A program made the translations under genes and the position numbers. From assembly GCA_017745235.1 (NCBI GenBank), contig JAGHZU010000005.1, forward strand, positions 186,001 through 250,000: a stretch of 64,000 bases of DNA, in the 5' to 3' direction. The notes below the pieces were generated by a model that worked only from the letters and a program-made list of their open reading frames with translations, was not told where the DNA came from and did not search any database. Positions 1-64,000 of this stretch are shown here, in pieces (position 1 is the first letter of the stretch; each line of letters starts with the position of its first letter). The stretch comes from Caulobacter sp. GTDB taxonomy: Bacteria; Pseudomonadota; Alphaproteobacteria; Caulobacterales; Caulobacteraceae.

Positions 1-1622
1 GCCTCGTCGCCGACGCCGACCTGGCGAGCGAGGAGGCCGCGCGCGTGCTCGCCGGCCTTGTCGAGAAGTCCCTGGTCCATGCCGAGCACGTCGACGGCGT
101 CACCGAGTATCGGCTCCTGGAGACGGCCCGCGTCTATGCCCTGGGCCGGCTCAAAGACAGCGGCGAGCTGCGCGCGCTCGCCCGGGGCCATGCCGAATGC
201 ATGCTCGGCTTCTTTGACCGGGCGGGGCCGGAGCTTCGGGCTCGCCCCCCTGCCCCCTTCGTCGCCACCCTGGGCCGCCAGATCGGCAATCTGCGCGTCG
301 CGCTGGACTGGGCGTTCTCGGCCGAGGGCGACCGGGATCTCTCAGTCCGGCTGGTGCTGGCCGCCCTGCCCGTTTGGCAGAGCCTGTCGTTGAGCCAGGA
401 GGCCCGAGGACGGATTGAGGCGACCTTGGCCATCCCAGGCGTGGCAAGTCAGCGTCGCCAGGCCGTGGAACTTCATCTCAATCTCGGCGGCGCGATCCTG
501 CAGACGACCGGCTGGGAGCCGCGCCTTGCAGTCACCTATGCCGAGGCGCTGCGTCTGGCTGAAGCACTGGGCGACAACGACTACACCCTGCGGGCGCTCT
601 GGGGCCTGATGATCACCCACTTCACGGGCCGCAACTTCCGCGCAGCCCTGGAAGCGGCCCAGCGGTTCCGCGCCCTGGCCAACCGGCTGGGTGATGTCGG
701 CGACACGATGGTGGGCGCGCGGATGATGGGCAACATCCACCACGTGCTAGGCGAACACGCCCAGGGTCTGCGCGAAATCGAGCTGATGCTGGATCTCTAT
801 GTCGAGAACCACCAGCGCTCCAACGCCAGCCGGTTTCAGTTCGATCAGCGCGTTGCGGCCTTGGCGTTCCACGCCGCGATCCTGTTCGTGCGCGGCCGCT
901 TCGACAAAGCTATGGCCTCGGCCCAGACAGCGGTCGACGAAGCCCTGGCGCTCAACCACATCCCCACCCTGTTCTACGGCCTCGGCTTCGGAGCCACCTT
1001 CGTGCCCCTGCATCTGGGCGCGGCCGAGGAAGCCGAGCGCTACCTCAGGCTCTATCTCGACTACACCGCCTCGCAGATCGGCTGGAGCTCGTGGGCCCAG
1101 GCCTATGATGGCGCCTGGCTGATCGAGACCGGGCGGGCCGCCGAGGGCGTGCCGCGCTTGCGCGAAGCCATCAACGCCCTCGGCGCTCGCGCTCTGCACA
1201 TGCACTACGCCGGCTTCCTGGCGGTGTTGGGGAGCGGCTACGAAGCGGTCGGCCACGGCGACAGCGCGCTCTGGACCCTTCAGAAGGCTCAGGACGAGGC
1301 CGAACTCCACCAGGAGCGCTGGATCCTGCCCGAGATCCTCCGGCGCAAGGCGGGCCTGACCCAGGTGCCGCCAGCCGAAGCCGAACGGCTGCTGATCCAA
1401 GCCCACGCCATGGCTCGCGCCGACGAAGCCCTGGGCTGGGAACTGCGGTGCGCCGTAGATCTTGCCGGCCTCATGCAGGGCCAGGGCCGTCTAGGCGAAG
1501 CGCACGCGGTGCTCGCGCCGACCTATGGCGCGTTGACGGAGGGGTTTGAGACCCGCGACGCCCTGGCGGCGCGAGGTCTCCTGCAGTCCCTGACCGAGGC
1601 TCTGGAGAACGTTGCGCGTTGA
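1..1622 (+). CDS. C-terminal part of a winged-helix/ATPase (STAND-like) transcriptional regulator, cut by the window start
   Basis: The frame is open from the first bases, so the start codon and N-terminus lie outside the window. About 540 residues are visible. They resemble the C-terminal half of the complete regulator at 6488-9316: a segment rich in LVEKS and YRLLETARVYA residues that follows the ATPase core, a DWAF segment, and then a long alpha-helical TPR-like region. By analogy the missing part should carry an OmpR-type winged helix and a P-loop ATPase. Such proteins are known as single-polypeptide regulators in which the helical repeats sense a partner or ligand. The stop codon is embedded in a TTGCGC-type dyad. 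Regulator class is secure by paralogy; target and signal are unknown. Confidence 0.75.
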   Translation, partial: LVADADLASEEAARVLAGLVEKSLVHAEHVDGVTEYRLLETARVYALGRLKDSGELRALARGHAECMLGFFDRAGPELRARPPAPFVATLGRQIGNLRVALDWAFSAEGDRDLSVRLVLAALPVWQSLSLSQEARGRIEATLAIPGVASQRRQAVELHLNLGGAILQTTGWEPRLAVTYAEALRLAEALGDNDYTLRALWGLMITHFTGRNFRAALEAAQRFRALANRLGDVGDTMVGARMMGNIHHVLGEHAQGLREIELMLDLYVENHQRSNASRFQFDQRVAALAFHAAILFVRGRFDKAMASAQTAVDEALALNHIPTLFYGLGFGATFVPLHLGAAEEAERYLRLYLDYTASQIGWSSWAQAYDGAWLIETGRAAEGVPRLREAINALGARALHMHYAGFLAVLGSGYEAVGHGDSALWTLQKAQDEAELHQERWILPEILRRKAGLTQVPPAEAERLLIQAHAMARADEALGWELRCAVDLAGLMQGQGRLGEAHAVLAPTYGALTEGFETRDALAARGLLQSLTEALENVAR

Positions 1623-1626
1623 GCAA
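1612..1626. promoter_or_regulatory. TTGCGC-type dyad, one mismatch, overlapping a stop codon
   Basis: The sequence reads TTGCGC GTT GAGCAA, one base off a perfect dyad. It overlaps the stop of the upstream regulator gene. Its centre is 32 bp from the centre of the perfect copy at 1644-1658, close to three helical turns. Confidence 0.5.
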
Positions 1627-1641
1627 CGCTTAGACGGTCAG

Positions 1642-1660
1642 TGTTGCGCTTAGCGCAACA
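1642..1660. promoter_or_regulatory. Perfect TTGCGC-N3-GCGCAA dyad, 8-bp arms
   Basis: TGTTGCGC TTA GCGCAACA is a perfect 19-bp dyad with a 3-bp centre. The same 15-bp core recurs ahead of many genes in the left 40 kb. It has no T-run after it, so an operator is more likely than a terminator. It could serve the nitronate monooxygenase at 1908. Confidence 0.6.
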
Positions 1661-1844
1661 ACTTTAGCGCGCAGCGCATCTTAGAGCCCCGCGCGCACCG
1701 GGTTACATCACACCTCAAGCGGAGCAGCTTCCCAGAGGTAAGTCTTGACGACCGATCCGATCCCGACCGCCGCGCCCTTTGCGCAGCGGCCGCGCCGATG
1801 GGCGGCCTTCGCCATTCCGAAGCCCTCATCGCGGTCGCCAATCT

Positions 1845-1859
1845 TTGCGCCAAACGCAA
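1845..1859. promoter_or_regulatory. TTGCGC-type dyad, one mismatch, upstream of nitronate monooxygenase
   Basis: TTGCGC CAA ACGCAA differs from the consensus dyad by one base. It ends 48 bp before the ATG at 1908, within the expected promoter region. Confidence 0.5.
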
Positions 1860-1907
1860 CGCGCCCGCGGATGACAAGAACGCCCAGCACGGCGAGTGAG
1901 TAAGCGT

Positions 1908-2996
1908 ATGACCCCCTGGCCCGATCAACGCCTGACGTCCCTCTTCGGCATCGAACATCCAATCCTCCAGGCCCCCCTTGCTGAGGTTGGCGGTCCACGG
2001 CTGGCCGCTGCGGTCAGCCAGGCCGGCGGGCTGGGCGCCCTGGCTTGCGCCACGCTTTCGCTGTCCAAGGCCGAGGCCGACATTGCCGCCTACCGCGCGG
2101 CCACCGACCGTCCGCTAAACCTCAACTTCTTCTGTCATCCCAACACCCCCGTCGGCGCGGACCTTCTTGCCGCCTGGCGCGCGCAGCTTGCGCCCTACTA
2201 TCGCGAACTGGCCGCCGCCGAACCGCGCGACACACCTTCGGTGACCTGGACGTCATTCAACGACGAGCACCTGGGCTTGATCCTGGCGGCGCGGCCCGAG
2301 GTCGTCAGCTTCCACTTGGGACTACCCGACGGACGACTGCTGTCGCGGGTCAAGGCCACCGGCGCCAAGGTCATCTGCTCGGCCACGACGGCCGCCGAAG
2401 CGCGCTGGCTCGAGGATCATGGCTGCGACGCGGTGATCGCGATGGGGTTCGAAGCCGGCGGACACCGCGGCAGCTTCCTGTGCAATGACGAGGACACCAT
2501 CATCGCCGGCAGCCAGGTCGGCGGCCTGGCCTTGATCCCACAGGTCGTCGACGCGGTGAGCCTGCCAGTCATCGCTGCGGGCGGCATCGCCGACGGACGT
2601 GGGGTGGTCGCGGCCCTGGCTCTGGGTGCGGCCGCGGTTCAGGTAGGAACCGCCTATCTCCTCTCACCGGAAGCCGACGTGCCTCCCTATCATCGCGCCG
2701 CCTTGGCCAGGGCCCGCGAAGACAGCACCATCCTGACCAACGTCTTCACAGGGCGCGCCGCGCGCGGCGTCGTCAATCGTCTCGTGCGCGAAGAAGGTCC
2801 GCTGTCGCCGGTGGCGCCACCGTTCCCCCATGCCCATACGGCGCTGGAGCCGCTGAAGGCCGCCGCGCCGGCGGAGTTCAGCCATGTCTGGGCCGGTCAG
2901 GCCGCCGCCTTGGTGCGTCCTGCCCCGGCGGGCGAGTTCACCCGCGCCTTGGCCGCTGACGCCCTGAGCCGGCTTGAGCGCTGGCCGCGTCCCTAG
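1908..2996 (+). CDS. Nitronate monooxygenase family protein (NMO/2-nitropropane dioxygenase)
   Basis: A 362-residue protein of the FMN-dependent TIM-barrel family that oxidises alkyl nitronates such as propionate-3-nitronate. The N-terminal QAPLA segment (residues 21-25), the AGGHRG motif (about 183-188, with the conserved His186) and the late AVQVGTAYL phosphate-binding segment fit the family. I prefer the ATG at 1908 over the GTG at 1896 because it aligns with the start of the paralogue at 31707. The gene is convergent with the AraC gene downstream and the two stops share a CTAG. TTGCGC-type dyads lie upstream at 1642 and 1845. Family is confident; substrate is not. Confidence 0.85.
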   Translation: MTPWPDQRLTSLFGIEHPILQAPLAEVGGPRLAAAVSQAGGLGALACATLSLSKAEADIAAYRAATDRPLNLNFFCHPNTPVGADLLAAWRAQLAPYYRELAAAEPRDTPSVTWTSFNDEHLGLILAARPEVVSFHLGLPDGRLLSRVKATGAKVICSATTAAEARWLEDHGCDAVIAMGFEAGGHRGSFLCNDEDTIIAGSQVGGLALIPQVVDAVSLPVIAAGGIADGRGVVAALALGAAAVQVGTAYLLSPEADVPPYHRAALARAREDSTILTNVFTGRAARGVVNRLVREEGPLSPVAPPFPHAHTALEPLKAAAPAEFSHVWAGQAAALVRPAPAGEFTRALAADALSRLERWPRP

Positions 2997-3901
2997 TGAG
3001 CCTGGTCACGTCGAAACGCGCCGGGGGTGACCCCGGTGCGTTGCTTGAAGATCTTCTGCATGTGGATCTGGTCGGCGAAACCAGCCTGGCGGGCCACGTC
3101 GCGTAGCGCCAAAGCGGGGCTGCGCAGCAGGGCGCGGGCAATTTCGATACGCCGCGTCATCAGCCAGGCATGGGGCGGTAAACCCGTGGTCTGGCGAAAC
3201 GCCCGGGCAAAGTGACTTGGCGACATGCCGCATTCGCGAGCGATTTCCGCCACCGGTATGCTGCCGTCTAGGTGGGTGCAGAGCAGTTCCTTGGCGCGCC
3301 GCTCCTGCCAAGGCGCAAGACCGCCCTTGGCCACGAGCCTGACCTCTTCCAACCCCATGTAGCGCCGAGAGAAGTGCGCCGTGGCCGCCAGACCAAGCTG
3401 GTCGATAAAAAGCCGCGAGGTTCGGCCGGGATTGGCCAGCGCTGTCCGAGACGACAGGATCAGGTGCGTCAGAACAGGATCGTCCAACAAGTCCGGCGGC
3501 CGGACCGAAGGCATGTCGGTGATGCGCCCGCCGTGGGTCTCGGCCATCTCCCTTAGCGCCGATCGCGGGAGTCCAAACTGCAGGAAATGAAAACCCGACG
3601 CGCCCGATGTCGTGTGCTGTTCGCGCAGATCATACAACGTCAGTGTATTGGGCGGTGGTGAGGACCACTGCGGCGCCTTGCCGTTGATCGAGAGCTGGGA
3701 GTCGCTCTGCCTGAGCTGGTAATACAGCACCAAGATGTCGTCTTCGGGAAACACTTGGCTGCGGTAGCCGACCTCGTCCGAGTACATCTCGTTGATGACG
3801 ATCGACTCCGCCGCCAGGCTCCGTGCGAAAAGCTTCGGCGTGGCCTGCGGCGTGCCGAAGAGTTCATCGAGGTTGTTGAGATAGCCGCGTCGTCTCGCCA
3901 T
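2993..3901 (-). CDS. AraC-family transcriptional regulator
   Basis: A 302-residue protein with a C-terminal AraC/XylS double helix-turn-helix at roughly residues 200-298, seen in the IARECGMSPSHFARAFRQTTG and GFADQIHMQKIFKQRTGVTP type segments. The N-terminal about 190 residues form a ligand or dimer domain with no motif I can name. It is clearly paralogous to the AraC gene at 5330-6244; both share the LPPH.WLM linker and the placement of the HTH helices. Convergent with nitronate monooxygenase. The upstream region holds a GTGTGAAA element and a TGATGCATCA palindrome. Confidence 0.88.
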   Translation of the reverse strand: MARRRGYLNNLDELFGTPQATPKLFARSLAAESIVINEMYSDEVGYRSQVFPEDDILVLYYQLRQSDSQLSINGKAPQWSSPPPNTLTLYDLREQHTTSGASGFHFLQFGLPRSALREMAETHGGRITDMPSVRPPDLLDDPVLTHLILSSRTALANPGRTSRLFIDQLGLAATAHFSRRYMGLEEVRLVAKGGLAPWQERRAKELLCTHLDGSIPVAEIARECGMSPSHFARAFRQTTGLPPHAWLMTRRIEIARALLRSPALALRDVARQAGFADQIHMQKIFKQRTGVTPGAFRRDQAH

Positions 3902-4034
3902 GCCTTCCTTGCCCCAAACGGCGCGTGAAAGGGGCTTTTAGCGGTCAGCCCCGCCGAGCGCCTGTGAAGCGGTGTGAAATTTTTCGCTCAGACGACCTCT
4001 CGGGCCAAGCAAAACTCGATTACGGGTTCGAAAT

Positions 4035-4044
4035 TGATGCATCA
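4035..4044. promoter_or_regulatory. TGATGCATCA palindrome upstream of AraC gene
   Basis: A perfect 10-bp palindrome in the 149-bp gap between the AraC start (3901) and the LysR stop (4051). Possible operator; nothing else supports it. Confidence 0.25.
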
Positions 4045-4050
4045 CCGGCC

Positions 4051-5055
4051 CTAGACGCCAAAGGCCGTGGCGGCGAACCGGTGTGAAACAGGCAGCTTCA
4101 CGCGCTGGGCTGGCGCCTCCAGGACCGGCAGGACAGGCGCATCGAAATAGCGCGCCCCCGCTGACCAGCGTCGAATCTGCTGCTCCAGAAGCGAAAGCGC
4201 CAGGATCGGCGCACTGGGAAGCTGGCGCCCCAAACGGGTAACCAGCGACACGCCGTGGGCCTGCGGGTCGACATCATTGAGCCGGACGGCGACAAGGTCA
4301 CCGCGCTCGACATCGCTGCGGGCGGCAATTTCCGGCAGGATCGCAACGCCACGGCCCTGCAGGGCCGACTTGCGCATCGCATCCACCGAATTGCTGGTGA
4401 CCACCGAGGTCAGGGTCACGTCGCATTGCTTTTCCGCCGCGCGCAAAGCCGCGCGCAGCCGCGAGCCCTTCATCGGCAAACACAGCTGATGGCTGCTCAG
4501 TTCACACAAGCCCACACTCGTCCGCTCGGCCAGGGGGTGGTCCGGCCGGCACAGGGCCACGAAACCCTGGGGCGCGGTGGCGCGCACCCGAACCTTCGGG
4601 TCCTCGGGAATCCCTACACCCACCCCGATGTGGGCCTCATCGTCCAACATCAGACCCACCAGGGCGTCGTTGGAGACATCGCTGACGACGATTTCCACCC
4701 CGGGGTGACCCTTGCGAAAGGCATCCAGCAACGGGTCGAATGCTTCGATCGACACCCCCTCGCCCACCGCCAGCTCCACCGTTCCGGTTTTCAGCTCGCG
4801 CAACGCGTCCAGGCGCGCGACGAAACTCTCCTGCTCGGCCAACCGAGACTGATAGTAGTCGAAGGTGATCTGTCCGGCCGGCGTCAGTTTGACGCTGCGT
4901 CGGCCGGTCTCGAGCAGGGTCATGCCCAAGGCCTGCTCGAGTTGGGCGATCTGTCGGCTGATCGAAGAGACCGCGACGTTCATTTGCAGACTGGCCGCGC
5001 GCATCGAACCATGCACGGCGGTGGCGTAGAAATATCTCAGCGCGATGTCGCTCAT
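4051..5055 (-). CDS. LysR-family transcriptional regulator
   Basis: A 334-residue LysR-type regulator. The N-terminal winged helix-turn-helix (residues about 1-62) is recognisable in the LRYFYATAVHGSMRAAS and SSISRQIAQLEQALG segments, followed by a periplasmic-binding-like effector domain. The C-terminus runs about 30 residues beyond the usual length of about 300. It is divergent from the AraC gene at 5330, and the 274-bp space between them holds an 8-bp inverted repeat. Effector unknown. Confidence 0.88.
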   Translation of the reverse strand: MSDIALRYFYATAVHGSMRAASLQMNVAVSSISRQIAQLEQALGMTLLETGRRSVKLTPAGQITFDYYQSRLAEQESFVARLDALRELKTGTVELAVGEGVSIEAFDPLLDAFRKGHPGVEIVVSDVSNDALVGLMLDDEAHIGVGVGIPEDPKVRVRATAPQGFVALCRPDHPLAERTSVGLCELSSHQLCLPMKGSRLRAALRAAEKQCDVTLTSVVTSNSVDAMRKSALQGRGVAILPEIAARSDVERGDLVAVRLNDVDPQAHGVSLVTRLGRQLPSAPILALSLLEQQIRRWSAGARYFDAPVLPVLEAPAQRVKLPVSHRFAATAFGV

Positions 5056-5219
5056 AACCCATCTCTCCAGGCCGCTTCCGGCCCTGCCGCGCTCCGCCCC
5101 TTTCGGGAGAGCGGCAAGGTTGAGGATGGCGCTCCCTCGCCACCAAGGGCAGTGAAGCCTCGGGAAGAGTCGCGAACATCGCGGTCACACGTCGCCAATA
5201 GACGCTAAGCACAGTGTGA

Positions 5220-5251
5220 AATGGTCAGCAGCATTGGCGATTTTGACCATT
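5220..5251. promoter_or_regulatory. Inverted repeat AATGGTCA-N16-TGACCATT in a divergent promoter region
   Basis: Arms at 5220-5227 and 5244-5251 are exact reverse complements, with a 16-bp spacer. The element lies between the divergent LysR (start 5055) and AraC (start 5330) genes, so it is a good candidate operator for one of these two regulators. Confidence 0.45.
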
Positions 5252-5329
5252 ATCGACCGGCGCGCCTGCATTGGCGCTCCCGTACGACGTATCTGCGTAA
5301 CGGGAAACGGCCCGCTCGAAGGAGGAAAA

Positions 5330-6244
5330 ATGACAGACGCGGCGTTCGGCGATCGCATGCGCCAGCACCTTGGCGTCACCAAGGGCTCGACCTTGGTCAG
5401 TCGCACGCTCCGCGGGGCCCAGACGGCGATCACCGAGATCATCAGCGAGGCCCCAACCGGCCTGTCGGAGGTCGTCGCGCCTGAGGAGGCCTATATGGTG
5501 GCCTTTCAACTGCGTGACTATCTGGGGGAACTCTGGCTCAACGGATCGCCTCACGCGCTGCCGCCGCTCAGCGCCAATTCCGTGAGCCTCTACGACCTGC
5601 GTAACCAGACCCAGGCCTATCTGGGAAGCGACTTCCATTGCCTGCAGTTCTACATCCCACGCGCGGGCCTGCAGGCGATCGCCGAAGATCATGGCGGCCG
5701 TCTGGACGACACCCCCGCTGCAAAGCTCTACGATGACGTGTTCGATCCGGTGTTTCACCACCTGGGTCAGAGTCTGCTGCCTTCCCTGCGTAACCCGGAC
5801 GCGGCCTCCCAAATCTTCACCGACTATGTGGCGCTGGCCTTGAACACCCATTTCGCCACCACCTACGCCGGACTGCGCCTGGATATCCCCCGCGCGTCAG
5901 GTCTTCTGGCGCGCTGGCAGGAAGCTCGGGCCAAGGAATTGCTGATGGCCGACCTCAAGGGTGAAACCCCGCTGCAGGTGATCGCCGAGGCCTGCGGTCT
6001 TTCCGCCAGCCACTTTGCGCGGGCGTTTCGGCGCACGACGGGCCTGCCACCGCATCGCTGGCTCATGGAGCGGCGGCTGGAGGCTGCAAAACGGCTGCTT
6101 CTGACCACGTCGCTACCGCTGGCCGATGTCGCTGAAGCGTCGGGCTACAACGATCTCAGCCATTTCCAGAGAAGCTTCAAAAGCGCCGTGGGCGTGGCGC
6201 CCGCCGCCTGGCGCGCGGAATTTGGCCAGCGCCCGCTACGCTGA
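5330..6244 (+). CDS. AraC-family transcriptional regulator
   Basis: A 304-residue AraC regulator. I chose the ATG at 5330 because a strong AGGAGG-like ribosome site lies immediately before it and because the length then matches the paralogue at 2993-3901 (302 residues). The C-terminal double HTH includes the ACGLSASHFARAFRRTTG and GYNDLSHFQRSFKSAVG segments. The N-terminal domain is of the same unnamed type as its paralogue. It is divergent from the LysR gene at 4051. The pair probably arose by duplication. Confidence 0.9.
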   Translation: MTDAAFGDRMRQHLGVTKGSTLVSRTLRGAQTAITEIISEAPTGLSEVVAPEEAYMVAFQLRDYLGELWLNGSPHALPPLSANSVSLYDLRNQTQAYLGSDFHCLQFYIPRAGLQAIAEDHGGRLDDTPAAKLYDDVFDPVFHHLGQSLLPSLRNPDAASQIFTDYVALALNTHFATTYAGLRLDIPRASGLLARWQEARAKELLMADLKGETPLQVIAEACGLSASHFARAFRRTTGLPPHRWLMERRLEAAKRLLLTTSLPLADVAEASGYNDLSHFQRSFKSAVGVAPAAWRAEFGQRPLR

Positions 6245-6487
6245 CCCGCTGGCGAAAAACGCCAATCGACAACGGGGTCTGCGGGCCCGCAAGCAGGGAT
6301 TTCCAGCGGAAACCTGCGGCAACATTGCGTCAACAATGATCGTTTTCGCCAATCGGCGCCGGTTTACGCCAGCCGCTCAGATGCGAAAATCGCTACCATT
6401 CAACCTGCGTCGTTTCATGCGGCGCACGGCCTTGGCGACCCTACCTCGTCCTGCCGTTTCAGTTGCGTTTAAACGGGGCCAAGGGTC

Positions 6488-9316
6488 ATGAGCGCGCGCG
6501 CGCCTGCCTACGATCAAGTCGCAGAGCAAGAGCCCGTAATGGCGTTCGGGCCCTATCGGCTCTACATCGAACGACGGATGCTCGCCGAGGGCGACAAGCC
6601 CGTTCGCTTAGGCAGTCGGGGCCTTGCGATCCTCAACATCCTGCTGGAACGCCCGGGCGAACTCGTCACGCACGCCGAGCTCTTCGAGCGGGTCTGGGAC
6701 GGCGCAGTCATCGACGAAAGCGCGCTGCGCGTTCACATCGCTGCGCTGCGCAAGACCTTGGGCGATGGGCAGTCCGGGGCCCGCTATATCGTCAACGAGG
6801 TCGGACGAGGCTATCGGTTTGTTGCGCCGGTCACCGTCCTGGATCGTGGATACGGTCCGCCGGTGGCCACGCCGATCGGTCCTGCGGTGCTGCCCGCCCC
6901 GCTCAAGCGAATGCTCGGTCGCGGCGCACTGACCGAAACCCTGGCCGAGCGCCTCGAATCCGAACGTCTGCTGACGCTCGTGGGCCCAGGGGGTATGGGC
7001 AAGACGACACTTGCCTTGGCTCTGGCTGAACGCCAGACCGAGGTGCGTCGAGACGGGGCCCGCTTCGTCGACCTGGCCGGGATCACCGATCCCGTCCACG
7101 TTCCTGCAGCGATCGCCCGCGTGGTCGGCGTTTCGGTTGGTTCTGCCGATGTCGTCACCAGCCTCGTCAGCCACCTGCTGGATCGCGACGTCCTGATCGT
7201 CCTGGACAACTGCGAGCACGTCATCGAGGCGGCCGCGGCGACCGCCGAAGCGCTGATTTCCAAGACCCGCGACCTGCGCATTCTCGCCACCAGTCGCGAG
7301 CCGCTCCGCGCCGAGGGCGAACGTGTCCACCGGGTTAGTGGTCTGGAAACGGCACCGACCGGTTTGACGATCTCCGCGTTCGAAGCGCTGAGCTATCCGG
7401 CGATCGAGCTTTTCGTCGAACGCGCCAAGGCGCTTGTCGACGATTTCGAACTGCACGACGCCGAGGCCCAGGCGGTCGCGCGCATCTGCCATCAACTCGA
7501 CGGGGTGCCCCTGGCCATCGAACTGGCCGCCTCGCGGATCGACCAGCTTGGCCTCAGGGGGCTGCTCAGTGAGCTGGACGAGCAGTTCATCACCCTCAAC
7601 CAAGGCCGGCGCACCGCCCTGCCCCGGCACCAAACCGTCGGGGCTTTGATCGACTGGAGCTACGATCTCCTCGACGAGGCTGAGCGATTGGTTTTTCGAC
7701 GCCTATCGGTGTTTCGCGGCGCGTTCACGCTCGACGCGGCCCGGGCTGTCTGCGCCGACGACGCCATCGACGAGACAGCCGTGTTGGCCTGCTTGTACGC
7801 CTTGTCGGCCAAATCCTTGGCGGTCCATGACGCCAGCGGCGAGACGGTGCTTTATCGCTTGCCGCACCTGACCCGGGTCTATGCGCAACTGAAGCTGCGC
7901 GGCAGCAACGAGGATGGCGAAATCCGCCGCCGACATGCTCGGTATCTTCTCGCCTTCCTAGACCGCGCGGATGAAGCCTGGACTGTTGAGCGGAAGCTGG
8001 AGTGGCTTGAAACCTTCGGCGGGACGATCGACGACGTGCGCGCCGCGCTGGACTGGGCATTCGCCACGCCTGGAGAAGCAGGCTTGGCCACGGCGCTCAC
8101 AGCCGCAGCGCTCCCAATTGGCCTCCAACTGACCCTGCTCGAGGAGTTTCGCGCCTATGTCGAGCGGGCGTTGAAGTTGCTCGTCGAGGAAGCCCCGGAC
8201 TATCGTCTCGAAATGCGTCTGACCGTCGCCATGGGCAATCTCAACGGCCAGATGCGCGGCACGACGCCCGAGACCGCTGCAGCCTTCGCGCGCACGCTCG
8301 AACTCTCCGATCAGTTGGGCATGACGTCCTATCAGATCGAAGCGCTGATGGGCATGTGGGTGTGGGCGTTCGGGCTTGGCGACTATCCGGCCTCGGCGAC
8401 CTTCGCAGAACGCCTGGGTCTGGCGGCCAGCGGGGCGTCCAATCCAGACGCCAGCCTGCTGGCCCAGCGCAAGATGTCGCAATCGCGCCACTTCATGGGC
8501 GACCATGGCCGGGCACGCCAGTTGGCCGAGCGCGTGCTGACTTATCCCAGCCGGACCCTGCGGCTGGGTTACAACACACCCTTCCAGATTGACCGACGCG
8601 CCTCTATGCGCATCGTCCTGGCTCGCATGGACTGGCTGGAAGGCAAGATCGATCGCGCGGTGTCGATCGTCGACGAGGCGATCGCCATCGCCGAAGACGA
8701 TACGCCGTTCACCCTGTGTCAGGTCCTGGCCCTGGCGGCGATCCCGATTGCGTTTTGGCGCGGCGAGGACGACCGCGTCGCCCCCCTGGTCAAGCGTCTC
8801 ATCGAGCACGCCTGGCGCTACTCCAGTCCCCATTGGGCCCACTGGGGAGAAAACTTCGACCGCATCCTGGCCGCCCGGCGGATGCGCGACAGCGGCGTGC
8901 GCCCGCTCGTCAGCGACATCGTGGTCCAAGGCGCCAAGCAGCTCGATATGCACGCCACCCTAATGGAGCAACTGGCTGTCCCGATGGCGGCCGCTCGCGC
9001 CGAAAGCCCGAACCCCGGCTGGTCGGGACCGGAGGTCTTGCGCGCGATCGGAGAAAATCGTCTGCGCCAAGGCGGTCCCGAAGCGCGCGCCGAGGCCGAG
9101 GCGCGGTTTGCCCGCGCGGCCATGCTGGCTGAACGGCAGGGCGCGCTGTCCTGGAGCTTGCGCATCGCGATGAGCCAGGCCCGCATGAAGCTGGAAGCGG
9201 GGCTGCGGGAGGAAGCCGAACACCTGCTGGCCCCCGTGCTCGAGCGCTTCACCGAGGGGCGCGGCACACGCGACCTGAGGGCGGCCGTGCGCCTCTTGGG
9301 TGAGATCCAGAGCTAG
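6488..9316 (+). CDS. Winged-helix/P-loop ATPase transcriptional regulator with TPR-like C-terminus
   Basis: A 942-residue protein. Residues about 18-115 are an OmpR/PhoB-type winged helix (ending in the VGRGYRFVAPV wing). Residues 166-174 are a Walker A motif (GPGGMGKTT) and 236-240 a Walker B (LIVLD) followed by NCEHV, typical of STAND/NB-ARC-like regulators. The last about 400 residues are helical and TPR-like. It is the full-length paralogue of the truncated gene at the left edge. The 243-bp gap upstream holds its promoter region. As in the paralogue, a TTGCGC-type dyad follows the stop codon closely. Signal and target unknown. Confidence 0.85.
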   Translation: MSARAPAYDQVAEQEPVMAFGPYRLYIERRMLAEGDKPVRLGSRGLAILNILLERPGELVTHAELFERVWDGAVIDESALRVHIAALRKTLGDGQSGARYIVNEVGRGYRFVAPVTVLDRGYGPPVATPIGPAVLPAPLKRMLGRGALTETLAERLESERLLTLVGPGGMGKTTLALALAERQTEVRRDGARFVDLAGITDPVHVPAAIARVVGVSVGSADVVTSLVSHLLDRDVLIVLDNCEHVIEAAAATAEALISKTRDLRILATSREPLRAEGERVHRVSGLETAPTGLTISAFEALSYPAIELFVERAKALVDDFELHDAEAQAVARICHQLDGVPLAIELAASRIDQLGLRGLLSELDEQFITLNQGRRTALPRHQTVGALIDWSYDLLDEAERLVFRRLSVFRGAFTLDAARAVCADDAIDETAVLACLYALSAKSLAVHDASGETVLYRLPHLTRVYAQLKLRGSNEDGEIRRRHARYLLAFLDRADEAWTVERKLEWLETFGGTIDDVRAALDWAFATPGEAGLATALTAAALPIGLQLTLLEEFRAYVERALKLLVEEAPDYRLEMRLTVAMGNLNGQMRGTTPETAAAFARTLELSDQLGMTSYQIEALMGMWVWAFGLGDYPASATFAERLGLAASGASNPDASLLAQRKMSQSRHFMGDHGRARQLAERVLTYPSRTLRLGYNTPFQIDRRASMRIVLARMDWLEGKIDRAVSIVDEAIAIAEDDTPFTLCQVLALAAIPIAFWRGEDDRVAPLVKRLIEHAWRYSSPHWAHWGENFDRILAARRMRDSGVRPLVSDIVVQGAKQLDMHATLMEQLAVPMAAARAESPNPGWSGPEVLRAIGENRLRQGGPEARAEAEARFARAAMLAERQGALSWSLRIAMSQARMKLEAGLREEAEHLLAPVLERFTEGRGTRDLRAAVRLLGEIQS

Positions 9317-9325
9317 AGATCTGTG

Positions 9326-9340
9326 TTGCGCTTGGCGCAT
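9326..9340. promoter_or_regulatory. TTGCGC-type dyad, one mismatch, upstream of amidohydrolase
   Basis: TTGCGC TTG GCGCAT, one base from the perfect dyad, in the 146-bp gap before the amidohydrolase at 9463. Confidence 0.5.
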
Positions 9341-9462
9341 CAACCCCATCCTGTCGGCGCCCTCCCCAGGCCTGTAAGCCTTGGTCGCGCGCGGCCCCCT
9401 GCGCGTGGCGCCGCCTTTGGGAAACTGAATGGCGGCCCGTTCCCGCGTAAAGGCCGCTCGCG

Positions 9463-11319
9463 ATGACCGCTCCCGACCTCATCCTCACCAACGCCCGGTT
9501 CACGACCCTCGATCGCGCCAATCCCGCACCCGAGGCGGTCGCCATCACGGACGGACATTTCTCGGCCGTCGGGGATGAAGGCGACATTCTGGCGACCCGT
9601 GGCCCGGCCACCCAGGTCCTCGACCTGAAGGGTCGCCGCGTGATCCCCGGCCTGATCGACAGCCACATGCACATCATCCGCGGCGGCCTGAACTACAACA
9701 TGGAGCTGCGCTGGGACGGCGTGCCGACCCTGGCCGACGCCATGGCCATGCTGAAGAAGCAGGCCGCCAACACCCCGCCGCCCCAGTGGGTGCGCGTGGT
9801 CGGCGGCTTCACCGAGCACCAGTTCGTCGAGAAGCGCCTGCCGACCCTGGACGAAATCAACGCCGCCGCGCCCGACACGCCGGTGTTCATCCTGCACCTC
9901 TACGATCGGGCGCTGCTCAACCGCGCCGCCCTGCGCGCCGCCGGCTACACCAAGGACACGCCCAACCCGCCGGGTGGCGAGATCCAGCGCGACGCTTCCG
10001 GCGAGCCGACCGGCCTGCTGCTGGCCCAGCCGAACGCCACGATCCTGTACGCCACCCTGGCCAAGGGGCCCAAGCTGCCGCCCGAGTACCAGCTGAACTC
10101 GACCCGCCACTTCATGCGCGAGATGAACCGCCTGGGCGTGACCGGCGTGATCGACGCCGGCGGCGGTTTCCAGAACTATCCCGACGACTACGAGATCATC
10201 GAGAAGCTGCACGCCGACGACCAGCTGACCCTGCGCATCAGCTACAACCTCTTCACCCAGAAGCCGAAGGCCGAGCTGTCGGACTTCCAGTCGTGGTCCA
10301 AGCAGGTGAAGCCCGGTCAGGGCGACGACAAGTACCGCCACAACGGCGCGGGCGAGATGCTGGTCTACAGCGCCGCCGACTTCGAGGACTTCCGCGTCGA
10401 GCGTCCCGAGATGCCGGCCAACATGGAGACCGACCTGGAGCCGGTGATCCGTCACCTGGCCGAGCAGCGCTGGCCCTGGCGGCTGCACGCAACCTATGAC
10501 GAGACGATCACCAGGGCGCTGGACGTCTACGAGAAGGTCAACAAGGACGTCCCGTTCGACGGGCTGCACTGGTTCTTCGACCACGCCGAGACCATCAGCG
10601 AGCGCAACATCGACCGCATCGCGGCCCTGGGCGGCGGCATCGCCGTGCAGCACCGCATGGCCTATCAGGGCGAGTACTTCATCGAGCGCTATGGGGCCAA
10701 GGCCGCCGAGCGCACGCCGCCGATCGACAAGATGCTGAAGGCCGGCATCCCGGTGGGCGCGGGCACCGACGCCACCCGCGTGGCCAGCTACAATCCCTGG
10801 GTCTCGCTGAACTGGCTGGTGACGGGCAAGACCGTCGGCGGTACGCGCCTCTATCCGCCGACCAACCGCCTGGACCGCGAGGAGGCCCTGCGCCTGTGGA
10901 CCACGGCCAACACCTGGTTCTCCAACGAGGAAGGCAAGAAGGGCCAGATCGCCGTGGGGCAGCTGGCCGACCTGGCGGTGCTTTCCGATGACTACATGCG
11001 CGTGCCCGAGGACGAGATCCCGCACCTGGGCTCGGTGCTGACCCTGCTGGGCGGCAAGGTGGTGCATGGCGAGGGCGACTATTCCACACTGGCCCCCGAC
11101 CTGCCCCCGCCCATGCCCGACTGGTCGCCGGTGCGCACCTTCGGCGGCTACCAGGACCGTTCGAGAAAGACCGCCATGGCCCTGGCCTCGGCCTGCGGCT
11201 GCGCCAGCAGCTGCAATGTCCACGGCCACGACCACGCCGCGGCCTATACGCGAGAGGCCCCGGCCGCCGACGCGCGCTCGTTCTGGGGCGCGATGGGCTG
11301 CGGCTGCTGGGCGGTCTGA
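9463..11319 (+). CDS. Amidohydrolase family protein (YtcJ-like) with Cys/His-rich C-terminal tail
   Basis: A 618-residue metal-dependent amidohydrolase. The DSHMH metal motif (H68, H70) follows a beta-sandwich N-terminus, and later segments (HATYDETI, HWFFDHAE, GAGTDATRVASYNPW) match the amidohydrolase-3 subgroup. No signal peptide is visible. The last about 42 residues are unusual: C578, C580, C584, H587, H589, H591, C613 and C615 form a potential metal-binding tail. Base composition is markedly GC-biased at third positions. Substrate cannot be named. A TTGCGC-type dyad lies upstream. Confidence 0.85.
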   Translation: MTAPDLILTNARFTTLDRANPAPEAVAITDGHFSAVGDEGDILATRGPATQVLDLKGRRVIPGLIDSHMHIIRGGLNYNMELRWDGVPTLADAMAMLKKQAANTPPPQWVRVVGGFTEHQFVEKRLPTLDEINAAAPDTPVFILHLYDRALLNRAALRAAGYTKDTPNPPGGEIQRDASGEPTGLLLAQPNATILYATLAKGPKLPPEYQLNSTRHFMREMNRLGVTGVIDAGGGFQNYPDDYEIIEKLHADDQLTLRISYNLFTQKPKAELSDFQSWSKQVKPGQGDDKYRHNGAGEMLVYSAADFEDFRVERPEMPANMETDLEPVIRHLAEQRWPWRLHATYDETITRALDVYEKVNKDVPFDGLHWFFDHAETISERNIDRIAALGGGIAVQHRMAYQGEYFIERYGAKAAERTPPIDKMLKAGIPVGAGTDATRVASYNPWVSLNWLVTGKTVGGTRLYPPTNRLDREEALRLWTTANTWFSNEEGKKGQIAVGQLADLAVLSDDYMRVPEDEIPHLGSVLTLLGGKVVHGEGDYSTLAPDLPPPMPDWSPVRTFGGYQDRSRKTAMALASACGCASSCNVHGHDHAAAYTREAPAADARSFWGAMGCGCWAV

Positions 11320-11373
11320 CGCCACCGCGTTCTCACAAGCCCGTCGTCCACCGCTCAACCGCTGGAACCCGCC

Positions 11374-12267
11374 ATGCGCCTTTCATCTGTCCTCGCCGCC
11401 GCCTGGCTGTCCTTCGGCGCCGCCGACGTCGCGATCGCCACGCCCGCCCCTCAGTCCCCGATGGTCGCCGTCGCGCCGCAGTACGACACCACCCACGTCT
11501 ATGTCGCGCCGCAGGACGTCGACGCCTTCGCCGCAGCCTTCCTGGGCACCTTCGGCGGAGCCAGCACCAAGCAGGTGGTCGCCACCGTCACGCCGACACC
11601 CAGCAGCACGACTTCACAGTTGCTGCAGACCCCCGTGGGCACAGTCTCGCTCTTCGGGTTCAAGACCCCCGTCCCTTATCCGTTCGGCGCCGAGCGCACC
11701 GGATACCTGGTCACGGACTTGGACGTGGCCATCAAGGCCGCCCGCGCCACGGGCGCCGACGTCCTGGTCGCGCCCTTCCCCGATCCCATCGGGCGCGACG
11801 CGGTCATCCAATGGCCGGGCGGCATCAACACCCAACTCTACTGGCACACGACCACGCCGCACTACGCCCCACTCCAGACGGTTCCGGAAAACCGCATCTA
11901 CGTCTCGCCCGACCGCGTGGAGGCCTTCCTGAAGAGCTATCTGGCCTTTTCCCATGGCGCGGTGATCTCCGATGAGGCCACCGCGCCTGGCGCCGAGATC
12001 GGCCGCCCCGCCGACACCTATCGGCGCGTTCGGGTGTCTTCCAATTTCGGCAAGCTGGTCGTGATGGTCACCAATGGCCACCTGCCGTTCCCCTACGGAC
12101 GCGAACTGACCGGCTACGAAGTGCCTGACCTGGAAGCGACCCTGGGCAAGGCCCGCACCCTGGGCGTGGACGTGCTGGTGGAGCCGCAGGGCTTGCCTGG
12201 CCGCCGTAGCGCCATGGTCCGTTTCCCCGGCGGCTACGTCGCCGAAATCCACACCCCTACGCATTGA
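11374..12267 (+). CDS. Exported two-module VOC (glyoxalase/bleomycin-resistance-like) protein
   Basis: A 297-residue protein with an N-terminal signal peptide (about residues 1-23, ending in an A-T-A type site). Two similar halves follow, each beginning with a beta-strand and helix pattern (THVYVAPQDVDAFAAAF and NRIYVSPDRVEAFLKSY) and each containing a PYP/PFPYG...TGY segment, as in paired VOC modules. No dioxygenase or glyoxalase assignment is possible. The stop overlaps the porin start (TGATG), so the two are cotranscribed and both probably act in the envelope. Confidence 0.7.
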   Translation: MRLSSVLAAAWLSFGAADVAIATPAPQSPMVAVAPQYDTTHVYVAPQDVDAFAAAFLGTFGGASTKQVVATVTPTPSSTTSQLLQTPVGTVSLFGFKTPVPYPFGAERTGYLVTDLDVAIKAARATGADVLVAPFPDPIGRDAVIQWPGGINTQLYWHTTTPHYAPLQTVPENRIYVSPDRVEAFLKSYLAFSHGAVISDEATAPGAEIGRPADTYRRVRVSSNFGKLVVMVTNGHLPFPYGRELTGYEVPDLEATLGKARTLGVDVLVEPQGLPGRRSAMVRFPGGYVAEIHTPTH

Positions 12268-13685
12268 TGGGCCGCGGCTCACGACTGGCGGGCGGCGTGA
12301 TTTGCGTCGTCCTGCTGCCGCTGGCCGCCCAGGCAAGAGCCCAGGACACGACAGCTGACAGCGCCGCCCGATCGCCGTCCAGGCCGGCGATCAAGACCAA
12401 TCGCTGGCAGGAGGACTGGTCGGCGCTGGCCAGCACATCGGAGCGTACGCAGGCGCTCGATCGGCTGAAGTATCTGCCGCTGGTGCCAAATGGCGCAGCG
12501 TTCCTGTCGCTTGGTGCAACCCTGCGCGAGCGCCTTGAGATCAATGACGCGGCTGCTTTCGGCGCCGGCGACCAGCACGACACCTGGCTGTCCCAGCGTC
12601 TGCAGGTGCACGCCGACGCCCGCCTTGGATCGCATTGGGAAGCCTTCGTCCAAGTCGAGGACGTCCGCAGCTTCGGCAAGCGCCAGATCGGCCCGGCCGA
12701 CCAGAACCGACTGGATCTTCGCCTGGCGTTCGTGGCCTATGAGGCCCGGACGCGCCAAGGAACCTTCAAGGCCAGGGCTGGCCGGCAGGATTTCGCCTTC
12801 GACCTCCAGCGCTTCGTCTCGTCGCGAGACGGTCCCGGGGTGCGCCAATCCTTCGACGCCGTCTGGGCCGATTGGGAAAGCGGGCCCTGGCGCGTGCTCG
12901 GGCTGTCCAGCCATCCGGTGCAGTACCGTGACGGCAAGGCGTTCGACGACGTATCCAACGGCGACATCCGGTTCGACGTGGTGCGCGTCGAGCGCCATGT
13001 TCAGGGGGAAAACGAGCTCTCGGCCTACTACGCCCACTATGGCCGCAGGCTTGGGCGCTATGGCGACGCGATTGGCCCCGAAGATCGCGACGTGCTCGAC
13101 GCGCGCTACGCCGCAACGATCGGCCCCGCAGACTGGGACCTCGAAACGATGGTCCAGCGCGGGACGGTCGGGTCGGCGAAGATTCGGGCCTGGGCCTTGG
13201 GCGCGCGCGGCGGCTACACCTTCCAAACCGTCCGCTGGCAGCCACGCCTCGGTCTGCAGTTCGACGCAGCCAGCGGCGATCCACGCCGGTCCGACGGTCG
13301 ACTGGAGACGTTCAATCCCCTGTTCCCGAACGGCTTCTACTTCTCCAAGGCCGGGTACACGGGGTACGCCAACCTCATCCACCTCAAGCCGTCCGTCGGC
13401 TTCAAGCCTACACCTCGCCTATCGATGCAGGGCGCCGTGGCCGCCCAATGGCGCCAGACCTCCCACGACGCGATCTACACCACCCCCAACCTGGCCTTGC
13501 CCGGCTCAGCGGGTGTCGGCGGCCGCTGGACGGGCGCCTATGGCCAGGCCAACCTCGACTATCGGTTCAGCGCCAACCTCACCGGCGCCGTCGAGGCCGT
13601 GCACTTCTCTGTCGGCGACGCGGTGCGCGCCGTGGGCGGACACGACAGCGATTACCTTGGCGTTGAGTTGAAACTTGGGTGGTGA
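12267..13685 (+). CDS. Alginate-export (AlgE-like) outer-membrane porin
   Basis: A 472-residue outer-membrane barrel protein. The ATG at 12267 overlaps the previous stop; the signal peptide ends near AQARAQ (about residue 26). The FLSLGATLRERLEIND segment, the repeated amphipathic strands, the RAGRQDFAFDLQRF stretch and the C-terminal aromatic strand ending in LKLGW are typical of the alginate-export family, whose members also serve as general anion or sugar porins. It is cotranscribed with the VOC gene and convergent with the AraC gene at 13703. Substrate unknown. Confidence 0.82.
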   Translation: MGRGSRLAGGVICVVLLPLAAQARAQDTTADSAARSPSRPAIKTNRWQEDWSALASTSERTQALDRLKYLPLVPNGAAFLSLGATLRERLEINDAAAFGAGDQHDTWLSQRLQVHADARLGSHWEAFVQVEDVRSFGKRQIGPADQNRLDLRLAFVAYEARTRQGTFKARAGRQDFAFDLQRFVSSRDGPGVRQSFDAVWADWESGPWRVLGLSSHPVQYRDGKAFDDVSNGDIRFDVVRVERHVQGENELSAYYAHYGRRLGRYGDAIGPEDRDVLDARYAATIGPADWDLETMVQRGTVGSAKIRAWALGARGGYTFQTVRWQPRLGLQFDAASGDPRRSDGRLETFNPLFPNGFYFSKAGYTGYANLIHLKPSVGFKPTPRLSMQGAVAAQWRQTSHDAIYTTPNLALPGSAGVGGRWTGAYGQANLDYRFSANLTGAVEAVHFSVGDAVRAVGGHDSDYLGVELKLGW

Positions 13686-13702
13686 GCTCGGCGCGAACGC
13701 TC

Positions 13703-14305
13703 TCAGCAGGCGCGGACGAGCCTTGCCGGCCGCCCCGCCGCCTGACGCGCAAGACGACGCCAGGCCGTCGGTGTTTGCCCCATAAAGCTCGAGAACATCC
13801 GCGTCAGATGCGACTGGTCGCAGAAGCCCGCCGTATAGGCGATCGCCGCCAGGGTCTCGTCGGTCTCGACCATGAGCCGCTTGGCCCGCTCCATCCGCAG
13901 ATGCAGCAGGTGCTTCTTGGGCGTCCGGCCATAGTGGGCGCAGAAGAGCTTGCCGAAATAGCCCACGCTAAGATCGATCTGGGCGGCGAGCGTGGCCACG
14001 TCAAACGACTTGTCGATGTTGGCGTCCAGGAACGCCTCCAGGCGTCGGATCTCCCAGCTCGTCAGGCATCGACGAACCTCGATCCGATGCTTGGGCCGTT
14101 GCGGCGAAGGCGTCTCAGCCTCAGCGCCCCGCGCCATGAACGTCCCGATCAACACCGCAAGCCGGTCCATGGCCTCCTGGGCGCTGGCGCGGTCGTTGAC
14201 CGCCAGGGCGGCTTCGGCGTCGCCCGCCAGTCTGGACATTCGGCTCAGGGCCGCATCGGGAAGACCATCGTGGGCGGGCGGGGTGTCGAACGGTGCGTCG
14301 TACAT
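13703..14305 (-). CDS. AraC-family transcriptional regulator, short form
   Basis: Starting at the ATG at 14305 this gives 200 residues; a longer frame upstream reads through an unlikely Cys/Arg-rich stretch inside tehA. The C-terminal about 100 residues are an AraC-type double HTH (LAAQIDLSVGYFGKLFCAHYG and GFCDQSHLTRMFSSFMG). The N-terminal about 90 residues are too short for a cupin effector domain. It lies downstream of tehA on the same strand and may be cotranscribed. Proteins of this size often act as constitutive or phosphorylation-independent regulators, but that is inference. Confidence 0.82.
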   Translation of the reverse strand: MYDAPFDTPPAHDGLPDAALSRMSRLAGDAEAALAVNDRASAQEAMDRLAVLIGTFMARGAEAETPSPQRPKHRIEVRRCLTSWEIRRLEAFLDANIDKSFDVATLAAQIDLSVGYFGKLFCAHYGRTPKKHLLHLRMERAKRLMVETDETLAAIAYTAGFCDQSHLTRMFSSFMGQTPTAWRRLARQAAGRPARLVRAC

Positions 14306-14390
14306 GGGAACGGCCTCAGAAACCGCCGACAGGTTACGAACCGGGCCATTGCGACGCAGCCGAGGGGTCGTTGTGGTCGCAACAACACCC

Positions 14391-15398
14391 TTAGGCGCGG
14401 ACAGGCGACGACGGCGCTGGCGGCGGCAGGAGCCGCCCCTGCAGCAACAGCACGAGTGTGCCCATCGCCAGCAGACCGATGGAGATGTTGGCCAGGCCAA
14501 ACAACCAGGGCGCCAGGATCGCCATGGGGCCCGCGTCCCCGTGCAGCGTCATCAGCAGAGGCGCGGTCGCCAGCGCCGTCACCCCGAAGCTGAAACTCCA
14601 GTAGGCGGCGCTGAGCGGCTGCTTTGCGATCCACAACGCCTGGCGCGCGAGGATGCCCAATTGCAGCAGGCCATAGCCAATCATCATGTGACCTAGAAGC
14701 TCGGCGCCGTGCGGCATCACATTGGCCAGGGAGACTGCGCCCACCGCCGGCGGGGCTAGTTGCACACCCATGGTGGCGCGGATCGGGACGGCCATTTCCG
14801 GCGCGAGCAACAGCCGATGCAGCAGCACCGACTCCATCGCCAGCCAGGCCAGAAAGCCGGCGCCGAAAGACAGAAGACCCCAGTCCGGCGCTCCAAGCGC
14901 GGACGACACCGTGCCCGTGACAAAGCAACCGCCGACCGTGGGCAGATAGAGCACGGCCGTCGTGGTCGTCGGGTCGCGCTCGCCGCGCCACAAGGTCCCC
15001 GTCCGCCAGAGCGAAAAGCCCATCGTAAAGACGACGCCGGCCGTGAACACGACCACGCCCAACCCGTGGCTGTACGGCGCCAGGGCGCCGGCCACCAGGA
15101 GCGTGGCGACCCCTGCCAGGGCGATGAAGCAACACTGGATCGGGTGGCGCGCCTCGGCCAGCGCCTGCTCGCGCGCCAACAGCCATTTGGCCACGAACAG
15201 AATGAGCAGGATCGCCCAAACCACGACCGCCAATCCCATGATCGCCTCACCGATCCAGGCCGGCAGGCCATAGAGCCGATGGGCCGTACGCCAGGCGCCA
15301 CCCAGGCCGCCAAGCCCCAGAACCATGCTGAAAAAAGCCGCCGGCACGATGGGCAAGCGCGGGGGCGGCGCGGCCACCGACGTCGAAATCATGGTCAT
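14391..15398 (-). CDS. tehA: TehA-type transporter (tellurite resistance/dicarboxylate, SLAC1 family)
   Basis: A 335-residue integral membrane protein with about ten predicted transmembrane helices, spaced as in TehA/TDT (SLAC1-fold) channels and exporters. Recognisable features are the N-terminal LPIVPAAFFSMVLGLGGLGGAWR helix, the GVVFTMGFSLWRTG segment and the YWSFSFGVTALATAP helix. In other bacteria the family moves C4-dicarboxylates or anions and can confer tellurite tolerance when overexpressed. It sits between a 48-residue protein gene (24 bp upstream) and an AraC gene on the same strand. Confidence 0.85.
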   Translation of the reverse strand: MTMISTSVAAPPPRLPIVPAAFFSMVLGLGGLGGAWRTAHRLYGLPAWIGEAIMGLAVVVWAILLILFVAKWLLAREQALAEARHPIQCCFIALAGVATLLVAGALAPYSHGLGVVVFTAGVVFTMGFSLWRTGTLWRGERDPTTTTAVLYLPTVGGCFVTGTVSSALGAPDWGLLSFGAGFLAWLAMESVLLHRLLLAPEMAVPIRATMGVQLAPPAVGAVSLANVMPHGAELLGHMMIGYGLLQLGILARQALWIAKQPLSAAYWSFSFGVTALATAPLLMTLHGDAGPMAILAPWLFGLANISIGLLAMGTLVLLLQGRLLPPPAPSSPVRA

Positions 15399-15422
15399 GG
15401 CTATGACGTTCCTGAAGCAGGT

Positions 15423-15569
15423 CTAGTCGACGCCCGCCGGGCTGATCGGATCGCTGGCCGGGAAGGTCTCTTCCAGGGCCTCATCCAGGAGCGCCTCGGC
15501 GTTTGACCGGCGCGCGGCCTCCTCGAGATCGTTCGAGAGGCCTTTGGGTACGTCGGACTGCGAGGACAT
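15423..15569 (-). CDS. Small conserved protein (48 aa) with ALEETFPASDPIS motif
   Basis: A 48-residue acidic protein. The start at 15569 has an AGGAG-like site in the reverse strand just before it. The segment LDEALEETFPASDPIS is a pattern I recognise from many short proteobacterial proteins of unknown function. It is the first gene of a probable minus-strand unit with tehA and faces the isochorismatase operon across a 284-bp region that holds two TTGCGC-type dyads. Confidence 0.7.
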   Translation of the reverse strand: MSSQSDVPKGLSNDLEEAARRSNAEALLDEALEETFPASDPISPAGVD

Positions 15570-15680
15570 GGCGTTGCTCCTGGACATTGGGTGTGGGCGG
15601 CGCTGTTGACGCCGGCCGCACGGGCCCAGGACCCTAGACGCTGCCCCTGGCGGGCCAACCCGCACCGCCCGCCCATGTCG

Positions 15681-15695
15681 TTGCGCCAAGCGCAA
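15681..15695. promoter_or_regulatory. Perfect TTGCGC-N3-GCGCAA dyad in a divergent promoter region
   Basis: TTGCGC CAA GCGCAA is perfect, and one more pair (G/C) extends it to 17 bp. It lies between the minus-strand 48-aa gene/tehA unit and the plus-strand isochorismatase operon, so it could control either. A weaker copy (TTGTCG CCA GCGCAA) is at 15729-15743. Confidence 0.6.
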
Positions 15696-15853
15696 CACAG
15701 GCGCGCCCCGTCTGAACGGGCTTTGGCGTTGTCGCCAGCGCAACAAGCCTTCCGCAGCGCGACACGGGCGCTTTGGCTAGGCGTGGCCTTGCGGCCCAGC
15801 CGCTCACCGGCGCGCCGACCTTCGGCGCGCGCCAGTCCTGGAAAGCTTTCCCG

Positions 15854-16477
15854 ATGTCCAACCCGCCCAAGTTTCTGAACAAAGACGATGCCGTCGTTCT
15901 GATGCTCGACCACCAGACGGGCCTGTTCTCGCTGGTGCGCGACTACGGCCCCGACGAGTTCCGCAACAACGTCCTGGCCCTGGCGGCGACCGCCAAGTAC
16001 TTCCAGCTGCCGACCATCCTGGCCACCAGCGTCGAGACCGGCCCCAATGGCCCGCTGCTCCCGGCCCTGCGCGAGATCCACGCCGAGGCGCCGTACATCA
16101 AGCGCCCGGGCGAGATCAACGCCTGGGACAACCCCGAATTTGTCGCCGCCGTGAAGGCCACCGGCAAGAAGCAGCTGGTGATCGCCGGGATCGTGACCGA
16201 CGTCTGCGTGGCCATGCCGGCCCTGGCCGCCGTCGCCGAAGGCTTCGAGGTCTTCGTGGTCGTCGACGCCTCGGGCACCTTCAGCCCCGCGGTTCGTGAC
16301 GCCACCCTCACCCGCATGGCCTCGGCCGGCGTCCAGCTGGTCAACTGGTTCTCGGTCGCCTGCGAACTGCAGCGCGATTGGCGCAACGGCGCCGAGGGCC
16401 TGGCCGCCCTCTTCGCCAAGCATATCCCCGACTACGCCAACCTGATCGCCAGCCAGACCGCCCACGCCAAGGCCTAA
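15854..16477 (+). CDS. Isochorismatase-like cysteine hydrolase (YcaC type)
   Basis: A 207-residue hydrolase with the family triad D19, K83 and C118 (TDVCV). The start at 15854 gives the typical N-terminus; the longer frame upstream runs into promoter sequence. YcaC-type members are octameric hydrolases of unknown physiological substrate and are not true isochorismatases. It is the first gene of a five-gene unit with XapX, DoxX, YoaK and SDR genes. Two TTGCGC-type dyads lie upstream. Confidence 0.88.
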   Translation: MSNPPKFLNKDDAVVLMLDHQTGLFSLVRDYGPDEFRNNVLALAATAKYFQLPTILATSVETGPNGPLLPALREIHAEAPYIKRPGEINAWDNPEFVAAVKATGKKQLVIAGIVTDVCVAMPALAAVAEGFEVFVVVDASGTFSPAVRDATLTRMASAGVQLVNWFSVACELQRDWRNGAEGLAALFAKHIPDYANLIASQTAHAKA

Positions 16478-16516
16478 GGCGGCGCCGGCGGCGGGCCGGA
16501 CCGCAGGAGGATTTCC

Positions 16517-16801
16517 ATGAAGCCCTATCTGATCTCGCTCGCCGCCGGCCTCCTGGTCGGCGTCATCTACGGCCTGCTGCAGGTGCGCTCGCCAGCCCCG
16601 CCGATGATCGCCCTTCTGGGGCTGCTCGGCATCCTGATCGGCGAACAGGCTGTGCCCCTGGCGCGTGAAGCGCTCGCCGGCCGGTCGATCGCCGCCTATC
16701 TGCATCTGGGCGCCAAGGCCCATGTGCTGGGCGCCTTGCCCGATGGACGAACCGAGCACTGGGCCGCCCAAAAGTCGGCCGTCGACGCCGACAAGGCCTG
16801 A
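16517..16801 (+). CDS. XapX domain protein
   Basis: A 94-residue protein beginning with two hydrophobic segments, LISLAAGLLVGVIYGLLQV and the MIALLGLLGILIGEQ stretch, and the RSPAPP loop characteristic of XapX domains. It is preceded by an AGGAGG ribosome site. The soluble C-terminal third is not recognised. The domain is known from small membrane proteins of unknown function often found near isochorismatase-like and xanthosine genes; here it sits 39 bp after the isochorismatase-like gene. Confidence 0.8.
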   Translation: MKPYLISLAAGLLVGVIYGLLQVRSPAPPMIALLGLLGILIGEQAVPLAREALAGRSIAAYLHLGAKAHVLGALPDGRTEHWAAQKSAVDADKA

Positions 16802-16807
16802 GCCGGC

Positions 16808-17245
16808 ATGCGCGCACGCTCGCCCCTGGCCCCGCCGCCGATTATCGAGGCCCTGACCCAAAGCGAGGGCGTTTCCCTGGTTGGCCGGGTCCTGCTCACC
16901 CTGCCCTACTGGTGGAGCGCGTTGAGCAAGCTTGGCCATCTTGATGCGGCTTTGGCCGAGGCCGAGCATCTTGGCCTTGAGCCCGCGCCGCTGATCGTGG
17001 CCGCCACGCTCATTGTCCAGGCCTTCGGCTCGCTGGCGGTGATCACCGGCAAGGGCGCCTGGCTGGGTGCGGGTGCGCTCGGCGTCTTCACCGCCCTGGC
17101 GACCTTGATCGCCCATCCCTTCTGGAGCCTGGCCGACCCGCTTGAGCGCTTTCACGCGCTCAACACCTTCCTTGAGCATATCGGCCTGATCGGCGGCTTC
17201 ATGCTCGCCGCAGCCTTGCTCACAAGACCTGCGGACCGGCGATGA
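16808..17245 (+). CDS. DoxX-family membrane protein
   Basis: A 145-residue membrane protein with four hydrophobic segments and the LPYWWSALSKLGH start and PLIVAATLIVQAFGSLAVITGKG middle that match DoxX/DoxD-like proteins. A soluble N-terminal extension of about 25 residues precedes the first helix. It starts 6 bp after the XapX gene and its stop overlaps the next start (ATGA). DoxX proteins are linked to redox stress in other bacteria; no role is shown here. Confidence 0.8.
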   Translation: MRARSPLAPPPIIEALTQSEGVSLVGRVLLTLPYWWSALSKLGHLDAALAEAEHLGLEPAPLIVAATLIVQAFGSLAVITGKGAWLGAGALGVFTALATLIAHPFWSLADPLERFHALNTFLEHIGLIGGFMLAAALLTRPADRR

Positions 17246-17973
17246 CGATCAGCTCAGACGCCGCACGACACGACGCGGCGGTCGCCCTGGCCACGGCCCT
17301 GGCGTTCGTCGCCGGCTATGTCGATGTCGTCGGCTTCGTCCTGCTCTTTGGCCTCTTCACCGCGCACGCCACCGGCAACTTGGTCATGCTGGGCGCGGCG
17401 CTGATCGAGGACCAGGATGGCGTCGCCACCAAGCTCCTGGCCCTCCCCGTCTTCATCGCCACCGTCGGGATCGTTCATCTGGGTCTGCGTGGGCGTGCCG
17501 CGCGCGGCGCGCCGCTGGCCTCAACCGTCCTGTCGCTGCAGGCGGCCTTGCTTGCCGCATTCTGGATTCAAGGCGCCCTCCACTCTCCGCAAAACGGCGC
17601 CGCTGCACCCATGACCATCGCGCTCAGCATGACCGGTGTGGCCGCCATGGCCGTGCAGAACGCCGCGGCCAGGCTGGTCTTCAAGGACATCGCGCCAACC
17701 ACCGTCATGACCGGGAACGTCACCCAGGCGGCGATCGACCTCGTCGATCTCTTGGTTCCGCCGGCGCGGCCAGACCCAGGGCTTGCCTCGAGGATCCTGC
17801 GCACCTGGCCGCCGATCATCGCCTTCGGGCTCGGGGCGATCGGCGGCGCGGCCGCCGTGCTCCTCGGCTTTGGTTTCTGGTCCTTGGTGCTGCCAACCCT
17901 GGTCGTCGCCTTCCTCGCGCTGGTCTGCCGCATCAGCAAACCCTTCGCCCTTGGAGCGCCTCATGAAGGATAG
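17242..17973 (+). CDS. YoaK-family (DUF1275) membrane protein
   Basis: A 243-residue membrane protein with about six hydrophobic segments. The ATALAFVAGYVDVVGFVLLFGLFTAHATGNLVMLG-type N-terminus (seen in parts at residues 18-55) and the TTVMTGNVTQAAIDL segment are the usual signatures of YoaK/DUF1275. Function of the family is not established. Its start overlaps the DoxX stop and its last 11 bp overlap the SDR start. Confidence 0.85.
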   Translation: MTISSDAARHDAAVALATALAFVAGYVDVVGFVLLFGLFTAHATGNLVMLGAALIEDQDGVATKLLALPVFIATVGIVHLGLRGRAARGAPLASTVLSLQAALLAAFWIQGALHSPQNGAAAPMTIALSMTGVAAMAVQNAAARLVFKDIAPTTVMTGNVTQAAIDLVDLLVPPARPDPGLASRILRTWPPIIAFGLGAIGGAAAVLLGFGFWSLVLPTLVVAFLALVCRISKPFALGAPHEG

Positions 17974-18640
17974 GATCATCGTCGTGACTGGAGCGACCGG
18001 CGCCCTGGGCGGCGCCGTCGTGGAGGCGGCCGCGCGCGCCGGGGCTCAGGTGGCGAGCCTGGCGCGCAGGCCGGGCTCTGGCCCGACGTTCGAAACAAGC
18101 GCCCTTTGGGTGGGTGACGCCGACCTGTCCACGCCCGAGGGCGCGCGACTGGCTATGACGCGGGTGGCGGAGACGCTGGGCGGAATCGACGCCCTGATCA
18201 ACACGGTCGGCGGCTTCGCCTCAGCCGCCATTGGGCATGACGACGAGGCCGTCTGGACTGCGCTCTACGCCCAGAACGTGACGCCCGTCCTCAACGCCTG
18301 TCGTGCGGCCCTGCCCCATCTGCAGCGATCGCACGCCGGCCGGATCGTCAATATCGGCGCTCAATCGGCCCTGACACCGGGCGCCGGCCTTGGTCCCTAC
18401 GCGGCAAGCAAGCTTGCCGTGCACGCTCTGACCCAGGCGCTTGCCGCCGAGGCCCGCGGCCGCCCCACGGTCAACGCCGTGCTACCGACCACGATCGATA
18501 CGCCGGCCAACCGGACAGCGATGCCCGATGCGGACAGGTCGCGTTGGGTGCCCTTGCCCAGGCTGGCGATGGGGGTTTTGGCGCTCGCGAGCGCGGAGGT
18601 CGCTGATATCAACGGCGCGCTGGTTCCGTTCAGGAACTGA
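17963..18640 (+). CDS. Short-chain dehydrogenase/reductase
   Basis: A 225-residue classical SDR. The TGATGALGG cofactor motif is at residues 9-17, NIGAQSAL supplies the catalytic Ser, and the YAASK motif supplies Tyr and Lys. The start at 17963 lies inside the YoaK gene and gives the normal SDR N-terminus. It is the last gene of the isochorismatase operon. Substrate unknown. Confidence 0.87.
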   Translation: MKDRIIVVTGATGALGGAVVEAAARAGAQVASLARRPGSGPTFETSALWVGDADLSTPEGARLAMTRVAETLGGIDALINTVGGFASAAIGHDDEAVWTALYAQNVTPVLNACRAALPHLQRSHAGRIVNIGAQSALTPGAGLGPYAASKLAVHALTQALAAEARGRPTVNAVLPTTIDTPANRTAMPDADRSRWVPLPRLAMGVLALASAEVADINGALVPFRN

Positions 18641-18708
18641 GGCTCGCCATTTACCAATGGTTGAGCTTGGAGCGCTAGTGGACGACTAGGTAACTTCGGA
18701 AATCGATC

Positions 18709-19767
18709 ATGAGCGACGAAGGCGATCAACTGCGCCATGGACTTGCCCTGGAACCCTGGTCGCGCGCTTGCGACCGAGCTCGGGAGTTCATCGATTCCCC
18801 TCGTGAGAAGCTCGCGCTTAGTTTGTTCGAGACGCTAGCTCCCGATGCCTACCTTGCGTCGAGGGACCGCCTTCGTGGCTCTTGGGCCCACGCGCTTTCC
18901 GAGGGCGGAAGAGGCGCGATAGTCGCGGTGCCGCAAGAGCAGATGGGAGACCTGCGGGAACATCTGCGAACCTTTTTCTCGGACCCAATAGTATGGCGAA
19001 ACCTGCCGAGCTGGGTCCTGCTCTACGCGCTACGTCAAGCTTCATCGCGGGTGCAGGTTGATCACCTCCCGGCCCCCAATCACGAAAACCACATCACGGG
19101 TAAGCTGCTTGAAGCCATCGGGATGGCCTGCGAAACGTGGTCCCTGATTGTCGATGAAGGCCTAGCGGCGAACAATGATCGGGTCGTCATCGAACAGATC
19201 GATCTATCGATCCTTGGCGGCGAGCAAGCGACAGGCGGCGACTTTGGTTTGATCATTGACCAGTCAGCCCTCTCTGAGCCGCAAACTGATGAGTGGCAAA
19301 AGCCGATGAAACCCATCGTGCCGTTCATTTTTCAGGCCAAGCGGTTCACGGGCAAACACGCGGACGTGTCTCAACGACATAAGATCCGAGGTTTCCAACG
19401 CGATCTACTCGGCCGAAACCCATGTGCCTCCGCCTACATCTTCTACGAAAACGGAGATCACCGCCTAAACACCACACTGCCGCCTCTGGTTAAGTCGATC
19501 GCCAAAGTCCAATCGGCGAGAACAACCGATCCTCGTCAAGATAGCTCCGATCTCGCCAGCTTCATTCTTCCAGAACTCTGGGACCCGTATGGCGCGCCTT
19601 GGGCTGAAGATTCTCAAGATGCGTTGGAGATGGTCTATGCCCAGGCCGCTGCGGGGCAATTATCGTCACTGGCTGTAGTGACGAGTGAAGCGGGGCGAGC
19701 CGCGATCTATGAGCGACAGCTCGCCCAGCTGGCTGGAAGAGACAAACAAATCGTAGAGGCCACTTAG
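18709..19767 (+). CDS. Uncharacterised protein with PD-(D/E)XK-nuclease-like motifs
   Basis: A 352-residue protein I do not recognise by family. A set of residues fits a PD-(D/E)XK core: E135 in the HITGKLLEAIG helix, D178 in GGDFGLII, and Q209-x-K211 in FIFQAKR, which would be the Q-x-K variant of the (D/E)-x-K step. Codon use is less GC-biased than its neighbours, suggesting transfer. It stands alone between the SDR operon and the minus-strand Dps unit, with no partner methylase or antitoxin. The nuclease call is inference from motif spacing only. Confidence 0.5.
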   Translation: MSDEGDQLRHGLALEPWSRACDRAREFIDSPREKLALSLFETLAPDAYLASRDRLRGSWAHALSEGGRGAIVAVPQEQMGDLREHLRTFFSDPIVWRNLPSWVLLYALRQASSRVQVDHLPAPNHENHITGKLLEAIGMACETWSLIVDEGLAANNDRVVIEQIDLSILGGEQATGGDFGLIIDQSALSEPQTDEWQKPMKPIVPFIFQAKRFTGKHADVSQRHKIRGFQRDLLGRNPCASAYIFYENGDHRLNTTLPPLVKSIAKVQSARTTDPRQDSSDLASFILPELWDPYGAPWAEDSQDALEMVYAQAAAGQLSSLAVVTSEAGRAAIYERQLAQLAGRDKQIVEAT

Positions 19768-19773
19768 CGGCGT

Positions 19774-20013
19774 TCAATCGACCACGTGAGTTGTTGGTCG
19801 ATCTCGGCCATCGGCGATCTCCGCGCGCCAGTGGCCGGCGGCGTCCTCATAGACAATCCCGACCGTTTCCCCCGGCGCGCGCTGCTCGGCCGCCGCCGTG
19901 CACGCCGCAGCGAAGGCCGCATCGTGCGAGACGAAGGTCTCGGAGAACACGCCGTCGGCCGAATAGGCAAAGCCGCCATCGTGCGGGACGATCCGGTAGG
20001 TCAGCTCGCCCAT
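19774..20013 (-). CDS. Small DUF2188-like protein
   Basis: A 79-residue protein; the N-terminal YRIVPHDGGFAYSADGVFSETFVSHDAAFAAA pattern resembles the beta-beta-alpha DUF2188-type fold, and the VGIVYEDAAGHWR strand follows. Its start at 20013 overlaps the end of the Dps gene by 13 bp, so it is translationally coupled to dps. Family assignment is tentative; the coupling to Dps is clear from the sequence. Confidence 0.6.
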   Translation of the reverse strand: MGELTYRIVPHDGGFAYSADGVFSETFVSHDAAFAAACTAAAEQRAPGETVGIVYEDAAGHWRAEIADGRDRPTTHVVD

Positions 20014-20528
20014 GACGGATAGGCCCGGCCGGCTTCGAACAAGAACCACTTGCGCCCCTCGGCCTCGTCGATCCAGGTCTCCAGCAGGCTGGCGCTGGCG
20101 ACGTCGCCATGCTCGTCGCAGAGCCCATGGGTCTCGCGCAGGCGCGTGATCATCTGGCTGGTGTCGTCGCGCAGCTCGGCGAGCATGTCGTCGGGCGTGA
20201 CGTAGTCGGCGTCGTTGTCGAGCACCCGCTGCACACGCGAAACATGGCCGATCGAGCGCAGGGTCGTGCCGCCGATCTTGCGCACCCGCTCGGCCATCGC
20301 ATCGGTGGTGGCCAGCAGCTGGGCGGCCTGCTCGTCGAACAGTCGGTGATAGTCGCGGAAGTGCGGGCCCGACACGTGCCAGTGGAAGTTCTTGGTCTTG
20401 AAGTAGAGCGCGTAGGTGTCGGCCAGCAGCACGGTCAGAGCCGCCGACAGGTCGGTGCGGCTGTTCTCGCCAAGGTCGGTCGGGGTGGTCAGCGGCGCGG
20501 TGCGACGCTGCTGCGGGGTCGAGGTCAT
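20001..20528 (-). CDS. dps: Dps family DNA-binding ferritin-like protein
   Basis: A 175-residue Dps/ferritin-like protein. The TKNFHWHVSGPHFRDYHRLFDEQ segment contains the H-x(11)-D/E type ferroxidase residues, and the DAMAERVRKIGG helix follows as usual. The start at 20528 is chosen because the upstream extension is not conserved in the family. Dps stores iron oxidised by peroxide and protects DNA, which fits the nearby catalase and AhpD-like genes. Downstream it overlaps the 79-residue gene. Confidence 0.9.
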   Translation of the reverse strand: MTSTPQQRRTAPLTTPTDLGENSRTDLSAALTVLLADTYALYFKTKNFHWHVSGPHFRDYHRLFDEQAAQLLATTDAMAERVRKIGGTTLRSIGHVSRVQRVLDNDADYVTPDDMLAELRDDTSQMITRLRETHGLCDEHGDVASASLLETWIDEAEGRKWFLFEAGRAYPSWAS

Positions 20529-20650
20529 CGAGGTCTCCAGAACGGGATCGCCGCCATCATGGCGCGCGCTCGCCGGCAGTCTGTCGGCCGCCCCCAAGGC
20601 TTCAATGACCAATGGCGCGCGCCTCGTTGCGCGCGCGACAACGTCGGCGA

Positions 20651-21148
20651 TCAGCCGCCGACCACCCGGGCGTAGTCGGAGACCCGTTCGAAGACGAGGG
20701 TCTCGTCCTCATAGGGCCGATCAAGGTCCAGGATGTCGTTGAGCGTCAGCGTGTCCTCGTCAACGAGACACAGCCGGCGGATCATCCGCGGCCCGCGCGA
20801 GGGCCCCACCAACATCAGAAAGCAGTCCTCGCCGACGGCCTGCACCCGCATGGTGACAAAGCGCTCGTCCAGCACCGCGCGCGTGGGCGAGCCATCGGTA
20901 GGCGCATCGGCGACCAGCACCGACAGGACGTCCTCGACGTCTTCATGGATCAGGGTCCAGGCCAGGCCCGCCCCATCCGAACGGGTGATGTTGAGTTCAG
21001 CCGCGCGCTGATCGGGGTTGCCGCCCCAGTCGCCGAGCGAAGAGCGACCGACGTTGAGCAGCCAGCGTCCGCGAAAGCGGGTGGCTCGAGGCGGGGTCGG
21101 GTCGGGAGGGACAAGGCGCTCTTGGGCCTGCCGCGCGGTCCGGAACAT
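20651..21148 (-). CDS. Uncharacterised protein (165 aa)
   Basis: Starts at 21148 with an AGGAG site 7 bp upstream. The protein is soluble, with a TRFRGRWLLNVGRSS start and alternating hydrophobic strands that suggest a beta-rich fold, but I recognise no family. It lies upstream of dps on the same strand (122 bp gap) and is divergent from the AhpD-like gene at 21374, so it shares that promoter region and its TTGCGC-type dyads. Confidence 0.6.
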   Translation of the reverse strand: MFRTARQAQERLVPPDPTPPRATRFRGRWLLNVGRSSLGDWGGNPDQRAAELNITRSDGAGLAWTLIHEDVEDVLSVLVADAPTDGSPTRAVLDERFVTMRVQAVGEDCFLMLVGPSRGPRMIRRLCLVDEDTLTLNDILDLDRPYEDETLVFERVSDYARVVGG

Positions 21149-21230
21149 GCCGTGTCTCCTGGGGTCGAGGTCATCCGCCATCGTGCCAGCGCGCGGCCCA
21201 GGCGGCATTGCCGATCACTGTTCGGTGTCG

Positions 21231-21245
21231 TTGCGCCCCGTGCAT
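21231..21245. promoter_or_regulatory. TTGCGC-type dyad, two mismatches, upstream of AhpD-like/catalase genes
   Basis: TTGCGC CCC GTGCAT keeps a perfect left arm. A second degenerate copy (GTGCGG CGG GCGCAA) at 21264-21278 keeps a perfect right arm. The two centres are 33 bp apart, like the 32-bp pair at 1612/1644. Confidence 0.4.
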
Positions 21246-21373
21246 CGCCGACGGACCAGAACGGTGCGGCGGGCGCAACAAGGCCGCCGCCGATTGTGAA
21301 TGATCGCGCCCCGCCCCTGCCCTCCAAATGTCCGGCGACGGCCCAGTGGCCAGGACTTTGGAGAGATCCCACG

Positions 21374-21718
21374 ATGTCGATGCTCGATTGGAACGGCTAC
21401 CGCGCCGACCTGCGCCAAGGCTTTGCCGACCTGGGCAAACTCAATCCGCCGACCATCAAGGGCTATGCGGCGCTCAACGAGCCGCCGCCCAACTCGGTGA
21501 TCGATCTCAAGACCCGCGAACTGATCGCCCTGGCGGTCGCCGTCACCGTCCGGTGCGACGGCTGCATCACCTTCCACACCGAGGCGGCCGTCAAGCACGG
21601 CGCGACCAAGGCTGAGATCGCCGAAGCCCTGGGCGTGGCGACTTCGGTCAATGCCGGCGCCTCGATCATCTACTCGCTGCGCACGCTCGATGCGCACGAC
21701 GCCCTGCCTCAAGCCTAG
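21374..21718 (+). CDS. AhpD-like carboxymuconolactone decarboxylase family protein
   Basis: A 114-residue protein with the redox motif C61-D-G-C64-x3-H68 and the preceding E49 that typify AhpD-like alkylhydroperoxidases. The start at 21374 gives the standard length. It lies 18 bp upstream of catalase, so the two are probably cotranscribed and act against peroxides. It is divergent from the 165-residue gene. Confidence 0.88.
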   Translation: MSMLDWNGYRADLRQGFADLGKLNPPTIKGYAALNEPPPNSVIDLKTRELIALAVAVTVRCDGCITFHTEAAVKHGATKAEIAEALGVATSVNAGASIIYSLRTLDAHDALPQA

Positions 21719-21736
21719 CGCGGACGGATTCCGACC

Positions 21737-23185
21737 ATGAGCTCGCCGAAACTCACCCGCGCCACCGGCGCGCCCGTCTCCGACAACGTCAACATCGAAA
21801 CCGCCGGCCCGCGAGGCCCTGCGCTGCTGCAGGACGTCTGGCTGATCGAGAAGCTCGCCCATTTTGATCGTGAAGTGATCCCCGAGCGTCGCATGCACGC
21901 CAAAGGCGCCGGCGCTCACGGGACCTTCACCGTGACCCACGACATCAGCGCCTATACCAGGGCCAAGCTGTTCTCCGAGATCGGCAAGCAGACGCCGATG
22001 TTCGTGCGCTTCTCCACCGTGGCCGGCGAGCGTGGCGCGGCCGACGCCGAACGCGACATCCGGGGCTTTGCCCTGAAGTTCTACACCGAGGAAGGCAACT
22101 GGGATCTCGTTGGAAACAACACCCCGGTGTTCTTCTTCCGCGATCCGCTGCGCTTTCCCGACCTCAACCACGCCATCAAGCGCGACCCGCGTACGGGCCT
22201 GCGCAGCGCCGACAGCAACTGGGACTTCTGGTCGCTTCTGCCCGAGGCGCTGCACCAGGTCACGGTGGTGATGAGCGAGCGCGGCATCCCGCGCACCTTC
22301 CGCCACATGCACGGCTTTGGCAGCCATACCTACAGCTTCCTCAACGCCGCCAACGAACGCATCTGGGTGAAGTTCACCTTCAAGACCCAGCAAGGGATCC
22401 AGAACCTGACCGACGGCGAGGCCGAGGCTATCGTCGGCAAGGATCGCGAAAGCCACCAGCGCGACCTGTACGAGGCCATAGAGCGCGGCGAGTTCCCCCG
22501 TTGGACGCTCTTCATCCAGGTGATGACCGACGCTGAGGCCAAGGCCTTCGCCTTCAACCCCTTCGACCTGACCAAGGTCTGGCCCCACGCCCAGTTCCCG
22601 CTGATCGAGGCCGGCTATTTCGAACTGAACCGCAACCCCGACAACTTCTTCGCCGAGACTGAGCAAGCGGCCTTCTCGCCGGCCAACGTCGTGCCGGGCA
22701 TCGGGTTCTCACCCGACAAGATGCTGCAGGCGCGCTTGTTCTCGTATGGCGACGCCCAGCGCTATCGCCTCGGGGTCAACTTCAACCACATCCCCGTCAA
22801 CGCGCCCAAGTGCCCGTTCCACAGCTACCATCGCGACGGGGCCATGCGCACCGACGGCAATCTCGGCGGCACGCCCAGCTACTGGCCCAACAGCCGCGGC
22901 GAGTGGATCGACCGGCCCGAACTCAACGAGCCGCCCCTGGCGCTCGACGGCGCGGCCGCCCATTGGGACCATCGGGTCGACGACGACCACTACAAGCAGC
23001 CGGGCGACCTCTTCCGCATGATGAGCGGCAAGCAGCGCCAAGCCCTCTTCGACAACACCGCCCGCGCCCTGGGCGGCGCTGCGCCGGATATCCAACAACG
23101 TCACGTCGCTAACTGCGCCAAGGCCGACCCGGCCTACGGCGCGGGCGTGGCCAAGGCGCTTGAGGACCTGGCCGCCGGCGCCTGA
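21737..23185 (+). CDS. Monofunctional haem catalase (small-subunit type)
   Basis: A 482-residue catalase. The distal His54 (RRMHAKG), N127 (VGNNTPVFF), the [13 protein letters not shown] signature and the proximal haem ligand Tyr337 ([12 protein letters not shown]) are all present. It lacks the C-terminal flavodoxin-like domain of large catalases. It removes hydrogen peroxide in the cytoplasm. It follows the AhpD-like gene by 18 bp and is followed by an 11-bp hairpin. Confidence 0.95.
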
Positions 23186-23235
23186 TCCCTCGCCTCCACA
23201 GGTTCGGGCTGTCCCCCACCGCTGGACCGCCCGAC

Positions 23236-23275
23236 GGGCCGCTCTCGCACCGCCTCCCCCCAATGAGAGCGGCCC
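23236..23275 (+). terminator. Hairpin after catalase
   Basis: Arms GGGCCGCTCTC (23236-23246) and GAGAGCGGCCC (23265-23275) are exact complements with an 18-base loop, followed by acccctttccc. Probable intrinsic terminator with a weak T-tract. Confidence 0.5.
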
Positions 23276-23308
23276 ACCCCTTTCCCAACAGCCGCACGGA
23301 CGGCGCAA

Positions 23309-23962
23309 ATGGAGGCCGCCATGGCCAAGACCGTCGCGGGGATCACCCTCCCCGACAGCAAGCTCGCCCAAGAGGTTGAGGAACTGGTTCGTGACACCGA
23401 GAGCGAGCTGCTCTTCCACCACTCCAACCGGGTCTTCCTGTTCGGCGCCCTGACCGGGCGGCGCAAGAGCCTGAAGGTCGATCTGGAGCTGCTCTATGTC
23501 GGGGCGATGTTCCACGACATGGGCCTGCAACCGCCCTTCGCCAGCCAGACCGAACGCTTCGAGGTCGACGGGGCCAACGCCGCGGCCGAGTTCCTGCGCC
23601 GGCACGGGATCGAGGAACGCGACATCGACGACGTCTGGGACGCCATCGCCCTGCACACCACCCCGGGCATTCCCCAGCACAAGCGCCCGGTCGTTTCGCT
23701 GGTCACCGCCGGCGTGGAAATGGACGTCCTGGGCCTGGCTTACGACGAGTTCACCGAGGCCGAGCGCCACGAGGTCTGTTCGTGCCACCCGCGCGGGCCC
23801 GGCTTCAAGAACGGCATCATCGACGCCTTCGCCAAGGGCACGATCTTCAAACCCGACACCACCTTCGGCAACGTCAAGGCCGACGTCCTGGAGCTGCGTG
23901 ATCCGTCCTATCGTCGCGTGAATTTCTGCGACGTCATCCTCAATTCCAAATGGGCTGAATAG
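23309..23962 (+). CDS. HD-domain hydrolase, cyanamide-hydratase-like
   Basis: A 217-residue protein (or 213 from the second Met at 23321). The HHSNRVFLFG segment (H37, H38), FHDMG (H69, D70) and the AIALHTTPGIPQHK segment give an HD metal site, and the overall pattern resembles cyanamide hydratase-like HD proteins of fungi and bacteria. A role in small nitrile or cyanamide hydrolysis is inference. It stands alone as a transcription unit between catalase and the alpha/beta hydrolase. Confidence 0.78.
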   Translation: MEAAMAKTVAGITLPDSKLAQEVEELVRDTESELLFHHSNRVFLFGALTGRRKSLKVDLELLYVGAMFHDMGLQPPFASQTERFEVDGANAAAEFLRRHGIEERDIDDVWDAIALHTTPGIPQHKRPVVSLVTAGVEMDVLGLAYDEFTEAERHEVCSCHPRGPGFKNGIIDAFAKGTIFKPDTTFGNVKADVLELRDPSYRRVNFCDVILNSKWAE

Positions 23963-24017
23963 CCGGCGGCTATCCCGGGACGGATCGGCCTCCCAAGGCC
24001 GCGCTGCGCTGCGATTA

Positions 24018-24032
24018 TTACGCTGGGCGCAA
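24018..24032. promoter_or_regulatory. TTGCGC-type dyad, one mismatch, upstream of alpha/beta hydrolase
   Basis: TTACGC TGG GCGCAA differs from the perfect dyad by one base. It lies in the 180-bp gap before 24143. A weaker GTTCGC ACA GCGCCA element follows at 24040-24054, centred 22 bp away. Confidence 0.5.
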
Positions 24033-24142
24033 TAGAGGCGTTCGCACAGCGCCAATTCGCTTACCGGCCGCACGAAACTACCTTCTCCTCATCGCCAACG
24101 CGGCCTCCCCGCCGCAGCCAAGACAGACCACGGAGACCTCTC

Positions 24143-25045
24143 ATGTCGACCCAAGCCCTCACCGTTCCGGTCGTTCACAACCGCACGACCACCATCAACG
24201 GCCTGGAGATTTTCTATCGCGAAGCCGGCGCCGCCGACGCGCCCGTCGTCGTGCTCCTGCACGGCTTCCCCACCTCCTCGCACATGTACCGCAACCTGAT
24301 CCCCGCCCTGGCCGATCGCTACCACGTCATCGCGCCGGACTATCCGGGCTTTGGCCTCAGCGCCATGCCCTCGCGTGAAGACTTCACCTACTCGTTCGCC
24401 GCCTACGCTGACATCGTCGACGCCCTGCTCGAGCAACTGGGCGCCAAGCGCTACGCCCTCTACGTGATGGATTACGGCGCCCCGACCGGCTACCGCCTGG
24501 CCCTCAAGCACCCCGAACGCATCGCCGGCATCGTCACCCAGAATGGTAACGCCTACGAAGACGGCCTGTCGCCGTTCTGGGATCAGATCAAGGCCTACTG
24601 GGCGGCCAACTCGGCCGAGACCCGCGAGGCCCTGCGCTATCTGATGTCGCTGGACGTCACCAAGTTCCAGTACCTGGACGGCGTGAAGGATCCGACCCGC
24701 ATCGACCCGGCCAACTGGATCTATGACCAGGCCTTCCTGGATCGTCCGGGCAACGTCGAGATCCAGCTGGATCTGTTCTACGACTATCGCAACAACGTCG
24801 CGCTCTACCCGCAATTCCAGGCCTTCTTCCGCGACTACAAGCCGCCGGTCCTGGTCGCCTGGGGCGCCAACGACACCATCTTCCCGGCCGAAGGCGCCAA
24901 GGCCTTCCTGCGCGACAACCCCAATGCCGAGCTGCACCTGCTCGACAGCGGCCACTTCGCGCTCGAGGACAAGGCCGACGAAATCATCCCGCTGATGCGC
25001 GACTTCCTGGAACGCGCGTTCGCCCAGGCCAAGGCCGCCGCCTGA
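24143..25045 (+). CDS. Alpha/beta hydrolase with Asp nucleophile (haloalkane dehalogenase/epoxide hydrolase-like)
   Basis: A 300-residue alpha/beta-fold hydrolase. The oxyanion HGFP motif is at residues 40-43, the nucleophile elbow reads VMDYGAP with Asp110 rather than Ser, D244 (GANDTIF) and H271 (SGHF) can complete the triad. An Asp nucleophile is the mark of haloalkane and haloacetate dehalogenases and epoxide hydrolases. It is followed by a 12-bp hairpin and an SDR gene. The class is well supported; the substrate is not. Confidence 0.87.
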
Positions 25046-25071
25046 GCCAAGCCAGGCTCACGCCAACGGAT

Positions 25072-25103
25072 CGGTCAGTCCCGCCCAACCTCGGGACTGA
25101 CCG
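25072..25103 (+). terminator. 12-bp hairpin after alpha/beta hydrolase
   Basis: CGGTCAGTCCCG (25072-25083) and CGGGACTGACCG (25092-25103) are exact complements around an 8-base loop. No clear T-run follows, so it may terminate weakly or protect the transcript end. Confidence 0.5.
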
Positions 25104-25176
25104 TCGCTCCCCCGCGACGCCGTGTCCGGCACGCACCGGTCGGCGTCCTTTCGAAAAGCAGAAATCGAGATCTACC

Positions 25177-25890
25177 ATGAGCACTGAAAAACGCGTCGCC
25201 ATCGTCACGGGCGCTTCGCAAGGGATCGGCGAGGCCGTCTCCAACTTCCTGGTCGCCAAGGGCTACCGGGTCGTGGGCAACAGCCGCAACATCAAGCCCA
25301 GCGGCTATGACGACCAGATCAACATCGCCGGCGACATCGGCGATCCGGAGGTCGCCCAGAAGGTGGTCGACACCGCCGTCGAGCGCTTCGGCCGCATCGA
25401 CACCCTGATCAACAACGCCGGCCAGTTCATCGCCAAGCCTTTCGTTGAGTACACCGTCGAGGACTACGAGCGCCTGCTGTCGGTGAACCTCTCGGGGTTC
25501 TTCCACATCACTCAGCGCGCCGCCGCCCAGATGCTCAAGCAGGGCACGGGCCACATCGTCAACATCACCACCAGCCTGGCCGACCAGCCGCTGGCCTCGG
25601 TGCCGGCGGCACTGGCCTCGCTCACCAAGGGCGGTCTCAACGCCGTCACCCGCTCGCTGGCGATCGAGTACGCCGACAAGGGCATCCGCGTGAACGCCAT
25701 CTCGCCGGGGATCATCAAGACCCCGATGCACGCGCCGGAAACCCACGAGTTCCTCGCCAACCTGCACCCGATGAAGCGGATGGGTGAGATCCGTGAAATC
25801 GTCCAGGCCGTGACGTTCCTGGAAGAAGCCGGTTTCGTGACCGGCGAGATCCTGCACGTCGACGGTGGCCAGCACGCCGGCCACTGGTGA
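25177..25890 (+). CDS. SDR-fold protein lacking the catalytic tyrosine
   Basis: A 237-residue classical-SDR fold with TGASQGIG at residues 11-18, NNAG at 79-82 and the usual RVNAISPG segment. The catalytic Ser (S133) and Lys (K151) are present, but the position four residues before the Lys, where Tyr should be, is Ala147 (SVPAALASLTK). The DNA reads this clearly. The protein therefore either uses another acid or is a non-canonical or regulatory SDR. It is flanked by hairpins on both sides. Confidence 0.83.
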   Translation: MSTEKRVAIVTGASQGIGEAVSNFLVAKGYRVVGNSRNIKPSGYDDQINIAGDIGDPEVAQKVVDTAVERFGRIDTLINNAGQFIAKPFVEYTVEDYERLLSVNLSGFFHITQRAAAQMLKQGTGHIVNITTSLADQPLASVPAALASLTKGGLNAVTRSLAIEYADKGIRVNAISPGIIKTPMHAPETHEFLANLHPMKRMGEIREIVQAVTFLEEAGFVTGEILHVDGGQHAGHW

Positions 25891-25930
25891 GGTCGTCGCG
25901 GCCGCCCCCTTCCCCCGCAGCCGCGACGCG

Positions 25931-25976
25931 CGGCGGGAGCCGAAGCGACCCGGCTCCCGCCGCCCCCTTCTCTTTC
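25931..25976 (+). terminator. 12-bp hairpin with pyrimidine tail after SDR
   Basis: CGGCGGGAGCCG (25931-25942) and CGGCTCCCGCCG (25951-25962) pair exactly around an 8-base loop, followed by cccccttctcttt. Probable intrinsic terminator. Confidence 0.6.
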
Positions 25977-26001
25977 CCATCTCTATCGCAGGATCGACGC
26001 C

Positions 26002-26235
26002 ATGCCCGTCGTCAACATCCAGGTCACCCGCGAAGGCACCCTGCCCGGCGAGACCCGCACCACCCCCGCCCAGAAGGCCGCCCTCATCAAGGGCGTCACC
26101 GATCTCCTCAGCGAGGTGCTCTTCAAGCCTCCTCACCTGACCCACGTGATCATCGAGGAGATCGAGCTCGACGACTGGGGCACCTCAGGCCTTCCGGTGT
26201 CCGAGCTTCGCAAGCAGGCCGCCAAGCCCGACTGA
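26002..26235 (+). CDS. 4-oxalocrotonate tautomerase-like protein
   Basis: A 77-residue protein beginning Met-Pro, so Pro1 becomes the N-terminal catalytic base after Met removal, followed by the VVNIQVTREG strand and the TPAQKAALIKGVTDLL helix of the tautomerase superfamily. Family members isomerise or dehalogenate unsaturated acids. It stands between the SDR and the aldehyde dehydrogenase, with a strong terminator after it. Confidence 0.88.
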   Translation: MPVVNIQVTREGTLPGETRTTPAQKAALIKGVTDLLSEVLFKPPHLTHVIIEEIELDDWGTSGLPVSELRKQAAKPD

Positions 26236-26262
26236 CTTTTCCCTGACGACCTCCTCCTGCTG

Positions 26263-26298
26263 GGGCCGCCGATGTCTCCGATCGGCGGCCCTCTTTTT
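26263..26298 (+). terminator. Strong Rho-independent terminator
   Basis: GGGCCGCCGAT (26263-26273) pairs exactly with ATCGGCGGCCC (26281-26291) around a 7-base loop and is followed by TCTTTTT. This ends the tautomerase transcript. Confidence 0.9.
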
Positions 26299-26335
26299 GT
26301 CTGGAGCCAGCCTTCGCCAAGCCGGCGCGCCAGCG

Positions 26336-26350
26336 TTGCCGCCGCCGCAA
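26336..26350. promoter_or_regulatory. Degenerate TTGC-N7-GCAA dyad upstream of aldehyde dehydrogenase
   Basis: TTGCCG CCG CCGCAA keeps the outer TTGC/GCAA of the 15-bp dyad at the same spacing. It lies 107 bp before the GTG start at 26457. The inner bases differ, so this may be chance. Confidence 0.3.
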
Positions 26351-26456
26351 CAAACCGCGCGGCGGTCGTGATTGAGACCCCGAGCCGATCCGAAGACAGT
26401 CCGCGCACCCGTCCGAGCCGCCCTCCCCAAGGCTGCCTCTCCCCTCGGAGCTCCCA

Positions 26457-27932
26457 GTGACCCAATCTGTTTCCACGCCCTACGACTTCACGACCCTGGC
26501 CATCGCCGGCCAATGGCGCTCCGGCTCGGCCGGCACCGTCATGAACGTCCTTGATCCCTATTCCGGCGAGACGGTGACAAGCTTCGGCGAGGCCGGCCTG
26601 GCGGACATCGACGCGGCCTATCAAGGCGCCGCGGCGGCCCAGCGCGACTGGGCCGCCGCCCTGCCGGTCCAGCGCGCCAACGTCTTTCGGCGAGCGGGCG
26701 AGGTCATGCAGGCCCGCCACGACGAGATTATCGACTGGCTGATCCGCGAAGCCGGCTCCACCCGCATCAAGGCCGAGATCGAGTTCGGCGCGGTGCTGGC
26801 CAGCATGCTGGAAGCCTCCACCCTGCCCTCGCGCCTGGAAGGTCGGATTCTCGGCGGCGATTATCCGTTCAAGGAAAACCGCATCTATCGCGGTCCGGTC
26901 GGGGTGGTGTCGGTGATCAGTCCCTGGAACTGGCCCATGCATCTGTCCGTGCGCTCGATCGTCCCCGCCCTGGCCCTGGGCAACGGCGTGGTGGTCAAGC
27001 CTGCTGGCGAAACGCCGATCACCGGCGGTCTGCTGATCGCGCGCATCCTGGAAGAGGCCGGCCTGCCGCCGGGCCTGCTCGCCGTCGTCTCCGGGCCGGT
27101 CGCCGTCATCGGCGACTACTTCGTCCAACACCCGGCCTCCCGCGTCATCTCGTTCACCGGCTCGACCAAGGTTGGCCAGCACATCGGCGCCCTGGCCGTC
27201 ACCGGCCCGACGCTGAAGAAGGCGCTGCTGGAACTGGGCGGCAACGGCCCGTTCGTCGTGCTCGACGACGCCGACCTCGACCGCGCCGTCCAGGCCGCGG
27301 CCCTGTCGAAGTTCCTGCACCAGGGCCAGATGTGCATCGCCGCCAACCGGATCATCGTCATGGACGCCGTCCACGACGCCTTCGTCGAGCGCTTCACCGC
27401 CTATGCCGCCGGCCTGAAGGTCGGAGACCCCAAGCTCCCCGACACGGTCATCGGGCCCATCATCACCAAAAAGCAGCTGACCAGCATCGAGGGCATGGTC
27501 GCCACGGCCCGGCAGGAAGGCGCGCGTCAGCGCCTGGGGGCCCCGGCCCAGGGACTGGTGCTGCCGCCGCACATCTTCGACCAGGTCACCCCGGAGATGG
27601 CCATCGGCCGCCACGAGATCTTCGGTCCGGTGGCGCCGATTTACCGGGCCCGCGACGAGGCCCACGCCCTGGAACTGGCCAATGACACCGAGTACGGCCT
27701 GACCAGCGCGGTCTTCTCGGGCAGCATCGAGCGCGGCGCTCAGTTCGCCAAGGGCGTCAAGGCGGGCATGACCCACGTCAACGACGTGACCGCCATCGAC
27801 ATGCCGGGCCTGCCGTTCGGCGGCGAGAAGAACTCCGGCCTGGGCCGCTTCGGCGCGGCCGGGGTCATCGAGGCCTTCACCACCGAGCACTGGATCTCGA
27901 TCCAGCACGCTGCCTATCCCTACCCGTTCTAG
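26457..27932 (+). CDS. Aldehyde dehydrogenase family protein
   Basis: A 491-residue NAD(P)-dependent aldehyde dehydrogenase starting at GTG. N158 (SPWNWP), K181 (KPAGETP), E259 (LLELGGN) and the catalytic C293 (GQMC) are present. It resembles benzaldehyde/salicylaldehyde-type ALDHs, though the exact substrate cannot be read from the sequence. It starts a new unit after a strong terminator; OmpW follows 9 bp after its stop and is probably cotranscribed. Confidence 0.92.
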   Translation: MTQSVSTPYDFTTLAIAGQWRSGSAGTVMNVLDPYSGETVTSFGEAGLADIDAAYQGAAAAQRDWAAALPVQRANVFRRAGEVMQARHDEIIDWLIREAGSTRIKAEIEFGAVLASMLEASTLPSRLEGRILGGDYPFKENRIYRGPVGVVSVISPWNWPMHLSVRSIVPALALGNGVVVKPAGETPITGGLLIARILEEAGLPPGLLAVVSGPVAVIGDYFVQHPASRVISFTGSTKVGQHIGALAVTGPTLKKALLELGGNGPFVVLDDADLDRAVQAAALSKFLHQGQMCIAANRIIVMDAVHDAFVERFTAYAAGLKVGDPKLPDTVIGPIITKKQLTSIEGMVATARQEGARQRLGAPAQGLVLPPHIFDQVTPEMAIGRHEIFGPVAPIYRARDEAHALELANDTEYGLTSAVFSGSIERGAQFAKGVKAGMTHVNDVTAIDMPGLPFGGEKNSGLGRFGAAGVIEAFTTEHWISIQHAAYPYPF

Positions 27933-27941
27933 GCGCGCGTG

Positions 27942-28604
27942 ATGGCAAGCTCCAACCTCCTGGCGGGCGCGGGCCTGCTGGTCGCCCTGACGGCGGCCGG
28001 CGCAGCGCGCGCCCAGACACCCGAACGCTACTTTATCCGCGGCGGTCCGGCGTACGCGGTCTTCGACGGCTCGGCCCGGGTCTCCGTCGCCGGTCAGCGG
28101 GCGCCGGGCAACTCCGCCACCATCAAGCACAACGAGGGCGTGGCCATCGAAGGCGGCGTGCGCCTGTCGCCCGATTGGTCGGTGTCGCTGACCGTCGGCG
28201 TGCCGCCGACCGCCAAGCTCTACGGCGCTGGCGCATTCGACAAGGTCGGCCACCTGGGGTCGGCCAACTACGGACCCTCGGCCCTGATCGTGCAGCGCTA
28301 CCTGCCCAAGGTCGGCAAGCTGGAGCCCTATGTCGGCGCCGGGGTCAGCTACACCATCATCCTCGACTCCAAGGATGCGGCCATCCAGGGCCTGCAGATC
28401 AACAACGGCGTGGGCCCGACCATCCAGGTCGGCGCCGAGTATCCGATCGCCCGTAGGCTGGCCCTCTTCGTCGACGCCAAGAAGATCTGGGTGAAGGTCG
28501 ATGCGACCGGCGCGGCGCCCTCGCCGATCGGGCCTCAGCGGGTCGAGGCCCGCGTGACCCTCAACCCGGTGATCTTCAACACCGGCCTTTCCTACCACTT
28601 CTGA
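27942..28604 (+). CDS. OmpW-family outer-membrane protein
   Basis: A 220-residue protein with a signal peptide ending near AARAQ (about residue 25) and an eight-stranded barrel pattern. The NYGPSALIVQRYLPK and LEPYVGAGVSYTIIL segments and the C-terminal NTGLSYHF strand are typical of OmpW, a barrel used for passage of small hydrophobic compounds. It follows aldehyde dehydrogenase closely, which suggests uptake or export of the aldehyde-related substrate. Confidence 0.87.
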   Translation: MASSNLLAGAGLLVALTAAGAARAQTPERYFIRGGPAYAVFDGSARVSVAGQRAPGNSATIKHNEGVAIEGGVRLSPDWSVSLTVGVPPTAKLYGAGAFDKVGHLGSANYGPSALIVQRYLPKVGKLEPYVGAGVSYTIILDSKDAAIQGLQINNGVGPTIQVGAEYPIARRLALFVDAKKIWVKVDATGAAPSPIGPQRVEARVTLNPVIFNTGLSYHF

Positions 28605-28608
28605 GCTT

Positions 28609-28628
28609 CGTCGCCCGCCGTGGCGACG
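28609..28628 (+). terminator. Short hairpin after ompW
   Basis: CGTCGCC and GGCGACG (7 bp arms) around a 6-base loop, followed a few bases later by tttcccc. Weak candidate terminator. Confidence 0.35.
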
Positions 28629-28669
28629 CGGCGCCGAGTTTCCCCCTCCCCGCCACCTAGGACCTCACC

Positions 28670-29734
28670 ATGTCCCTCCTCCATCGCGCCAAACGCGGCC
28701 TTGCTCCCTGGATCGCCGCGGCCCTGACCGCCAGCGCCCTCACCCCCAGCCTGGCGCTCGCCCAAAACGCCCCTCCGGGCGTGGCCGGCGTCCCCTACGA
28801 GCACATGCCGCAACTGGCCCCGATCGGCGCGCGCGTCGACAAGTACCTGGACCTGCCCGAAGGCGCGAAGGGCCCGGCCGTCGATCCGGCAAAGGGCTAT
28901 CGCATCCAGGACCTGGGCCAGGGCCTCTACATGGTCACCGAAGGCGCCTACCAGTCGATGTTCCTGGTCTACGAGACCGGCGTCGTGGTCGTCGACGCTC
29001 CGCCGTCCTATTCGGCCCACATCAAGCAGGCGATCGCCGAGGTGACCGACAAGCCGATCACCCACCTGGTCTACAGCCACTCCCATATCGACCACATCGG
29101 CGGCGCGGCGGGCCTGGGCGGCCATCCGATCATCATCGCCCAGGAGGAAACCAAGCGCCTGCTGATCGCGGCCAACGATCCCAACCGGCCTCTGCCGACC
29201 ATCACCTTCAAGGACACCTACACCCTGAAGGTGGGCAGCCAGGTGCTGGAGCTCAGCTACCACGGCGTCGCCCATGAGCCGGGCAACATCTTCATCTACG
29301 CGCCCAAGCAGAAGGTGCTGATGGTGATCGACGTGGTGTTCCCCGGCTGGATGCCGTGGCGCCGCTGGGCCCTGGCCCAGGACGTGCGCGGCTACTTCAA
29401 CCAGGTCGCCGAGATCGACAAGGTGCCGTTCGAGACCCTGGTCAGCGGCCACGTCTCGCGCGTGGGCACCCATGACGACGTGCGCACCCAGCTGGAGTTC
29501 ATGAACGACGTCAAGGCCGCGGCCGCCACGGCCCTGAAGACCACCAAGTTCGGCGCCGAGACCAACCCCGCCGACGCCGGCAACCCGTGGGCCGGTTTCG
29601 ACAACTACATCGACCGCGTCGTGGTCCAGTGCGTCAACACCGTCTCGCCCAAGTGGCAGTCGCTACTGGGCGGCTACGACGTCTACATCTGGGACCAGTG
29701 CTACGCCATGGAACAGAGCCTGCGCATCGACTAG
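28670..29734 (+). CDS. Exported MBL-fold metallo-hydrolase
   Basis: A 354-residue protein with a signal peptide (about residues 1-31, ending SLALAQ). The zinc motif H137-x-H139-x-D141-H142 (SHSHIDH) is intact, with a later GVAHEPGN His and a SGHVSRVG His completing the usual ligands. The family includes periplasmic lactamase-like hydrolases of many substrates. A long GC hairpin follows the gene. Substrate unknown. Confidence 0.87.
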   Translation: MSLLHRAKRGLAPWIAAALTASALTPSLALAQNAPPGVAGVPYEHMPQLAPIGARVDKYLDLPEGAKGPAVDPAKGYRIQDLGQGLYMVTEGAYQSMFLVYETGVVVVDAPPSYSAHIKQAIAEVTDKPITHLVYSHSHIDHIGGAAGLGGHPIIIAQEETKRLLIAANDPNRPLPTITFKDTYTLKVGSQVLELSYHGVAHEPGNIFIYAPKQKVLMVIDVVFPGWMPWRRWALAQDVRGYFNQVAEIDKVPFETLVSGHVSRVGTHDDVRTQLEFMNDVKAAAATALKTTKFGAETNPADAGNPWAGFDNYIDRVVVQCVNTVSPKWQSLLGGYDVYIWDQCYAMEQSLRID

Positions 29735-29741
29735 CGGCCGA

Positions 29742-29773
29742 CCGCCGGCCGCCTCGCGCGGCCGGCGGCTTTC
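29742..29773 (+). terminator. 11-bp GC hairpin after MBL hydrolase
   Basis: CCGCCGGCCGC (29742-29752) pairs with GCGGCCGGCGG (29758-29768) around a 5-base loop, followed by cttt. Probable terminator. Confidence 0.55.
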
Positions 29774-29785
29774 GTGGATTTTCCC

Positions 29786-30271
29786 ATGCTTACAACTCTA
29801 CTCATCACCACAGCGCTGCTCGCTGACGCTCCAGCCACCGCGGGCCTTCCGGCCGGGCTCTCGCCCCACACGGTCGGCGACGTCCGTCCCGAAGACGTCA
29901 CCTGGACGCCCTTCGCCGCCTTCCCTGAGGGCGTAAAGCTCTCGGTCGTCGTGGGCGAGCCGACCAAGTCCGGGCCATACGTCGTGCGGGTCAAGGTTCC
30001 AGCCGGCGCCAAGCTGATGCCGCACATCCATCCCGAGGACCGGATCTACACCGTCCTGTCGGGCGTCTTTTACATCGGTTTCGGCAAGACCTTCGACCCG
30101 GCCAAGCTGCAAGCTTACGGCCCGGGCAGCGTGGTCGTCCTGCCGGGCGGCACGCCGCATTTTCATTGGGCGCGCTCGGGTGAGTACGTCACCCAGGTGA
30201 CCGCCTCCGGCCCCCTGGGCCTGACCTATGTCGATCCCGCCGATGACCCTCGGCGGCAACCGCGTCCGTAG
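29786..30271 (+). CDS. Exported cupin-domain protein
   Basis: A 161-residue protein from the ATG at 29786, with a short signal peptide (LTTLLITTALLADAPATAG). The cupin core is visible: PAGAKLMPHIHPEDRIYTVLSG gives the first His/Glu-type motif and PGGTPHFHW the second. The function of these small periplasmic cupins is not established. The OsmC start follows 22 bp after its stop, so the two are probably cotranscribed. Confidence 0.78.
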   Translation: MLTTLLITTALLADAPATAGLPAGLSPHTVGDVRPEDVTWTPFAAFPEGVKLSVVVGEPTKSGPYVVRVKVPAGAKLMPHIHPEDRIYTVLSGVFYIGFGKTFDPAKLQAYGPGSVVVLPGGTPHFHWARSGEYVTQVTASGPLGLTYVDPADDPRRQPRP

Positions 30272-30293
30272 CGGCGCATCAAGGAGCACCCCC

Positions 30294-30722
30294 ATGAAAA
30301 TCGTCAGAACAGGCTCGGCCGGCTGGGAAGGCGGCGTCAAGGACGGCAAGGGCACGATCAGCACCGAGAGCGGCGCCCTGAGCGACTACCCCTACGGCTT
30401 CGCCAGCCGCTTCGAGGGCCAGCCCGGCTCCAATCCCGAAGAACTCATCGGCGCGGCCCACGCCGCCTGCTTTCAGATGGCCCTGACGCTGGGCCTGCAG
30501 CAGGCCGGCCTGCGGGCCGACCGTCTGGACACCTCGGCCAAGGTCACCCTCGAGCAAGTCGAAGGCGGCTACGCCATCACCGCCTCGCACCTGACCCTCA
30601 AGGCCCAGATCCCGGGCGCGGACCAGGCCACGTTCGAGGCGGTGACCGCCGCGGCCAAGGCCGGCTGCCCCGTCTCCAAACTGCTCAAGGCCGACGTCTC
30701 GCTCGACGCCGAGCTGATCTAG
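30294..30722 (+). CDS. osmC: OsmC-type organic hydroperoxide reductase
   Basis: A 142-residue OsmC/Ohr-superfamily protein of the OsmC branch. The redox cysteines C59 (AAHAACF) and C125 (AAKAGCPVSKLL) and the NPEELIGAAH motif are present. It reduces organic peroxides. An AAGGAG site precedes the ATG at 30294. Its stop overlaps that of the convergent LysR gene (shared CTAG). Confidence 0.92.
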   Translation: MKIVRTGSAGWEGGVKDGKGTISTESGALSDYPYGFASRFEGQPGSNPEELIGAAHAACFQMALTLGLQQAGLRADRLDTSAKVTLEQVEGGYAITASHLTLKAQIPGADQATFEAVTAAAKAGCPVSKLLKADVSLDAELI

Positions 30723-31612
30723 GCCGCCGCGGCGCCGGCTCGGGCCCGAAGGTTCGAGCTGGCCGCCAAGGCGCCGCGCAGCGCGTCGAGCAACGGCGAG
30801 CGGTACTCCGACCGGCTGATCAGAACCGTCTCGATGCGTTGCAACGGCGTGGTTCGCACGGGCGGCGGCGTCGCCGCCAGCTCCAGCAGCGCGCGCGGCA
30901 CGACCGCCGCGGCTGCGCCGGCCGCCACACAGGCGATGATCGCATGATAGGACCCCAGCTCCAGGACCCGCATCGGACGCTCGGCGCGTCCACCCGCCAG
31001 CCAGGCCTCGCCGATCCTGCGGTAGGCGCACCCAAATTCGAAGGCGGCGAAGGCCCCCACCCGCACGTCGCTCGCCGACAGGGCCGCCGGATGATCTCGC
31101 GGCAGGATGAGCATCAGGTCCTCGGCCCAGATCGGCTCGGCCGTGACGCCGGAGCCTGCCAGAGATCCTGGCGCGGCCGCGACCAGGCCCACATCCAGGC
31201 GATGGTCCAGCACCTGGTCGATGATGGCCTGGGTGGTCCCCGTCGTCAGTTGCAGATCCACATGAGGATAGTCGGCATGGAACTTGGCCAAAGGTTCTGG
31301 AAGCCGCGCGGCGGCGGTGCTCTCCATCGCCCCCAGCCGAAGACGTCCGGCGCTCACCTCGCCCACGACAGCGCCCCGGGCTTCGGCGGCCACAGACAGA
31401 AGGTGGTTGGCATAGCCCAGGAAGACCTCGCCTTCGGCGGTCAGCAGCATGCGCTTTCCATCCCGCCGGAAGAGGTCACGGCCAAGCTCGGCTTCCAGGT
31501 CCCGCAGGCGCGTGGAGATGTTGGACTGGGCCCGACCAAGGCGCCCGGCCGCGCGGGTCACGCCGCCCTCGGAAGCGACGGCCGCGAAGATCTCCAAGGT
31601 CGAAAAGTCCAT
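30719..31612 (-). CDS. LysR-family transcriptional regulator
   Basis: A 297-residue regulator from the ATG at 31612 (a second ATG nine bases upstream is also possible). The MDFSTLEIFAAVASEGG winged helix start and the RLGRAQSNISTRLRDLE recognition helix are clear; the effector domain follows. It is divergent from the nitronate monooxygenase at 31707, whose promoter region carries two dyads fitting a LysR operator, so it probably controls that gene. Confidence 0.9.
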   Translation of the reverse strand: MDFSTLEIFAAVASEGGVTRAAGRLGRAQSNISTRLRDLEAELGRDLFRRDGKRMLLTAEGEVFLGYANHLLSVAAEARGAVVGEVSAGRLRLGAMESTAAARLPEPLAKFHADYPHVDLQLTTGTTQAIIDQVLDHRLDVGLVAAAPGSLAGSGVTAEPIWAEDLMLILPRDHPAALSASDVRVGAFAAFEFGCAYRRIGEAWLAGGRAERPMRVLELGSYHAIIACVAAGAAAAVVPRALLELAATPPPVRTTPLQRIETVLISRSEYRSPLLDALRGALAASSNLRARAGAAAA

Positions 31613-31644
31613 GGCGCGCATCCATCTTCAAACGAGATTGAATG

Positions 31645-31670
31645 ACCATATATGGTTCTCATTGAGAGAA
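31645..31670. promoter_or_regulatory. Two adjoining dyads between divergent LysR and nitronate monooxygenase genes
   Basis: ACCATATATGGT (31645-31656) is a perfect 12-bp palindrome. TTCTC-N5-GAGAA (31656-31670) is a second perfect dyad that contains a T-N11-A core, the classic LysR-type site. Both lie in the 94-bp divergent promoter. Confidence 0.55.
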
Positions 31671-31706
31671 CACCAGTCGTCAACATCTCTGCAAAGGAAG
31701 CGTCCC

Positions 31707-32810
31707 GTGAACACCCCCTGGACCGACCGCCGGATTCTCGATCTGCTCGGCATCGCGCAACCCATCCTTCAGGCTCCCATGGCCGGCGCCTCGACGCCGG
31801 CGATGGCGGTGGGCGTGGCCAAGGCCGGCGGCCTGGGCGCTCTGCCCAGCGCCCAGTATACTGTCGACCAGGCCCGGGCAGCTGTGGGCGAGTTCCGCGC
31901 CGCCGTGGACGCGCCGATCAATCTGAACTTCTTCAGCCATGTCACACCCGCGCCCGACCCGGTGCGGATGATGCGCTGGCGCGCACGCCTGGCCGGCTAC
32001 TATGTCGAGGCGGGCCTGGACCCGGCCGAGGCGCCGCCGACGGGCGGACGCGCGCCCTTCGACGAGGCGTTCTGCAGTCTGGTCGAGGAGCTGCGCCCTG
32101 AGGTCGTCAGCTTCCATTTCGGACTGCCCGATCCCAAGCTCGTGGCGCGGGTCAAGGCCGCTGGCTCCAAGATCCTGTCATCGGCCACCACCGTGGCCGA
32201 AGCCCGGTGGCTTGAAGCGCGCGGCGTGGACGCCATCATCGCCATGGGCGCGGAGGCCGGCGGCCACCGGGCAAGCTTCCTGGGCGGCTTCGGCGACGGC
32301 GAGCTTAGCCACACTCTGGACATGGCCGTGCAGCCTGGGCTCTTCGCCCTGGTGCCGCAGATCGTCGACGCCGTTTCGGCGCCGGTCATCGCCGCCGGCG
32401 CCATCGCCGACGGTCGGGGCCTGGCGGCCGCCCTCACCCTGGGGGCCAGCGCCGTCCAGGTCGGCACGGCCTTCCTGTTCACGAACGAGGCGCAAATCCC
32501 CACAGCACACCGCGCCGCCCTGGAGAAGGCCCGCGACGACAACACGATGATCACCGATGTCTTCACCGGTCGGCCAGCCCGCGGCGTGGTCAATCGCCTG
32601 ATGCTCGACCAGGGCCCCTTCGCCCCCGAAGCACCGCCCTTCCCCACCGCCGGCGGACCGTTGATCCCCTTGCGGCGTGGCGGCGAGAGCGGCGACTTCA
32701 CCAACGCCTGGGCCGGCCAAGCCGCTCACCTGGCTCCACGCGGCCTCTCCGCCCAAGCCCTGACCGAAACCCTGGCCCAAGACGGCCTTGCAAGGCTTCG
32801 CGGCGGCTAG
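31707..32810 (+). CDS. Nitronate monooxygenase family protein (second copy)
   Basis: A 367-residue paralogue of the protein at 1908-2996, with the same TPW N-terminus, the QAPMAG segment, the RPEVVSFHFGLPD segment, the EAGGHR motif and the VQVGTAF phosphate-binding end. It starts at GTG 31707, seven bases after an AAGGAAG ribosome site. It is divergent from the LysR gene at 30719 and followed by a second LysR gene. FMN-dependent oxidation of nitronates is the family activity; substrate not shown. Confidence 0.9.
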   Translation: MNTPWTDRRILDLLGIAQPILQAPMAGASTPAMAVGVAKAGGLGALPSAQYTVDQARAAVGEFRAAVDAPINLNFFSHVTPAPDPVRMMRWRARLAGYYVEAGLDPAEAPPTGGRAPFDEAFCSLVEELRPEVVSFHFGLPDPKLVARVKAAGSKILSSATTVAEARWLEARGVDAIIAMGAEAGGHRASFLGGFGDGELSHTLDMAVQPGLFALVPQIVDAVSAPVIAAGAIADGRGLAAALTLGASAVQVGTAFLFTNEAQIPTAHRAALEKARDDNTMITDVFTGRPARGVVNRLMLDQGPFAPEAPPFPTAGGPLIPLRRGGESGDFTNAWAGQAAHLAPRGLSAQALTETLAQDGLARLRGG

Positions 32811-32818
32811 CGTCACTG

Positions 32819-32833
32819 TTTCGCATAGCGTAA
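32819..32833. promoter_or_regulatory. TTTCGC ATA GCGTAA dyad upstream of LysR gene
   Basis: A variant of the TTGCGC-N3-GCGCAA dyad with one internal mismatch between arms. It lies 46 bp before the GTG of the LysR gene at 32880; a further TTGCGCAA octamer is at 32860-32867. This is the arrangement expected for autoregulation. Confidence 0.5.
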
Positions 32834-32879
32834 CGATAACCACCAAACCAAGCTCGACGTTGCGCAAGGAGTCGGACCT

Positions 32880-33821
32880 GTGGATCGCATCGACGCCATG
32901 CGCGTGTTCGTCTCTGTCCTGGAGGAAGGCAGCCTGGCCGCAGCAGCGCGACGGTTTGGCCGCTCGCCCGCCGCAGTTTCCCGGACCATCGCCTATCTGG
33001 AACAACATGTCGGCGCACAGCTGCTGCATCGCACGACAAGATCGCTGAAGCTGAGCGAGGTTGGCGAACGCTACGCTGCTGCCTGTCGGCGGATCCTCAG
33101 CGATCTTGAGGAAGCCGACATGATGGCGGCGGGCGAGCGGGCCGCGCCGCGCGGCGTCCTGACCGTGACTGCGCCGCTGGTCGCCGGCTCCCAGATCATC
33201 CGTCCGCTGCTCGACGCCTTTCTCGACACCCAGCCCAATGTCCGCGCACGCCTGCTGCTGCTGGACCGGCCGGTGAACCTCATCGACGAGGGCGTGGACG
33301 TGGCGCTGCGCATCGCCCACCTGCCCGACTCCAGCCTGGTGGCGATCCGCGTCGGGGAGGTGCGCCGCGTAGTCTGCGCCGCGCCCAGCTATCTCGACAA
33401 TCGTCCACCGATCCGCACGCCGCACGACCTGCGCGACCAGGTCATCGTCAACATGCCCCAGTTCGGCATCGACGCCTGGGTCTTCCCGCCGGCCGAGGAC
33501 AGCCCCGGCCTGCGAACCATCCCGATCGCCCCGCGCCTGGCCGTCAACACCATTGAGAGCGCCGTGGCCTCGGCCGTCACCGGCCAAGGCGTCACGCGCG
33601 TCTTCTCCTACCAGGTGGCCGACCACGTGGCCGCCGGCCGCCTGCGCATCATCCTGGCCGACGCCGAGCCCACGCCCCTGCCCGTCCACGTCATCACCCC
33701 CGAGGGGCGGCTGTCGGCGCCGAAGGTCCGGGCCTTTGTCGACTTCGTCGTCCCACGCCTGAAGGCCGAGTTCGCCCGGCGGGCCGAGGCCGCGCGCATG
33801 CCCGCGGAGACCCTCGCATGA
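32880..33821 (+). CDS. LysR-family transcriptional regulator (CrgA-like)
   Basis: A 313-residue regulator starting at GTG behind an AAGGAG site. The N-terminus MDRIDAMRVFVSVLEEGSLAAAARRFGRSPAAVSR-type helix pattern and the effector-domain segment RIAHLPDSSLVAIRVGEVRRVVCAAPSYL place it in the CrgA/aldehyde-responsive branch of LysR proteins. A TTGCGC-type dyad lies just upstream, so it is the best candidate for the regulator of the dispersed dyads in this window. Its stop overlaps the start of the HEPN-motif gene (ATGA). Confidence 0.9.
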   Translation: MDRIDAMRVFVSVLEEGSLAAAARRFGRSPAAVSRTIAYLEQHVGAQLLHRTTRSLKLSEVGERYAAACRRILSDLEEADMMAAGERAAPRGVLTVTAPLVAGSQIIRPLLDAFLDTQPNVRARLLLLDRPVNLIDEGVDVALRIAHLPDSSLVAIRVGEVRRVVCAAPSYLDNRPPIRTPHDLRDQVIVNMPQFGIDAWVFPPAEDSPGLRTIPIAPRLAVNTIESAVASAVTGQGVTRVFSYQVADHVAAGRLRIILADAEPTPLPVHVITPEGRLSAPKVRAFVDFVVPRLKAEFARRAEAARMPAETLA

Positions 33822-34489
33822 TCCCTGAGCACTACAGCCGAGACATCCCCGAACGCTGCGACGCGCTGATCGATCTGCTGTCGGAAACCGTCGAACAGCC
33901 CCAGGTCCGTTTCGGCGGGCCGCTCAAGACGACCTTCCTGCTGGCCATGGCCATGCCAATGATCCTCCTGCCCTGGGAGCGGCTCTTCCAACGCGGCAAG
34001 GGCGGCAAGGCCAATCCCGCGGCTGAGCACGATCTGGACAAGGCCATGACCGACGAAGTGGTCGGCCTCATCGGCGCCGGCAAGCTCGCCGAGGAGCCGT
34101 TCTTCGAGGTAGGCGCCTGGGCGCTCGCCAGTCGCCAGACCCCTTTCAAGGTCGGGCGCGAATGGCCCTACGACCTCGCCGAAGAGCTGGCGAGCGCCGA
34201 CGCAGCCGACGCAGCAACTGCCCTTGCCCCGAAAGTCTTCCTGTCGATCCTACGCAATGCGCTCGCTCACGGCGCTATCACCTATCTGGATCAGACAGGC
34301 TACCAAGCCGGCGGCGAAGCGCAGATGTTCGGATTCGTGGCCAAGCAGGACTACGGCGCGCTCCCGATCCACGTGCTGCGCGTGGACAAGGACGCCTTCC
34401 GTCGCTTCCTGCGAGCTTGGGCGCAGTGGCTCAGGCAGGCGGGCGTCCAGGATCTCCTCGGCGAAGGCCCCGCGCTCGCCGCCGAATAG
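33818..34489 (+). CDS. HEPN-motif protein coupled to LysR gene
   Basis: A 223-residue protein. The segment FLSILRNALAHG contains R146-N147-x3-H151, the RNxxxH signature of HEPN RNases and related helical proteins. The rest is helical with no other motif I can name. The start overlaps the LysR stop by four bases, so it is cotranscribed with a regulator, which is unusual for a HEPN protein. RNase activity is inference; the motif is direct. Confidence 0.6.
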   Translation: MIPEHYSRDIPERCDALIDLLSETVEQPQVRFGGPLKTTFLLAMAMPMILLPWERLFQRGKGGKANPAAEHDLDKAMTDEVVGLIGAGKLAEEPFFEVGAWALASRQTPFKVGREWPYDLAEELASADAADAATALAPKVFLSILRNALAHGAITYLDQTGYQAGGEAQMFGFVAKQDYGALPIHVLRVDKDAFRRFLRAWAQWLRQAGVQDLLGEGPALAAE

Positions 34490-34496
34490 GTCGGCC

Positions 34497-35387
34497 CTAG
34501 GCTCCGTCGCCAAGGGTCGCAAGGCCCTCGACCGTCACGATGACGCCGCTGGGCGTGTAGTGGGTGCGCACGCGCCCCTGCGCCGGCGGCAGGACGCGCG
34601 AGATCAGCTGGGAGCCGAAGCCAAGCTGGCTGGGCTCCTCCACGCGCGGTCCGCCCCGCTCCCGCCAGACCAGATCGACGCCGGGCTCACTCTCGGCCCA
34701 GCGCCACACGACTTCGACCGCGCCGCCATCCCGGCTCCAGGCCCCGTACTTCATGGCGTTGGTGGCCAGCTCGTGGACGATCATCGACAGCGCTCGCGCG
34801 GTGCTGGGGCCCATGCGCGCCTCGGGACCGTCGAGCTGGATGCGATCGGCCAGGCCGTGGAACGAGACGGACTGCCCCACCACCAGGCCGACGCTGGCGC
34901 CGTGCCAGCAGGCCTCGTCCAGCAGCGCATGGCTGCCCGACAGCGCCACCAGCCGGTGATTGAGGCTCGAGCGGGCTTCCTGCAGGTTCGCGGCTGTCCG
35001 GAAGGTCTGGGCGGCCAGGCCCTGGACGATGGTCAGGGCGTTGCGCGCCCGGTGATGGAGCTCATCGATGATCAGCCGGGTCTGGGTCTCACGGGCCTTG
35101 CGCGCGGCGATATCGACCGCCACCCCGCCCAGGCCCAAGGCCCCTGCGCCGATCGGCGCAGCTCGACCATAGAGGCCGATCCACCGCTCACTGCCATCGC
35201 GCGGATCGCGCAGCCGAAGTTCGCGGGCCAGACCCGGCGCCTTGCGGCCCATGGCGTCCATCGCCGCCTGCGTCAGGCCTTCACGATCGCAGGGCGCCAT
35301 CCAGTCAAACGACAGGCCATCGGCCAGATCGCCGATCAGCCGTCCTGTGCGTGGGTCGAACTCCCACGCTCCGAGGGCTTGTTCCAT
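34497..35387 (-). CDS. HWE-family sensor histidine kinase with PAS domain
   Basis: A 296-residue soluble kinase (ATG at 35387). The first about 115 residues are PAS-like (WEFDPRTGRL). The phosphoacceptor box ELHHRARNALTIVQGLAAQT follows, then the HELATNAMKYGA N-box and the VWRERGGP segment with the W-x-E signature of HWE kinases. No transmembrane segment is visible. It is convergent with the HEPN gene and no response regulator is adjacent, as is common for general-stress HWE kinases in alphaproteobacteria. Confidence 0.9.
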   Translation of the reverse strand: MEQALGAWEFDPRTGRLIGDLADGLSFDWMAPCDREGLTQAAMDAMGRKAPGLARELRLRDPRDGSERWIGLYGRAAPIGAGALGLGGVAVDIAARKARETQTRLIIDELHHRARNALTIVQGLAAQTFRTAANLQEARSSLNHRLVALSGSHALLDEACWHGASVGLVVGQSVSFHGLADRIQLDGPEARMGPSTARALSMIVHELATNAMKYGAWSRDGGAVEVVWRWAESEPGVDLVWRERGGPRVEEPSQLGFGSQLISRVLPPAQGRVRTHYTPSGVIVTVEGLATLGDGA

Positions 35388-35444
35388 CACCACCTCGTCC
35401 GATTGAGCGGCCCGGCGGGAGAAGGGCCGGACCGCTCGCTACGG

Positions 35445-35939
35445 TCAGCCCTTCAGACGAACCTTGATGCCTTCCGGCGCCAGGGTCAGGCGAAGGCCAG
35501 CGCTCGTGGCCTTCAGCTTCAGGACCACCCCGTTCTGATTGCGCAGGACGACCAGGCCGCCGCCGCCGGCGACGGTCGCGCCGGCGCTGAAGGCGGTGTA
35601 GGTGCCGGCGAAGTCTTGCAGGCGCTTGAGGTTGTGGACGGTGCCCGTGGCGTTGATGCTGGCAACGCCGACGTCGACCACAGACAGGCCGGTGATCTTG
35701 AACGGATGAGCCTTGCCGGCGAACTCCAGGTCGCCGCCGCCCCAGACGAAGCCCACGCCAGCGGCGACGGCGCCGCTCGAGAGACTCACCGTGCCGTCGG
35801 CCGGGGCGTCAGCGCTCGCCAGGTCGGCCACCGGATCGGCCGGCGCATCGGTCTGAGCCATCGCCGCCGGCGCGGCCGCCAGCGACAGGACGGCCGCCAT
35901 CGCAAGGGCGCTGAGGCCCAGGCCACGAACAGAATTCAT
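35445..35939 (-). CDS. Conserved exported protein, beta-rich, unknown function
   Basis: A 164-residue protein with a clear signal peptide ending AMAQ (about residue 29). The mature part has a low-complexity Asp/Ala linker and then a compact domain with VAAGVGFVWGGGDLEF, GLSVVDVGVASINATG and FSAGATVAGGGG segments. I have seen this pattern in alphaproteobacterial exported proteins but cannot give a family name with certainty. It is probably periplasmic. The gap upstream (35940-36091) holds only a weak TTGCGC half-site. Confidence 0.6.
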   Translation of the reverse strand: MNSVRGLGLSALAMAAVLSLAAAPAAMAQTDAPADPVADLASADAPADGTVSLSSGAVAAGVGFVWGGGDLEFAGKAHPFKITGLSVVDVGVASINATGTVHNLKRLQDFAGTYTAFSAGATVAGGGGLVVLRNQNGVVLKLKATSAGLRLTLAPEGIKVRLKG

Positions 35940-36091
35940 CGGTCATCTCCAAGGAAGGTTTGACCGGGCCTGAACTTGGCTTGGCCCGGGTGACACCTCG
36001 ACCGTAGCGATAGCCCCGACCCGCTCAATGACGGCCGCCGCCAGGCTTGTTGCGCGCACCACAACCCTGGGAACCTTGGTCGCCCGGCCGT

Positions 36092-38374
36092 CTAGAAACG
36101 CCGGTCCAACGTCACGCCAAATGTCCGCGGCGGCGCGCTCGTCACGTAGGGACGGCCGACCGTCGGCGCGCTGTTGTTGACCGACTGCAGCGCGATCTCG
36201 TTGGTGAGGTTCTCGCCATAGACCGAGGCCGACCAGGCGCCGCGATCGGGCGTCACCGACAGCCTGGCGTTCAGACGCGTCGCGGCGGGCAAGCGCGTAT
36301 AGTAGGCGTTGGTCCGGCGCAGCTCCGAGCCCGACGTGCCGACATAGACAGCCTCCACGTGGAAGGCTGCGGTCAAGTCGGCCACCGGGCGAGCATAGTC
36401 GAGACTGGCCGCTGCCGTCGTCCTGGCGACATAGGGGATGCGATCCCCTCGCCGCCCCGGCGCGGCGACCGAGGCGTTGATCTGGTCCTCCGTCAGGCGC
36501 GGATCCTGGCTTGCGCCGCTGAGCCGAACCTCAAGGCCTTTGGCTAGGCGCCCTGTCAGCGACGCCTCGACGCCGTCGATCCGGGCCGCCCCCGCATTGG
36601 CGATGAACTTGAAGAGACCATCGGGCCGAGAGCCGGTCACCTGCATGTCGCGCCAGTCGATCCGGTAGGCGGCGATCTCCACGTCCAGGCGTCCGGGCAG
36701 CACCTGTCCGCGAGCGCCGGCCTCGTAGCTCCACAGACTATCGGCTCTGTAGGAGACGAGATTGGACGGCAAGGCCGGCACCAGATTCACGCCGCCGGGG
36801 CGAAAGCCCTTGGCGGCCTGGGCGTAGAGGAACAATCGCGGGGTGGCGTCATAGGCCAGGTTCACCCGCGGGGCCCAGGCGTCTTCATGGGCCTTCACAC
36901 GGCTGAACGGGGTGACGACCACGCCCAGCAGATCCAGACCCTGGAAGGTCTGGCCCTCGACGCTGCGGCTGGACCTTAACCACCGCGCCCCAGCGCTGAG
37001 GGTGAGGTCGGAGGTGGCCTGCCAGGACGCGTCGCCAAACACCGACGCCTGGCTGAGGGTCTCGCGCAGGAAACGGCGAAACTGCAGCTGACGCGGCGTG
37101 AGCAACACCCCGGTGGTCGGATCGGCCGCGACCTGACGGTTTTCGAAGTCGCCCGTCCGCTGCGAATAGAAGGCGCCGGCGGTCCAGACCAAGCGACTTC
37201 CCTCGCCCAAGGTCAGGCGGGCTTCGGCCGTGTTGGTATTTGTGTGCTGCACCTGCTCCACGGCGCTGGGCAGGAAGCCGCGGACGTAGCTGTTGAAGGC
37301 GGCCATGGTCGGAGCCGAACAGGTCGCGCCGCCGCCGCGCAGCCGGGCGCAAGCCGCAGCATTGTCCACCAGGGATTGGAAATAGAGCGTGGCGTCGAAA
37401 TTGGATTGGGTGAAATCCCGCTCGGCGCGTGACAGCGTGACCGAAGCGCGCCCAGACGAGAACCGGCGCTCGCCGCTCAAGGTGTAGAGGGTCAGCCGGT
37501 CTCGATTTGCCCGCCGCGTGGCGGCGTCATCGGTAAAGTCCCCCGATCGCAGATCCCAGAGCGGAAGCTCGCCGTTGTCGGCCTGGCGATGGATCGAGGC
37601 GTCCAGCGTGGTGTCAGCGTCCGGTGTAAACCGAAGCATCAGCCGGCCGCCAAGGTGGTTGAGGTCATCATCGTGCCGCCGCCCGAGCCGGACGTTGCGG
37701 ATGTAGCCGCCGTCCGACGCGGAGGTCACGACACCGCGCACCGCCAGTCGATCGGAGGCGAGAACCCCATTGGCCATGGCGGCCACGCGCAGGCCGGCAT
37801 GGCCGCCCTCGCGATCGAAGCCGTCCAGCTTGATCGACGCCCGGGTATCGAACACCGGCTTGTTCAGCAGCACCTTGACCGCGCCGCCCATGGCGCCGGC
37901 GCCATAGAGCGTGCCCTGCGGCCCCTGCAGGATCTCCACCCGCTGGACATCGTAGAGGTCCAGACCAGGCAGACCACCGCCGGCGTCATTGCCTGCGCCC
38001 ACCGAGCCGTTGATCGGCACGTCGTCGAAATAGACCCCGACGGTGCTCTCGCCCACGCTCTGCACGCCACGAATGGCGACGCGCAGGTTCGAGGGCCCCG
38101 CCTGCAGCAAGGTCACACCCGGGGTCTGTCCCGAGAGATCGGCCAAGGTCGTGACGCCCTTCACCGCCAGGACCGCCTCGCCATAGCTGGTGACTGTCAC
38201 CGGCGTCTTGGCCAGCGTGGTCTCGCGTCTCAGCGCCGTGACGATCACGTCGTCGACGCGCGTAGAGGTCGCCTCGACGGCGCCGGCCGAGGCTGGTGAC
38301 AGGACGCAAAGGGCCGCGCTGCTCAGCAACGCCCATCGCGCCGCCAAACGCTGCGACTGTTGATCGAAACCCAC
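36092..38374 (-). CDS. TonB-dependent receptor
   Basis: A 760-residue outer-membrane receptor. The signal peptide (to about SAGAVEA) precedes a TonB-box-like VDDVIVTA segment; the plug domain shows VAIRGVQSVGESTVGVYFDDVP and VEILQGPQGTLYGAGAMGGAVKV. A beta-barrel follows and ends in the aromatic strand VTLDRRF. It resembles pesticin/fyuA-type or hydroxy-aromatic receptors, but ligand cannot be read from sequence. The MFS gene lies upstream on the same strand with about 100 bp between, so uptake by receptor and transporter may be linked. Confidence 0.93.
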   Translation of the reverse strand: MGFDQQSQRLAARWALLSSAALCVLSPASAGAVEATSTRVDDVIVTALRRETTLAKTPVTVTSYGEAVLAVKGVTTLADLSGQTPGVTLLQAGPSNLRVAIRGVQSVGESTVGVYFDDVPINGSVGAGNDAGGGLPGLDLYDVQRVEILQGPQGTLYGAGAMGGAVKVLLNKPVFDTRASIKLDGFDREGGHAGLRVAAMANGVLASDRLAVRGVVTSASDGGYIRNVRLGRRHDDDLNHLGGRLMLRFTPDADTTLDASIHRQADNGELPLWDLRSGDFTDDAATRRANRDRLTLYTLSGERRFSSGRASVTLSRAERDFTQSNFDATLYFQSLVDNAAACARLRGGGATCSAPTMAAFNSYVRGFLPSAVEQVQHTNTNTAEARLTLGEGSRLVWTAGAFYSQRTGDFENRQVAADPTTGVLLTPRQLQFRRFLRETLSQASVFGDASWQATSDLTLSAGARWLRSSRSVEGQTFQGLDLLGVVVTPFSRVKAHEDAWAPRVNLAYDATPRLFLYAQAAKGFRPGGVNLVPALPSNLVSYRADSLWSYEAGARGQVLPGRLDVEIAAYRIDWRDMQVTGSRPDGLFKFIANAGAARIDGVEASLTGRLAKGLEVRLSGASQDPRLTEDQINASVAAPGRRGDRIPYVARTTAAASLDYARPVADLTAAFHVEAVYVGTSGSELRRTNAYYTRLPAATRLNARLSVTPDRGAWSASVYGENLTNEIALQSVNNSAPTVGRPYVTSAPPRTFGVTLDRRF

Positions 38375-38475
38375 GCTATCCCCCGGAAAACCTTAGATCG
38401 CCGCGCCTGGCGGACGGCGGAACAGTGGTCGAAGGCCAAGCCCTGACCGAGTGAAGTCCTGTGAAGAGGCGGGTA

Positions 38476-39819
38476 TCAGGCCACGCTCCGGCGCTCGCGA
38501 CCTGGCGGCGCGCAGTTGAGGAGCAGGATCGTCGAGGCGATCGCGACGACCATGACGCCCGTGACGGCCGTCGGCCCTTTCGCGTGCAGGATCGGCAGCA
38601 GCACGAACGGGGCCAGGCAGGATCCCAGCCGGTTGGCCGCCCAGCCAAACGCGGCCATGCGGGCGCGCTGGTCGGTCGGATAGAGCTCGCCCGTATAGGT
38701 GAAGAGCACCGGCACCAGCACTGTGCCCAGGACGTTGAACAGCACCCCGGCGCAGAGCAGCAGCCGCGGCCCGGTCGCCGCCACGAATAGAATGCCGGCC
38801 ACCCCAATCAGCACGCTGAGGGCCGCCAGGACACGCCGCCGCGCGCCCAGGTCCAGAACCGGCGCGGTGATGAAGCCGCCCAGCATCGGACCAACCGACA
38901 GCAGGCCGACATAGAGCAGCGTCTTCTCCACGCCAAAGCCCTTCTGGACCAGGATCGCCGCGCTCATGATTGGGAAAGAGCCATTGACCCAGGGGCTGAG
39001 CGCCCAAATCCCCATCAGCACGGCCGTCGCCACCGCCGTGGGTTTACGGCCGGCGGCCTGCTCGGATCGGATCAGGGAGCGCCGGCCGACAAGGGGGACC
39101 GGAGGCGACGCCTCGAAACGGGCGAAGAGCGCCTCGGCCTTGGCCCGCTCGCCGCGCGCGAAAAGCCAGCGGGGCGTTTCGGGGAGCAGCAGGAAGAAGA
39201 GCCCCAGCACGATGGCGCCGCCGCCGCCCAACATGAAACCCCATCGCCAACCTTCGATCCCCAAGGGTTGCAAGCTGTCCATCCAGCGGGTCATGAAAAG
39301 CGCTGCCGGCGCGCCCAGCGAGGCCAGAGACGTCGACCCGACCAGCAACCCTGCCCTGCGATCCGGCGGCACGATCTCAGCCAGGTAAGCCATCAGGATC
39401 GGTGGGAATGCGCCCAAGGCTAGACCTGAGAGCATCCGGAAAGCGATCAGCCAGGACAGGTCCTCACGTACCGGCGCCAGGGCCGTACAGACGCCCATCC
39501 ACACCAGGCTCGCCATCATGGTGCGCCGCCGGCCCCAGCGGTCAGCCACCCAGCCCAGGACGGGCGATCCAACCATCCCGCCGAAGAACACCGAGGTCAC
39601 CACCATCGGCAGCGCCAGGCTGTGATTGATCCGGGCGTTGCTGCTCAGGAACGTCGACAGCACGCTGTTGAGCGCGATTTCCCAAAGGTCGAACGACAGG
39701 GCCGTCGCGGCCAGGACCAGAACCCCGACATGCGCCCAGGACAGCGGTAGAGCATCATAGCGCGCCGCGAACGCAGACACTTCGTCTGGCGTCGGCGTCG
39801 CGCGCGGTTGGGGAGCCAT
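38476..39819 (-). CDS. MFS transporter (metabolite:H+ symporter type)
   Basis: A 447-residue transporter with twelve hydrophobic segments. Motif A between helices 2 and 3 reads GWVADRWGRRRT, and the AEIVPPDRRAG loop is typical of the sugar porter/AAHS (aromatic acid) groups. It lies in the inner membrane. A perfect TTGCGC dyad is 71 bp upstream of its start, placing it in the suspected regulon. It precedes the TonB receptor on the same strand. Confidence 0.9.
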   Translation of the reverse strand: MAPQPRATPTPDEVSAFAARYDALPLSWAHVGVLVLAATALSFDLWEIALNSVLSTFLSSNARINHSLALPMVVTSVFFGGMVGSPVLGWVADRWGRRRTMMASLVWMGVCTALAPVREDLSWLIAFRMLSGLALGAFPPILMAYLAEIVPPDRRAGLLVGSTSLASLGAPAALFMTRWMDSLQPLGIEGWRWGFMLGGGGAIVLGLFFLLLPETPRWLFARGERAKAEALFARFEASPPVPLVGRRSLIRSEQAAGRKPTAVATAVLMGIWALSPWVNGSFPIMSAAILVQKGFGVEKTLLYVGLLSVGPMLGGFITAPVLDLGARRRVLAALSVLIGVAGILFVAATGPRLLLCAGVLFNVLGTVLVPVLFTYTGELYPTDQRARMAAFGWAANRLGSCLAPFVLLPILHAKGPTAVTGVMVVAIASTILLLNCAPPGRERRSVA

Positions 39820-39889
39820 GTTCGATCCAGGACGCGGGACTTTGACGCCCTGTCGGCCATGGGGGTGTTGCGGAGCCAGCGGCTTGTCG

Positions 39890-39904
39890 TTGCGCTACGC
39901 GCAA
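39890..39904. promoter_or_regulatory. Perfect TTGCGC-N3-GCGCAA dyad upstream of MFS transporter
   Basis: TTGCGC TAC GCGCAA is perfect and is extended by one G/C pair to 17 bp. It lies between the divergent MFS gene (start 39819) and the nuclease-like gene (start 40050). Confidence 0.6.
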
Positions 39905-40049
39905 CAGACAGCGCCCCATCGCCGAGGCGCACAGGCAAAAACGACGCGACCTCGATGCGTAAGCGGTACAAGCTCTACCATAAGGCGGAGCCTTGCCGCA
40001 GACTGCGCCAAACGCGAGCGCGCAGCGCGCCGAAACAGGAAGCGATCAG

Positions 40050-40628
40050 ATGGCGCGCCGGACCAATGTGACCTGCCTGAAGGGTGACGAACGGACGATC
40101 GAATATCGGGACTGGAGCCATTGGCTAAAGTCCCTCGGCGATCTCGTCCTGCGCTTTGATCGAGAGGTCTATGACGATCCGCTCGGCTACAACGAGACCG
40201 CCAGCGTCAGCCTCCTAGCCTCAGCAGCAGCCCATGCCGGCTATTTGGGCTTGGCTGAGTTCTACACCACCAAAGGTCAGCGGCACGACCGGCGCTTCGC
40301 CGCCCAGGGCCGATGCGACTTTTGGATGGCCAGCGACGCCCGATCGTGGGGCTTTGAGTTCAAGCAGAGAACGCCCAAGCGCCTGACCCCAGCCATTCCT
40401 CTGCGGGCCATGGAGGAAGCCCACGACTGCGCCCGCAGCCTGCGACGGACCGAAGCCAACAGCCGGGTCGCCGGCCTGATCATCTCACTGGCCAACATCG
40501 ATCCCGACGATCTGGACGACGCCCGCGACGACATGCGCGCCTTCGCCCAGGATCGTGACTTTGCTTGGGAGCTTCGAGGCGAAGGCTTTTCCACTGACAC
40601 CTTCCTTTTCTTCGACCTCCTGCCCTGA
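40050..40628 (+). CDS. PD-(D/E)XK nuclease-like protein, first gene of a HEPN pair
   Basis: A 192-residue protein starting at 40050 behind an AGGAAG site. Residues E70 (helix), D90 (GRCDFW) and E103-F-K105 (GFEFKQ) fit the PD-(D/E)XK core with normal spacing, and an Ala/Arg-rich helix with MEEAHDCARSL follows. No other domain is visible. The next gene, 8 bp downstream, encodes a HEPN-motif protein, so the two form a unit. I do not recognise a named family; nuclease activity is inference. Confidence 0.6.
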   Translation: MARRTNVTCLKGDERTIEYRDWSHWLKSLGDLVLRFDREVYDDPLGYNETASVSLLASAAAHAGYLGLAEFYTTKGQRHDRRFAAQGRCDFWMASDARSWGFEFKQRTPKRLTPAIPLRAMEEAHDCARSLRRTEANSRVAGLIISLANIDPDDLDDARDDMRAFAQDRDFAWELRGEGFSTDTFLFFDLLP

Positions 40629-40636
40629 GCCGCGCC

Positions 40637-41275
40637 ATGTGGAACACTGACGATGTCCTCGAGCTTGGCGAACCCATCGTGTTCGAAGACAGGCACGACC
40701 ATGTGGACACCTTGACCGCATGGTTGTCCCAGGCTTGGCAAGAGGCTCTGGCCGCGCTCGACCTTGACCCGACCCTTCCCATCCCGGGCGTTGTCCGCGC
40801 CAAGTATCGTCGGGCGCAAAGGCTCTACCTACTTGCCTGGATGGACGGTGACGTCCTGCTGGCCGGAGAGATGATCGCCTTCACCGCGCTCGAACTGGCT
40901 CTGAACGATCAGATCGGACCGCAGGTGGCGGCGTTGGAGGCACAGAAGCGCAAGAAGCCCGACAAACCCATAAAGGCGAAAGTCTCGGCCACCGGCCAGA
41001 TTTCAACCCCAACCCTGGCCGCGCTCCTTGACCACCTCGTGACCCATCAGGGGATTTCCGAGGCCGACTTCCCTACGGCCCTGATCGGCGGAGGCAAGGT
41101 CGTTGACCGACTGCGCAGGCCAGGGCCCAAGGCCTCGCGCCCGACCCTCTCGGAAATGCGCAATCGCCACGCCCACGGCGCGCCTATCGAAGGCGGGCCG
41201 CTGAGCGGGCTGCTTCACGTTGTCCGCGACTTGCTGCATTTCCTCTACAGGGGCCCCTCGCCTAAGGGACCCTAA
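40637..41275 (+). CDS. HEPN-motif protein paired with PD-(D/E)XK-like gene
   Basis: A 212-residue protein. The segment [11 protein letters not shown] contains R175-N176-x3-H180, the RNxxxH HEPN signature, and an earlier helix ([19 protein letters not shown]) could be the first HEPN helix. A lysine-rich loop ([12 protein letters not shown]) lies between. It starts 8 bp after the nuclease-like gene and ends in a 14-bp convergent overlap with the acuI-like gene. Together the pair looks like a defence or toxin-type unit, which is inference. Confidence 0.6.
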
Positions 41276-42239
41276 CCACGACGCGGCCCTGGATCTTGCT
41301 GTCGAGCAGCAGCCCGGCTGTGGCGATCGCCTCCTCCAGGCCGATCTCGTGGGTAAGGCTATCCAGCGCTGCGGGATCAAGCTCGTCGGCCAAACGGCTC
41401 CAGGCTTCCAGACGCTCGGGCCGCGGACACATGACGCTGTCAACGCCCCGGAGCGTCACGCCGCGCAAAATGAACGGCATGACCGTCGCCGGAAGATCCG
41501 CGCCACCGGCCAAGCCACAGGCGGCCACGACGCCGCCATAGCGGACCTGGGCGCAGATATTGGCCAGGACTCGCCCGCCCACCACGTCGATGGCTCCGGC
41601 CCAACGCTCCTTCTGCAGCGGCTTGCCCGGTTCGGTGAACTCGGCGCGGTCCACCACGCTGCTGGCGCCCAGGCGAGTGAAGTAGTCGGGACTTTGCGAA
41701 CGTCCCGACAGCGCAACGACCTTGTAGCCGCGCTTGGCCAGCAGAGCGATCGCCACGCTGCCCACGCCGCCCGAGGCGCCCGTCACCAGGATTTCGCCAT
41801 CGCCGGGCGAAACACCGTGCTTCTCCAGGGCCATCACGCAAAGCATGGCGGTGTAGCCGGCGGTCCCGATCGCCATAGCCTGGCGGCTCGAAAACGCCTT
41901 GGGCAGCGGGATCAGCCAATCGCCGCTCACGCGCGCCTTCTGCGCCAGCCCACCCCAATGGGTCTCTCCAACGCCCCAACCGTTGAGCACGACCCGCTCG
42001 CCAACGGCATAGCGCTCGTCCTCGGAGGCTTCCACCACTCCGGCGAAATCAATCCCCGGGACCATGGGAAAGCGGCGTACAACCGGTCCCTTTCCGGTGA
42101 TCGCCAAGCCGTCCTTGTAGTTTAGCGTGGAGTACTCGACGCGGACGAGCACCTCGCCGGGCGGCAGTTCGCTCTCCGGGACGTCGACGAGGTCGGCCGT
42201 CTGGCCGGTCTCGGACTTGTCGATACGGATCGCTTTCAT
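41262..42239 (-). CDS. AcuI/YhdH-family medium-chain reductase (acrylyl-CoA reductase-like)
   Basis: A 325-residue zinc-independent medium-chain dehydrogenase/reductase. The [30 protein letters not shown] and [16 protein letters not shown] segments match the AcuI/YhdH group, which reduces acryloyl-CoA with NADPH. Convergent with the HEPN gene. No operon partner is visible. Confidence 0.88.
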
Positions 42240-42323
42240 GGGGCCTCCAACTCAACGCACAAACAAGGCAGAGCCTCAGTCCTGTCGCCGCGTTCCGGTG
42301 CGGGTCTTGGACTTTTCTGCAGT

Positions 42324-42707
42324 TCAGTCGCCACCCTCGTCGGCTTCCAGCGCCTTGAAGAGCTCGACCCGGGCCACGGCGTTGCGATGGATGATGCCTT
42401 CTAGGCCACTGGCGATCCGATCCAGTTCGGCGGTGTCGTCGCGAAACGCGACGGCCAGAGCATTCGAGACCTGATCGGCCAGCCGAGTGATGATCGCCGC
42501 CAGTTTCGCAGGATCGCGATTGGCGAGCGCCAGCTCCGTGGCCACAAGCACGGTCAGCTGCTCCTCAAAATTAAAACGTTGTCTTGAGCCGGACACGTTC
42601 AACTCCCGCGTTCCAAGAAGGCTACCCGCAGGCTGTCGGGCGCGCCAACGTTCTGACTCCGCCTGCGACAATCCGAACGGGCCCTTCTCGCGTTGTCGAC
42701 TCGCCAT
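42324..42707 (-). CDS. Uncharacterised protein (127 aa), probably SOS-regulated
   Basis: A helical, charged 127-residue protein with no family I recognise; a central FNFEEQLTVLVATELALANRD helix and a RLADQVSNALAVAF helix are visible. Its start is 12 bp from a perfect LexA-type box (42720-42734) that also faces the divergent gene at 42737. The position of the box makes SOS control likely. Confidence 0.55.
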   Translation of the reverse strand: MASRQREKGPFGLSQAESERWRARQPAGSLLGTRELNVSGSRQRFNFEEQLTVLVATELALANRDPAKLAAIITRLADQVSNALAVAFRDDTAELDRIASGLEGIIHRNAVARVELFKALEADEGGD

Positions 42708-42719
42708 TCAGTCAAAAAT

Positions 42720-42734
42720 GTTCTACCTTCGTTC
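42720..42734. promoter_or_regulatory. LexA-type SOS box GTTC-N7-GTTC in a divergent promoter
   Basis: GTTC TACCTTC GTTC matches the alphaproteobacterial LexA consensus exactly. It is the only obvious operator in the 29-bp gap between two divergent unknown genes and ends two bases before the ATG at 42737. Confidence 0.75.
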
Positions 42735-42736
42735 CC

Positions 42737-43093
42737 ATGCGCCACGCTCATGCCATCGACGCCCTGTCGCTGAACGTCGTGGAAATCGACGGCCTTATTG
42801 GCGACCCCGGCTATCTTGAAGCCCTGCCGTGCGTCCACCACGTCGAAGCAGGCCGCGAGGGCCGCTTGGTCGTCTGGTTCGAGAACCCCGAGGACGACGG
42901 CCCCAGCCTGGAAGACCAGCAACCGGCTCGTTCGCCCGACGTCGAGTTGCACGGGCAAGGCGCGCCGCGCCAGGCGCTGCTCGGACATCCGCGCGCCCAG
43001 CATGTCGAGATGTTCTTCGATGGTCTAGGCGATCCAGACGTTGCGCCCCTGGGCTGGTGGCACGCTCGGATCTGGCTCAGATCCAAGGCCTAG
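42737..43093 (+). CDS. Uncharacterised protein (118 aa), probably SOS-regulated
   Basis: A 118-residue soluble protein of no recognised family; the C-terminus ends in a WWHARIWLRSKA segment. The ATG at 42737 lies immediately after a LexA box, so the transcript would be leaderless or nearly so, a known style in Caulobacter. The SRAP-family gene follows 61 bp downstream on the same strand. Confidence 0.5.
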   Translation: MRHAHAIDALSLNVVEIDGLIGDPGYLEALPCVHHVEAGREGRLVVWFENPEDDGPSLEDQQPARSPDVELHGQGAPRQALLGHPRAQHVEMFFDGLGDPDVAPLGWWHARIWLRSKA

Positions 43094-43154
43094 GAGCGGC
43101 CCTTGCGCCGCCGCGCCATTCCCATAACGTCGTCATGCCAGCTTGAGGTGCGCG

Positions 43155-43922
43155 ATGTGCAATCTCTATGAGCTTTACTACGACATCTTCGGCTGGGCGA
43201 AGGCCCACGAGGACCTCCTCAAACGTCACCTGAGCCTGCCGGGCGGCGTGGCCTTCGGCGCGGCCAATGTCGACCTCAACTACAGCCAGTTCGCCTATCC
43301 GGACTATCGCTCGCCGACCGTCAGGCTCGGGCCTCATGGCGAGCACGAAGTCCATTTCGCGCGCTGGGGGATGCCCTCCTCCAAGAAGCGCCAAATCGAG
43401 GCGGCCAAGAAGCGCGCCGAGCGGTTGGACAAGCAAGGCAAACCCTATGAATTCGACGAGTTGCTGCGGCTGGAGCCCGATCCAGGCGTCACCAACATCC
43501 GCGACCTAGAGAACCCGCACTGGCGGCGCTGGCAGGGGGTGGACAACCGTTGCGTCGTCCCGATGACCGCCTTCAGCGAACCCGACCAGGTTGGCGGCTC
43601 CTTGAAACCGGTGTGGTTCTCGCTCAACGACGAGCGTCCGCTGGCGTACTTTGCCGGCGTCTGGACACCCCATGCCTGCGTCAAGAAGATCAAGACAGGC
43701 TGGGAGGAATGCGAGGTCTACGGCTTCCTGACGACCGAGGCCAACGCCGTCGTCGCACCCTTTCACAGCAAGGCGATGCCGGTGTTTCTGCGCACCGCCG
43801 AGGAGGTCGATGTGTGGCTGCGCGCGCCCTGGGCGGAGGCCGCAAGCTTGCAGCGACCGTTGCCTGAAACCGACCTTCGCGTCATTGAAACCCCGCCGAA
43901 ACGCGCGGCCACGGCGGCCTAG
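43155..43922 (+). CDS. SRAP/HMCES-family protein (SOS-response-associated peptidase)
   Basis: A 255-residue protein. The start at 43155 gives Met-Cys, so C2 becomes the N-terminal cysteine that forms a DNA-protein crosslink with abasic sites. N114 (TNIR), E142 (FSEPD) and H204 (APFHSKAMPV) are the other active-site residues. In related bacteria it shields abasic sites in single-stranded DNA during damage, which fits the surrounding SOS genes. Confidence 0.92.
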   Translation: MCNLYELYYDIFGWAKAHEDLLKRHLSLPGGVAFGAANVDLNYSQFAYPDYRSPTVRLGPHGEHEVHFARWGMPSSKKRQIEAAKKRAERLDKQGKPYEFDELLRLEPDPGVTNIRDLENPHWRRWQGVDNRCVVPMTAFSEPDQVGGSLKPVWFSLNDERPLAYFAGVWTPHACVKKIKTGWEECEVYGFLTTEANAVVAPFHSKAMPVFLRTAEEVDVWLRAPWAEAASLQRPLPETDLRVIETPPKRAATAA

Positions 43923-43967
43923 AGCCGTTGCTGGCTCGACAGGCGCACCGCGCTATACAGCCCCGAT

Positions 43968-44387
43968 ATGTCCCCGTTTTCCAAGCCTATCACCGCTGAC
44001 ACCTCATCCGAGCCGATCGACTTCTGGCGCGCGGTGGCTCAGCGCGGTGTGATGGCGCTCGGCTTTCATGCGTTCGAGCATGGCGGACGCAGAGACATGG
44101 TCGCCGAACTGATCGCTCCCCAGCAAGGATGGGCTCGCAAGGCGGCTCATGCCGCGATCGAGGTCCACAAAATGATCCAGCTTGAGCCCCACACCGCCGC
44201 GCTGAGTGCGCGAGCGGCCCTGTCGGCCCAGTTGGGCCAAGGCCCGGCGGTGCGCGAACTGGCCATCTATCAAGGCCTGCTCCTGGAACGGCTTTGGCGA
44301 GAGATCGCGGGGGCGCCCAGCCTGCGCCTCGAAGCCCTGGCCTACCCGCACGAAGAAGACAGCGCCCTTTATCCCGACCAGGACTGA
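43968..44387 (+). CDS. Uncharacterised protein (139 aa)
   Basis: A 139-residue helical protein of no recognised family, starting at 43968. It lies between the SRAP gene and imuA on the same strand. No LexA box was seen just upstream. The 216-bp stretch after it (44388-44603) carries the imuA promoter and LexA box. Confidence 0.5.
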   Translation: MSPFSKPITADTSSEPIDFWRAVAQRGVMALGFHAFEHGGRRDMVAELIAPQQGWARKAAHAAIEVHKMIQLEPHTAALSARAALSAQLGQGPAVRELAIYQGLLLERLWREIAGAPSLRLEALAYPHEEDSALYPDQD

Positions 44388-44570
44388 GGACGTCACGCGC
44401 GTGCTGGCGTGTTCGCCAACCGCAAGCTGATCTTTTCCGGCCACGCTTACGTCAGCTTCGGTCGTGCTCAGAAAAATCGGATTCGGCTTAAACCCTTGCA
44501 GCGCTTGGCACTCTCTTGGAGCGCGCGCCTGAGCCGCACCCGTCCCCCGTTGACTCCTCCCTGGCGACGA

Positions 44571-44585
44571 GAACAAAGGTGGAAC
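44571..44585. promoter_or_regulatory. LexA-type SOS box GAAC-N7-GAAC upstream of imuA
   Basis: GAAC AAAGGTG GAAC is a perfect match on this strand to the alphaproteobacterial LexA site and ends 18 bp before the imuA ATG. Confidence 0.85.
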
Positions 44586-44603
44586 ACCAATCGTTCTATC
44601 GCC

Positions 44604-45365
44604 ATGGCACACTCCTCATCCCCCGCCGCGCTCGACGCGCTTCGCCGCCAGGTTCGCGCCCTCGAGACCGAGGATCGCGTCACCCGCGCGGTCCTGCCGT
44701 TCGGCGTCCCGCCGCTGGACGCGCGTTTGCCGGGAGGCGGGCTGGCCTTGGGCTCGCTTCATGAGGTCGCGGGCGGCGCCGAGGAGGCCCTTTATGGTGC
44801 GACAGCCGCCCGGTTCGCCGCCGGCATCCTGGCGCGGGCGCAGGGCGAGGTTCTCTGGTGCCGTCGGCAGGCCGACCTTTTCGCCCCTTCGCTGGCGCAG
44901 GCGGGCCTGCCGCCCGAACGAGTGATCTTCGCCGACGCCAGCGATGAGGCCGGGGTGTTAGCGGCCATGGAAGAAGGCCTGCGATGGCCGGGCCTGGCTG
45001 GCGTTGTCGGCGAGGTCGGCAAATTGACGATGACCGCTTCGCGCCGGCTGCAGTTGGCGGCCGAGAAGAGCGGCCAGATCGCCATCGCCGTTCGAAGATG
45101 GCGACGCGTAGCCGACGCCGCCGACCTTGGTCAGCCGACCGCGGCTCAGACTCGGTGGCGAGTGTCCACCCTTCCCTCCTCTCCGCTGCCAGTGCCCGGC
45201 GTGGGCCGTCCTCGCTGGTTTCTTGAACTCCTCCGCTGCCGCGCCGGCGACGCCTTCGACATCGAGCTAGAAGCCTGTGACGCAAAGGGTCATCTCCGTC
45301 TTCCTGCCCCGCTGGCCAACCGACCGGCTGGCCCGCATGCAGGGCAAGAGCGCGCCGTCGCCTGA
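44604..45365 (+). CDS. imuA: ImuA, RecA-like mutasome protein
   Basis: A 253-residue ImuA protein from the ATG at 44604. The VLPFGVPPLDARLPGGGLALGSLHEVAG segment is the usual ImuA N-terminus, in a RecA/SulA-like fold that lacks a normal Walker A. It works with ImuB and DnaE2 in damage-induced mutagenesis. A LexA box lies upstream. Its last 89 bases overlap the start of imuB in another frame. Confidence 0.92.
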   Translation: MAHSSSPAALDALRRQVRALETEDRVTRAVLPFGVPPLDARLPGGGLALGSLHEVAGGAEEALYGATAARFAAGILARAQGEVLWCRRQADLFAPSLAQAGLPPERVIFADASDEAGVLAAMEEGLRWPGLAGVVGEVGKLTMTASRRLQLAAEKSGQIAIAVRRWRRVADAADLGQPTAAQTRWRVSTLPSSPLPVPGVGRPRWFLELLRCRAGDAFDIELEACDAKGHLRLPAPLANRPAGPHAGQERAVA

Positions 45366-46812
45366 AACGCCGATCGTCATGGTCGGACGGATCGGCCGAC
45401 GACGCGCCATCGCGCATATGAACCTGGCCGCGGCCAAGGCCGGCCTGCATCTGGGGCAGGCCGTCGCGCACGCCACCGCGCTCGTTCCGGACCTCCTGCT
45501 CCATGATCTGGATATCGATGGCGACGCCTCAGCCCTGCGCCGTCTGGCGCTCTGGGCCCAGCGTCTCTATTCGCCCACCGTGGCGGCCGATCCGCCCGAC
45601 GGGCTGGTGATCGACGCGACCGGGTGCGCCCATCTCTTCGGCGGCGAGGAGAAGATGCTGATCGATATCCGGCGGCGTCTGGAAACGGTCGGGCTGACGG
45701 CCAAGGTCGCGATCGCCGACAGTTGGGGCGGCGCCCACGCCCTGGCGCGGTACACCTTGAGGCCGATCTTCGTGGTCCCGGCCGGCGGGTTGGGACGGGA
45801 ATTGACCGGCCTGCCGGTCGCGGCCCTGCGCCTGCCGCCCGAGCTTGTCCTGGCTCTAGCCAAACCCGGCTTCGACACCATCGGAGAGCTAGAGGCCACG
45901 GCCAAGGGACCGTTGGCCCACCGGTTCGGCATGGAGCCGATCCGACGCCTGGACCAGGCATTCGGCCGCGAGCGCGAGCCGATCGAGCCGGTCTTCGCCC
46001 CCGAAACCCTTCGCGTAGCCAAGATCTTCGCTGAACCGATTGGCGCGCCCGAAACCATGGCTCGTTACCTGGCCGAACTGACCGTTGAACTGTGTGCAGC
46101 GCTAGAAGCCGCAAGCCTCGGCGCCAAGGCGATCGACGCCTGGTTCTATCGCGTCGACAACCGCATCGAGTCCGCGCGGATCGGCCTGTCTACGCCGGCA
46201 CGCGACGCCCGCCGGCTGGCCAAACTGCTTTGCGAGAAACTGGAGACGGTCGATCCGGGCTTCGGTGTCGATAAGATGGTGTTGGCGGCGCCCAGCGCCG
46301 AGCCCCTGGCCTACAAGCAGGACGACGCGCAGATCGCAGGATCGGCAGTGAGAGCCGCTGCTGATCTCTCCGGCCTCATCGATACCCTGGTCGCCAGACT
46401 GGGTCCCCAATCGGTCTACCGGCTGACCAGCGCCGACAGCGACATCCCCGAGCGCAGCGTCCGCAAAGCGCCGGCGATCGACCGTCCGGCGGGCTTTTCC
46501 TGGCCCGTCGACTGGCCCCGTCCCACCCGGTTCTTCCCGCACCCCGAGCCGATCGAGACTGTCGCCCTGCTCCCTGATCAGCCGCCCGCTTCCTTCACCT
46601 GGCGGGGCATGCGCCGGCGGGTTCGGCGGGCCGACGGTCCTGAACGGGTGTTTGGCGAATGGTGGAAGGCTGACGCCGAACTGGCGCGGTCGCGCGATTA
46701 CTTCCAGGTCGAGGACGACACCGGCGAGCGCTACTGGATCTACCGTGACGGGGACGGCGAAGACCCCTCAAGCGGCAGCCAGCGCTGGTTCATGGCCGGC
46801 GTGTTCGGATGA
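45277..46812 (+). CDS. imuB: ImuB, catalytically inactive Y-family polymerase
   Basis: A 511-residue ImuB starting at GTG 45277. The N-terminus ([17 protein letters not shown]) and [14 protein letters not shown] segment are in the place of the Y-family active-site motifs but lack the metal-binding Asp and Glu residues, as expected for ImuB, which acts as a bridge between the beta clamp and DnaE2. It overlaps imuA by 89 bp and its stop overlaps dnaE2 (ATGA). Confidence 0.93.
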
Positions 46813-49800
46813 CGACGCCGTTCCCGCCTCACGAAGACCTCGGCGACTATGTCGAACTGCAGTGCGCCTCGCACTTTTCGCTGCTGCGGGGAGCCTCCTC
46901 GCCCGGAGAGCTCTTCGACGAGGCCCAACGCTTGGGCTTGGCGGCTCTGGCCATCTGCGACCGCAACAGCGTGGCGGGCCTGGTGCGGGCCCATGTCGCC
47001 GCCAAGGCGACGGGCGTTCGGCTGATCGTCGGCTGCGAACTTGTCCTGCGCGACGGCATGACGGTCTTGGTCTACCCGACCGACCGGGCCGCCTACGGTC
47101 GGCTGTGCCGTCTGCTCTCGCTGGGCAAGGCCCGCGCTGGCAAGGGCGAGTGCGACCTGGATCACAACGATCTGGCCGCTCATGCCCAGGGCCTGATCGG
47201 CATCCTGGCGCCCGACCAGCCAGACGGCTTGTGCGCCCAGCAACTGTCGCGTCTGGCGGCCATCTTCGGCTCTGACGCCTACCTGGCCCTTACGCTTCGG
47301 CGACGGCCCGGCGATGCGCTACGCCTGCATGAGCTCGAGCACCTGGCCCGGGCGGCGGGCGTCACGCCGGTAGTCACCAACCGGGTGCTGTTCCATGACA
47401 AGGACCGGCGCCTATTGCAGGACGTGGTCACCTGCATCCGGGAAGGCACGACGATCGACGACGTCGGCTTTCGGCGCGATCGTCATGCCGATCGCTATCT
47501 CAAGCCTGCGGCAGAGATGCGGCGGCTCTTCGCCCGGCACGCCGCGGCGCTGGCCGCATCGATCGACATCGCGCGGCGCTGCCGCTTCTCCTTGGCCGAG
47601 CTCAGTTACCAGTACCCACGTGAAGTCGTCGCCCCGGGCGAGACCGCCCAGCAAACTCTTGAGCGCCTGACCTGGGCGGGGGCGGCCGAGCGCTTTCCCG
47701 ACGGCGTCACGCCCGAAGTGCGCCGGATCCTTGACCATGAACTGAGGCTGATCGGCCAGCTGGGGTATGCGCCCTACTTTCTGACCGTCAACTCGATCGT
47801 CCGCTACGCTCGAAGCCAGGACATCCTCTGCCAGGGCCGCGGCTCGGCGGCCAACTCGGCCGTCTGCTACGTTTTGGGCATCACCAGCATCGATCCCGAA
47901 CGCAACGATCTGCTCTTTGAGCGCTTCGTCTCGGCCGAACGTGACGAGCCGCCCGACATTGACGTCGATTTCGAGCACGCGCGCCGAGAAGCGGTGATGC
48001 AGTGGATCTTCGAGACCTACGGTCGCCACCGCTCGGCGATCGTCGCTGTCGTTCAACGGTTCCGGCCGCGCGGCGCTGTGCGCGACGTCGGCAAGGTTCT
48101 GGGCCTGCCTGAAGACATGACCAAGGGGCTCTCCAGCCAGATCTGGAGCTTTTCTCGCGAGGAGATCGAGGAAAAGCACGCCCGCGACATGGGACTGGAT
48201 CTCTCAGATCGGCGCCTGCGCCTGACCCTGGAACTTGCCCAACAACTGCTCAACACGCCGCGCCACTTCTCCCAACACCCGGGCGGCTTCGTACTGACCG
48301 AGGAACGCCTGGACGAGCTGGTGCCGATCGAGCCGGCCCGCATGGACGACCGCCAGATCATCGAGTGGGACAAGGACGATATCGACGAACTGAAATTCAT
48401 GAAGGTCGACGTCCTGGCTCTGGGGATGATGACCTGCCTCAAACGCGGCCTGGACCTGCTCAGGGACCACAAGGGCGTCGTCCTGGACCTGGCGACCATC
48501 CCGCCGGAGGACCCGCGCACCTACGCCATGATCCGGCGGGCCGACACCCTGGGCGTCTTCCAGATCGAGAGCCGCGCCCAGATGGCCATGCTCCCGCGCC
48601 TGAAGCCCCGATCGTTCTATGACCTCGTCATCGAGGTGGCGATCGTGAGGCCCGGCCCGATCCAGGGCGACATGGTCCACCCCTACCTGCGCCGGCGAGA
48701 AGGCAAAGAGCCGGTGAGTTTCCCCAAGCCCGAACTCGAAAAGGTGCTGGGCAAAACCCTGGGCGTGCCGCTCTTCCAGGAACAGGCCATGCGCGTAGCC
48801 ATCGAATGCGCCGGCTTCACGCCCGGCGAGGCCGACCAGCTGCGCCGCGCCATGGCGACCTTCAAGTTCACCGGCGGTGTGAGCCACTTCAAGACCAAGC
48901 TGGTCGGGGGCATGGTGGCGCGCGGTTACCCGGTGGAGTTCGCCGAACAGACCTTCGCTCAGTTGGAGGGCTTTGGGTCCTACGGCTTTCCGGAAAGCCA
49001 CGCCGCCAGCTTCGCGCTTCTCGCCTACGCTTCCTCCTGGCTCAAATGCCACCATCCCGAAGTCTTCTGCACGGCCCTCCTCAACAGCCAGCCGATGGGC
49101 TTCTACCAACCGGCCCAGATTGTTCGTGACGCCATCGAGCACGGGGTCGAGGTTCGGCCCATCTGCGTCAACGCCTCTCGCTGGGACTGCACGTTGGAGG
49201 AAGCGCCGGACGGATCGCTGGCGGTGCGGCTGGGCCTGCGCATGGTCGGCAAGTTGGCAGAGCTGGACGCCGCTCGTCTCGTCCTGACCCGTCACGATGC
49301 CCCCTATCGTTCGATCGACGACCTTTGGCGGCGCGCCCAGATCGGGACCGGCGCCCTGTCGCGACTAGCCGAGGCCGACGCCTTCGCCCCGAGCCTTGGC
49401 CTGCCCCGCCGCGAGGCAGGCTGGGCGATCAAGGGCCTGCGCGATACGGCTCTGCCGCTCTTCGATCAGGTCGACGCCAGCGAACTGAATGAGCCGCCGC
49501 CTGGCCTGAAGGCCATGACCGAAGGGCGCCAGATCCTCGAGGATTACAGCCATATCGGCCTGACCTTGCGCCGCCATCCCCTGGCGCTTCTGCGTGGCGA
49601 TCTGGCCAAGCGCGGCTTCTTGCCCTGCCGCACGGCGGCCGAGGCGCGAGATGGTCGTTTCATCAAGACCGCGGGCCTAGTTCTGGTCCGCCAGATGCCC
49701 GGCACGGCCAAGGGCGTGATGTTCATGACGATTGAGGACGAGAGCGGCGTCTCCAACCTGGTGATCTGGCGCACGCTCTACGAAAAGCAGCGCCGCGTGG

Positions 49801-49973
49801 CCCTGTCGGCCCACCTGCTCGGGGTCGAGGGCCGCATTCAGCGCGAGGGCGAGGTCGTCCACCTGGTCGCCTACAAGCTACACGACCTCAGCGACCTGCT
49901 CTCCACCCTGCAGGATCGCGGAGCCAACACCGGCGATCTAACTTGGGCCAGGCGGAGTCGGAATTTCTGCTGA
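46809..49973 (+). CDS. dnaE2: Error-prone DNA polymerase DnaE2 (ImuC)
   Basis: A 1054-residue C-family polymerase. The PHP domain starts at [17 protein letters not shown], the catalytic PDIDVDFE segment lies near residue 382, and the C-terminal OB domain is seen around residues 960-1020. It lacks the canonical clamp-binding motif. It forms the SOS mutasome with ImuA and ImuB, synthesising across lesions. The stop is followed by an 87-bp gap to the convergent exonuclease gene. Confidence 0.95.
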
Positions 49974-50060
49974 CCGGGACTGTCGATACCGCGCCAGAAG
50001 CGGACCTCGGCCCGCCTCCAGGCAGACGACATTGAGAGGTACGCCTCATTCATGGCTAGC

Positions 50061-50957
50061 TTAGCAGCGCTCCGAGAACCGGTCATAAGCGTCAATCCGC
50101 CTGACTAGTGGATCAACCAGCCCGCCATATATCTCCTGGCGCAGGAAGGTCAGCTCCGCCTCTCGGTCGGCGTCAGCCACATCGATGTACCAGCAGCGCG
50201 AGGGAACGGCGTCGTCGCCGTTCCAGCGATAGCCCCGCGCCTTGAGCCGGTCCTTCATGGCGAACGGCGAGTTCTCAGCCCAGATCCGCCAGGTCGGCGT
50301 CCGGGCCTTTTCCAGCAACGCCGCCAGGGCCGGTCCGCCTCTGCGCGGCAGGTCGGTGGCCAGGAGCTCGATGGCGGCGGCGCAGTCGTTGACGGCTCGG
50401 TGGCGGTCGTAGAAGAACCCCGCCCCGGCCGCCAGCCAGGCAAGCTTGACTCCTTCATGACCTTCAGCCGCCCAATCGACTTGGCTCATCGAGCAGGCCC
50501 ATGGCTTGGTCCGAAAGACCTCGCAGAACCGCTCCAGGAAACGGCGGTCGAAGGCGGCGTTGTGGGCGATCACCAGGGCGGCCGGCGCCGCGAATGCCGT
50601 CACAGCCTCCAGGTCAATGGCCCGTCCCTCGACCATGGCGTCGTCGATGCCGGTCAGGGCGGTGATCTCGGCGGAGATCGGCTCGGCGGGCTGGCGAAAA
50701 GCCTGAAAGGCCTCCCCGACCTCGTAGATCCGCCCATCCGTCCCGTAGCGGAACGGGACCATCGCCAGCTCGATGATCTCGTCGCGCCGCCAGTCCAGGC
50801 CGGTGGTCTCGACGTCGACGAATAGGCCGGTGCGGACAACTAGGCCATCGGGAACGGGCTGTGTCGGACGCGTCGCAAGCCGACGCAGCACGCGGTATTC
50901 GCCGCTCGCCCGTAGCGTCTCGGCCATCGCTTCGAGGTCTTGCGGCTGGCCCACCAT
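50061..50957 (-). CDS. DEDDh 3'-5' exonuclease
   Basis: A 298-residue exonuclease from the ATG at 50957 (an alternative GTG lies at 50966). The DnaQ-type motifs are complete: D48 and E50 in FVDVETTG, D137 in HNAAFDRRF, and H186 and D191 in HRAVNDC, i.e. the DEDDh set. The C-terminal about 90 residues form an added domain with KARGYRWNGDD. It lies between dnaE2 (convergent) and the Gabija-like pair, 80 bp beyond its start, and may be chromosomal or part of the island. Confidence 0.9.
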   Translation of the reverse strand: MVGQPQDLEAMAETLRASGEYRVLRRLATRPTQPVPDGLVVRTGLFVDVETTGLDWRRDEIIELAMVPFRYGTDGRIYEVGEAFQAFRQPAEPISAEITALTGIDDAMVEGRAIDLEAVTAFAAPAALVIAHNAAFDRRFLERFCEVFRTKPWACSMSQVDWAAEGHEGVKLAWLAAGAGFFYDRHRAVNDCAAAIELLATDLPRRGGPALAALLEKARTPTWRIWAENSPFAMKDRLKARGYRWNGDDAVPSRCWYIDVADADREAELTFLRQEIYGGLVDPLVRRIDAYDRFSERC

Positions 50958-50971
50958 CAAACCCACATATC

Positions 50972-50986
50972 ATTCCCAACGATGGT
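50972..50986. repeat. Imperfect copy of the guaA 3'-end sequence, candidate island boundary
   Basis: ATTCCCAACGATGGT resembles the end of guaA on the same strand (ATTCCCACTCGATGGT at 56265-56280), differing by one deletion and one substitution. It lies between the exonuclease and the island genes, as expected of an attachment remnant. The match is short, so chance is possible. Confidence 0.35.
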
Positions 50987-51037
50987 CAAGCCAGGCTCGA
51001 CCCGATGAAGCCGCAAGACAATCGTAGCGCCAACCGG

Positions 51038-52444
51038 CTAGCGTGGTCGTATTACGTTGCTGGACGAAAACAGCGTCAGGGATTTGGAGGCCCGGCTGAT
51101 CGCGACATAGAGGTGTCGGGCGTTCATGTCGTCGGCGTCCAGGATGATGGCGTGTTCGGCTTCCAGTCCTTTGAGGAGCAGCGTGCTTCCGACCGCCCGG
51201 TTTGGCAGAGCGCGTGCCGTGGCCCGATGCCTTTCCCGGACGTGGATCGCCGCTTCAGTCACCGAGACGCCCTTGCTGGCCGCTCGGTGCAGGGCGTCGA
51301 TCATCGCCGTCATGATCTGGCGTCGGAAAATCCGCGCCCCCGGCTCGCGGGCGAAGGCTTCGATCACCCGTGCGGCCGCCGCTGGCCCGTCGTCGGCGAG
51401 CATGGCCAGGCAAGCGGCCTCCGAGGCGGTGGCGGAATTGTGAGCCGTACCGCGATGAAGACTGTCCAGGCGCTTGCCCAGGGCGGTCATGTCGATGCCG
51501 GTCATCACCTCCTTGGTGACGCGCAGGGTCGCCTTCAATCGCTCCAGCCCTCGGCAGCTTTCAAGCTCGGCGGCGGCGCCCATGAAGTCGTTCAGGTCCA
51601 CTGGTTCGACGACATGCAGCCCGGCGGTCTTGCGCGCGAAATCCGATCGGGTGCTGGGACGACGCGAGTCGCCGATGACCAAGAGGCCTTCGCCAGCGCT
51701 CGGTTTGAGCCGTAGCACCGCATCGCGCTGCGCGTTGGCCAATTCGTTGGCGTCGGCCGGCTTTTGGCGCCAAGTGACGTTGCTGGGTGCGCTACGCAGA
51801 TCTAGGCCCCTGCCCGCCAGCAGTTCGTCCCGCACCCTGAGGATCCATAGTCCGAAGTCGCGTTCCCCGGCGTTTCGCCAGCGCCAGGGTTCGGCGAAGG
51901 TTTCAACCACGGGAAAGTCAACCGCCACCCTGGTATCCCAGTCGGGCAACGAACCAGGCCGGAAATCGAAGATGCGCTGCAACGGATCGCCCAACACGCA
52001 GCAGGGCAACCTGTCGGCCAGAGCCAGGACAAGAGCATGCTGATCCAGGCAGCAATCCTGGTACTCATCTACGATAAGCCGTTGATAGGTCGCCGCCACC
52101 GGCTGATCCAACGCCCCCGAGACGACCGCCTTCAGCGCCGCCTTACGCAAGGCGGGATAGTCGATCTTAGGAAGCCCGGCCACCACCAGGCCAGAAAGCT
52201 GCGGGAAGTTGGCCACCAGTCGAAGCGCCCAGCCGTCGATCGTCACCAGGCGATAGGCTCCGCTCGGCACGCCAGCCTTCTTGAGCCGTTCGCGCAGGGC
52301 CGACACCCCCGCATTGGTGTGGGTGAGGACAAGGGTCACGCCGGCCACGCCGCGCTTCAGGGCGTCGACGATCGTCTGGGTCTTGCCGCAGCCAGCGGGT
52401 GCGACCACCAGGCCGCGACGATGGGCGGTCAGGTCAAATGACAA
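51038..52444 (-). CDS. UvrD/PcrA-like helicase, Gabija GajB-like
   Basis: A 468-residue SF1 helicase. The Walker A APAGCGKT (residues 15-22), DEYQD at 126-130, GDPLQRIFDF after it and the C-terminal LYVAISRASKSLTL motif VI are present. The start is TTG at 52444, overlapping the OLD stop by 11 bp, so translation is coupled. Length and pairing with an OLD ATPase-TOPRIM gene fit the GajB partner of Gabija phage defence. Confidence 0.85.
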   Translation of the reverse strand: MSFDLTAHRRGLVVAPAGCGKTQTIVDALKRGVAGVTLVLTHTNAGVSALRERLKKAGVPSGAYRLVTIDGWALRLVANFPQLSGLVVAGLPKIDYPALRKAALKAVVSGALDQPVAATYQRLIVDEYQDCCLDQHALVLALADRLPCCVLGDPLQRIFDFRPGSLPDWDTRVAVDFPVVETFAEPWRWRNAGERDFGLWILRVRDELLAGRGLDLRSAPSNVTWRQKPADANELANAQRDAVLRLKPSAGEGLLVIGDSRRPSTRSDFARKTAGLHVVEPVDLNDFMGAAAELESCRGLERLKATLRVTKEVMTGIDMTALGKRLDSLHRGTAHNSATASEAACLAMLADDGPAAAARVIEAFAREPGARIFRRQIMTAMIDALHRAASKGVSVTEAAIHVRERHRATARALPNRAVGSTLLLKGLEAEHAIILDADDMNARHLYVAISRASKSLTLFSSSNVIRPR

Positions 52445-54173
52445 CGGGGTTGTCCTCGCCGTCGGCCCCCGGCGCGTCGTGCATCATCCAGGCGCGGAGA
52501 TCGGCCAGGACCTTAGGAAGTGGCGCAGCGCCCTTCTCGAAATAGGGTCCCAGAACGGTTCGACCGACCTTTTCGGCCGGCTCGATCCACTTGAACCATT
52601 TGCCCTTGCCGGCGGCACGGCCGAGCGCGTCCCGCTCCGAAGCGGATAGGCCCAAGCTGACGACCACGTCGCGATCGACCGTCACGCCGTGGTTCTTGCA
52701 GTGCTGAGCCACGGAGTCTGCGCCGTTGAACTCCTCGGCGATGTCGAGCAGAGCCAGGATCGCCTCTTCGGAGAGCGCGTGGAAAAGCTGCTGCTCGGTC
52801 GAGTAGGGTGCGGCCCAGGCAAATTGTGTGACGCCGCCCTCGTCCAGACGGGTCTGCTGCGCTGTGGTCAAGGGCACGTCGGAATCGCGCCAGAGCGCGG
52901 TCCGATAGCCCATTCGGCCAAAGCAGGCGGCGCGTTCAAACATGTTGCTGCCGTTGCCGTCGCACACCGCAACCCCGAGGTAAGCCAGCGAGGCTTGCCC
53001 CTTCCCGGTCCAGTAGAGGTCCAGCCCCCTGGCCATGCCGATTTCGGTCGGCCCCTCGCAGACCAGGACGTTGGGCGCCAAGAACCCTTCGGCGTTGGCC
53101 CGTACTGTCTTTTGGTCTTCCTCCTCGCCACCGATTCCGCGGGCGCTGACGCGGCCGTCGGGCCCACGCAGGACGCGCCAGAGCTGGCTTGCCGCCAGTT
53201 CGCGCAGCACGACCGCCGAGTGGGTAGTCAGGAACACTTGCCGATCGCTCGGCGGAGTCTTGCTGCCCAAGCGGTGCAACAGACGACTGATCCTGTAGGG
53301 CTCAAGGCCGTGTTCGAGCTCGTCGATCAGGGAGATCTTAGCCGCGTCACTGGCGGCCGCCTGCAGGCTTGCGACCAGTAACCTGGAGCTTCCGACACCA
53401 AGACTGCGCAGCGGCACCCCTTGGGCGTCGTGAAGAGCGATAGCGCCGCCGGAAAAGCTGACGCCGTGGGCGTCCAGCAGGGCGAGCGCGCCCTCCCCGC
53501 CCGGCACGCCTGCGTCCCGGGCCGTTTCGTCGACGATCTTCAGGGTGTCAGCGACCTGAACGCCGGCTTGAGCTCCGAACGCGGCGCGAGCTTGGCGTGC
53601 CGCGTCGGCAAGGGCTTGACCGGCGCTGGCGCGCTGGTCGGAGAGCCGATTGAGGACAGAACGCGGACTCCAAGAGAAGTGATGGCTGGCGAAGGCTCCT
53701 AGCCGCGTCGGGGCGATCGCGACCCGATCACTCCAGGGCAGATCCTTGGCCACGCCTTCGGCTTCGGCCCGCTGTGAATAGAGCGACCACTTGGGTTCAA
53801 GGTCGCCCGTGACCGTCAGGCGCATCGATAGCACCGGTTCCAGCGTCGCGGCCGGTTCATCAAAGACACCGCCCAACCCCGCGTCCCAGCCCCGCAGAAA
53901 AAGGCCGTAAGCGTCCAGGTCAAGAAGTGTTGGCGGCAGATTGCCCAACGTCACGGTAATGACGATCGACTTGCCGACATCGAGATTGTGAAAGTCGGCG
54001 TCGCCGAAGCTCGCCGAGCGGCGGGGCTGAAGGACGAGATCGATGGCGTCCAGCAGGGTCGACTTGCCGGAATCTCCGGGGCCGATGAGGGCGTTGATCC
54101 CGGGCGTGGGAATCAGGACGCCGCTGGCAATGCCGCGGAAATGCTCAAGTTCGAGGAGTCTGATCAAGGCCAT
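52434..54173 (-). CDS. OLD-family ATPase-TOPRIM nuclease, Gabija GajA-like
   Basis: A 579-residue protein. The ABC-type ATPase has Walker A GPGDSGKST (31-39), a late signature segment (LGVGSSRLL, about 258-266), Walker B with D284-E285 and a TTHS switch near 317. The C-terminal TOPRIM domain shows E373 (VCEGPTE) and the RDSD segment at 429-432. This is a class 2 OLD nuclease, the GajA type (about 580 residues in known systems), and it is followed by the helicase. Role in phage defence is by family. Confidence 0.87.
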   Translation of the reverse strand: MALIRLLELEHFRGIASGVLIPTPGINALIGPGDSGKSTLLDAIDLVLQPRRSASFGDADFHNLDVGKSIVITVTLGNLPPTLLDLDAYGLFLRGWDAGLGGVFDEPAATLEPVLSMRLTVTGDLEPKWSLYSQRAEAEGVAKDLPWSDRVAIAPTRLGAFASHHFSWSPRSVLNRLSDQRASAGQALADAARQARAAFGAQAGVQVADTLKIVDETARDAGVPGGEGALALLDAHGVSFSGGAIALHDAQGVPLRSLGVGSSRLLVASLQAAASDAAKISLIDELEHGLEPYRISRLLHRLGSKTPPSDRQVFLTTHSAVVLRELAASQLWRVLRGPDGRVSARGIGGEEEDQKTVRANAEGFLAPNVLVCEGPTEIGMARGLDLYWTGKGQASLAYLGVAVCDGNGSNMFERAACFGRMGYRTALWRDSDVPLTTAQQTRLDEGGVTQFAWAAPYSTEQQLFHALSEEAILALLDIAEEFNGADSVAQHCKNHGVTVDRDVVVSLGLSASERDALGRAAGKGKWFKWIEPAEKVGRTVLGPYFEKGAAPLPKVLADLRAWMMHDAPGADGEDNPVVI

Positions 54174-54402
54174 GGCGCAGCTTGATTTCTCGCCGGAGTT
54201 GCAGTCAAGGCCTGAGCGGCTGAAGGCGGTTATCCTCAGCTTTCGTTTAGCTTAGCCAAGATCGTTTCTTGTCTGGAGGATCGCGATAAGCAGAGCCTCC
54301 GATATGCCCTCCAAACTACGCCGCCGCCCTCCTCCGGGCCAACCGAACTTCCGCTTCGATCTGTCCTTCGCCAACCATCGCTCACCCACACAGGAGAGCG
54401 AC

Positions 54403-54684
54403 ATGCCCGATCAAGTATCGACAGCCGCCGGACAGCTCGTCCGCCCTATCCGACGGGCCGAACTTCGGAAACTCGTCCCCCTCGCCGACAGCACAATCTA
54501 CGACCTGGAGCAGCGCGGCGACTTCCCTCGGCGCTTCCCCCTGACCCGGCGCTGCGTGGTCTGGGATCGCGCCGAGGTCGAGGCTTGGCTTGTCGAGCGC
54601 AAGACCAAGCCGTTACCAGACGAGCAATTGGCGCCGGGCCCGAACGTGGCGCTGCGCCGGACCCGTCCGGTCCGGCGCGCCTAG
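54403..54684 (+). CDS. AlpA-family regulatory protein
   Basis: A 93-residue protein from the ATG at 54403, behind an AGGAGA site. The RRAELRKLVPLADSTIYDLEQRGDFPRRFPLT segment is a MerR-like HTH of AlpA prophage regulators, which control excision or integrase expression. It is divergent from the OLD gene and convergent with the integrase, three bases away. The 229-bp stretch 54174-54402 holds its promoter and that of the OLD gene; nothing else was seen there. Confidence 0.85.
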   Translation: MPDQVSTAAGQLVRPIRRAELRKLVPLADSTIYDLEQRGDFPRRFPLTRRCVVWDRAEVEAWLVERKTKPLPDEQLAPGPNVALRRTRPVRRA

Positions 54685-54687
54685 TGC

Positions 54688-55944
54688 TTAGGCTGCAGGG
54701 TCGAGCGTGATCCCATGCTCGACCGTCGGCTTGAGCGTCGGGACGTGCTTTTGGCCACTGTTCCAGGCGTCGATCATGTCGGCCCACTCCTGGAGCATGT
54801 GGCGACGCTGCACAGCGTACTCCGCCACATTGTAGACCCGCCTTGAGGTGCGGCGGTCGACGTGCGCCAGGCAGCGTTCGATCCAGTCCTCATCGAACCC
54901 GATTTCATTGAGCAACGTAGAACCGGTCCGCCGCAGGTCGTGGACGGTGAAAGGCTTCAAATCCAAGTCGTTGGCCTTTGCCCGCTCGGCGATCGACATC
55001 GTGACCCGATTGAAGGTCGCCCGCGACATCGGCTCGTCAGCTTCGTACCGTGATGGCAGTACGTAGGGCGAGTTACCCGCGCAGGTCTTCAGGGCGATGA
55101 ACATGTCGAGCGCCTGCGTCGACAGATAGATGTTGTGGGCGCGGCCGCACTTCATCCGTTCCTTCGGAATCTGCCAGACCGCGTTGACGAAATCGATCTC
55201 GCTCCAGACCGCGTCCTGCAGTTCGCTCTTTCGAACGAGCGTGAGCAGGATCAGCTTAAGCCCCAACCGGATGGTTGGCAGCGTCGGCACCTGTTCAAGC
55301 AAAGTGTAGAAGAGCCGGATCTCGCGCGGCGTCAGCGCGCGCTCCCGCGGCATGGCAGTCCAGATCGACGCGGGGCTCACTTCCTTGGCGGGGTTCTCGA
55401 CCTTCTCACCGTGCAGCCTCGCAAAGGCGAAGATGAGGTTGATCTGGTCGCGGATGTGGACCGCCGTCGCCGGCGCACCGCGATCCTTGACCTTCTGACA
55501 AAGCATTCGGATGTCGTGAGGTTCGATCTCTTTCAGCAGTCGGTTCTGAAAGGCTGACGCGATATCTCGCTCGAAGATCCCTCGACGCATAGCGCGCGTG
55601 CTTTCTGCCATCCGGCCCTCGTCCAACCACTTGCGGCCAAACTCGCCGAACGTCTTAGCGGCCTTGATCCGGGCCTTGTCGCGCTGCTTTTCCAGCGCCG
55701 GCGAAACGCCTTCCCGGACCTTGCGCCTGGCTTCCATCGCGAGCTCGCGCGCCTTGAGCAGAGTAAGGCCATCGGCCCCGTATCGGCCGAGCGTCAGGGT
55801 CTCGCGGCGATTGTTCAGCCGGTAGTCCAGGCGGAAGGTGATCCCCCCCGCCGGTGAGACCACCACGTAAATACCGTCACGGTCCGTGACCTTGTACGGT
55901 TTCTTCTTTGGTTTCAGGCTCTTAAGAGCCGCATCGGTAAGCAT
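54688..55944 (-). CDS. Tyrosine recombinase/integrase (DUF4102 arm-binding type)
   Basis: A 418-residue P4-type integrase. The N-terminal DUF4102 arm-binding domain (about 1-90) is followed by the core-binding and catalytic domains with R238, H335-x2-R338 (HDLRR), H361 and probable nucleophile Y371. It lies next to the 3' end of guaA, a known integration hotspot for genomic islands. The gene is intact, so the island may still be mobile. Confidence 0.93.
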   Translation of the reverse strand: MLTDAALKSLKPKKKPYKVTDRDGIYVVVSPAGGITFRLDYRLNNRRETLTLGRYGADGLTLLKARELAMEARRKVREGVSPALEKQRDKARIKAAKTFGEFGRKWLDEGRMAESTRAMRRGIFERDIASAFQNRLLKEIEPHDIRMLCQKVKDRGAPATAVHIRDQINLIFAFARLHGEKVENPAKEVSPASIWTAMPRERALTPREIRLFYTLLEQVPTLPTIRLGLKLILLTLVRKSELQDAVWSEIDFVNAVWQIPKERMKCGRAHNIYLSTQALDMFIALKTCAGNSPYVLPSRYEADEPMSRATFNRVTMSIAERAKANDLDLKPFTVHDLRRTGSTLLNEIGFDEDWIERCLAHVDRRTSRRVYNVAEYAVQRRHMLQEWADMIDAWNSGQKHVPTLKPTVEHGITLDPAA

Positions 55945-56094
55945 GGAACGGCCTCCGGCGCCCCTGAAACCCTCGAAAAGCGCGCGAAAATACCGTCACC
56001 CATTTTTGGGCGCGGCGTCGGCTTATTTATTCAAGGATTTCAGCGACTTGCTGCTGAGAAAAATACCGTCAGGCCTGAGGTGACCTGACGGTAT
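55866..56094. repeat. Repeated ATACCGTCA elements and an 11-bp inverted repeat near the integrase
   Basis: AAATACCGTCA-type copies occur at 55866-55877, 55986-55997 and 56059-56071. The last is half of a perfect inverted repeat: ATACCGTCAGG (56063-56073) pairs with CCTGACGGTAT (56084-56094) around a 10-base loop. Such iterated short motifs beside an integrase fit arm-type recombinase sites; a hairpin role is also possible. The gap 55945-56262 otherwise contains no gene. Confidence 0.5.
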
Positions 56095-56262
56095 CAGCTG
56101 CAAATAAGCAGAGGCAAGACAGCCGGAAGACCGTCACTAAGCCGCCATTTGAGGCGGGGTACGGTCAATAGATGGCAATACTTCTCGACCAGATTCACAA
56201 ATTATTTCAGTCACTTAGGCGACATCAGCGATCGATCGCGGGTGCCGCCGAAGCCGACTGAA

Positions 56263-57825
56263 TTATTCCCACTCGATGGTGCCGGGCGGCTTCGACGTCA
56301 CGTCGTAGACGACGCGGTTGACGCCCCGCACCTCGTTGATGATCCGGGTTGCGGTCTTGCCCAGCACGTCCCAGGGAAACTCGAAGAAGTCGGCGGTCAT
56401 GCCATCGGTCGAAGTGACCGCGCGCAGGGCCAGGACGTTCTCGTAAGTGCGCGCGTCGCCCATGACGCCGACCGTCTTCACCGGCAGCAGGACAGCGAAG
56501 GCCTGCCAGATCTTGTCATAGAGGCCGGCGTTGCGGATCTCTTCCAGATAGATGGCGTCGGCGTCCTGCAGCACCTTCACCTTCTCGGGCGTGATGTCGC
56601 CGGGAATGCGGATGGCCAGGCCCGGGCCAGGGAACGGGTGACGGCCCACGAAGGCCGGGGCCAGGCCCAGCTCGACGCCCAGGGCGCGGACCTCATCCTT
56701 GAACAGCTCGCGCAGCGGTTCGACGAGCTTGAGCTTCATGTAGTCCGGCAGGCCGCCGACGTTGTGATGGCTCTTGATGACCGCCGAAGGGCCGCCGCGG
56801 GCCGAGACGCTTTCCACCACGTCGGGATAGAGCGTGCCCTGCGCCAGGAACGCCGCCCCCTCGATCTTGGCGGCCTCCTTGTCGAAAACGTCGATGAACA
56901 GCTTGCCGATGGTCTTGCGCTTGGTCTCGGGGTCGGAGACGCCTGCCAGCTCGCCCAGGAACAGATCGCCCGCGTCCACGTGGACCAGGGGGATGTTGTA
57001 ATGGTCGCGGAACAAGGTCACGACCTGCTCGGCCTCGTTCTTGCGAAGCAGGCCCGTGTCGACGAACACGCAGGTCAACTGGTCGCCGATCGCCTCATGG
57101 ATCAGGACGGCGGCCACCGAACTGTCGACGCCGCCCGACAGGCCGCAGATCACCTTGCCGTCGCCGACCTGGTCACGGATTTTCTGGACCATCTCCTGGC
57201 GGAACGACGCCATGGTCCAATCGCCCTTCAGCCCGGCGACGTTGAACAGGAAGTTCCTGTACATCTGCGGCCCGTGGACGGTGTGGTACACCTCGGGGTG
57301 AAACTGAACCGCGTAGATTTTCTTGGCGTCGTTGGCGATCGCCGCAAACGGGGCGCCGGTGGATGTGGCGACCACCTCGAAGCCTTCCGGAATAGCCATG
57401 ACGCGGTCGCCGTGGCTCATCCAGACCGTCTCCCGCTCGCCGACGCCAGCCAGGCCCTGGAACAACGGGCTATCCTTGCCAATGGTGAGCTCGGCCCGGC
57501 CGAACTCGCCAGCGTGACCGCCCTCGACCTTGCCGCCCAGCACGTCGCACAGCAGTTGCTGGCCGTAGCAGATGGCCAGCATCGGCAGGCCGAGGTCGAA
57601 CAGCTTGCGGCCGATGCGGGGGCTGTCGTCTTCCAGCACGCTGGCCGGGCCGCCCGACAGGATGATGGCCGAGGGGGCGTAATCGTCGACCAGGGCCTCG
57701 ACCTTGTCGAACGGATGGATCTCGCAATAGACGCCCGCCTCGCGCACCCGGCGCGCGATCAGCTGGGTCACCTGGCTGCCGAAATCGACGATCAGGACGC
57801 GCTGGTGATGGGGTTCGGTGGTCAT
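56263..57825 (-). CDS. guaA: GMP synthase (glutamine-hydrolysing)
   Basis: A 520-residue enzyme that converts XMP to GMP. The N-terminal glutamine amidotransferase has C86 in the [11 protein letters not shown] nucleophile elbow; the ATP-pyrophosphatase SGGVDSS loop is near residue 235; the dimerisation domain ends in the universal GTIEWE. The 3' end is intact, consistent with an island that re-creates the end of the gene when it integrates. Confidence 0.97.
56265..56280. other. Candidate attachment site at the guaA 3' end
   Basis: The last codons of guaA are a known integrase target. The integrase gene ends of the adjoining island start 319 bp away, and an imperfect copy of this sequence lies at 50972-50986. 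Confidence 0.4.
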
Positions 57826-57880
57826 GGCGAGAGGTCTCCAGCGTGTGCGTTGTGGTCGGTCTCCCTTGCGGGAGCAATCT

Positions 57881-59161
57881 TCAGGGTGCGTAGGTCGCGC
57901 GCTCGAGCACGGCGGCGAAGAAGCCGTCCGTCCCCGCGCGATGAGGCGTCAGACGCAGATAGCCTTCCGGGGTCAGGTACGGCTCGACGCCTTCCAGCGC
58001 GATCGGCCTGGCCGAGAATTCGGGACGCCGCTCGAGGAAGGCCGCCACGCGGTCCTCGTTCTCCTCGATCAGCAGGGAGCACGTGACGTAGATCAGGCGC
58101 CCCCCCGGCTTCACGAAATCGGCGGCGTCGGCCAGCACGGCGTCCTGCTCGATCTGACGCTTGGCCAGTTGGTCGGGCGACAGCCGCCATTTGGCGTCGG
58201 GGTGGCGGCGCCAGGTGCCCGCGCCGGTGCATGGGGCGTCGACGAAGACCAGATCCAGCTTGCCCTCCAGACCCTTCAGCGGCTGCCCTTCGATGGGCGA
58301 GCGGATCTGCAGGTTGCGCACCCCCGCCCGCTGGCCGCGGCGGATGGTGTCGGCCAGGCGGCGGGCGTCGCTGTCGTGAGCGAAGATCTGGCCGCTGTTG
58401 CCCATGGCCGCGGCCAGGGCCAGGGTCTTGCCCCCGCCCCCGGCGCAGAAGTCCAGCACCTGCTTGCCCTTGATCGGGCCGGCCGTGGCGGCCGCGATCT
58501 GGGAGCCCAGATCCTGGACCTCGAACCAGCCCTTGGAGAAGGCCGGTACGGCCTCGACCGACGGCGTGCGGTCGGTGGCCGAAGGCGCGGGGATGCGGAA
58601 GGCCGTCGGCAGCACCCCCGCCGGCTCGGCGCCGATCAGGGCCACGGCCTTGGCGCCGCGCTCGACATCCGTCTTCAGCGTGTTGATCCGCAGATCCACC
58701 GGCGCGCGCTCGGACAAGGCCCGCATCTCGGCGGCCTGGTCCTGGCCCAAGGCGCGGGCCAGGTGCGGTTCCAGCCAGTCGGCGTAGTCGCCGGCGACCG
58801 GCGCGGGGGCTTCGGCCAGCGAGCGCGGCGTCGCGATGTGCGCCTGTTCCGCGTCGGCCAACGCGCCCGGACCGTGTTCCTCGCCAGCAGCTTCGGCGAT
58901 GCGCTGGGCCGACCATTTCCAGTCGTGAGCCAGCACCCCCAGCACCACGCCACGCGCGCTGTCGTCCCCCATCATCCAGCCCAGCGAGCGCTTACGGCGC
59001 AGGGCGTCCAGCACCAAGCCCGAAACGAAGGCGCGATCCTTGGAGCCGGCATATCGTGCGCTCTCGCCCCAGCGCTTCAGCGCCATCCGTACGGGAAAGT
59101 GACGCGTCTCGATCTCGGTAAGGACCTCGATCGCCGCTGCTAGTCTGCCGCCGTCGCGCAT
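57881..59161 (-). CDS. rsmB: 16S rRNA m5C967 methyltransferase RsmB
   Basis: A 426-residue protein from the ATG at 59161. The N-terminal NusB-like domain (residues about 1-140) precedes the NOL1/NOP2/Sun methyltransferase core with [29 protein letters not shown] (Cys that releases product) and VTCSLL (catalytic Cys). It methylates C967 of 16S rRNA. It lies between guaA and the MAPEG gene on the same strand. Confidence 0.9.
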
Positions 59162-59169
59162 TTTTTCTT

Positions 59170-59559
59170 TCAGATCACCAGGGCGAGCAGGATCAGCCCC
59201 AGGCCGATCATGGACACCAGCCAGACCAGCGACCGGAGCACCGGCACGCCGAAGGCGTAGAGAAGAATGTAGAGTGCGCGGGCGCCCGCATAGAGCCCCG
59301 CGCCGCAGTAGGTGAACATGCCGAGGCGGCCGCCCAGATAGGCGACGATCACAGCTGCCGCGAAGAACGGGAACGTCTCGCGGAAATTGACGAAGGCCCG
59401 CTCCAGCCGGCCGGCCATGCCGGTCAGCTGGATGCGGTCCTCCCGGGGGCCCATGTTCCACTTCCAGCCGCGCTGGGGCTGGGCGGACGCAGCCGCCCAG
59501 ACCAGGTGGACCAGGCCGATCACGACCGCCACCGCCAGCATCTGCAGCTCGAAGGCCAT
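59170..59559 (-). CDS. MAPEG-family membrane protein
   Basis: A 129-residue membrane protein from the ATG at 59559, with four hydrophobic segments and the ERAFVNFRETFPFFAAAVIVA segment typical of MAPEG proteins (membrane-associated eicosanoid and glutathione metabolism). It starts 9 bp after guaB on the same strand and ends just before rsmB. Glutathione-linked function is known for some members only. Confidence 0.88.
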   Translation of the reverse strand: MAFELQMLAVAVVIGLVHLVWAAASAQPQRGWKWNMGPREDRIQLTGMAGRLERAFVNFRETFPFFAAAVIVAYLGGRLGMFTYCGAGLYAGARALYILLYAFGVPVLRSLVWLVSMIGLGLILLALVI

Positions 59560-59568
59560 CTTCACGGG

Positions 59569-61116
<1,548 letters not shown>

Positions 61117-61157
61117 TCACGACGGCGCGAGCTCCTCGCCCGCGCCGTTCCTTGAGA

Positions 61158-61361
61158 TCAGCCGATGGGCTTGGCCCCCGGTGTACCGCATTTGGCGAAC
61201 TTGCCCTTGGCGTCCTTGCACTTGGTCGGCTTGGCCGGCGCGGCGGCCGGGCACTTGGTGAACTTGCCCTTGGCGTCCTTGCAGGGCGCGGCGAAGGCCC
61301 CGCTGGAGAAAGCCGAGAGCCCGACAGCCAGGGCAATGGCGACAGTCATGGACTTGGACAT
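61158..61361 (-). CDS. Small secreted protein with two CKDAKGKF repeats
   Basis: A 67-residue protein with a signal peptide ending near SSGAFA (residue 24). The mature part holds two near-identical units, each a Cys-Lys-Asp-Ala-Lys-Gly-Lys-Phe segment ending in a second Cys (CKDAKGKFTKC and CKDAKGKFAKC), joined by an Ala/Pro linker. It is probably periplasmic; function unknown. The 220-bp gap upstream (61362-61581) is relatively AT-rich, with an 8-bp inverted repeat at 61379-61406 and a 13-bp palindrome at 61525-61537. Confidence 0.65.
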   Translation of the reverse strand: MSKSMTVAIALAVGLSAFSSGAFAAPCKDAKGKFTKCPAAAPAKPTKCKDAKGKFAKCGTPGAKPIG

Positions 61362-61524
61362 GAGTTAAGCCTCTCGTGGCATCGCGTTGAGTACGCGACG
61401 CGATGCTCACGCCTTCTCACGTTTCAGGGCAAGTCCTCGAAATGTAAATCTGTCATCAAGGCCCAGCCAATTCGCCGCACCACTACAATCCAGGATGGTA
61501 ATAACGGCAACCACCTCGCGATTT

Positions 61525-61537
61525 AGTAGATTCTACT
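61525..61537. promoter_or_regulatory. AGTAGA-T-TCTACT palindrome in an intergenic region
   Basis: A perfect 6+1+6 dyad in an AT-rich stretch upstream of the 67-residue gene and just past the rlmE stop. Role unclear. Confidence 0.25.
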
Positions 61538-61581
61538 TATTGAAATTACCCTAGGGTTGTTTTGAAGTTCTTGTGGTGAAG

Positions 61582-62289
61582 CTATCGCCCCTTGAAACCC
61601 GTGGCCACGAGGAAGACCTCGGAGCTGTCGGCGCGACTGGCCTTGGGCTTGAAATGCACCACCTTGCTGAAATGCTTCTTCAGACGAGCGATCACCTCGG
61701 CCGTCTCGCCGCCCTGGAAAGCCTTGGCCACGAACGCGCCGCCCGGCTTGAGCACCTCGATGGCGAAGTCGGCGCCGATCTCGATCAGGCCCACGATCCT
61801 CAGGTGGTCGGTCTCGCGGTGACCCACGGTGTTGGGGGCCATGTCCGACATGACCAGGTCGGGCGCGCCGCCCAGCAGCTCGATCAGCTTGGGCGGACAG
61901 GACGGATCGGTGAAGTCCATTTCCAGAATATGCGCGGGGGCCACCGGGTCCACCGGCAGCAGGTCCACACCCACGAGGTTGGTCACGCCCCGCTCGACGG
62001 CGATCTGCAGCCAGCCGCCAGGCGCGCAACCCAGGTCGATCACCCGCGCGCCCTTGCGGAAGAAATGGAACTTGTCGTCGATCTCGCTGATCTTGAACGC
62101 GGCGCGGCTGCGGTACCCCATCGCCCGGGCCTTGGCCGAGAACGGGTCGTTGATCTGGCGCTCCAGCCAGGCCTGCTGCGAGGGCGTGCGGCCGAAAGCG
62201 GTCTTCAGGCGCGCGGGCTTTCCCCGGCCGCCCTCGTTGCCGCCGGTCGGCGGCTTGACCATGCGACGCTTGGGAGGTTCTTCGTTCAT
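61582..62289 (-). CDS. rlmE: 23S rRNA 2'-O-ribose methyltransferase RlmE (FtsJ/RrmJ)
   Basis: A 235-residue RlmE with the RAAFKISEID Lys, the VIDLGCAPGGW SAM site, VMSDMAPNTVG and the late KAFQGGE segment of the K-D-K-E tetrad. It methylates Um2552 of 23S rRNA. It overlaps the Ppx/GppA-family gene by four bases. Confidence 0.93.
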   Translation of the reverse strand: MNEEPPKRRMVKPPTGGNEGGRGKPARLKTAFGRTPSQQAWLERQINDPFSAKARAMGYRSRAAFKISEIDDKFHFFRKGARVIDLGCAPGGWLQIAVERGVTNLVGVDLLPVDPVAPAHILEMDFTDPSCPPKLIELLGGAPDLVMSDMAPNTVGHRETDHLRIVGLIEIGADFAIEVLKPGGAFVAKAFQGGETAEVIARLKKHFSKVVHFKPKASRADSSEVFLVATGFKGR

Positions 62290-63404
62290 GCTTCCACCGC
62301 GCGGACAGGCGCCCTGCCCGCTCCGCCGCGCCGACGCCGGCGCGGCCTCTTCTGTTGATCCGACATCAGGGACATCAGCAGCCCCTCTCTAAGGCCTCGA
62401 TCGGCGACACGCACGCGCGAACAGGGCCAAAGCTCCTGGACGGCCTGCAGGATCGCCGCCCCCGCCAGCACCAGATCGGCGCGGTCGGCGCCGATGCAGG
62501 GCTCCTTGGCGCGTTCGCTGGCCGTCAGGGTCAACAACCGCTCGGCCGCCGCCTCGCAGTCGCTGCGTTCCATCCAAAGCCCGTCGACCACATTGCGGTC
62601 ATAGCGGGCCAGGCCCAGGTGCAGCCCCGCCAGGCTGGTGATCGCGCCTGAGGTGCCGACCATGTGGGCCCGGTCGCCCTCGAAGTGCCGGCGCATGGGC
62701 TCGGCATGCGGGAAAGCCTCGATGCGCGCCTTGACCGCCTCGACCATGGCCCGGAACCAGCTTGCATCGGCCCGGTCGCCCTCGGGAAAACGCTCGGCCA
62801 GCGTGACCACGCCGATTGGGATCGACAGCCAGGCCTTGATCGGCAGGCGCCAGGCGGCGAACTGCCGAGGCTTGGCGTCCAAACCCTCGCCCTTCAAGTC
62901 GACCCATGACAGCTCGGTCGAGCCGCCGCCGACATCGACCACCAAAGCCGCGTCAGCCTCGCGGTCGAACAGGCTCATACAGCCAGCCACCGACAGCTGA
63001 GCCTCTTCCTTCGGCGTGATGATCTGGAGACGCAATCCGGTCTCGTCGGCGACCCGCCGCACGAAATCGGGACCATTGGCCGCACCCCGGCAAGCCTGCG
63101 TCGCTACGGCCTTGACCCTCACCACCCGCCGGCGACGGATCTTCTCGGCGCAGACCTTGAGGGCGGCCATCGAGCGGTCCATGGCCTCGTCCGACAGCAT
63201 GCCGCTCTGCGACAGCCCCTCGCCCAGCCTTACGATCCTGGAATAGGCCTCCACCACACGGAATCCCCGCGGCGACGGCGTGGCCACCAACAGGCGGCAG
63301 TTGTTGGTTCCCAGATCGAGCGCCGCATAACACGGCGTCTCGCCTGGAGGCCGGCGCTGCCCCCGATTCTTGGGCGCGCCGGGCGCTCGCGGCGCCTCCG
63401 ACAT
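62286..63404 (-). CDS. Ppx/GppA-family exopolyphosphatase/pppGpp phosphatase
   Basis: A 372-residue actin-fold phosphatase. The ALDLGTNNCRLLVA phosphate-1 loop and the VVDVGGGSTELSW phosphate-2 segment are the family hallmarks. It is shorter than full-length Ppx (about 500) and lacks the C-terminal HD extension. It is upstream of rlmE on the same strand. Exopolyphosphatase versus pppGpp activity cannot be told apart from sequence alone. Confidence 0.9.
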   Translation of the reverse strand: MSEAPRAPGAPKNRGQRRPPGETPCYAALDLGTNNCRLLVATPSPRGFRVVEAYSRIVRLGEGLSQSGMLSDEAMDRSMAALKVCAEKIRRRRVVRVKAVATQACRGAANGPDFVRRVADETGLRLQIITPKEEAQLSVAGCMSLFDREADAALVVDVGGGSTELSWVDLKGEGLDAKPRQFAAWRLPIKAWLSIPIGVVTLAERFPEGDRADASWFRAMVEAVKARIEAFPHAEPMRRHFEGDRAHMVGTSGAITSLAGLHLGLARYDRNVVDGLWMERSDCEAAAERLLTLTASERAKEPCIGADRADLVLAGAAILQAVQELWPCSRVRVADRGLREGLLMSLMSDQQKRPRRRRRGGAGRAPVRAVEA

Positions 63405-63564
63405 GGTCTATCACCTTGTCTCGCAGGCGATTCATGCCGAACCGCCTCACTTCGGAAGCGAACATAGCAACCGGATTCGCGCGCAGGAAGGCGTCGCCTT
63501 GTCATCCGGTCACGGAAGCATACGTTCAGACTCCAGTCAGGAGAGTCAGGTTAGGCTGCCTGTC

Positions 63565-63894
63565 ATGAACACGAGATCCGCCAAATTCTCGATCGGCCAA
63601 GTGGTCAAGCATCGCGTCTTCCCATTCCGAGGCGTGGTGTTCGACGTGGATCCGGTTTTCGCCAACACCGAGGAGTGGTGGAACTCGATTCCCGAGGACA
63701 TCCGCCCCACCAAGGACCAGCCGTTCTATCATCTGCTGGCCGAGAACGACGACAACACCTACGTCGCCTACGTATCGGAGCAAAACCTGCTGGCCGACGA
63801 AACCGGCGAACCGGTGGGCCATCCGCAGACGACCGTGATCTTCGAAAGCTTCGATCACGGCGCCTACAAGCTTCGGCCTCGCATTTCGCACTAG
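63565..63894 (+). CDS. hspQ: Heat-shock protein HspQ
   Basis: A 109-residue HspQ from the ATG at 63565. The SIGQVVKHRVFPFRGVVFDVDP start and the PFYHLLAENDD.TYVAYVSEQNLL middle match the family, which in other bacteria adapts Lon protease specificity and binds hemimethylated DNA. The 160-bp region between it and the divergent Ppx/GppA-family gene holds the promoters of both. Confidence 0.93.
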   Translation: MNTRSAKFSIGQVVKHRVFPFRGVVFDVDPVFANTEEWWNSIPEDIRPTKDQPFYHLLAENDDNTYVAYVSEQNLLADETGEPVGHPQTTVIFESFDHGAYKLRPRISH

Positions 63895-63975
63895 ACGCAA
63901 GGTCTCTCCGGAGACTTGGCGATCCGGGGCAAAATCCGAACGAAACTTGCCCGAATGCGGGCGTAACGTCGTTGC

Positions 63976-64000
63976 ATGAGCAGCGATGGCTTTAGCGGCG
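63976..64000 (+). CDS. Possible start of a gene cut by the window end
   Basis: ATG at 63976 opens a frame (MSSDGFSG) that is still open at the window edge. Only eight residues are seen, so this is a weak call. Confidence 0.25.

What the first reader, a model, noticed from the sequence alone, without database searches (positions are those of the whole stretch)
1612..39904. A dispersed 15-bp dyad, TTGCGC-N3-GCGCAA, marks a probable local regulon
Perfect copies occur at 1644, 15681 and 39890; one-mismatch copies at 1612, 1845, 9326, 24018 and (variant arms) 32819; weaker ones at 21231, 21264, 26336 and 15729. All lie in intergenic DNA or at a stop codon, upstream of nitronate monooxygenase, amidohydrolase, the isochorismatase operon, AhpD-like/catalase, alpha/beta hydrolase, aldehyde dehydrogenase, LysR and MFS genes. 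None was noticed in the housekeeping part. The genes share a theme of peroxide or reactive-compound handling. Sites and positions are direct; a single regulator is inference.
Basis: partly seen in the sequence, partly recalled or inferred. Interest (0 to 1): 0.8.

Follow-up and report, generated by a model that had tools for sequence, protein, structure and literature searches.

The report
Private operator of a 42-kb gene cluster
A short mirror-image DNA sign (GTTG, nine free bases, CAAC) is packed into one 42-kb stretch of this bacterium's genome, mostly ahead of genes, so it is very probably the landing site of one gene regulator, still unidentified, that governs a cluster of enzymes and stress-defence genes.

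Summary
All quoted coordinates check out. TTGCGC-N3-GCGCAA occurs perfectly 4 times in the 4.93-Mb genome, 3 of them in the window. The constant part is looser and wider: GTTG-N9-CAAC, 20 places in the genome, 11 of them in 42.2 kb that begin 2.3 kb left of the window and end at 39905. Among all 4-base dyads at 21 spacings it ranks first there (P=1.2e-11). With gene starts set by me 10 of 11 are intergenic; an uncorrected caller puts 8 of 11 in ORFs, but none in a Pfam domain, against 4 of 9 outside. Ten of 19 site-gene pairs are 103-136 bp apart. New targets: ADH/linalool-dehydratase-like, Dps, SLAC1, AraC, an envelope-like protein.

GTT-N11-AAC equals the footprinted operator of the LysR-type activators PnpR/PnpM, so a LysR-type regulator is likeliest; the LysR gene at 32880, with a weak site of its own, leads without proof. 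An IclR site (TphR) also carries the 15-bp dyad, and two STAND regulators sit in the cluster. No sampled relative has such a cluster of sites; two target genes tested are nearly absent from the family. The regulator is the open question.

The parts
1611..1627 (.). GTTG-N9-CAAC site GTTGCGCGTTGAGCAAC, overlaps the stop codon of STAND gene R1; first of a tandem pair 32 bp apart
1643..1659 (.). perfect 17-bp dyad GTTGCGCTTAGCGCAAC, about 260 bp upstream of nitronate monooxygenase
1844..1860 (.). weaker copy TTTGCGCCAAACGCAAC, about 57 bp before the monooxygenase ATG (1908)
9325..9341 (.). one-mismatch dyad GTTGCGCTTGGCGCATC, 130 bp before amidohydrolase
14370..14386 (.). GTTGTGGTCGCAACAAC, between SLAC1 stop and the AraC start that I set at 14305 (73 bp upstream)
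15680..15696 (.). perfect dyad GTTGCGCCAAGCGCAAC between divergent small ORF/SLAC1 (119 bp) and isochorismatase operon (166 bp)
15728..15744 (.). GTTGTCGCCAGCGCAAC, 118 bp before isochorismatase ATG (15854)
20626..20642 (.). GTTGCGCGCGCGACAAC, 106 bp before Dps/ferritin-like gene (ATG taken at 20528, minus strand)
21230..21246 (.). two-mismatch dyad GTTGCGCCCCGTGCATC, 136 bp before AhpD-like gene (ATG 21374)
21263..21279 (.). two-mismatch dyad GGTGCGGCGGGCGCAAC, 103 bp before AhpD-like gene; 33 bp from the previous one
24017..24033 (.). weak site ATTACGCTGGGCGCAAT, 118 bp before alpha/beta hydrolase; doubtful
26335..26351 (.). GTTGCCGCCGCCGCAAC, 114 bp before aldehyde dehydrogenase
32818..32834 (.). 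two-mismatch dyad GTTTCGCATAGCGTAAC, 54 bp before LysR gene at 32880 (possible autoregulation)
36049..36065 (.). GTTGCGCGCACCACAAC, 118 bp before an envelope-protein-like gene (35445-35939, minus; weak EipA match, E 0.0011)
39889..39905 (.). perfect dyad GTTGCGCTACGCGCAAC between divergent MFS (78 bp) and the 39993 gene pair; right end of the cluster
1..1622 (+). 3' part of STAND regulator R1 (winged helix + AAA/NB-ARC-like; starts at C123:184740)
1896..2996 (+). nitronate monooxygenase (ORF as called; likely ATG 1908)
4051..5055 (-). LysR-type regulator; no exact site in its promoter
6488..9316 (+). STAND regulator R2 (Trans_reg_C + NB-ARC)
9463..11319 (+). amidohydrolase (Amidohydro_3), probable target
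13703..14500 (-). AraC-type regulator (as called; likely start 14305), probable target
14391..15398 (-). SLAC1-type anion channel, probable target
15854..16477 (+). YcaC-like isochorismatase-family hydrolase, followed by DUF1427/XapX, DoxX and DUF1275 genes
20001..20528 (-). Dps/ferritin-like protein, probable target
21374..21718 (+). AhpD-like (CMD) protein, followed by catalase (21737-23185)
26457..27932 (+). aldehyde dehydrogenase, followed by OmpW, MBL-fold, cupin and OsmC genes
30719..31621 (-). LysR-type regulator, divergent from a second nitronate monooxygenase; no exact site between them
32880..33821 (+). LysR-type regulator (nearest NCBIfam model YafC, below its cut-off), leading candidate for the regulator
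38476..39819 (-). MFS transporter, followed by a TonB-dependent receptor (36092-38374), probable target

Best explanation
GTTG-N9-CAAC is the operator of a cluster-specific transcription factor that controls about a dozen promoters of one acquired 42-kb gene cluster. Most likely the factor is a LysR-type activator: a dimer of its DNA-binding domains would sit on the 17-bp GTT-N11-AAC dyad (the high-affinity site), often 103-136 bp before the start codon and so perhaps 65 bp before the transcript start, and the tetramer would reach down to a weaker site near the -35 region; tandem dyads 32-33 bp apart at two promoters would hold both halves. The best candidate is the LysR gene at 32880, which has a weak site in its own promoter. 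Shown: the sites, their clustering and their spacing to genes. Inferred: binding, activation, the protein family (about 0.6 given that it is an operator), the gene (about 0.3), and acquisition of the cluster.
For: 11 of 20 GTTG-N9-CAAC sites of the genome in 42.2 kb; all 6 17-mers with at most one mismatch there. First of all 4-base dyads at spacings 0-20 in the 43.5 kb, P=1.2e-11; best dyads of the two flanks 7.8e-6 and 1.1e-4. None of 11 sites in a Pfam-matched domain, against 4 of 9 outside; with gene starts set by me 10 of 11 centres intergenic where 12.8% of the DNA is. 10 of 19 site-gene pairs 103-136 bp apart. The outer four base pairs are kept in all 11 sites (by definition of the pattern), the inner three paired, G-T included, in only 8, 5 and 6 of 11, as for a protein site and not a hairpin. 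GT[G/C]A[T/A]TGA 16 bases after the dyad in 4 of 16 oriented promoters: 0 of 500 in each of two nulls in the best of five settings. Same geometry as the footprinted PnpM/PnpR operator GTT-N11-AAC at -80 to -64 (abstract and passages of PMC5603801). Three LysR genes in the cluster, one with a site 54 bp upstream.
Against: No binding or expression data. An uncorrected ORF caller puts 8 of 11 cluster sites and 8 of 9 outside sites in ORFs, so the intergenic placing rests on my corrections. Of 15 loci of LysR 32880 relatives in 14 other family genomes (48-63% identical), none has an exact site within 1.5 kb; 5 have one-mismatch matches; the recognition helix is close in 9 of the 10 read in frame. 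Upstream DNA of two plasmid homologues has none. The other two LysR genes have no site in their promoters. AraC 14305 and R1 also have sites upstream, so a site before a regulator is not special to this LysR. An IclR regulator (TphR) has the same 15-bp dyad. ATTGA alone is not significant (201 and 308 of 2000), and two of five settings are not. 9 of 19 site-gene distances fall outside 103-136 bp (54 to 317). Transcript starts unknown.
Confidence: 0.48

Rival explanations
1. The operator belongs to a dimeric regulator of another family (IclR, MarR, TetR or GntR) encoded elsewhere in the genome, acting as repressor or activator.
For: The IclR regulator TphR binds TTTTTGCGCATAGCGCAAAAA, which contains exactly TTGCGC-N3-GCGCAA (one table row seen in PMC8222616). 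The genome has 4 IclR genes. Such families commonly bind 15-17-bp dyads (recalled).
Against: None of the 4 IclR genes lies in the cluster, the nearest is about 113 kb away, and their loci of about 3.4 kb hold no exact site, though one- and three-mismatch matches occur. The IclR group-1 consensus GKTYCRYW3-4RYGRAMC wants a pyrimidine where the exact sites have G, and IclR tandem sites are 18-22 apart against 32, 33 and 48 here. Clustering of the sites favours a regulator carried with them.
Confidence: 0.25
2. One or both STAND regulators (R1, R2: winged helix, NB-ARC-like ATPase, long C-terminal part) bind the dyad.
For: R1 and R2 lie among the sites. STAND-like regulators stand near the hydrolase-XapX-amidohydrolase module in 2 of the 4 annotated plasmid records fetched (Niveispirillum, Sphingobium) and beside comparable enzyme genes in Bradyrhizobium.
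Against: 14 neighbourhoods of STAND homologues from the order, three plasmid loci found with R2 and six module loci have no exact site; some have one-mismatch matches. R1 and R2 are only 38% identical with different recognition-helix sequences. Winged helices of this type usually bind direct repeats (recalled).
Confidence: 0.15
3. The dyads are not operators: chance in GC-rich DNA, RNA hairpins or copies of a small repeat element.
For: With two mismatches allowed in the window the excess is small (3 of 100 shuffles); with three mismatches to the 17-mer there is none genome-wide; by an uncorrected caller 8 of 11 sites are in ORFs; some sites share weak matches of 21-43 bp around them.
Against: Clustering in 0.9% of the genome and top rank in an unbiased scan; inner pairs not kept, so no conserved hairpin; matches between flanks centre on the site and do not run further.
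Confidence: 0.07

Closest known systems
PnpR/PnpM operators (LysR-type regulators of para-nitrophenol catabolism, Pseudomonas sp. WBC-3; PMC5603801, abstract and passages seen)
   Same: 17-bp dyad GTT-N11-AAC; one regulator serving several operons (PnpR: four, its own gene included); site upstream of the promoter (-80 to -64)
   Different: Inner bases differ (CGCGTTTCGCA against GCGCNNNGCGC); other genes; 4 promoters against about a dozen; binding shown there, not here
TphR operator (IclR family, Comamonas sp. E6; one table row of PMC8222616 seen)
   Same: Contains the identical 15-bp dyad TTGCGC-N3-GCGCAA
   Different: Flanked by T/A instead of G/C; here the inner GCGC is optional; no IclR gene in the cluster
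LysR box (T-N11-A) regulons in general
   Same: T-N11-A lies inside the dyad; position before the promoter would fit
   Different: Such regulons usually have one or two promoters next to the LysR gene (recalled); here 11 exact sites over 42 kb
Plasmid module hydrolase-XapX-amidohydrolase(-DoxX-YoaK), Azospirillum, Niveispirillum, Sphingobium
   Same: Same genes (amidohydrolase about 80% identical) and, in two of four annotated records, STAND-like regulators near
   Different: There the genes stand together in one run without the dyad; here they are split into units with dyads of their own

Membership tests
LysR-type (LTTR) operator/regulon | dyad containing T-N11-A | tested here: met
   GTTG-N9-CAAC = GTT-N11-AAC in 11 sites
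LysR-type (LTTR) operator/regulon | recognition site centred near -65 of the transcript start | tested here: inconclusive
   103-136 bp before the start codon in 10 of 19 pairs; possible -35-like element 16 bases after the dyad in 4 of 16 promoters; no transcript starts known
LysR-type (LTTR) operator/regulon | LysR gene linked to the sites | tested here: met
   three LysR genes inside the cluster
LysR-type (LTTR) operator/regulon | site in the promoter of the regulator gene | tested here: inconclusive
   two-mismatch site 54 bp before the 32880 LysR; none before the other two
LysR-type (LTTR) operator/regulon | site conserved with orthologues of the regulator | tested here: not met
   15 other loci of 14 family genomes without an exact site; tested for LysR 32880 only
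LysR-type (LTTR) operator/regulon | LysR protein binds the site | not testable with these tools
   needs gel shift or DAP-seq
IclR (TphR-like) operator | group-1 consensus GKTYCRYW3-4RYGRAMC | tested here: not met
   G instead of Y at position 4 of the exact sites; TphR's own site deviates there too
IclR (TphR-like) operator | tandem sites 18-22 bp apart | tested here: not met
   32, 33 and 48 bp
IclR (TphR-like) operator | IclR gene linked | tested here: not met
   4 IclR genes in the genome, none in the cluster
STAND (winged helix, NB-ARC) regulator operator | site conserved beside STAND homologues | tested here: not met
   no exact site in 14 homologue loci of the order and 3 plasmid loci found with R2

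The most novel reading that the evidence does not exclude
The dyad is read by a STAND-type (winged helix, NB-ARC ATPase) regulator of the cluster, which would give this large family of signal ATPases an operator and a multi-promoter regulon, and would show an accessory gene cluster whose separate units each gained the same operator after the genes were gathered.
Probability: 0.13. Interest if true: 0.65.

Novelty: new member of a known kind. Interest (0 to 1): 0.42.

Why it matters
A sharply defined operator, nearly exclusive to one accessory cluster, names the targets of an unstudied regulator before any experiment and ties genes of unclear purpose (XapX, DoxX, DUF1275, YcaC-like hydrolase, Ldi-like enzyme) into one response. 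It also raises a question of regulatory evolution: the sites share little outside the dyad, so about a dozen promoters appear to have gained the same operator one by one.

Tried and rejected
Tried without result: neighbourhoods of STAND homologues, LysR 32880 relatives, plasmid homologues of the isochorismatase, LysR, STAND and amidohydrolase genes (searches; loci 43-48, 70-75, 95-100 scanned): no exact site before the homologous genes; two exact sites elsewhere in them (L099 at 5423, L125 at 10204). Loci (relatives of LysR 30719) were listed, not scanned. MFS gene in plasmids: no match. Collection scan for the dyad plus GTSATTGA: 5 single hits in unrelated taxa, by my estimate about chance. 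Order and class samples for the 17-mer: scattered copies. Papers: 1 paper with at least 5 of LysR/STAND/winged helix/NB-ARC/TPR/regulon terms, a Streptomyces one, listing only; none with at least 4 of LysR/YcaC/isochorismatase/regulon/DoxX/OsmC; listings seen; a search for the 15-bp arms gave 28 papers, 25 listed, of which passages of three were seen: PhaR/AniA, another motif, the IclR review and a primer match only. Rejected: hairpin, repeat element, chance.

Set aside: 4432 (inside a gene) and 1665, 35098, 43148 (two mismatches, no GTTG-N9-CAAC) are not counted as sites; 24017 is kept as doubtful. One search used 16 of the 19 site-gene pairs (the first of each tandem pair left out on the plus strand). 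Gene starts of ADH, AraC 14305, isochorismatase, Dps and AhpD were moved by me to in-frame ATGs that fit the protein families; the intergenic count depends on this and the outside sites were not treated in the same way, which is why I added the Pfam comparison. The monooxygenase start used is one base off its ATG. After that check I lowered the best explanation from 0.50 to 0.48 and raised the chance rival from 0.05 to 0.07.
Full report
Observation. TTGCGC-N3-GCGCAA is at 1644, 15681 and 39890 without mismatch and at 1612, 1845, 4432, 9326 and 24018 with one. In the whole genome (4,928,801 bases, 167 contigs; the window is C123:186001-250000) the perfect form occurs 4 times, 3 in the window, control 0; with up to one mismatch 18 times, control 6, 9 of the 18 within C123:184416-225904. 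The weak end of the list is not safe: 15 sites with up to two mismatches in the window against 8.6 expected, reached by 3 of 100 shuffles.

Redefinition. The flanks of the good sites share one more base pair. The 17-mer GTTGCGC-N3-GCGCAAC with at most one mismatch has 6 places in the genome, all in C123:184415-225905; with exactly two mismatches 5 of 33 places are there; with up to three there is no excess over control. In 124 kb around the window GTTG-N9-CAAC occurs 11 times, all between C123:183696 and 225905, while the other spacings from 5 to 15 give 0 to 2 each. In the genome it occurs 20 times, the reversed control 25, and 11 of the 20 are in that 42.2-kb stretch. So it is not more frequent than chance in the genome as a whole; it is concentrated. 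Part of this is circular, since the motif was drawn from some of these sites. A scan that presumes nothing (all 4-base dyads, spacings 0-20) still puts GTTG/9 first in the 43.5 kb with P=1.2e-11, against 7.8e-6 and 1.1e-4 for the best dyads of the two flanks.

Placing. With gene starts set by me from the protein families, 10 of 11 centres are intergenic and one overlaps the stop codon of R1, in DNA of which 12.8% is intergenic. This is not a like-for-like comparison with the rest of the genome: the same uncorrected ORF caller puts 8 of 11 cluster sites and 8 of 9 outside sites inside ORFs. What differs is the kind of ORF. Outside, 4 of 9 sites lie inside a Pfam-matched domain (Omp85, ammonium transporter, glycosyltransferase, tryptophan halogenase). 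Inside, none of 11 does: four sites (187643, 201680, 201728, 212335) fall in short ORFs without a Pfam match, three (183696, 200370, 206626) fall ahead of the domain in ORFs extended at the front, whose front parts before the first and third have no match, one is at the very end of R1, three are outside ORFs. By hand, 0 of 11 against 4 of 9 has a one-sided exact probability of 0.026.

Distances: 132 bp before ADH, 130 before amidohydrolase, 118 and 166 before isochorismatase, 119 before a small ORF and SLAC1, 106 before Dps, 136 and 103 before the AhpD-like gene, 114 before aldehyde dehydrogenase, 118 before the envelope-protein-like gene, 118 (doubtful site) before the alpha/beta hydrolase, 78 before MFS, 153 before the gene right of it, 73 before AraC, 54 before LysR 32880, 317 before R1, and 290, 258 and 57 before the monooxygenase; 10 of these 19 are 103-136. 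Units without an exact site include LysR 4051, AraC 5216, R2, LysR 30719 with the second monooxygenase, and the HWE kinase.

What the site looks like. The inner three pairs are complementary in 8, 5 and 6 of 11 sites, so a protein reading the outer half-sites fits better than an RNA hairpin. Flanks of 200 bp share only matches of 21 to 43 bp around the site, among them 31 bp at 84% between the aldehyde dehydrogenase and envelope-like promoters, so a repeat element is unlikely. Tandem sites are 32, 33 and 48 bp apart. After the dyad, four promoters (aldehyde dehydrogenase, envelope-like gene, Dps, AhpD second site) have GTGATTGA or a one-base variant at the same 16-base distance. Of five settings tried, this one gave 0 of 500 in both nulls, two more gave 2 to 7 of 500, and two were not significant (40 to 107 of 500). 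ATTGA alone is not significant.

The cluster. From left: SCO1, linalool dehydratase/isomerase-like, ADH, STAND regulator R1, nitronate monooxygenase, AraC, LysR, AraC, STAND R2, amidohydrolase, an unnamed gene, alginate-export-type porin, AraC, SLAC1, isochorismatase, XapX (DUF1427), DoxX, DUF1275, an unnamed gene, Dps, AhpD-like, catalase, HD, alpha/beta hydrolase, SDR, tautomerase, aldehyde dehydrogenase, OmpW, MBL, cupin, OsmC, LysR, second monooxygenase, LysR, an unnamed gene, HWE kinase, TonB receptor, MFS. The isochorismatase is in none of 248 other family genomes at E 1e-70, the aldehyde dehydrogenase in 1 of 198 others at E 1e-150, while the amidohydrolase is about 80% identical to plasmid genes of Niveispirillum, Azospirillum and Sphingobium. 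There the same genes stand together as hydrolase, XapX, amidohydrolase, mostly DoxX, in two of four annotated records with STAND-like regulators near, without an exact dyad. I read this as gain of the cluster by transfer and a separate gain of the operator; both are inference.

Relatives. Perfect 17-mers: none in 36 same-genus genomes, one each in two other genomes of the order among 60 relatives; in 385 class genomes 16 have any, this one three, one other two. GTTGYSSN3SSRCAAC: 9 here, at most 3 in each of 298 other family genomes. The dyad plus GTSATTGA in genome contigs (84,980 species): 5 single hits in unrelated taxa (the window's own genome may be left out there).

Regulator. GTT-N11-AAC is the footprinted operator of the LysR-type activators PnpM and PnpR at -80 to -64, PnpR serving four operons (abstract and passages of PMC5603801). 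With T-N11-A inside the dyad and three LysR genes in the cluster, a LysR-type activator is the best guess. Of the three only LysR 32880 has a site in its promoter, a two-mismatch one whose score is not reached outside the cluster in 124 kb. Its relatives in 14 other family genomes lack an exact site (5 of 15 loci have one-mismatch matches) although 9 of 10 helices read in frame are close, which weakens it. TphR, an IclR protein, has the identical 15-bp dyad, but no IclR gene is in the cluster and the IclR consensus and tandem spacing do not fit. STAND proteins remain possible. No test of binding was possible.

Verdict. A real, sharply bounded operator of a known kind of regulation, private to this lineage as far as searched; the regulator is unidentified.

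Noticed in passing
L016:14928-17572 (C123:180928-183572), just left of the window: Linalool dehydratase/isomerase-like gene (PF18566, E 1.5e-107) next to a zinc ADH, with a SCO1/SenC gene beyond, and a GTTG-N9-CAAC site 132 bp before the ADH start: possible terpene-alcohol step in the regulon.
   Followed up: partly
window 6488-9316 and C123:184740-187622: Two STAND regulators (winged helix, NB-ARC-like ATPase) only 38% identical within 5 kb of each other; homologues are common on rhizobial plasmids (170 plasmid records).
   Followed up: partly
L145, L146, L147, L150 and window 9463-17973: Hydrolase-XapX(DUF1427)-amidohydrolase(-DoxX-YoaK/DUF1275) recurs on alphaproteobacterial plasmids; in the window it is broken into separate units.
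   Followed up: partly
window 31645-31656: Palindrome ACCATATATGGT between the divergent LysR (30719-31621) and second nitronate monooxygenase: perhaps that LysR's own operator, different from the dyad studied.
   Followed up: no
window 15423-15569 (minus): Small ORF of 48 residues ahead of the SLAC1 gene (translated), with the perfect 15680 dyad 119 bp upstream.
   Followed up: no
window 18709-19767: 352-residue ORF with unusually low third-position GC (0.62) and no Pfam or NCBIfam match, in the middle of the cluster: possible recent insertion.
   Followed up: no
window 39993-41275: Two genes of about 211 residues right of the last dyad, one with a faint PD-(D/E)XK match (E 0.019); no family match otherwise.
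   Followed up: no
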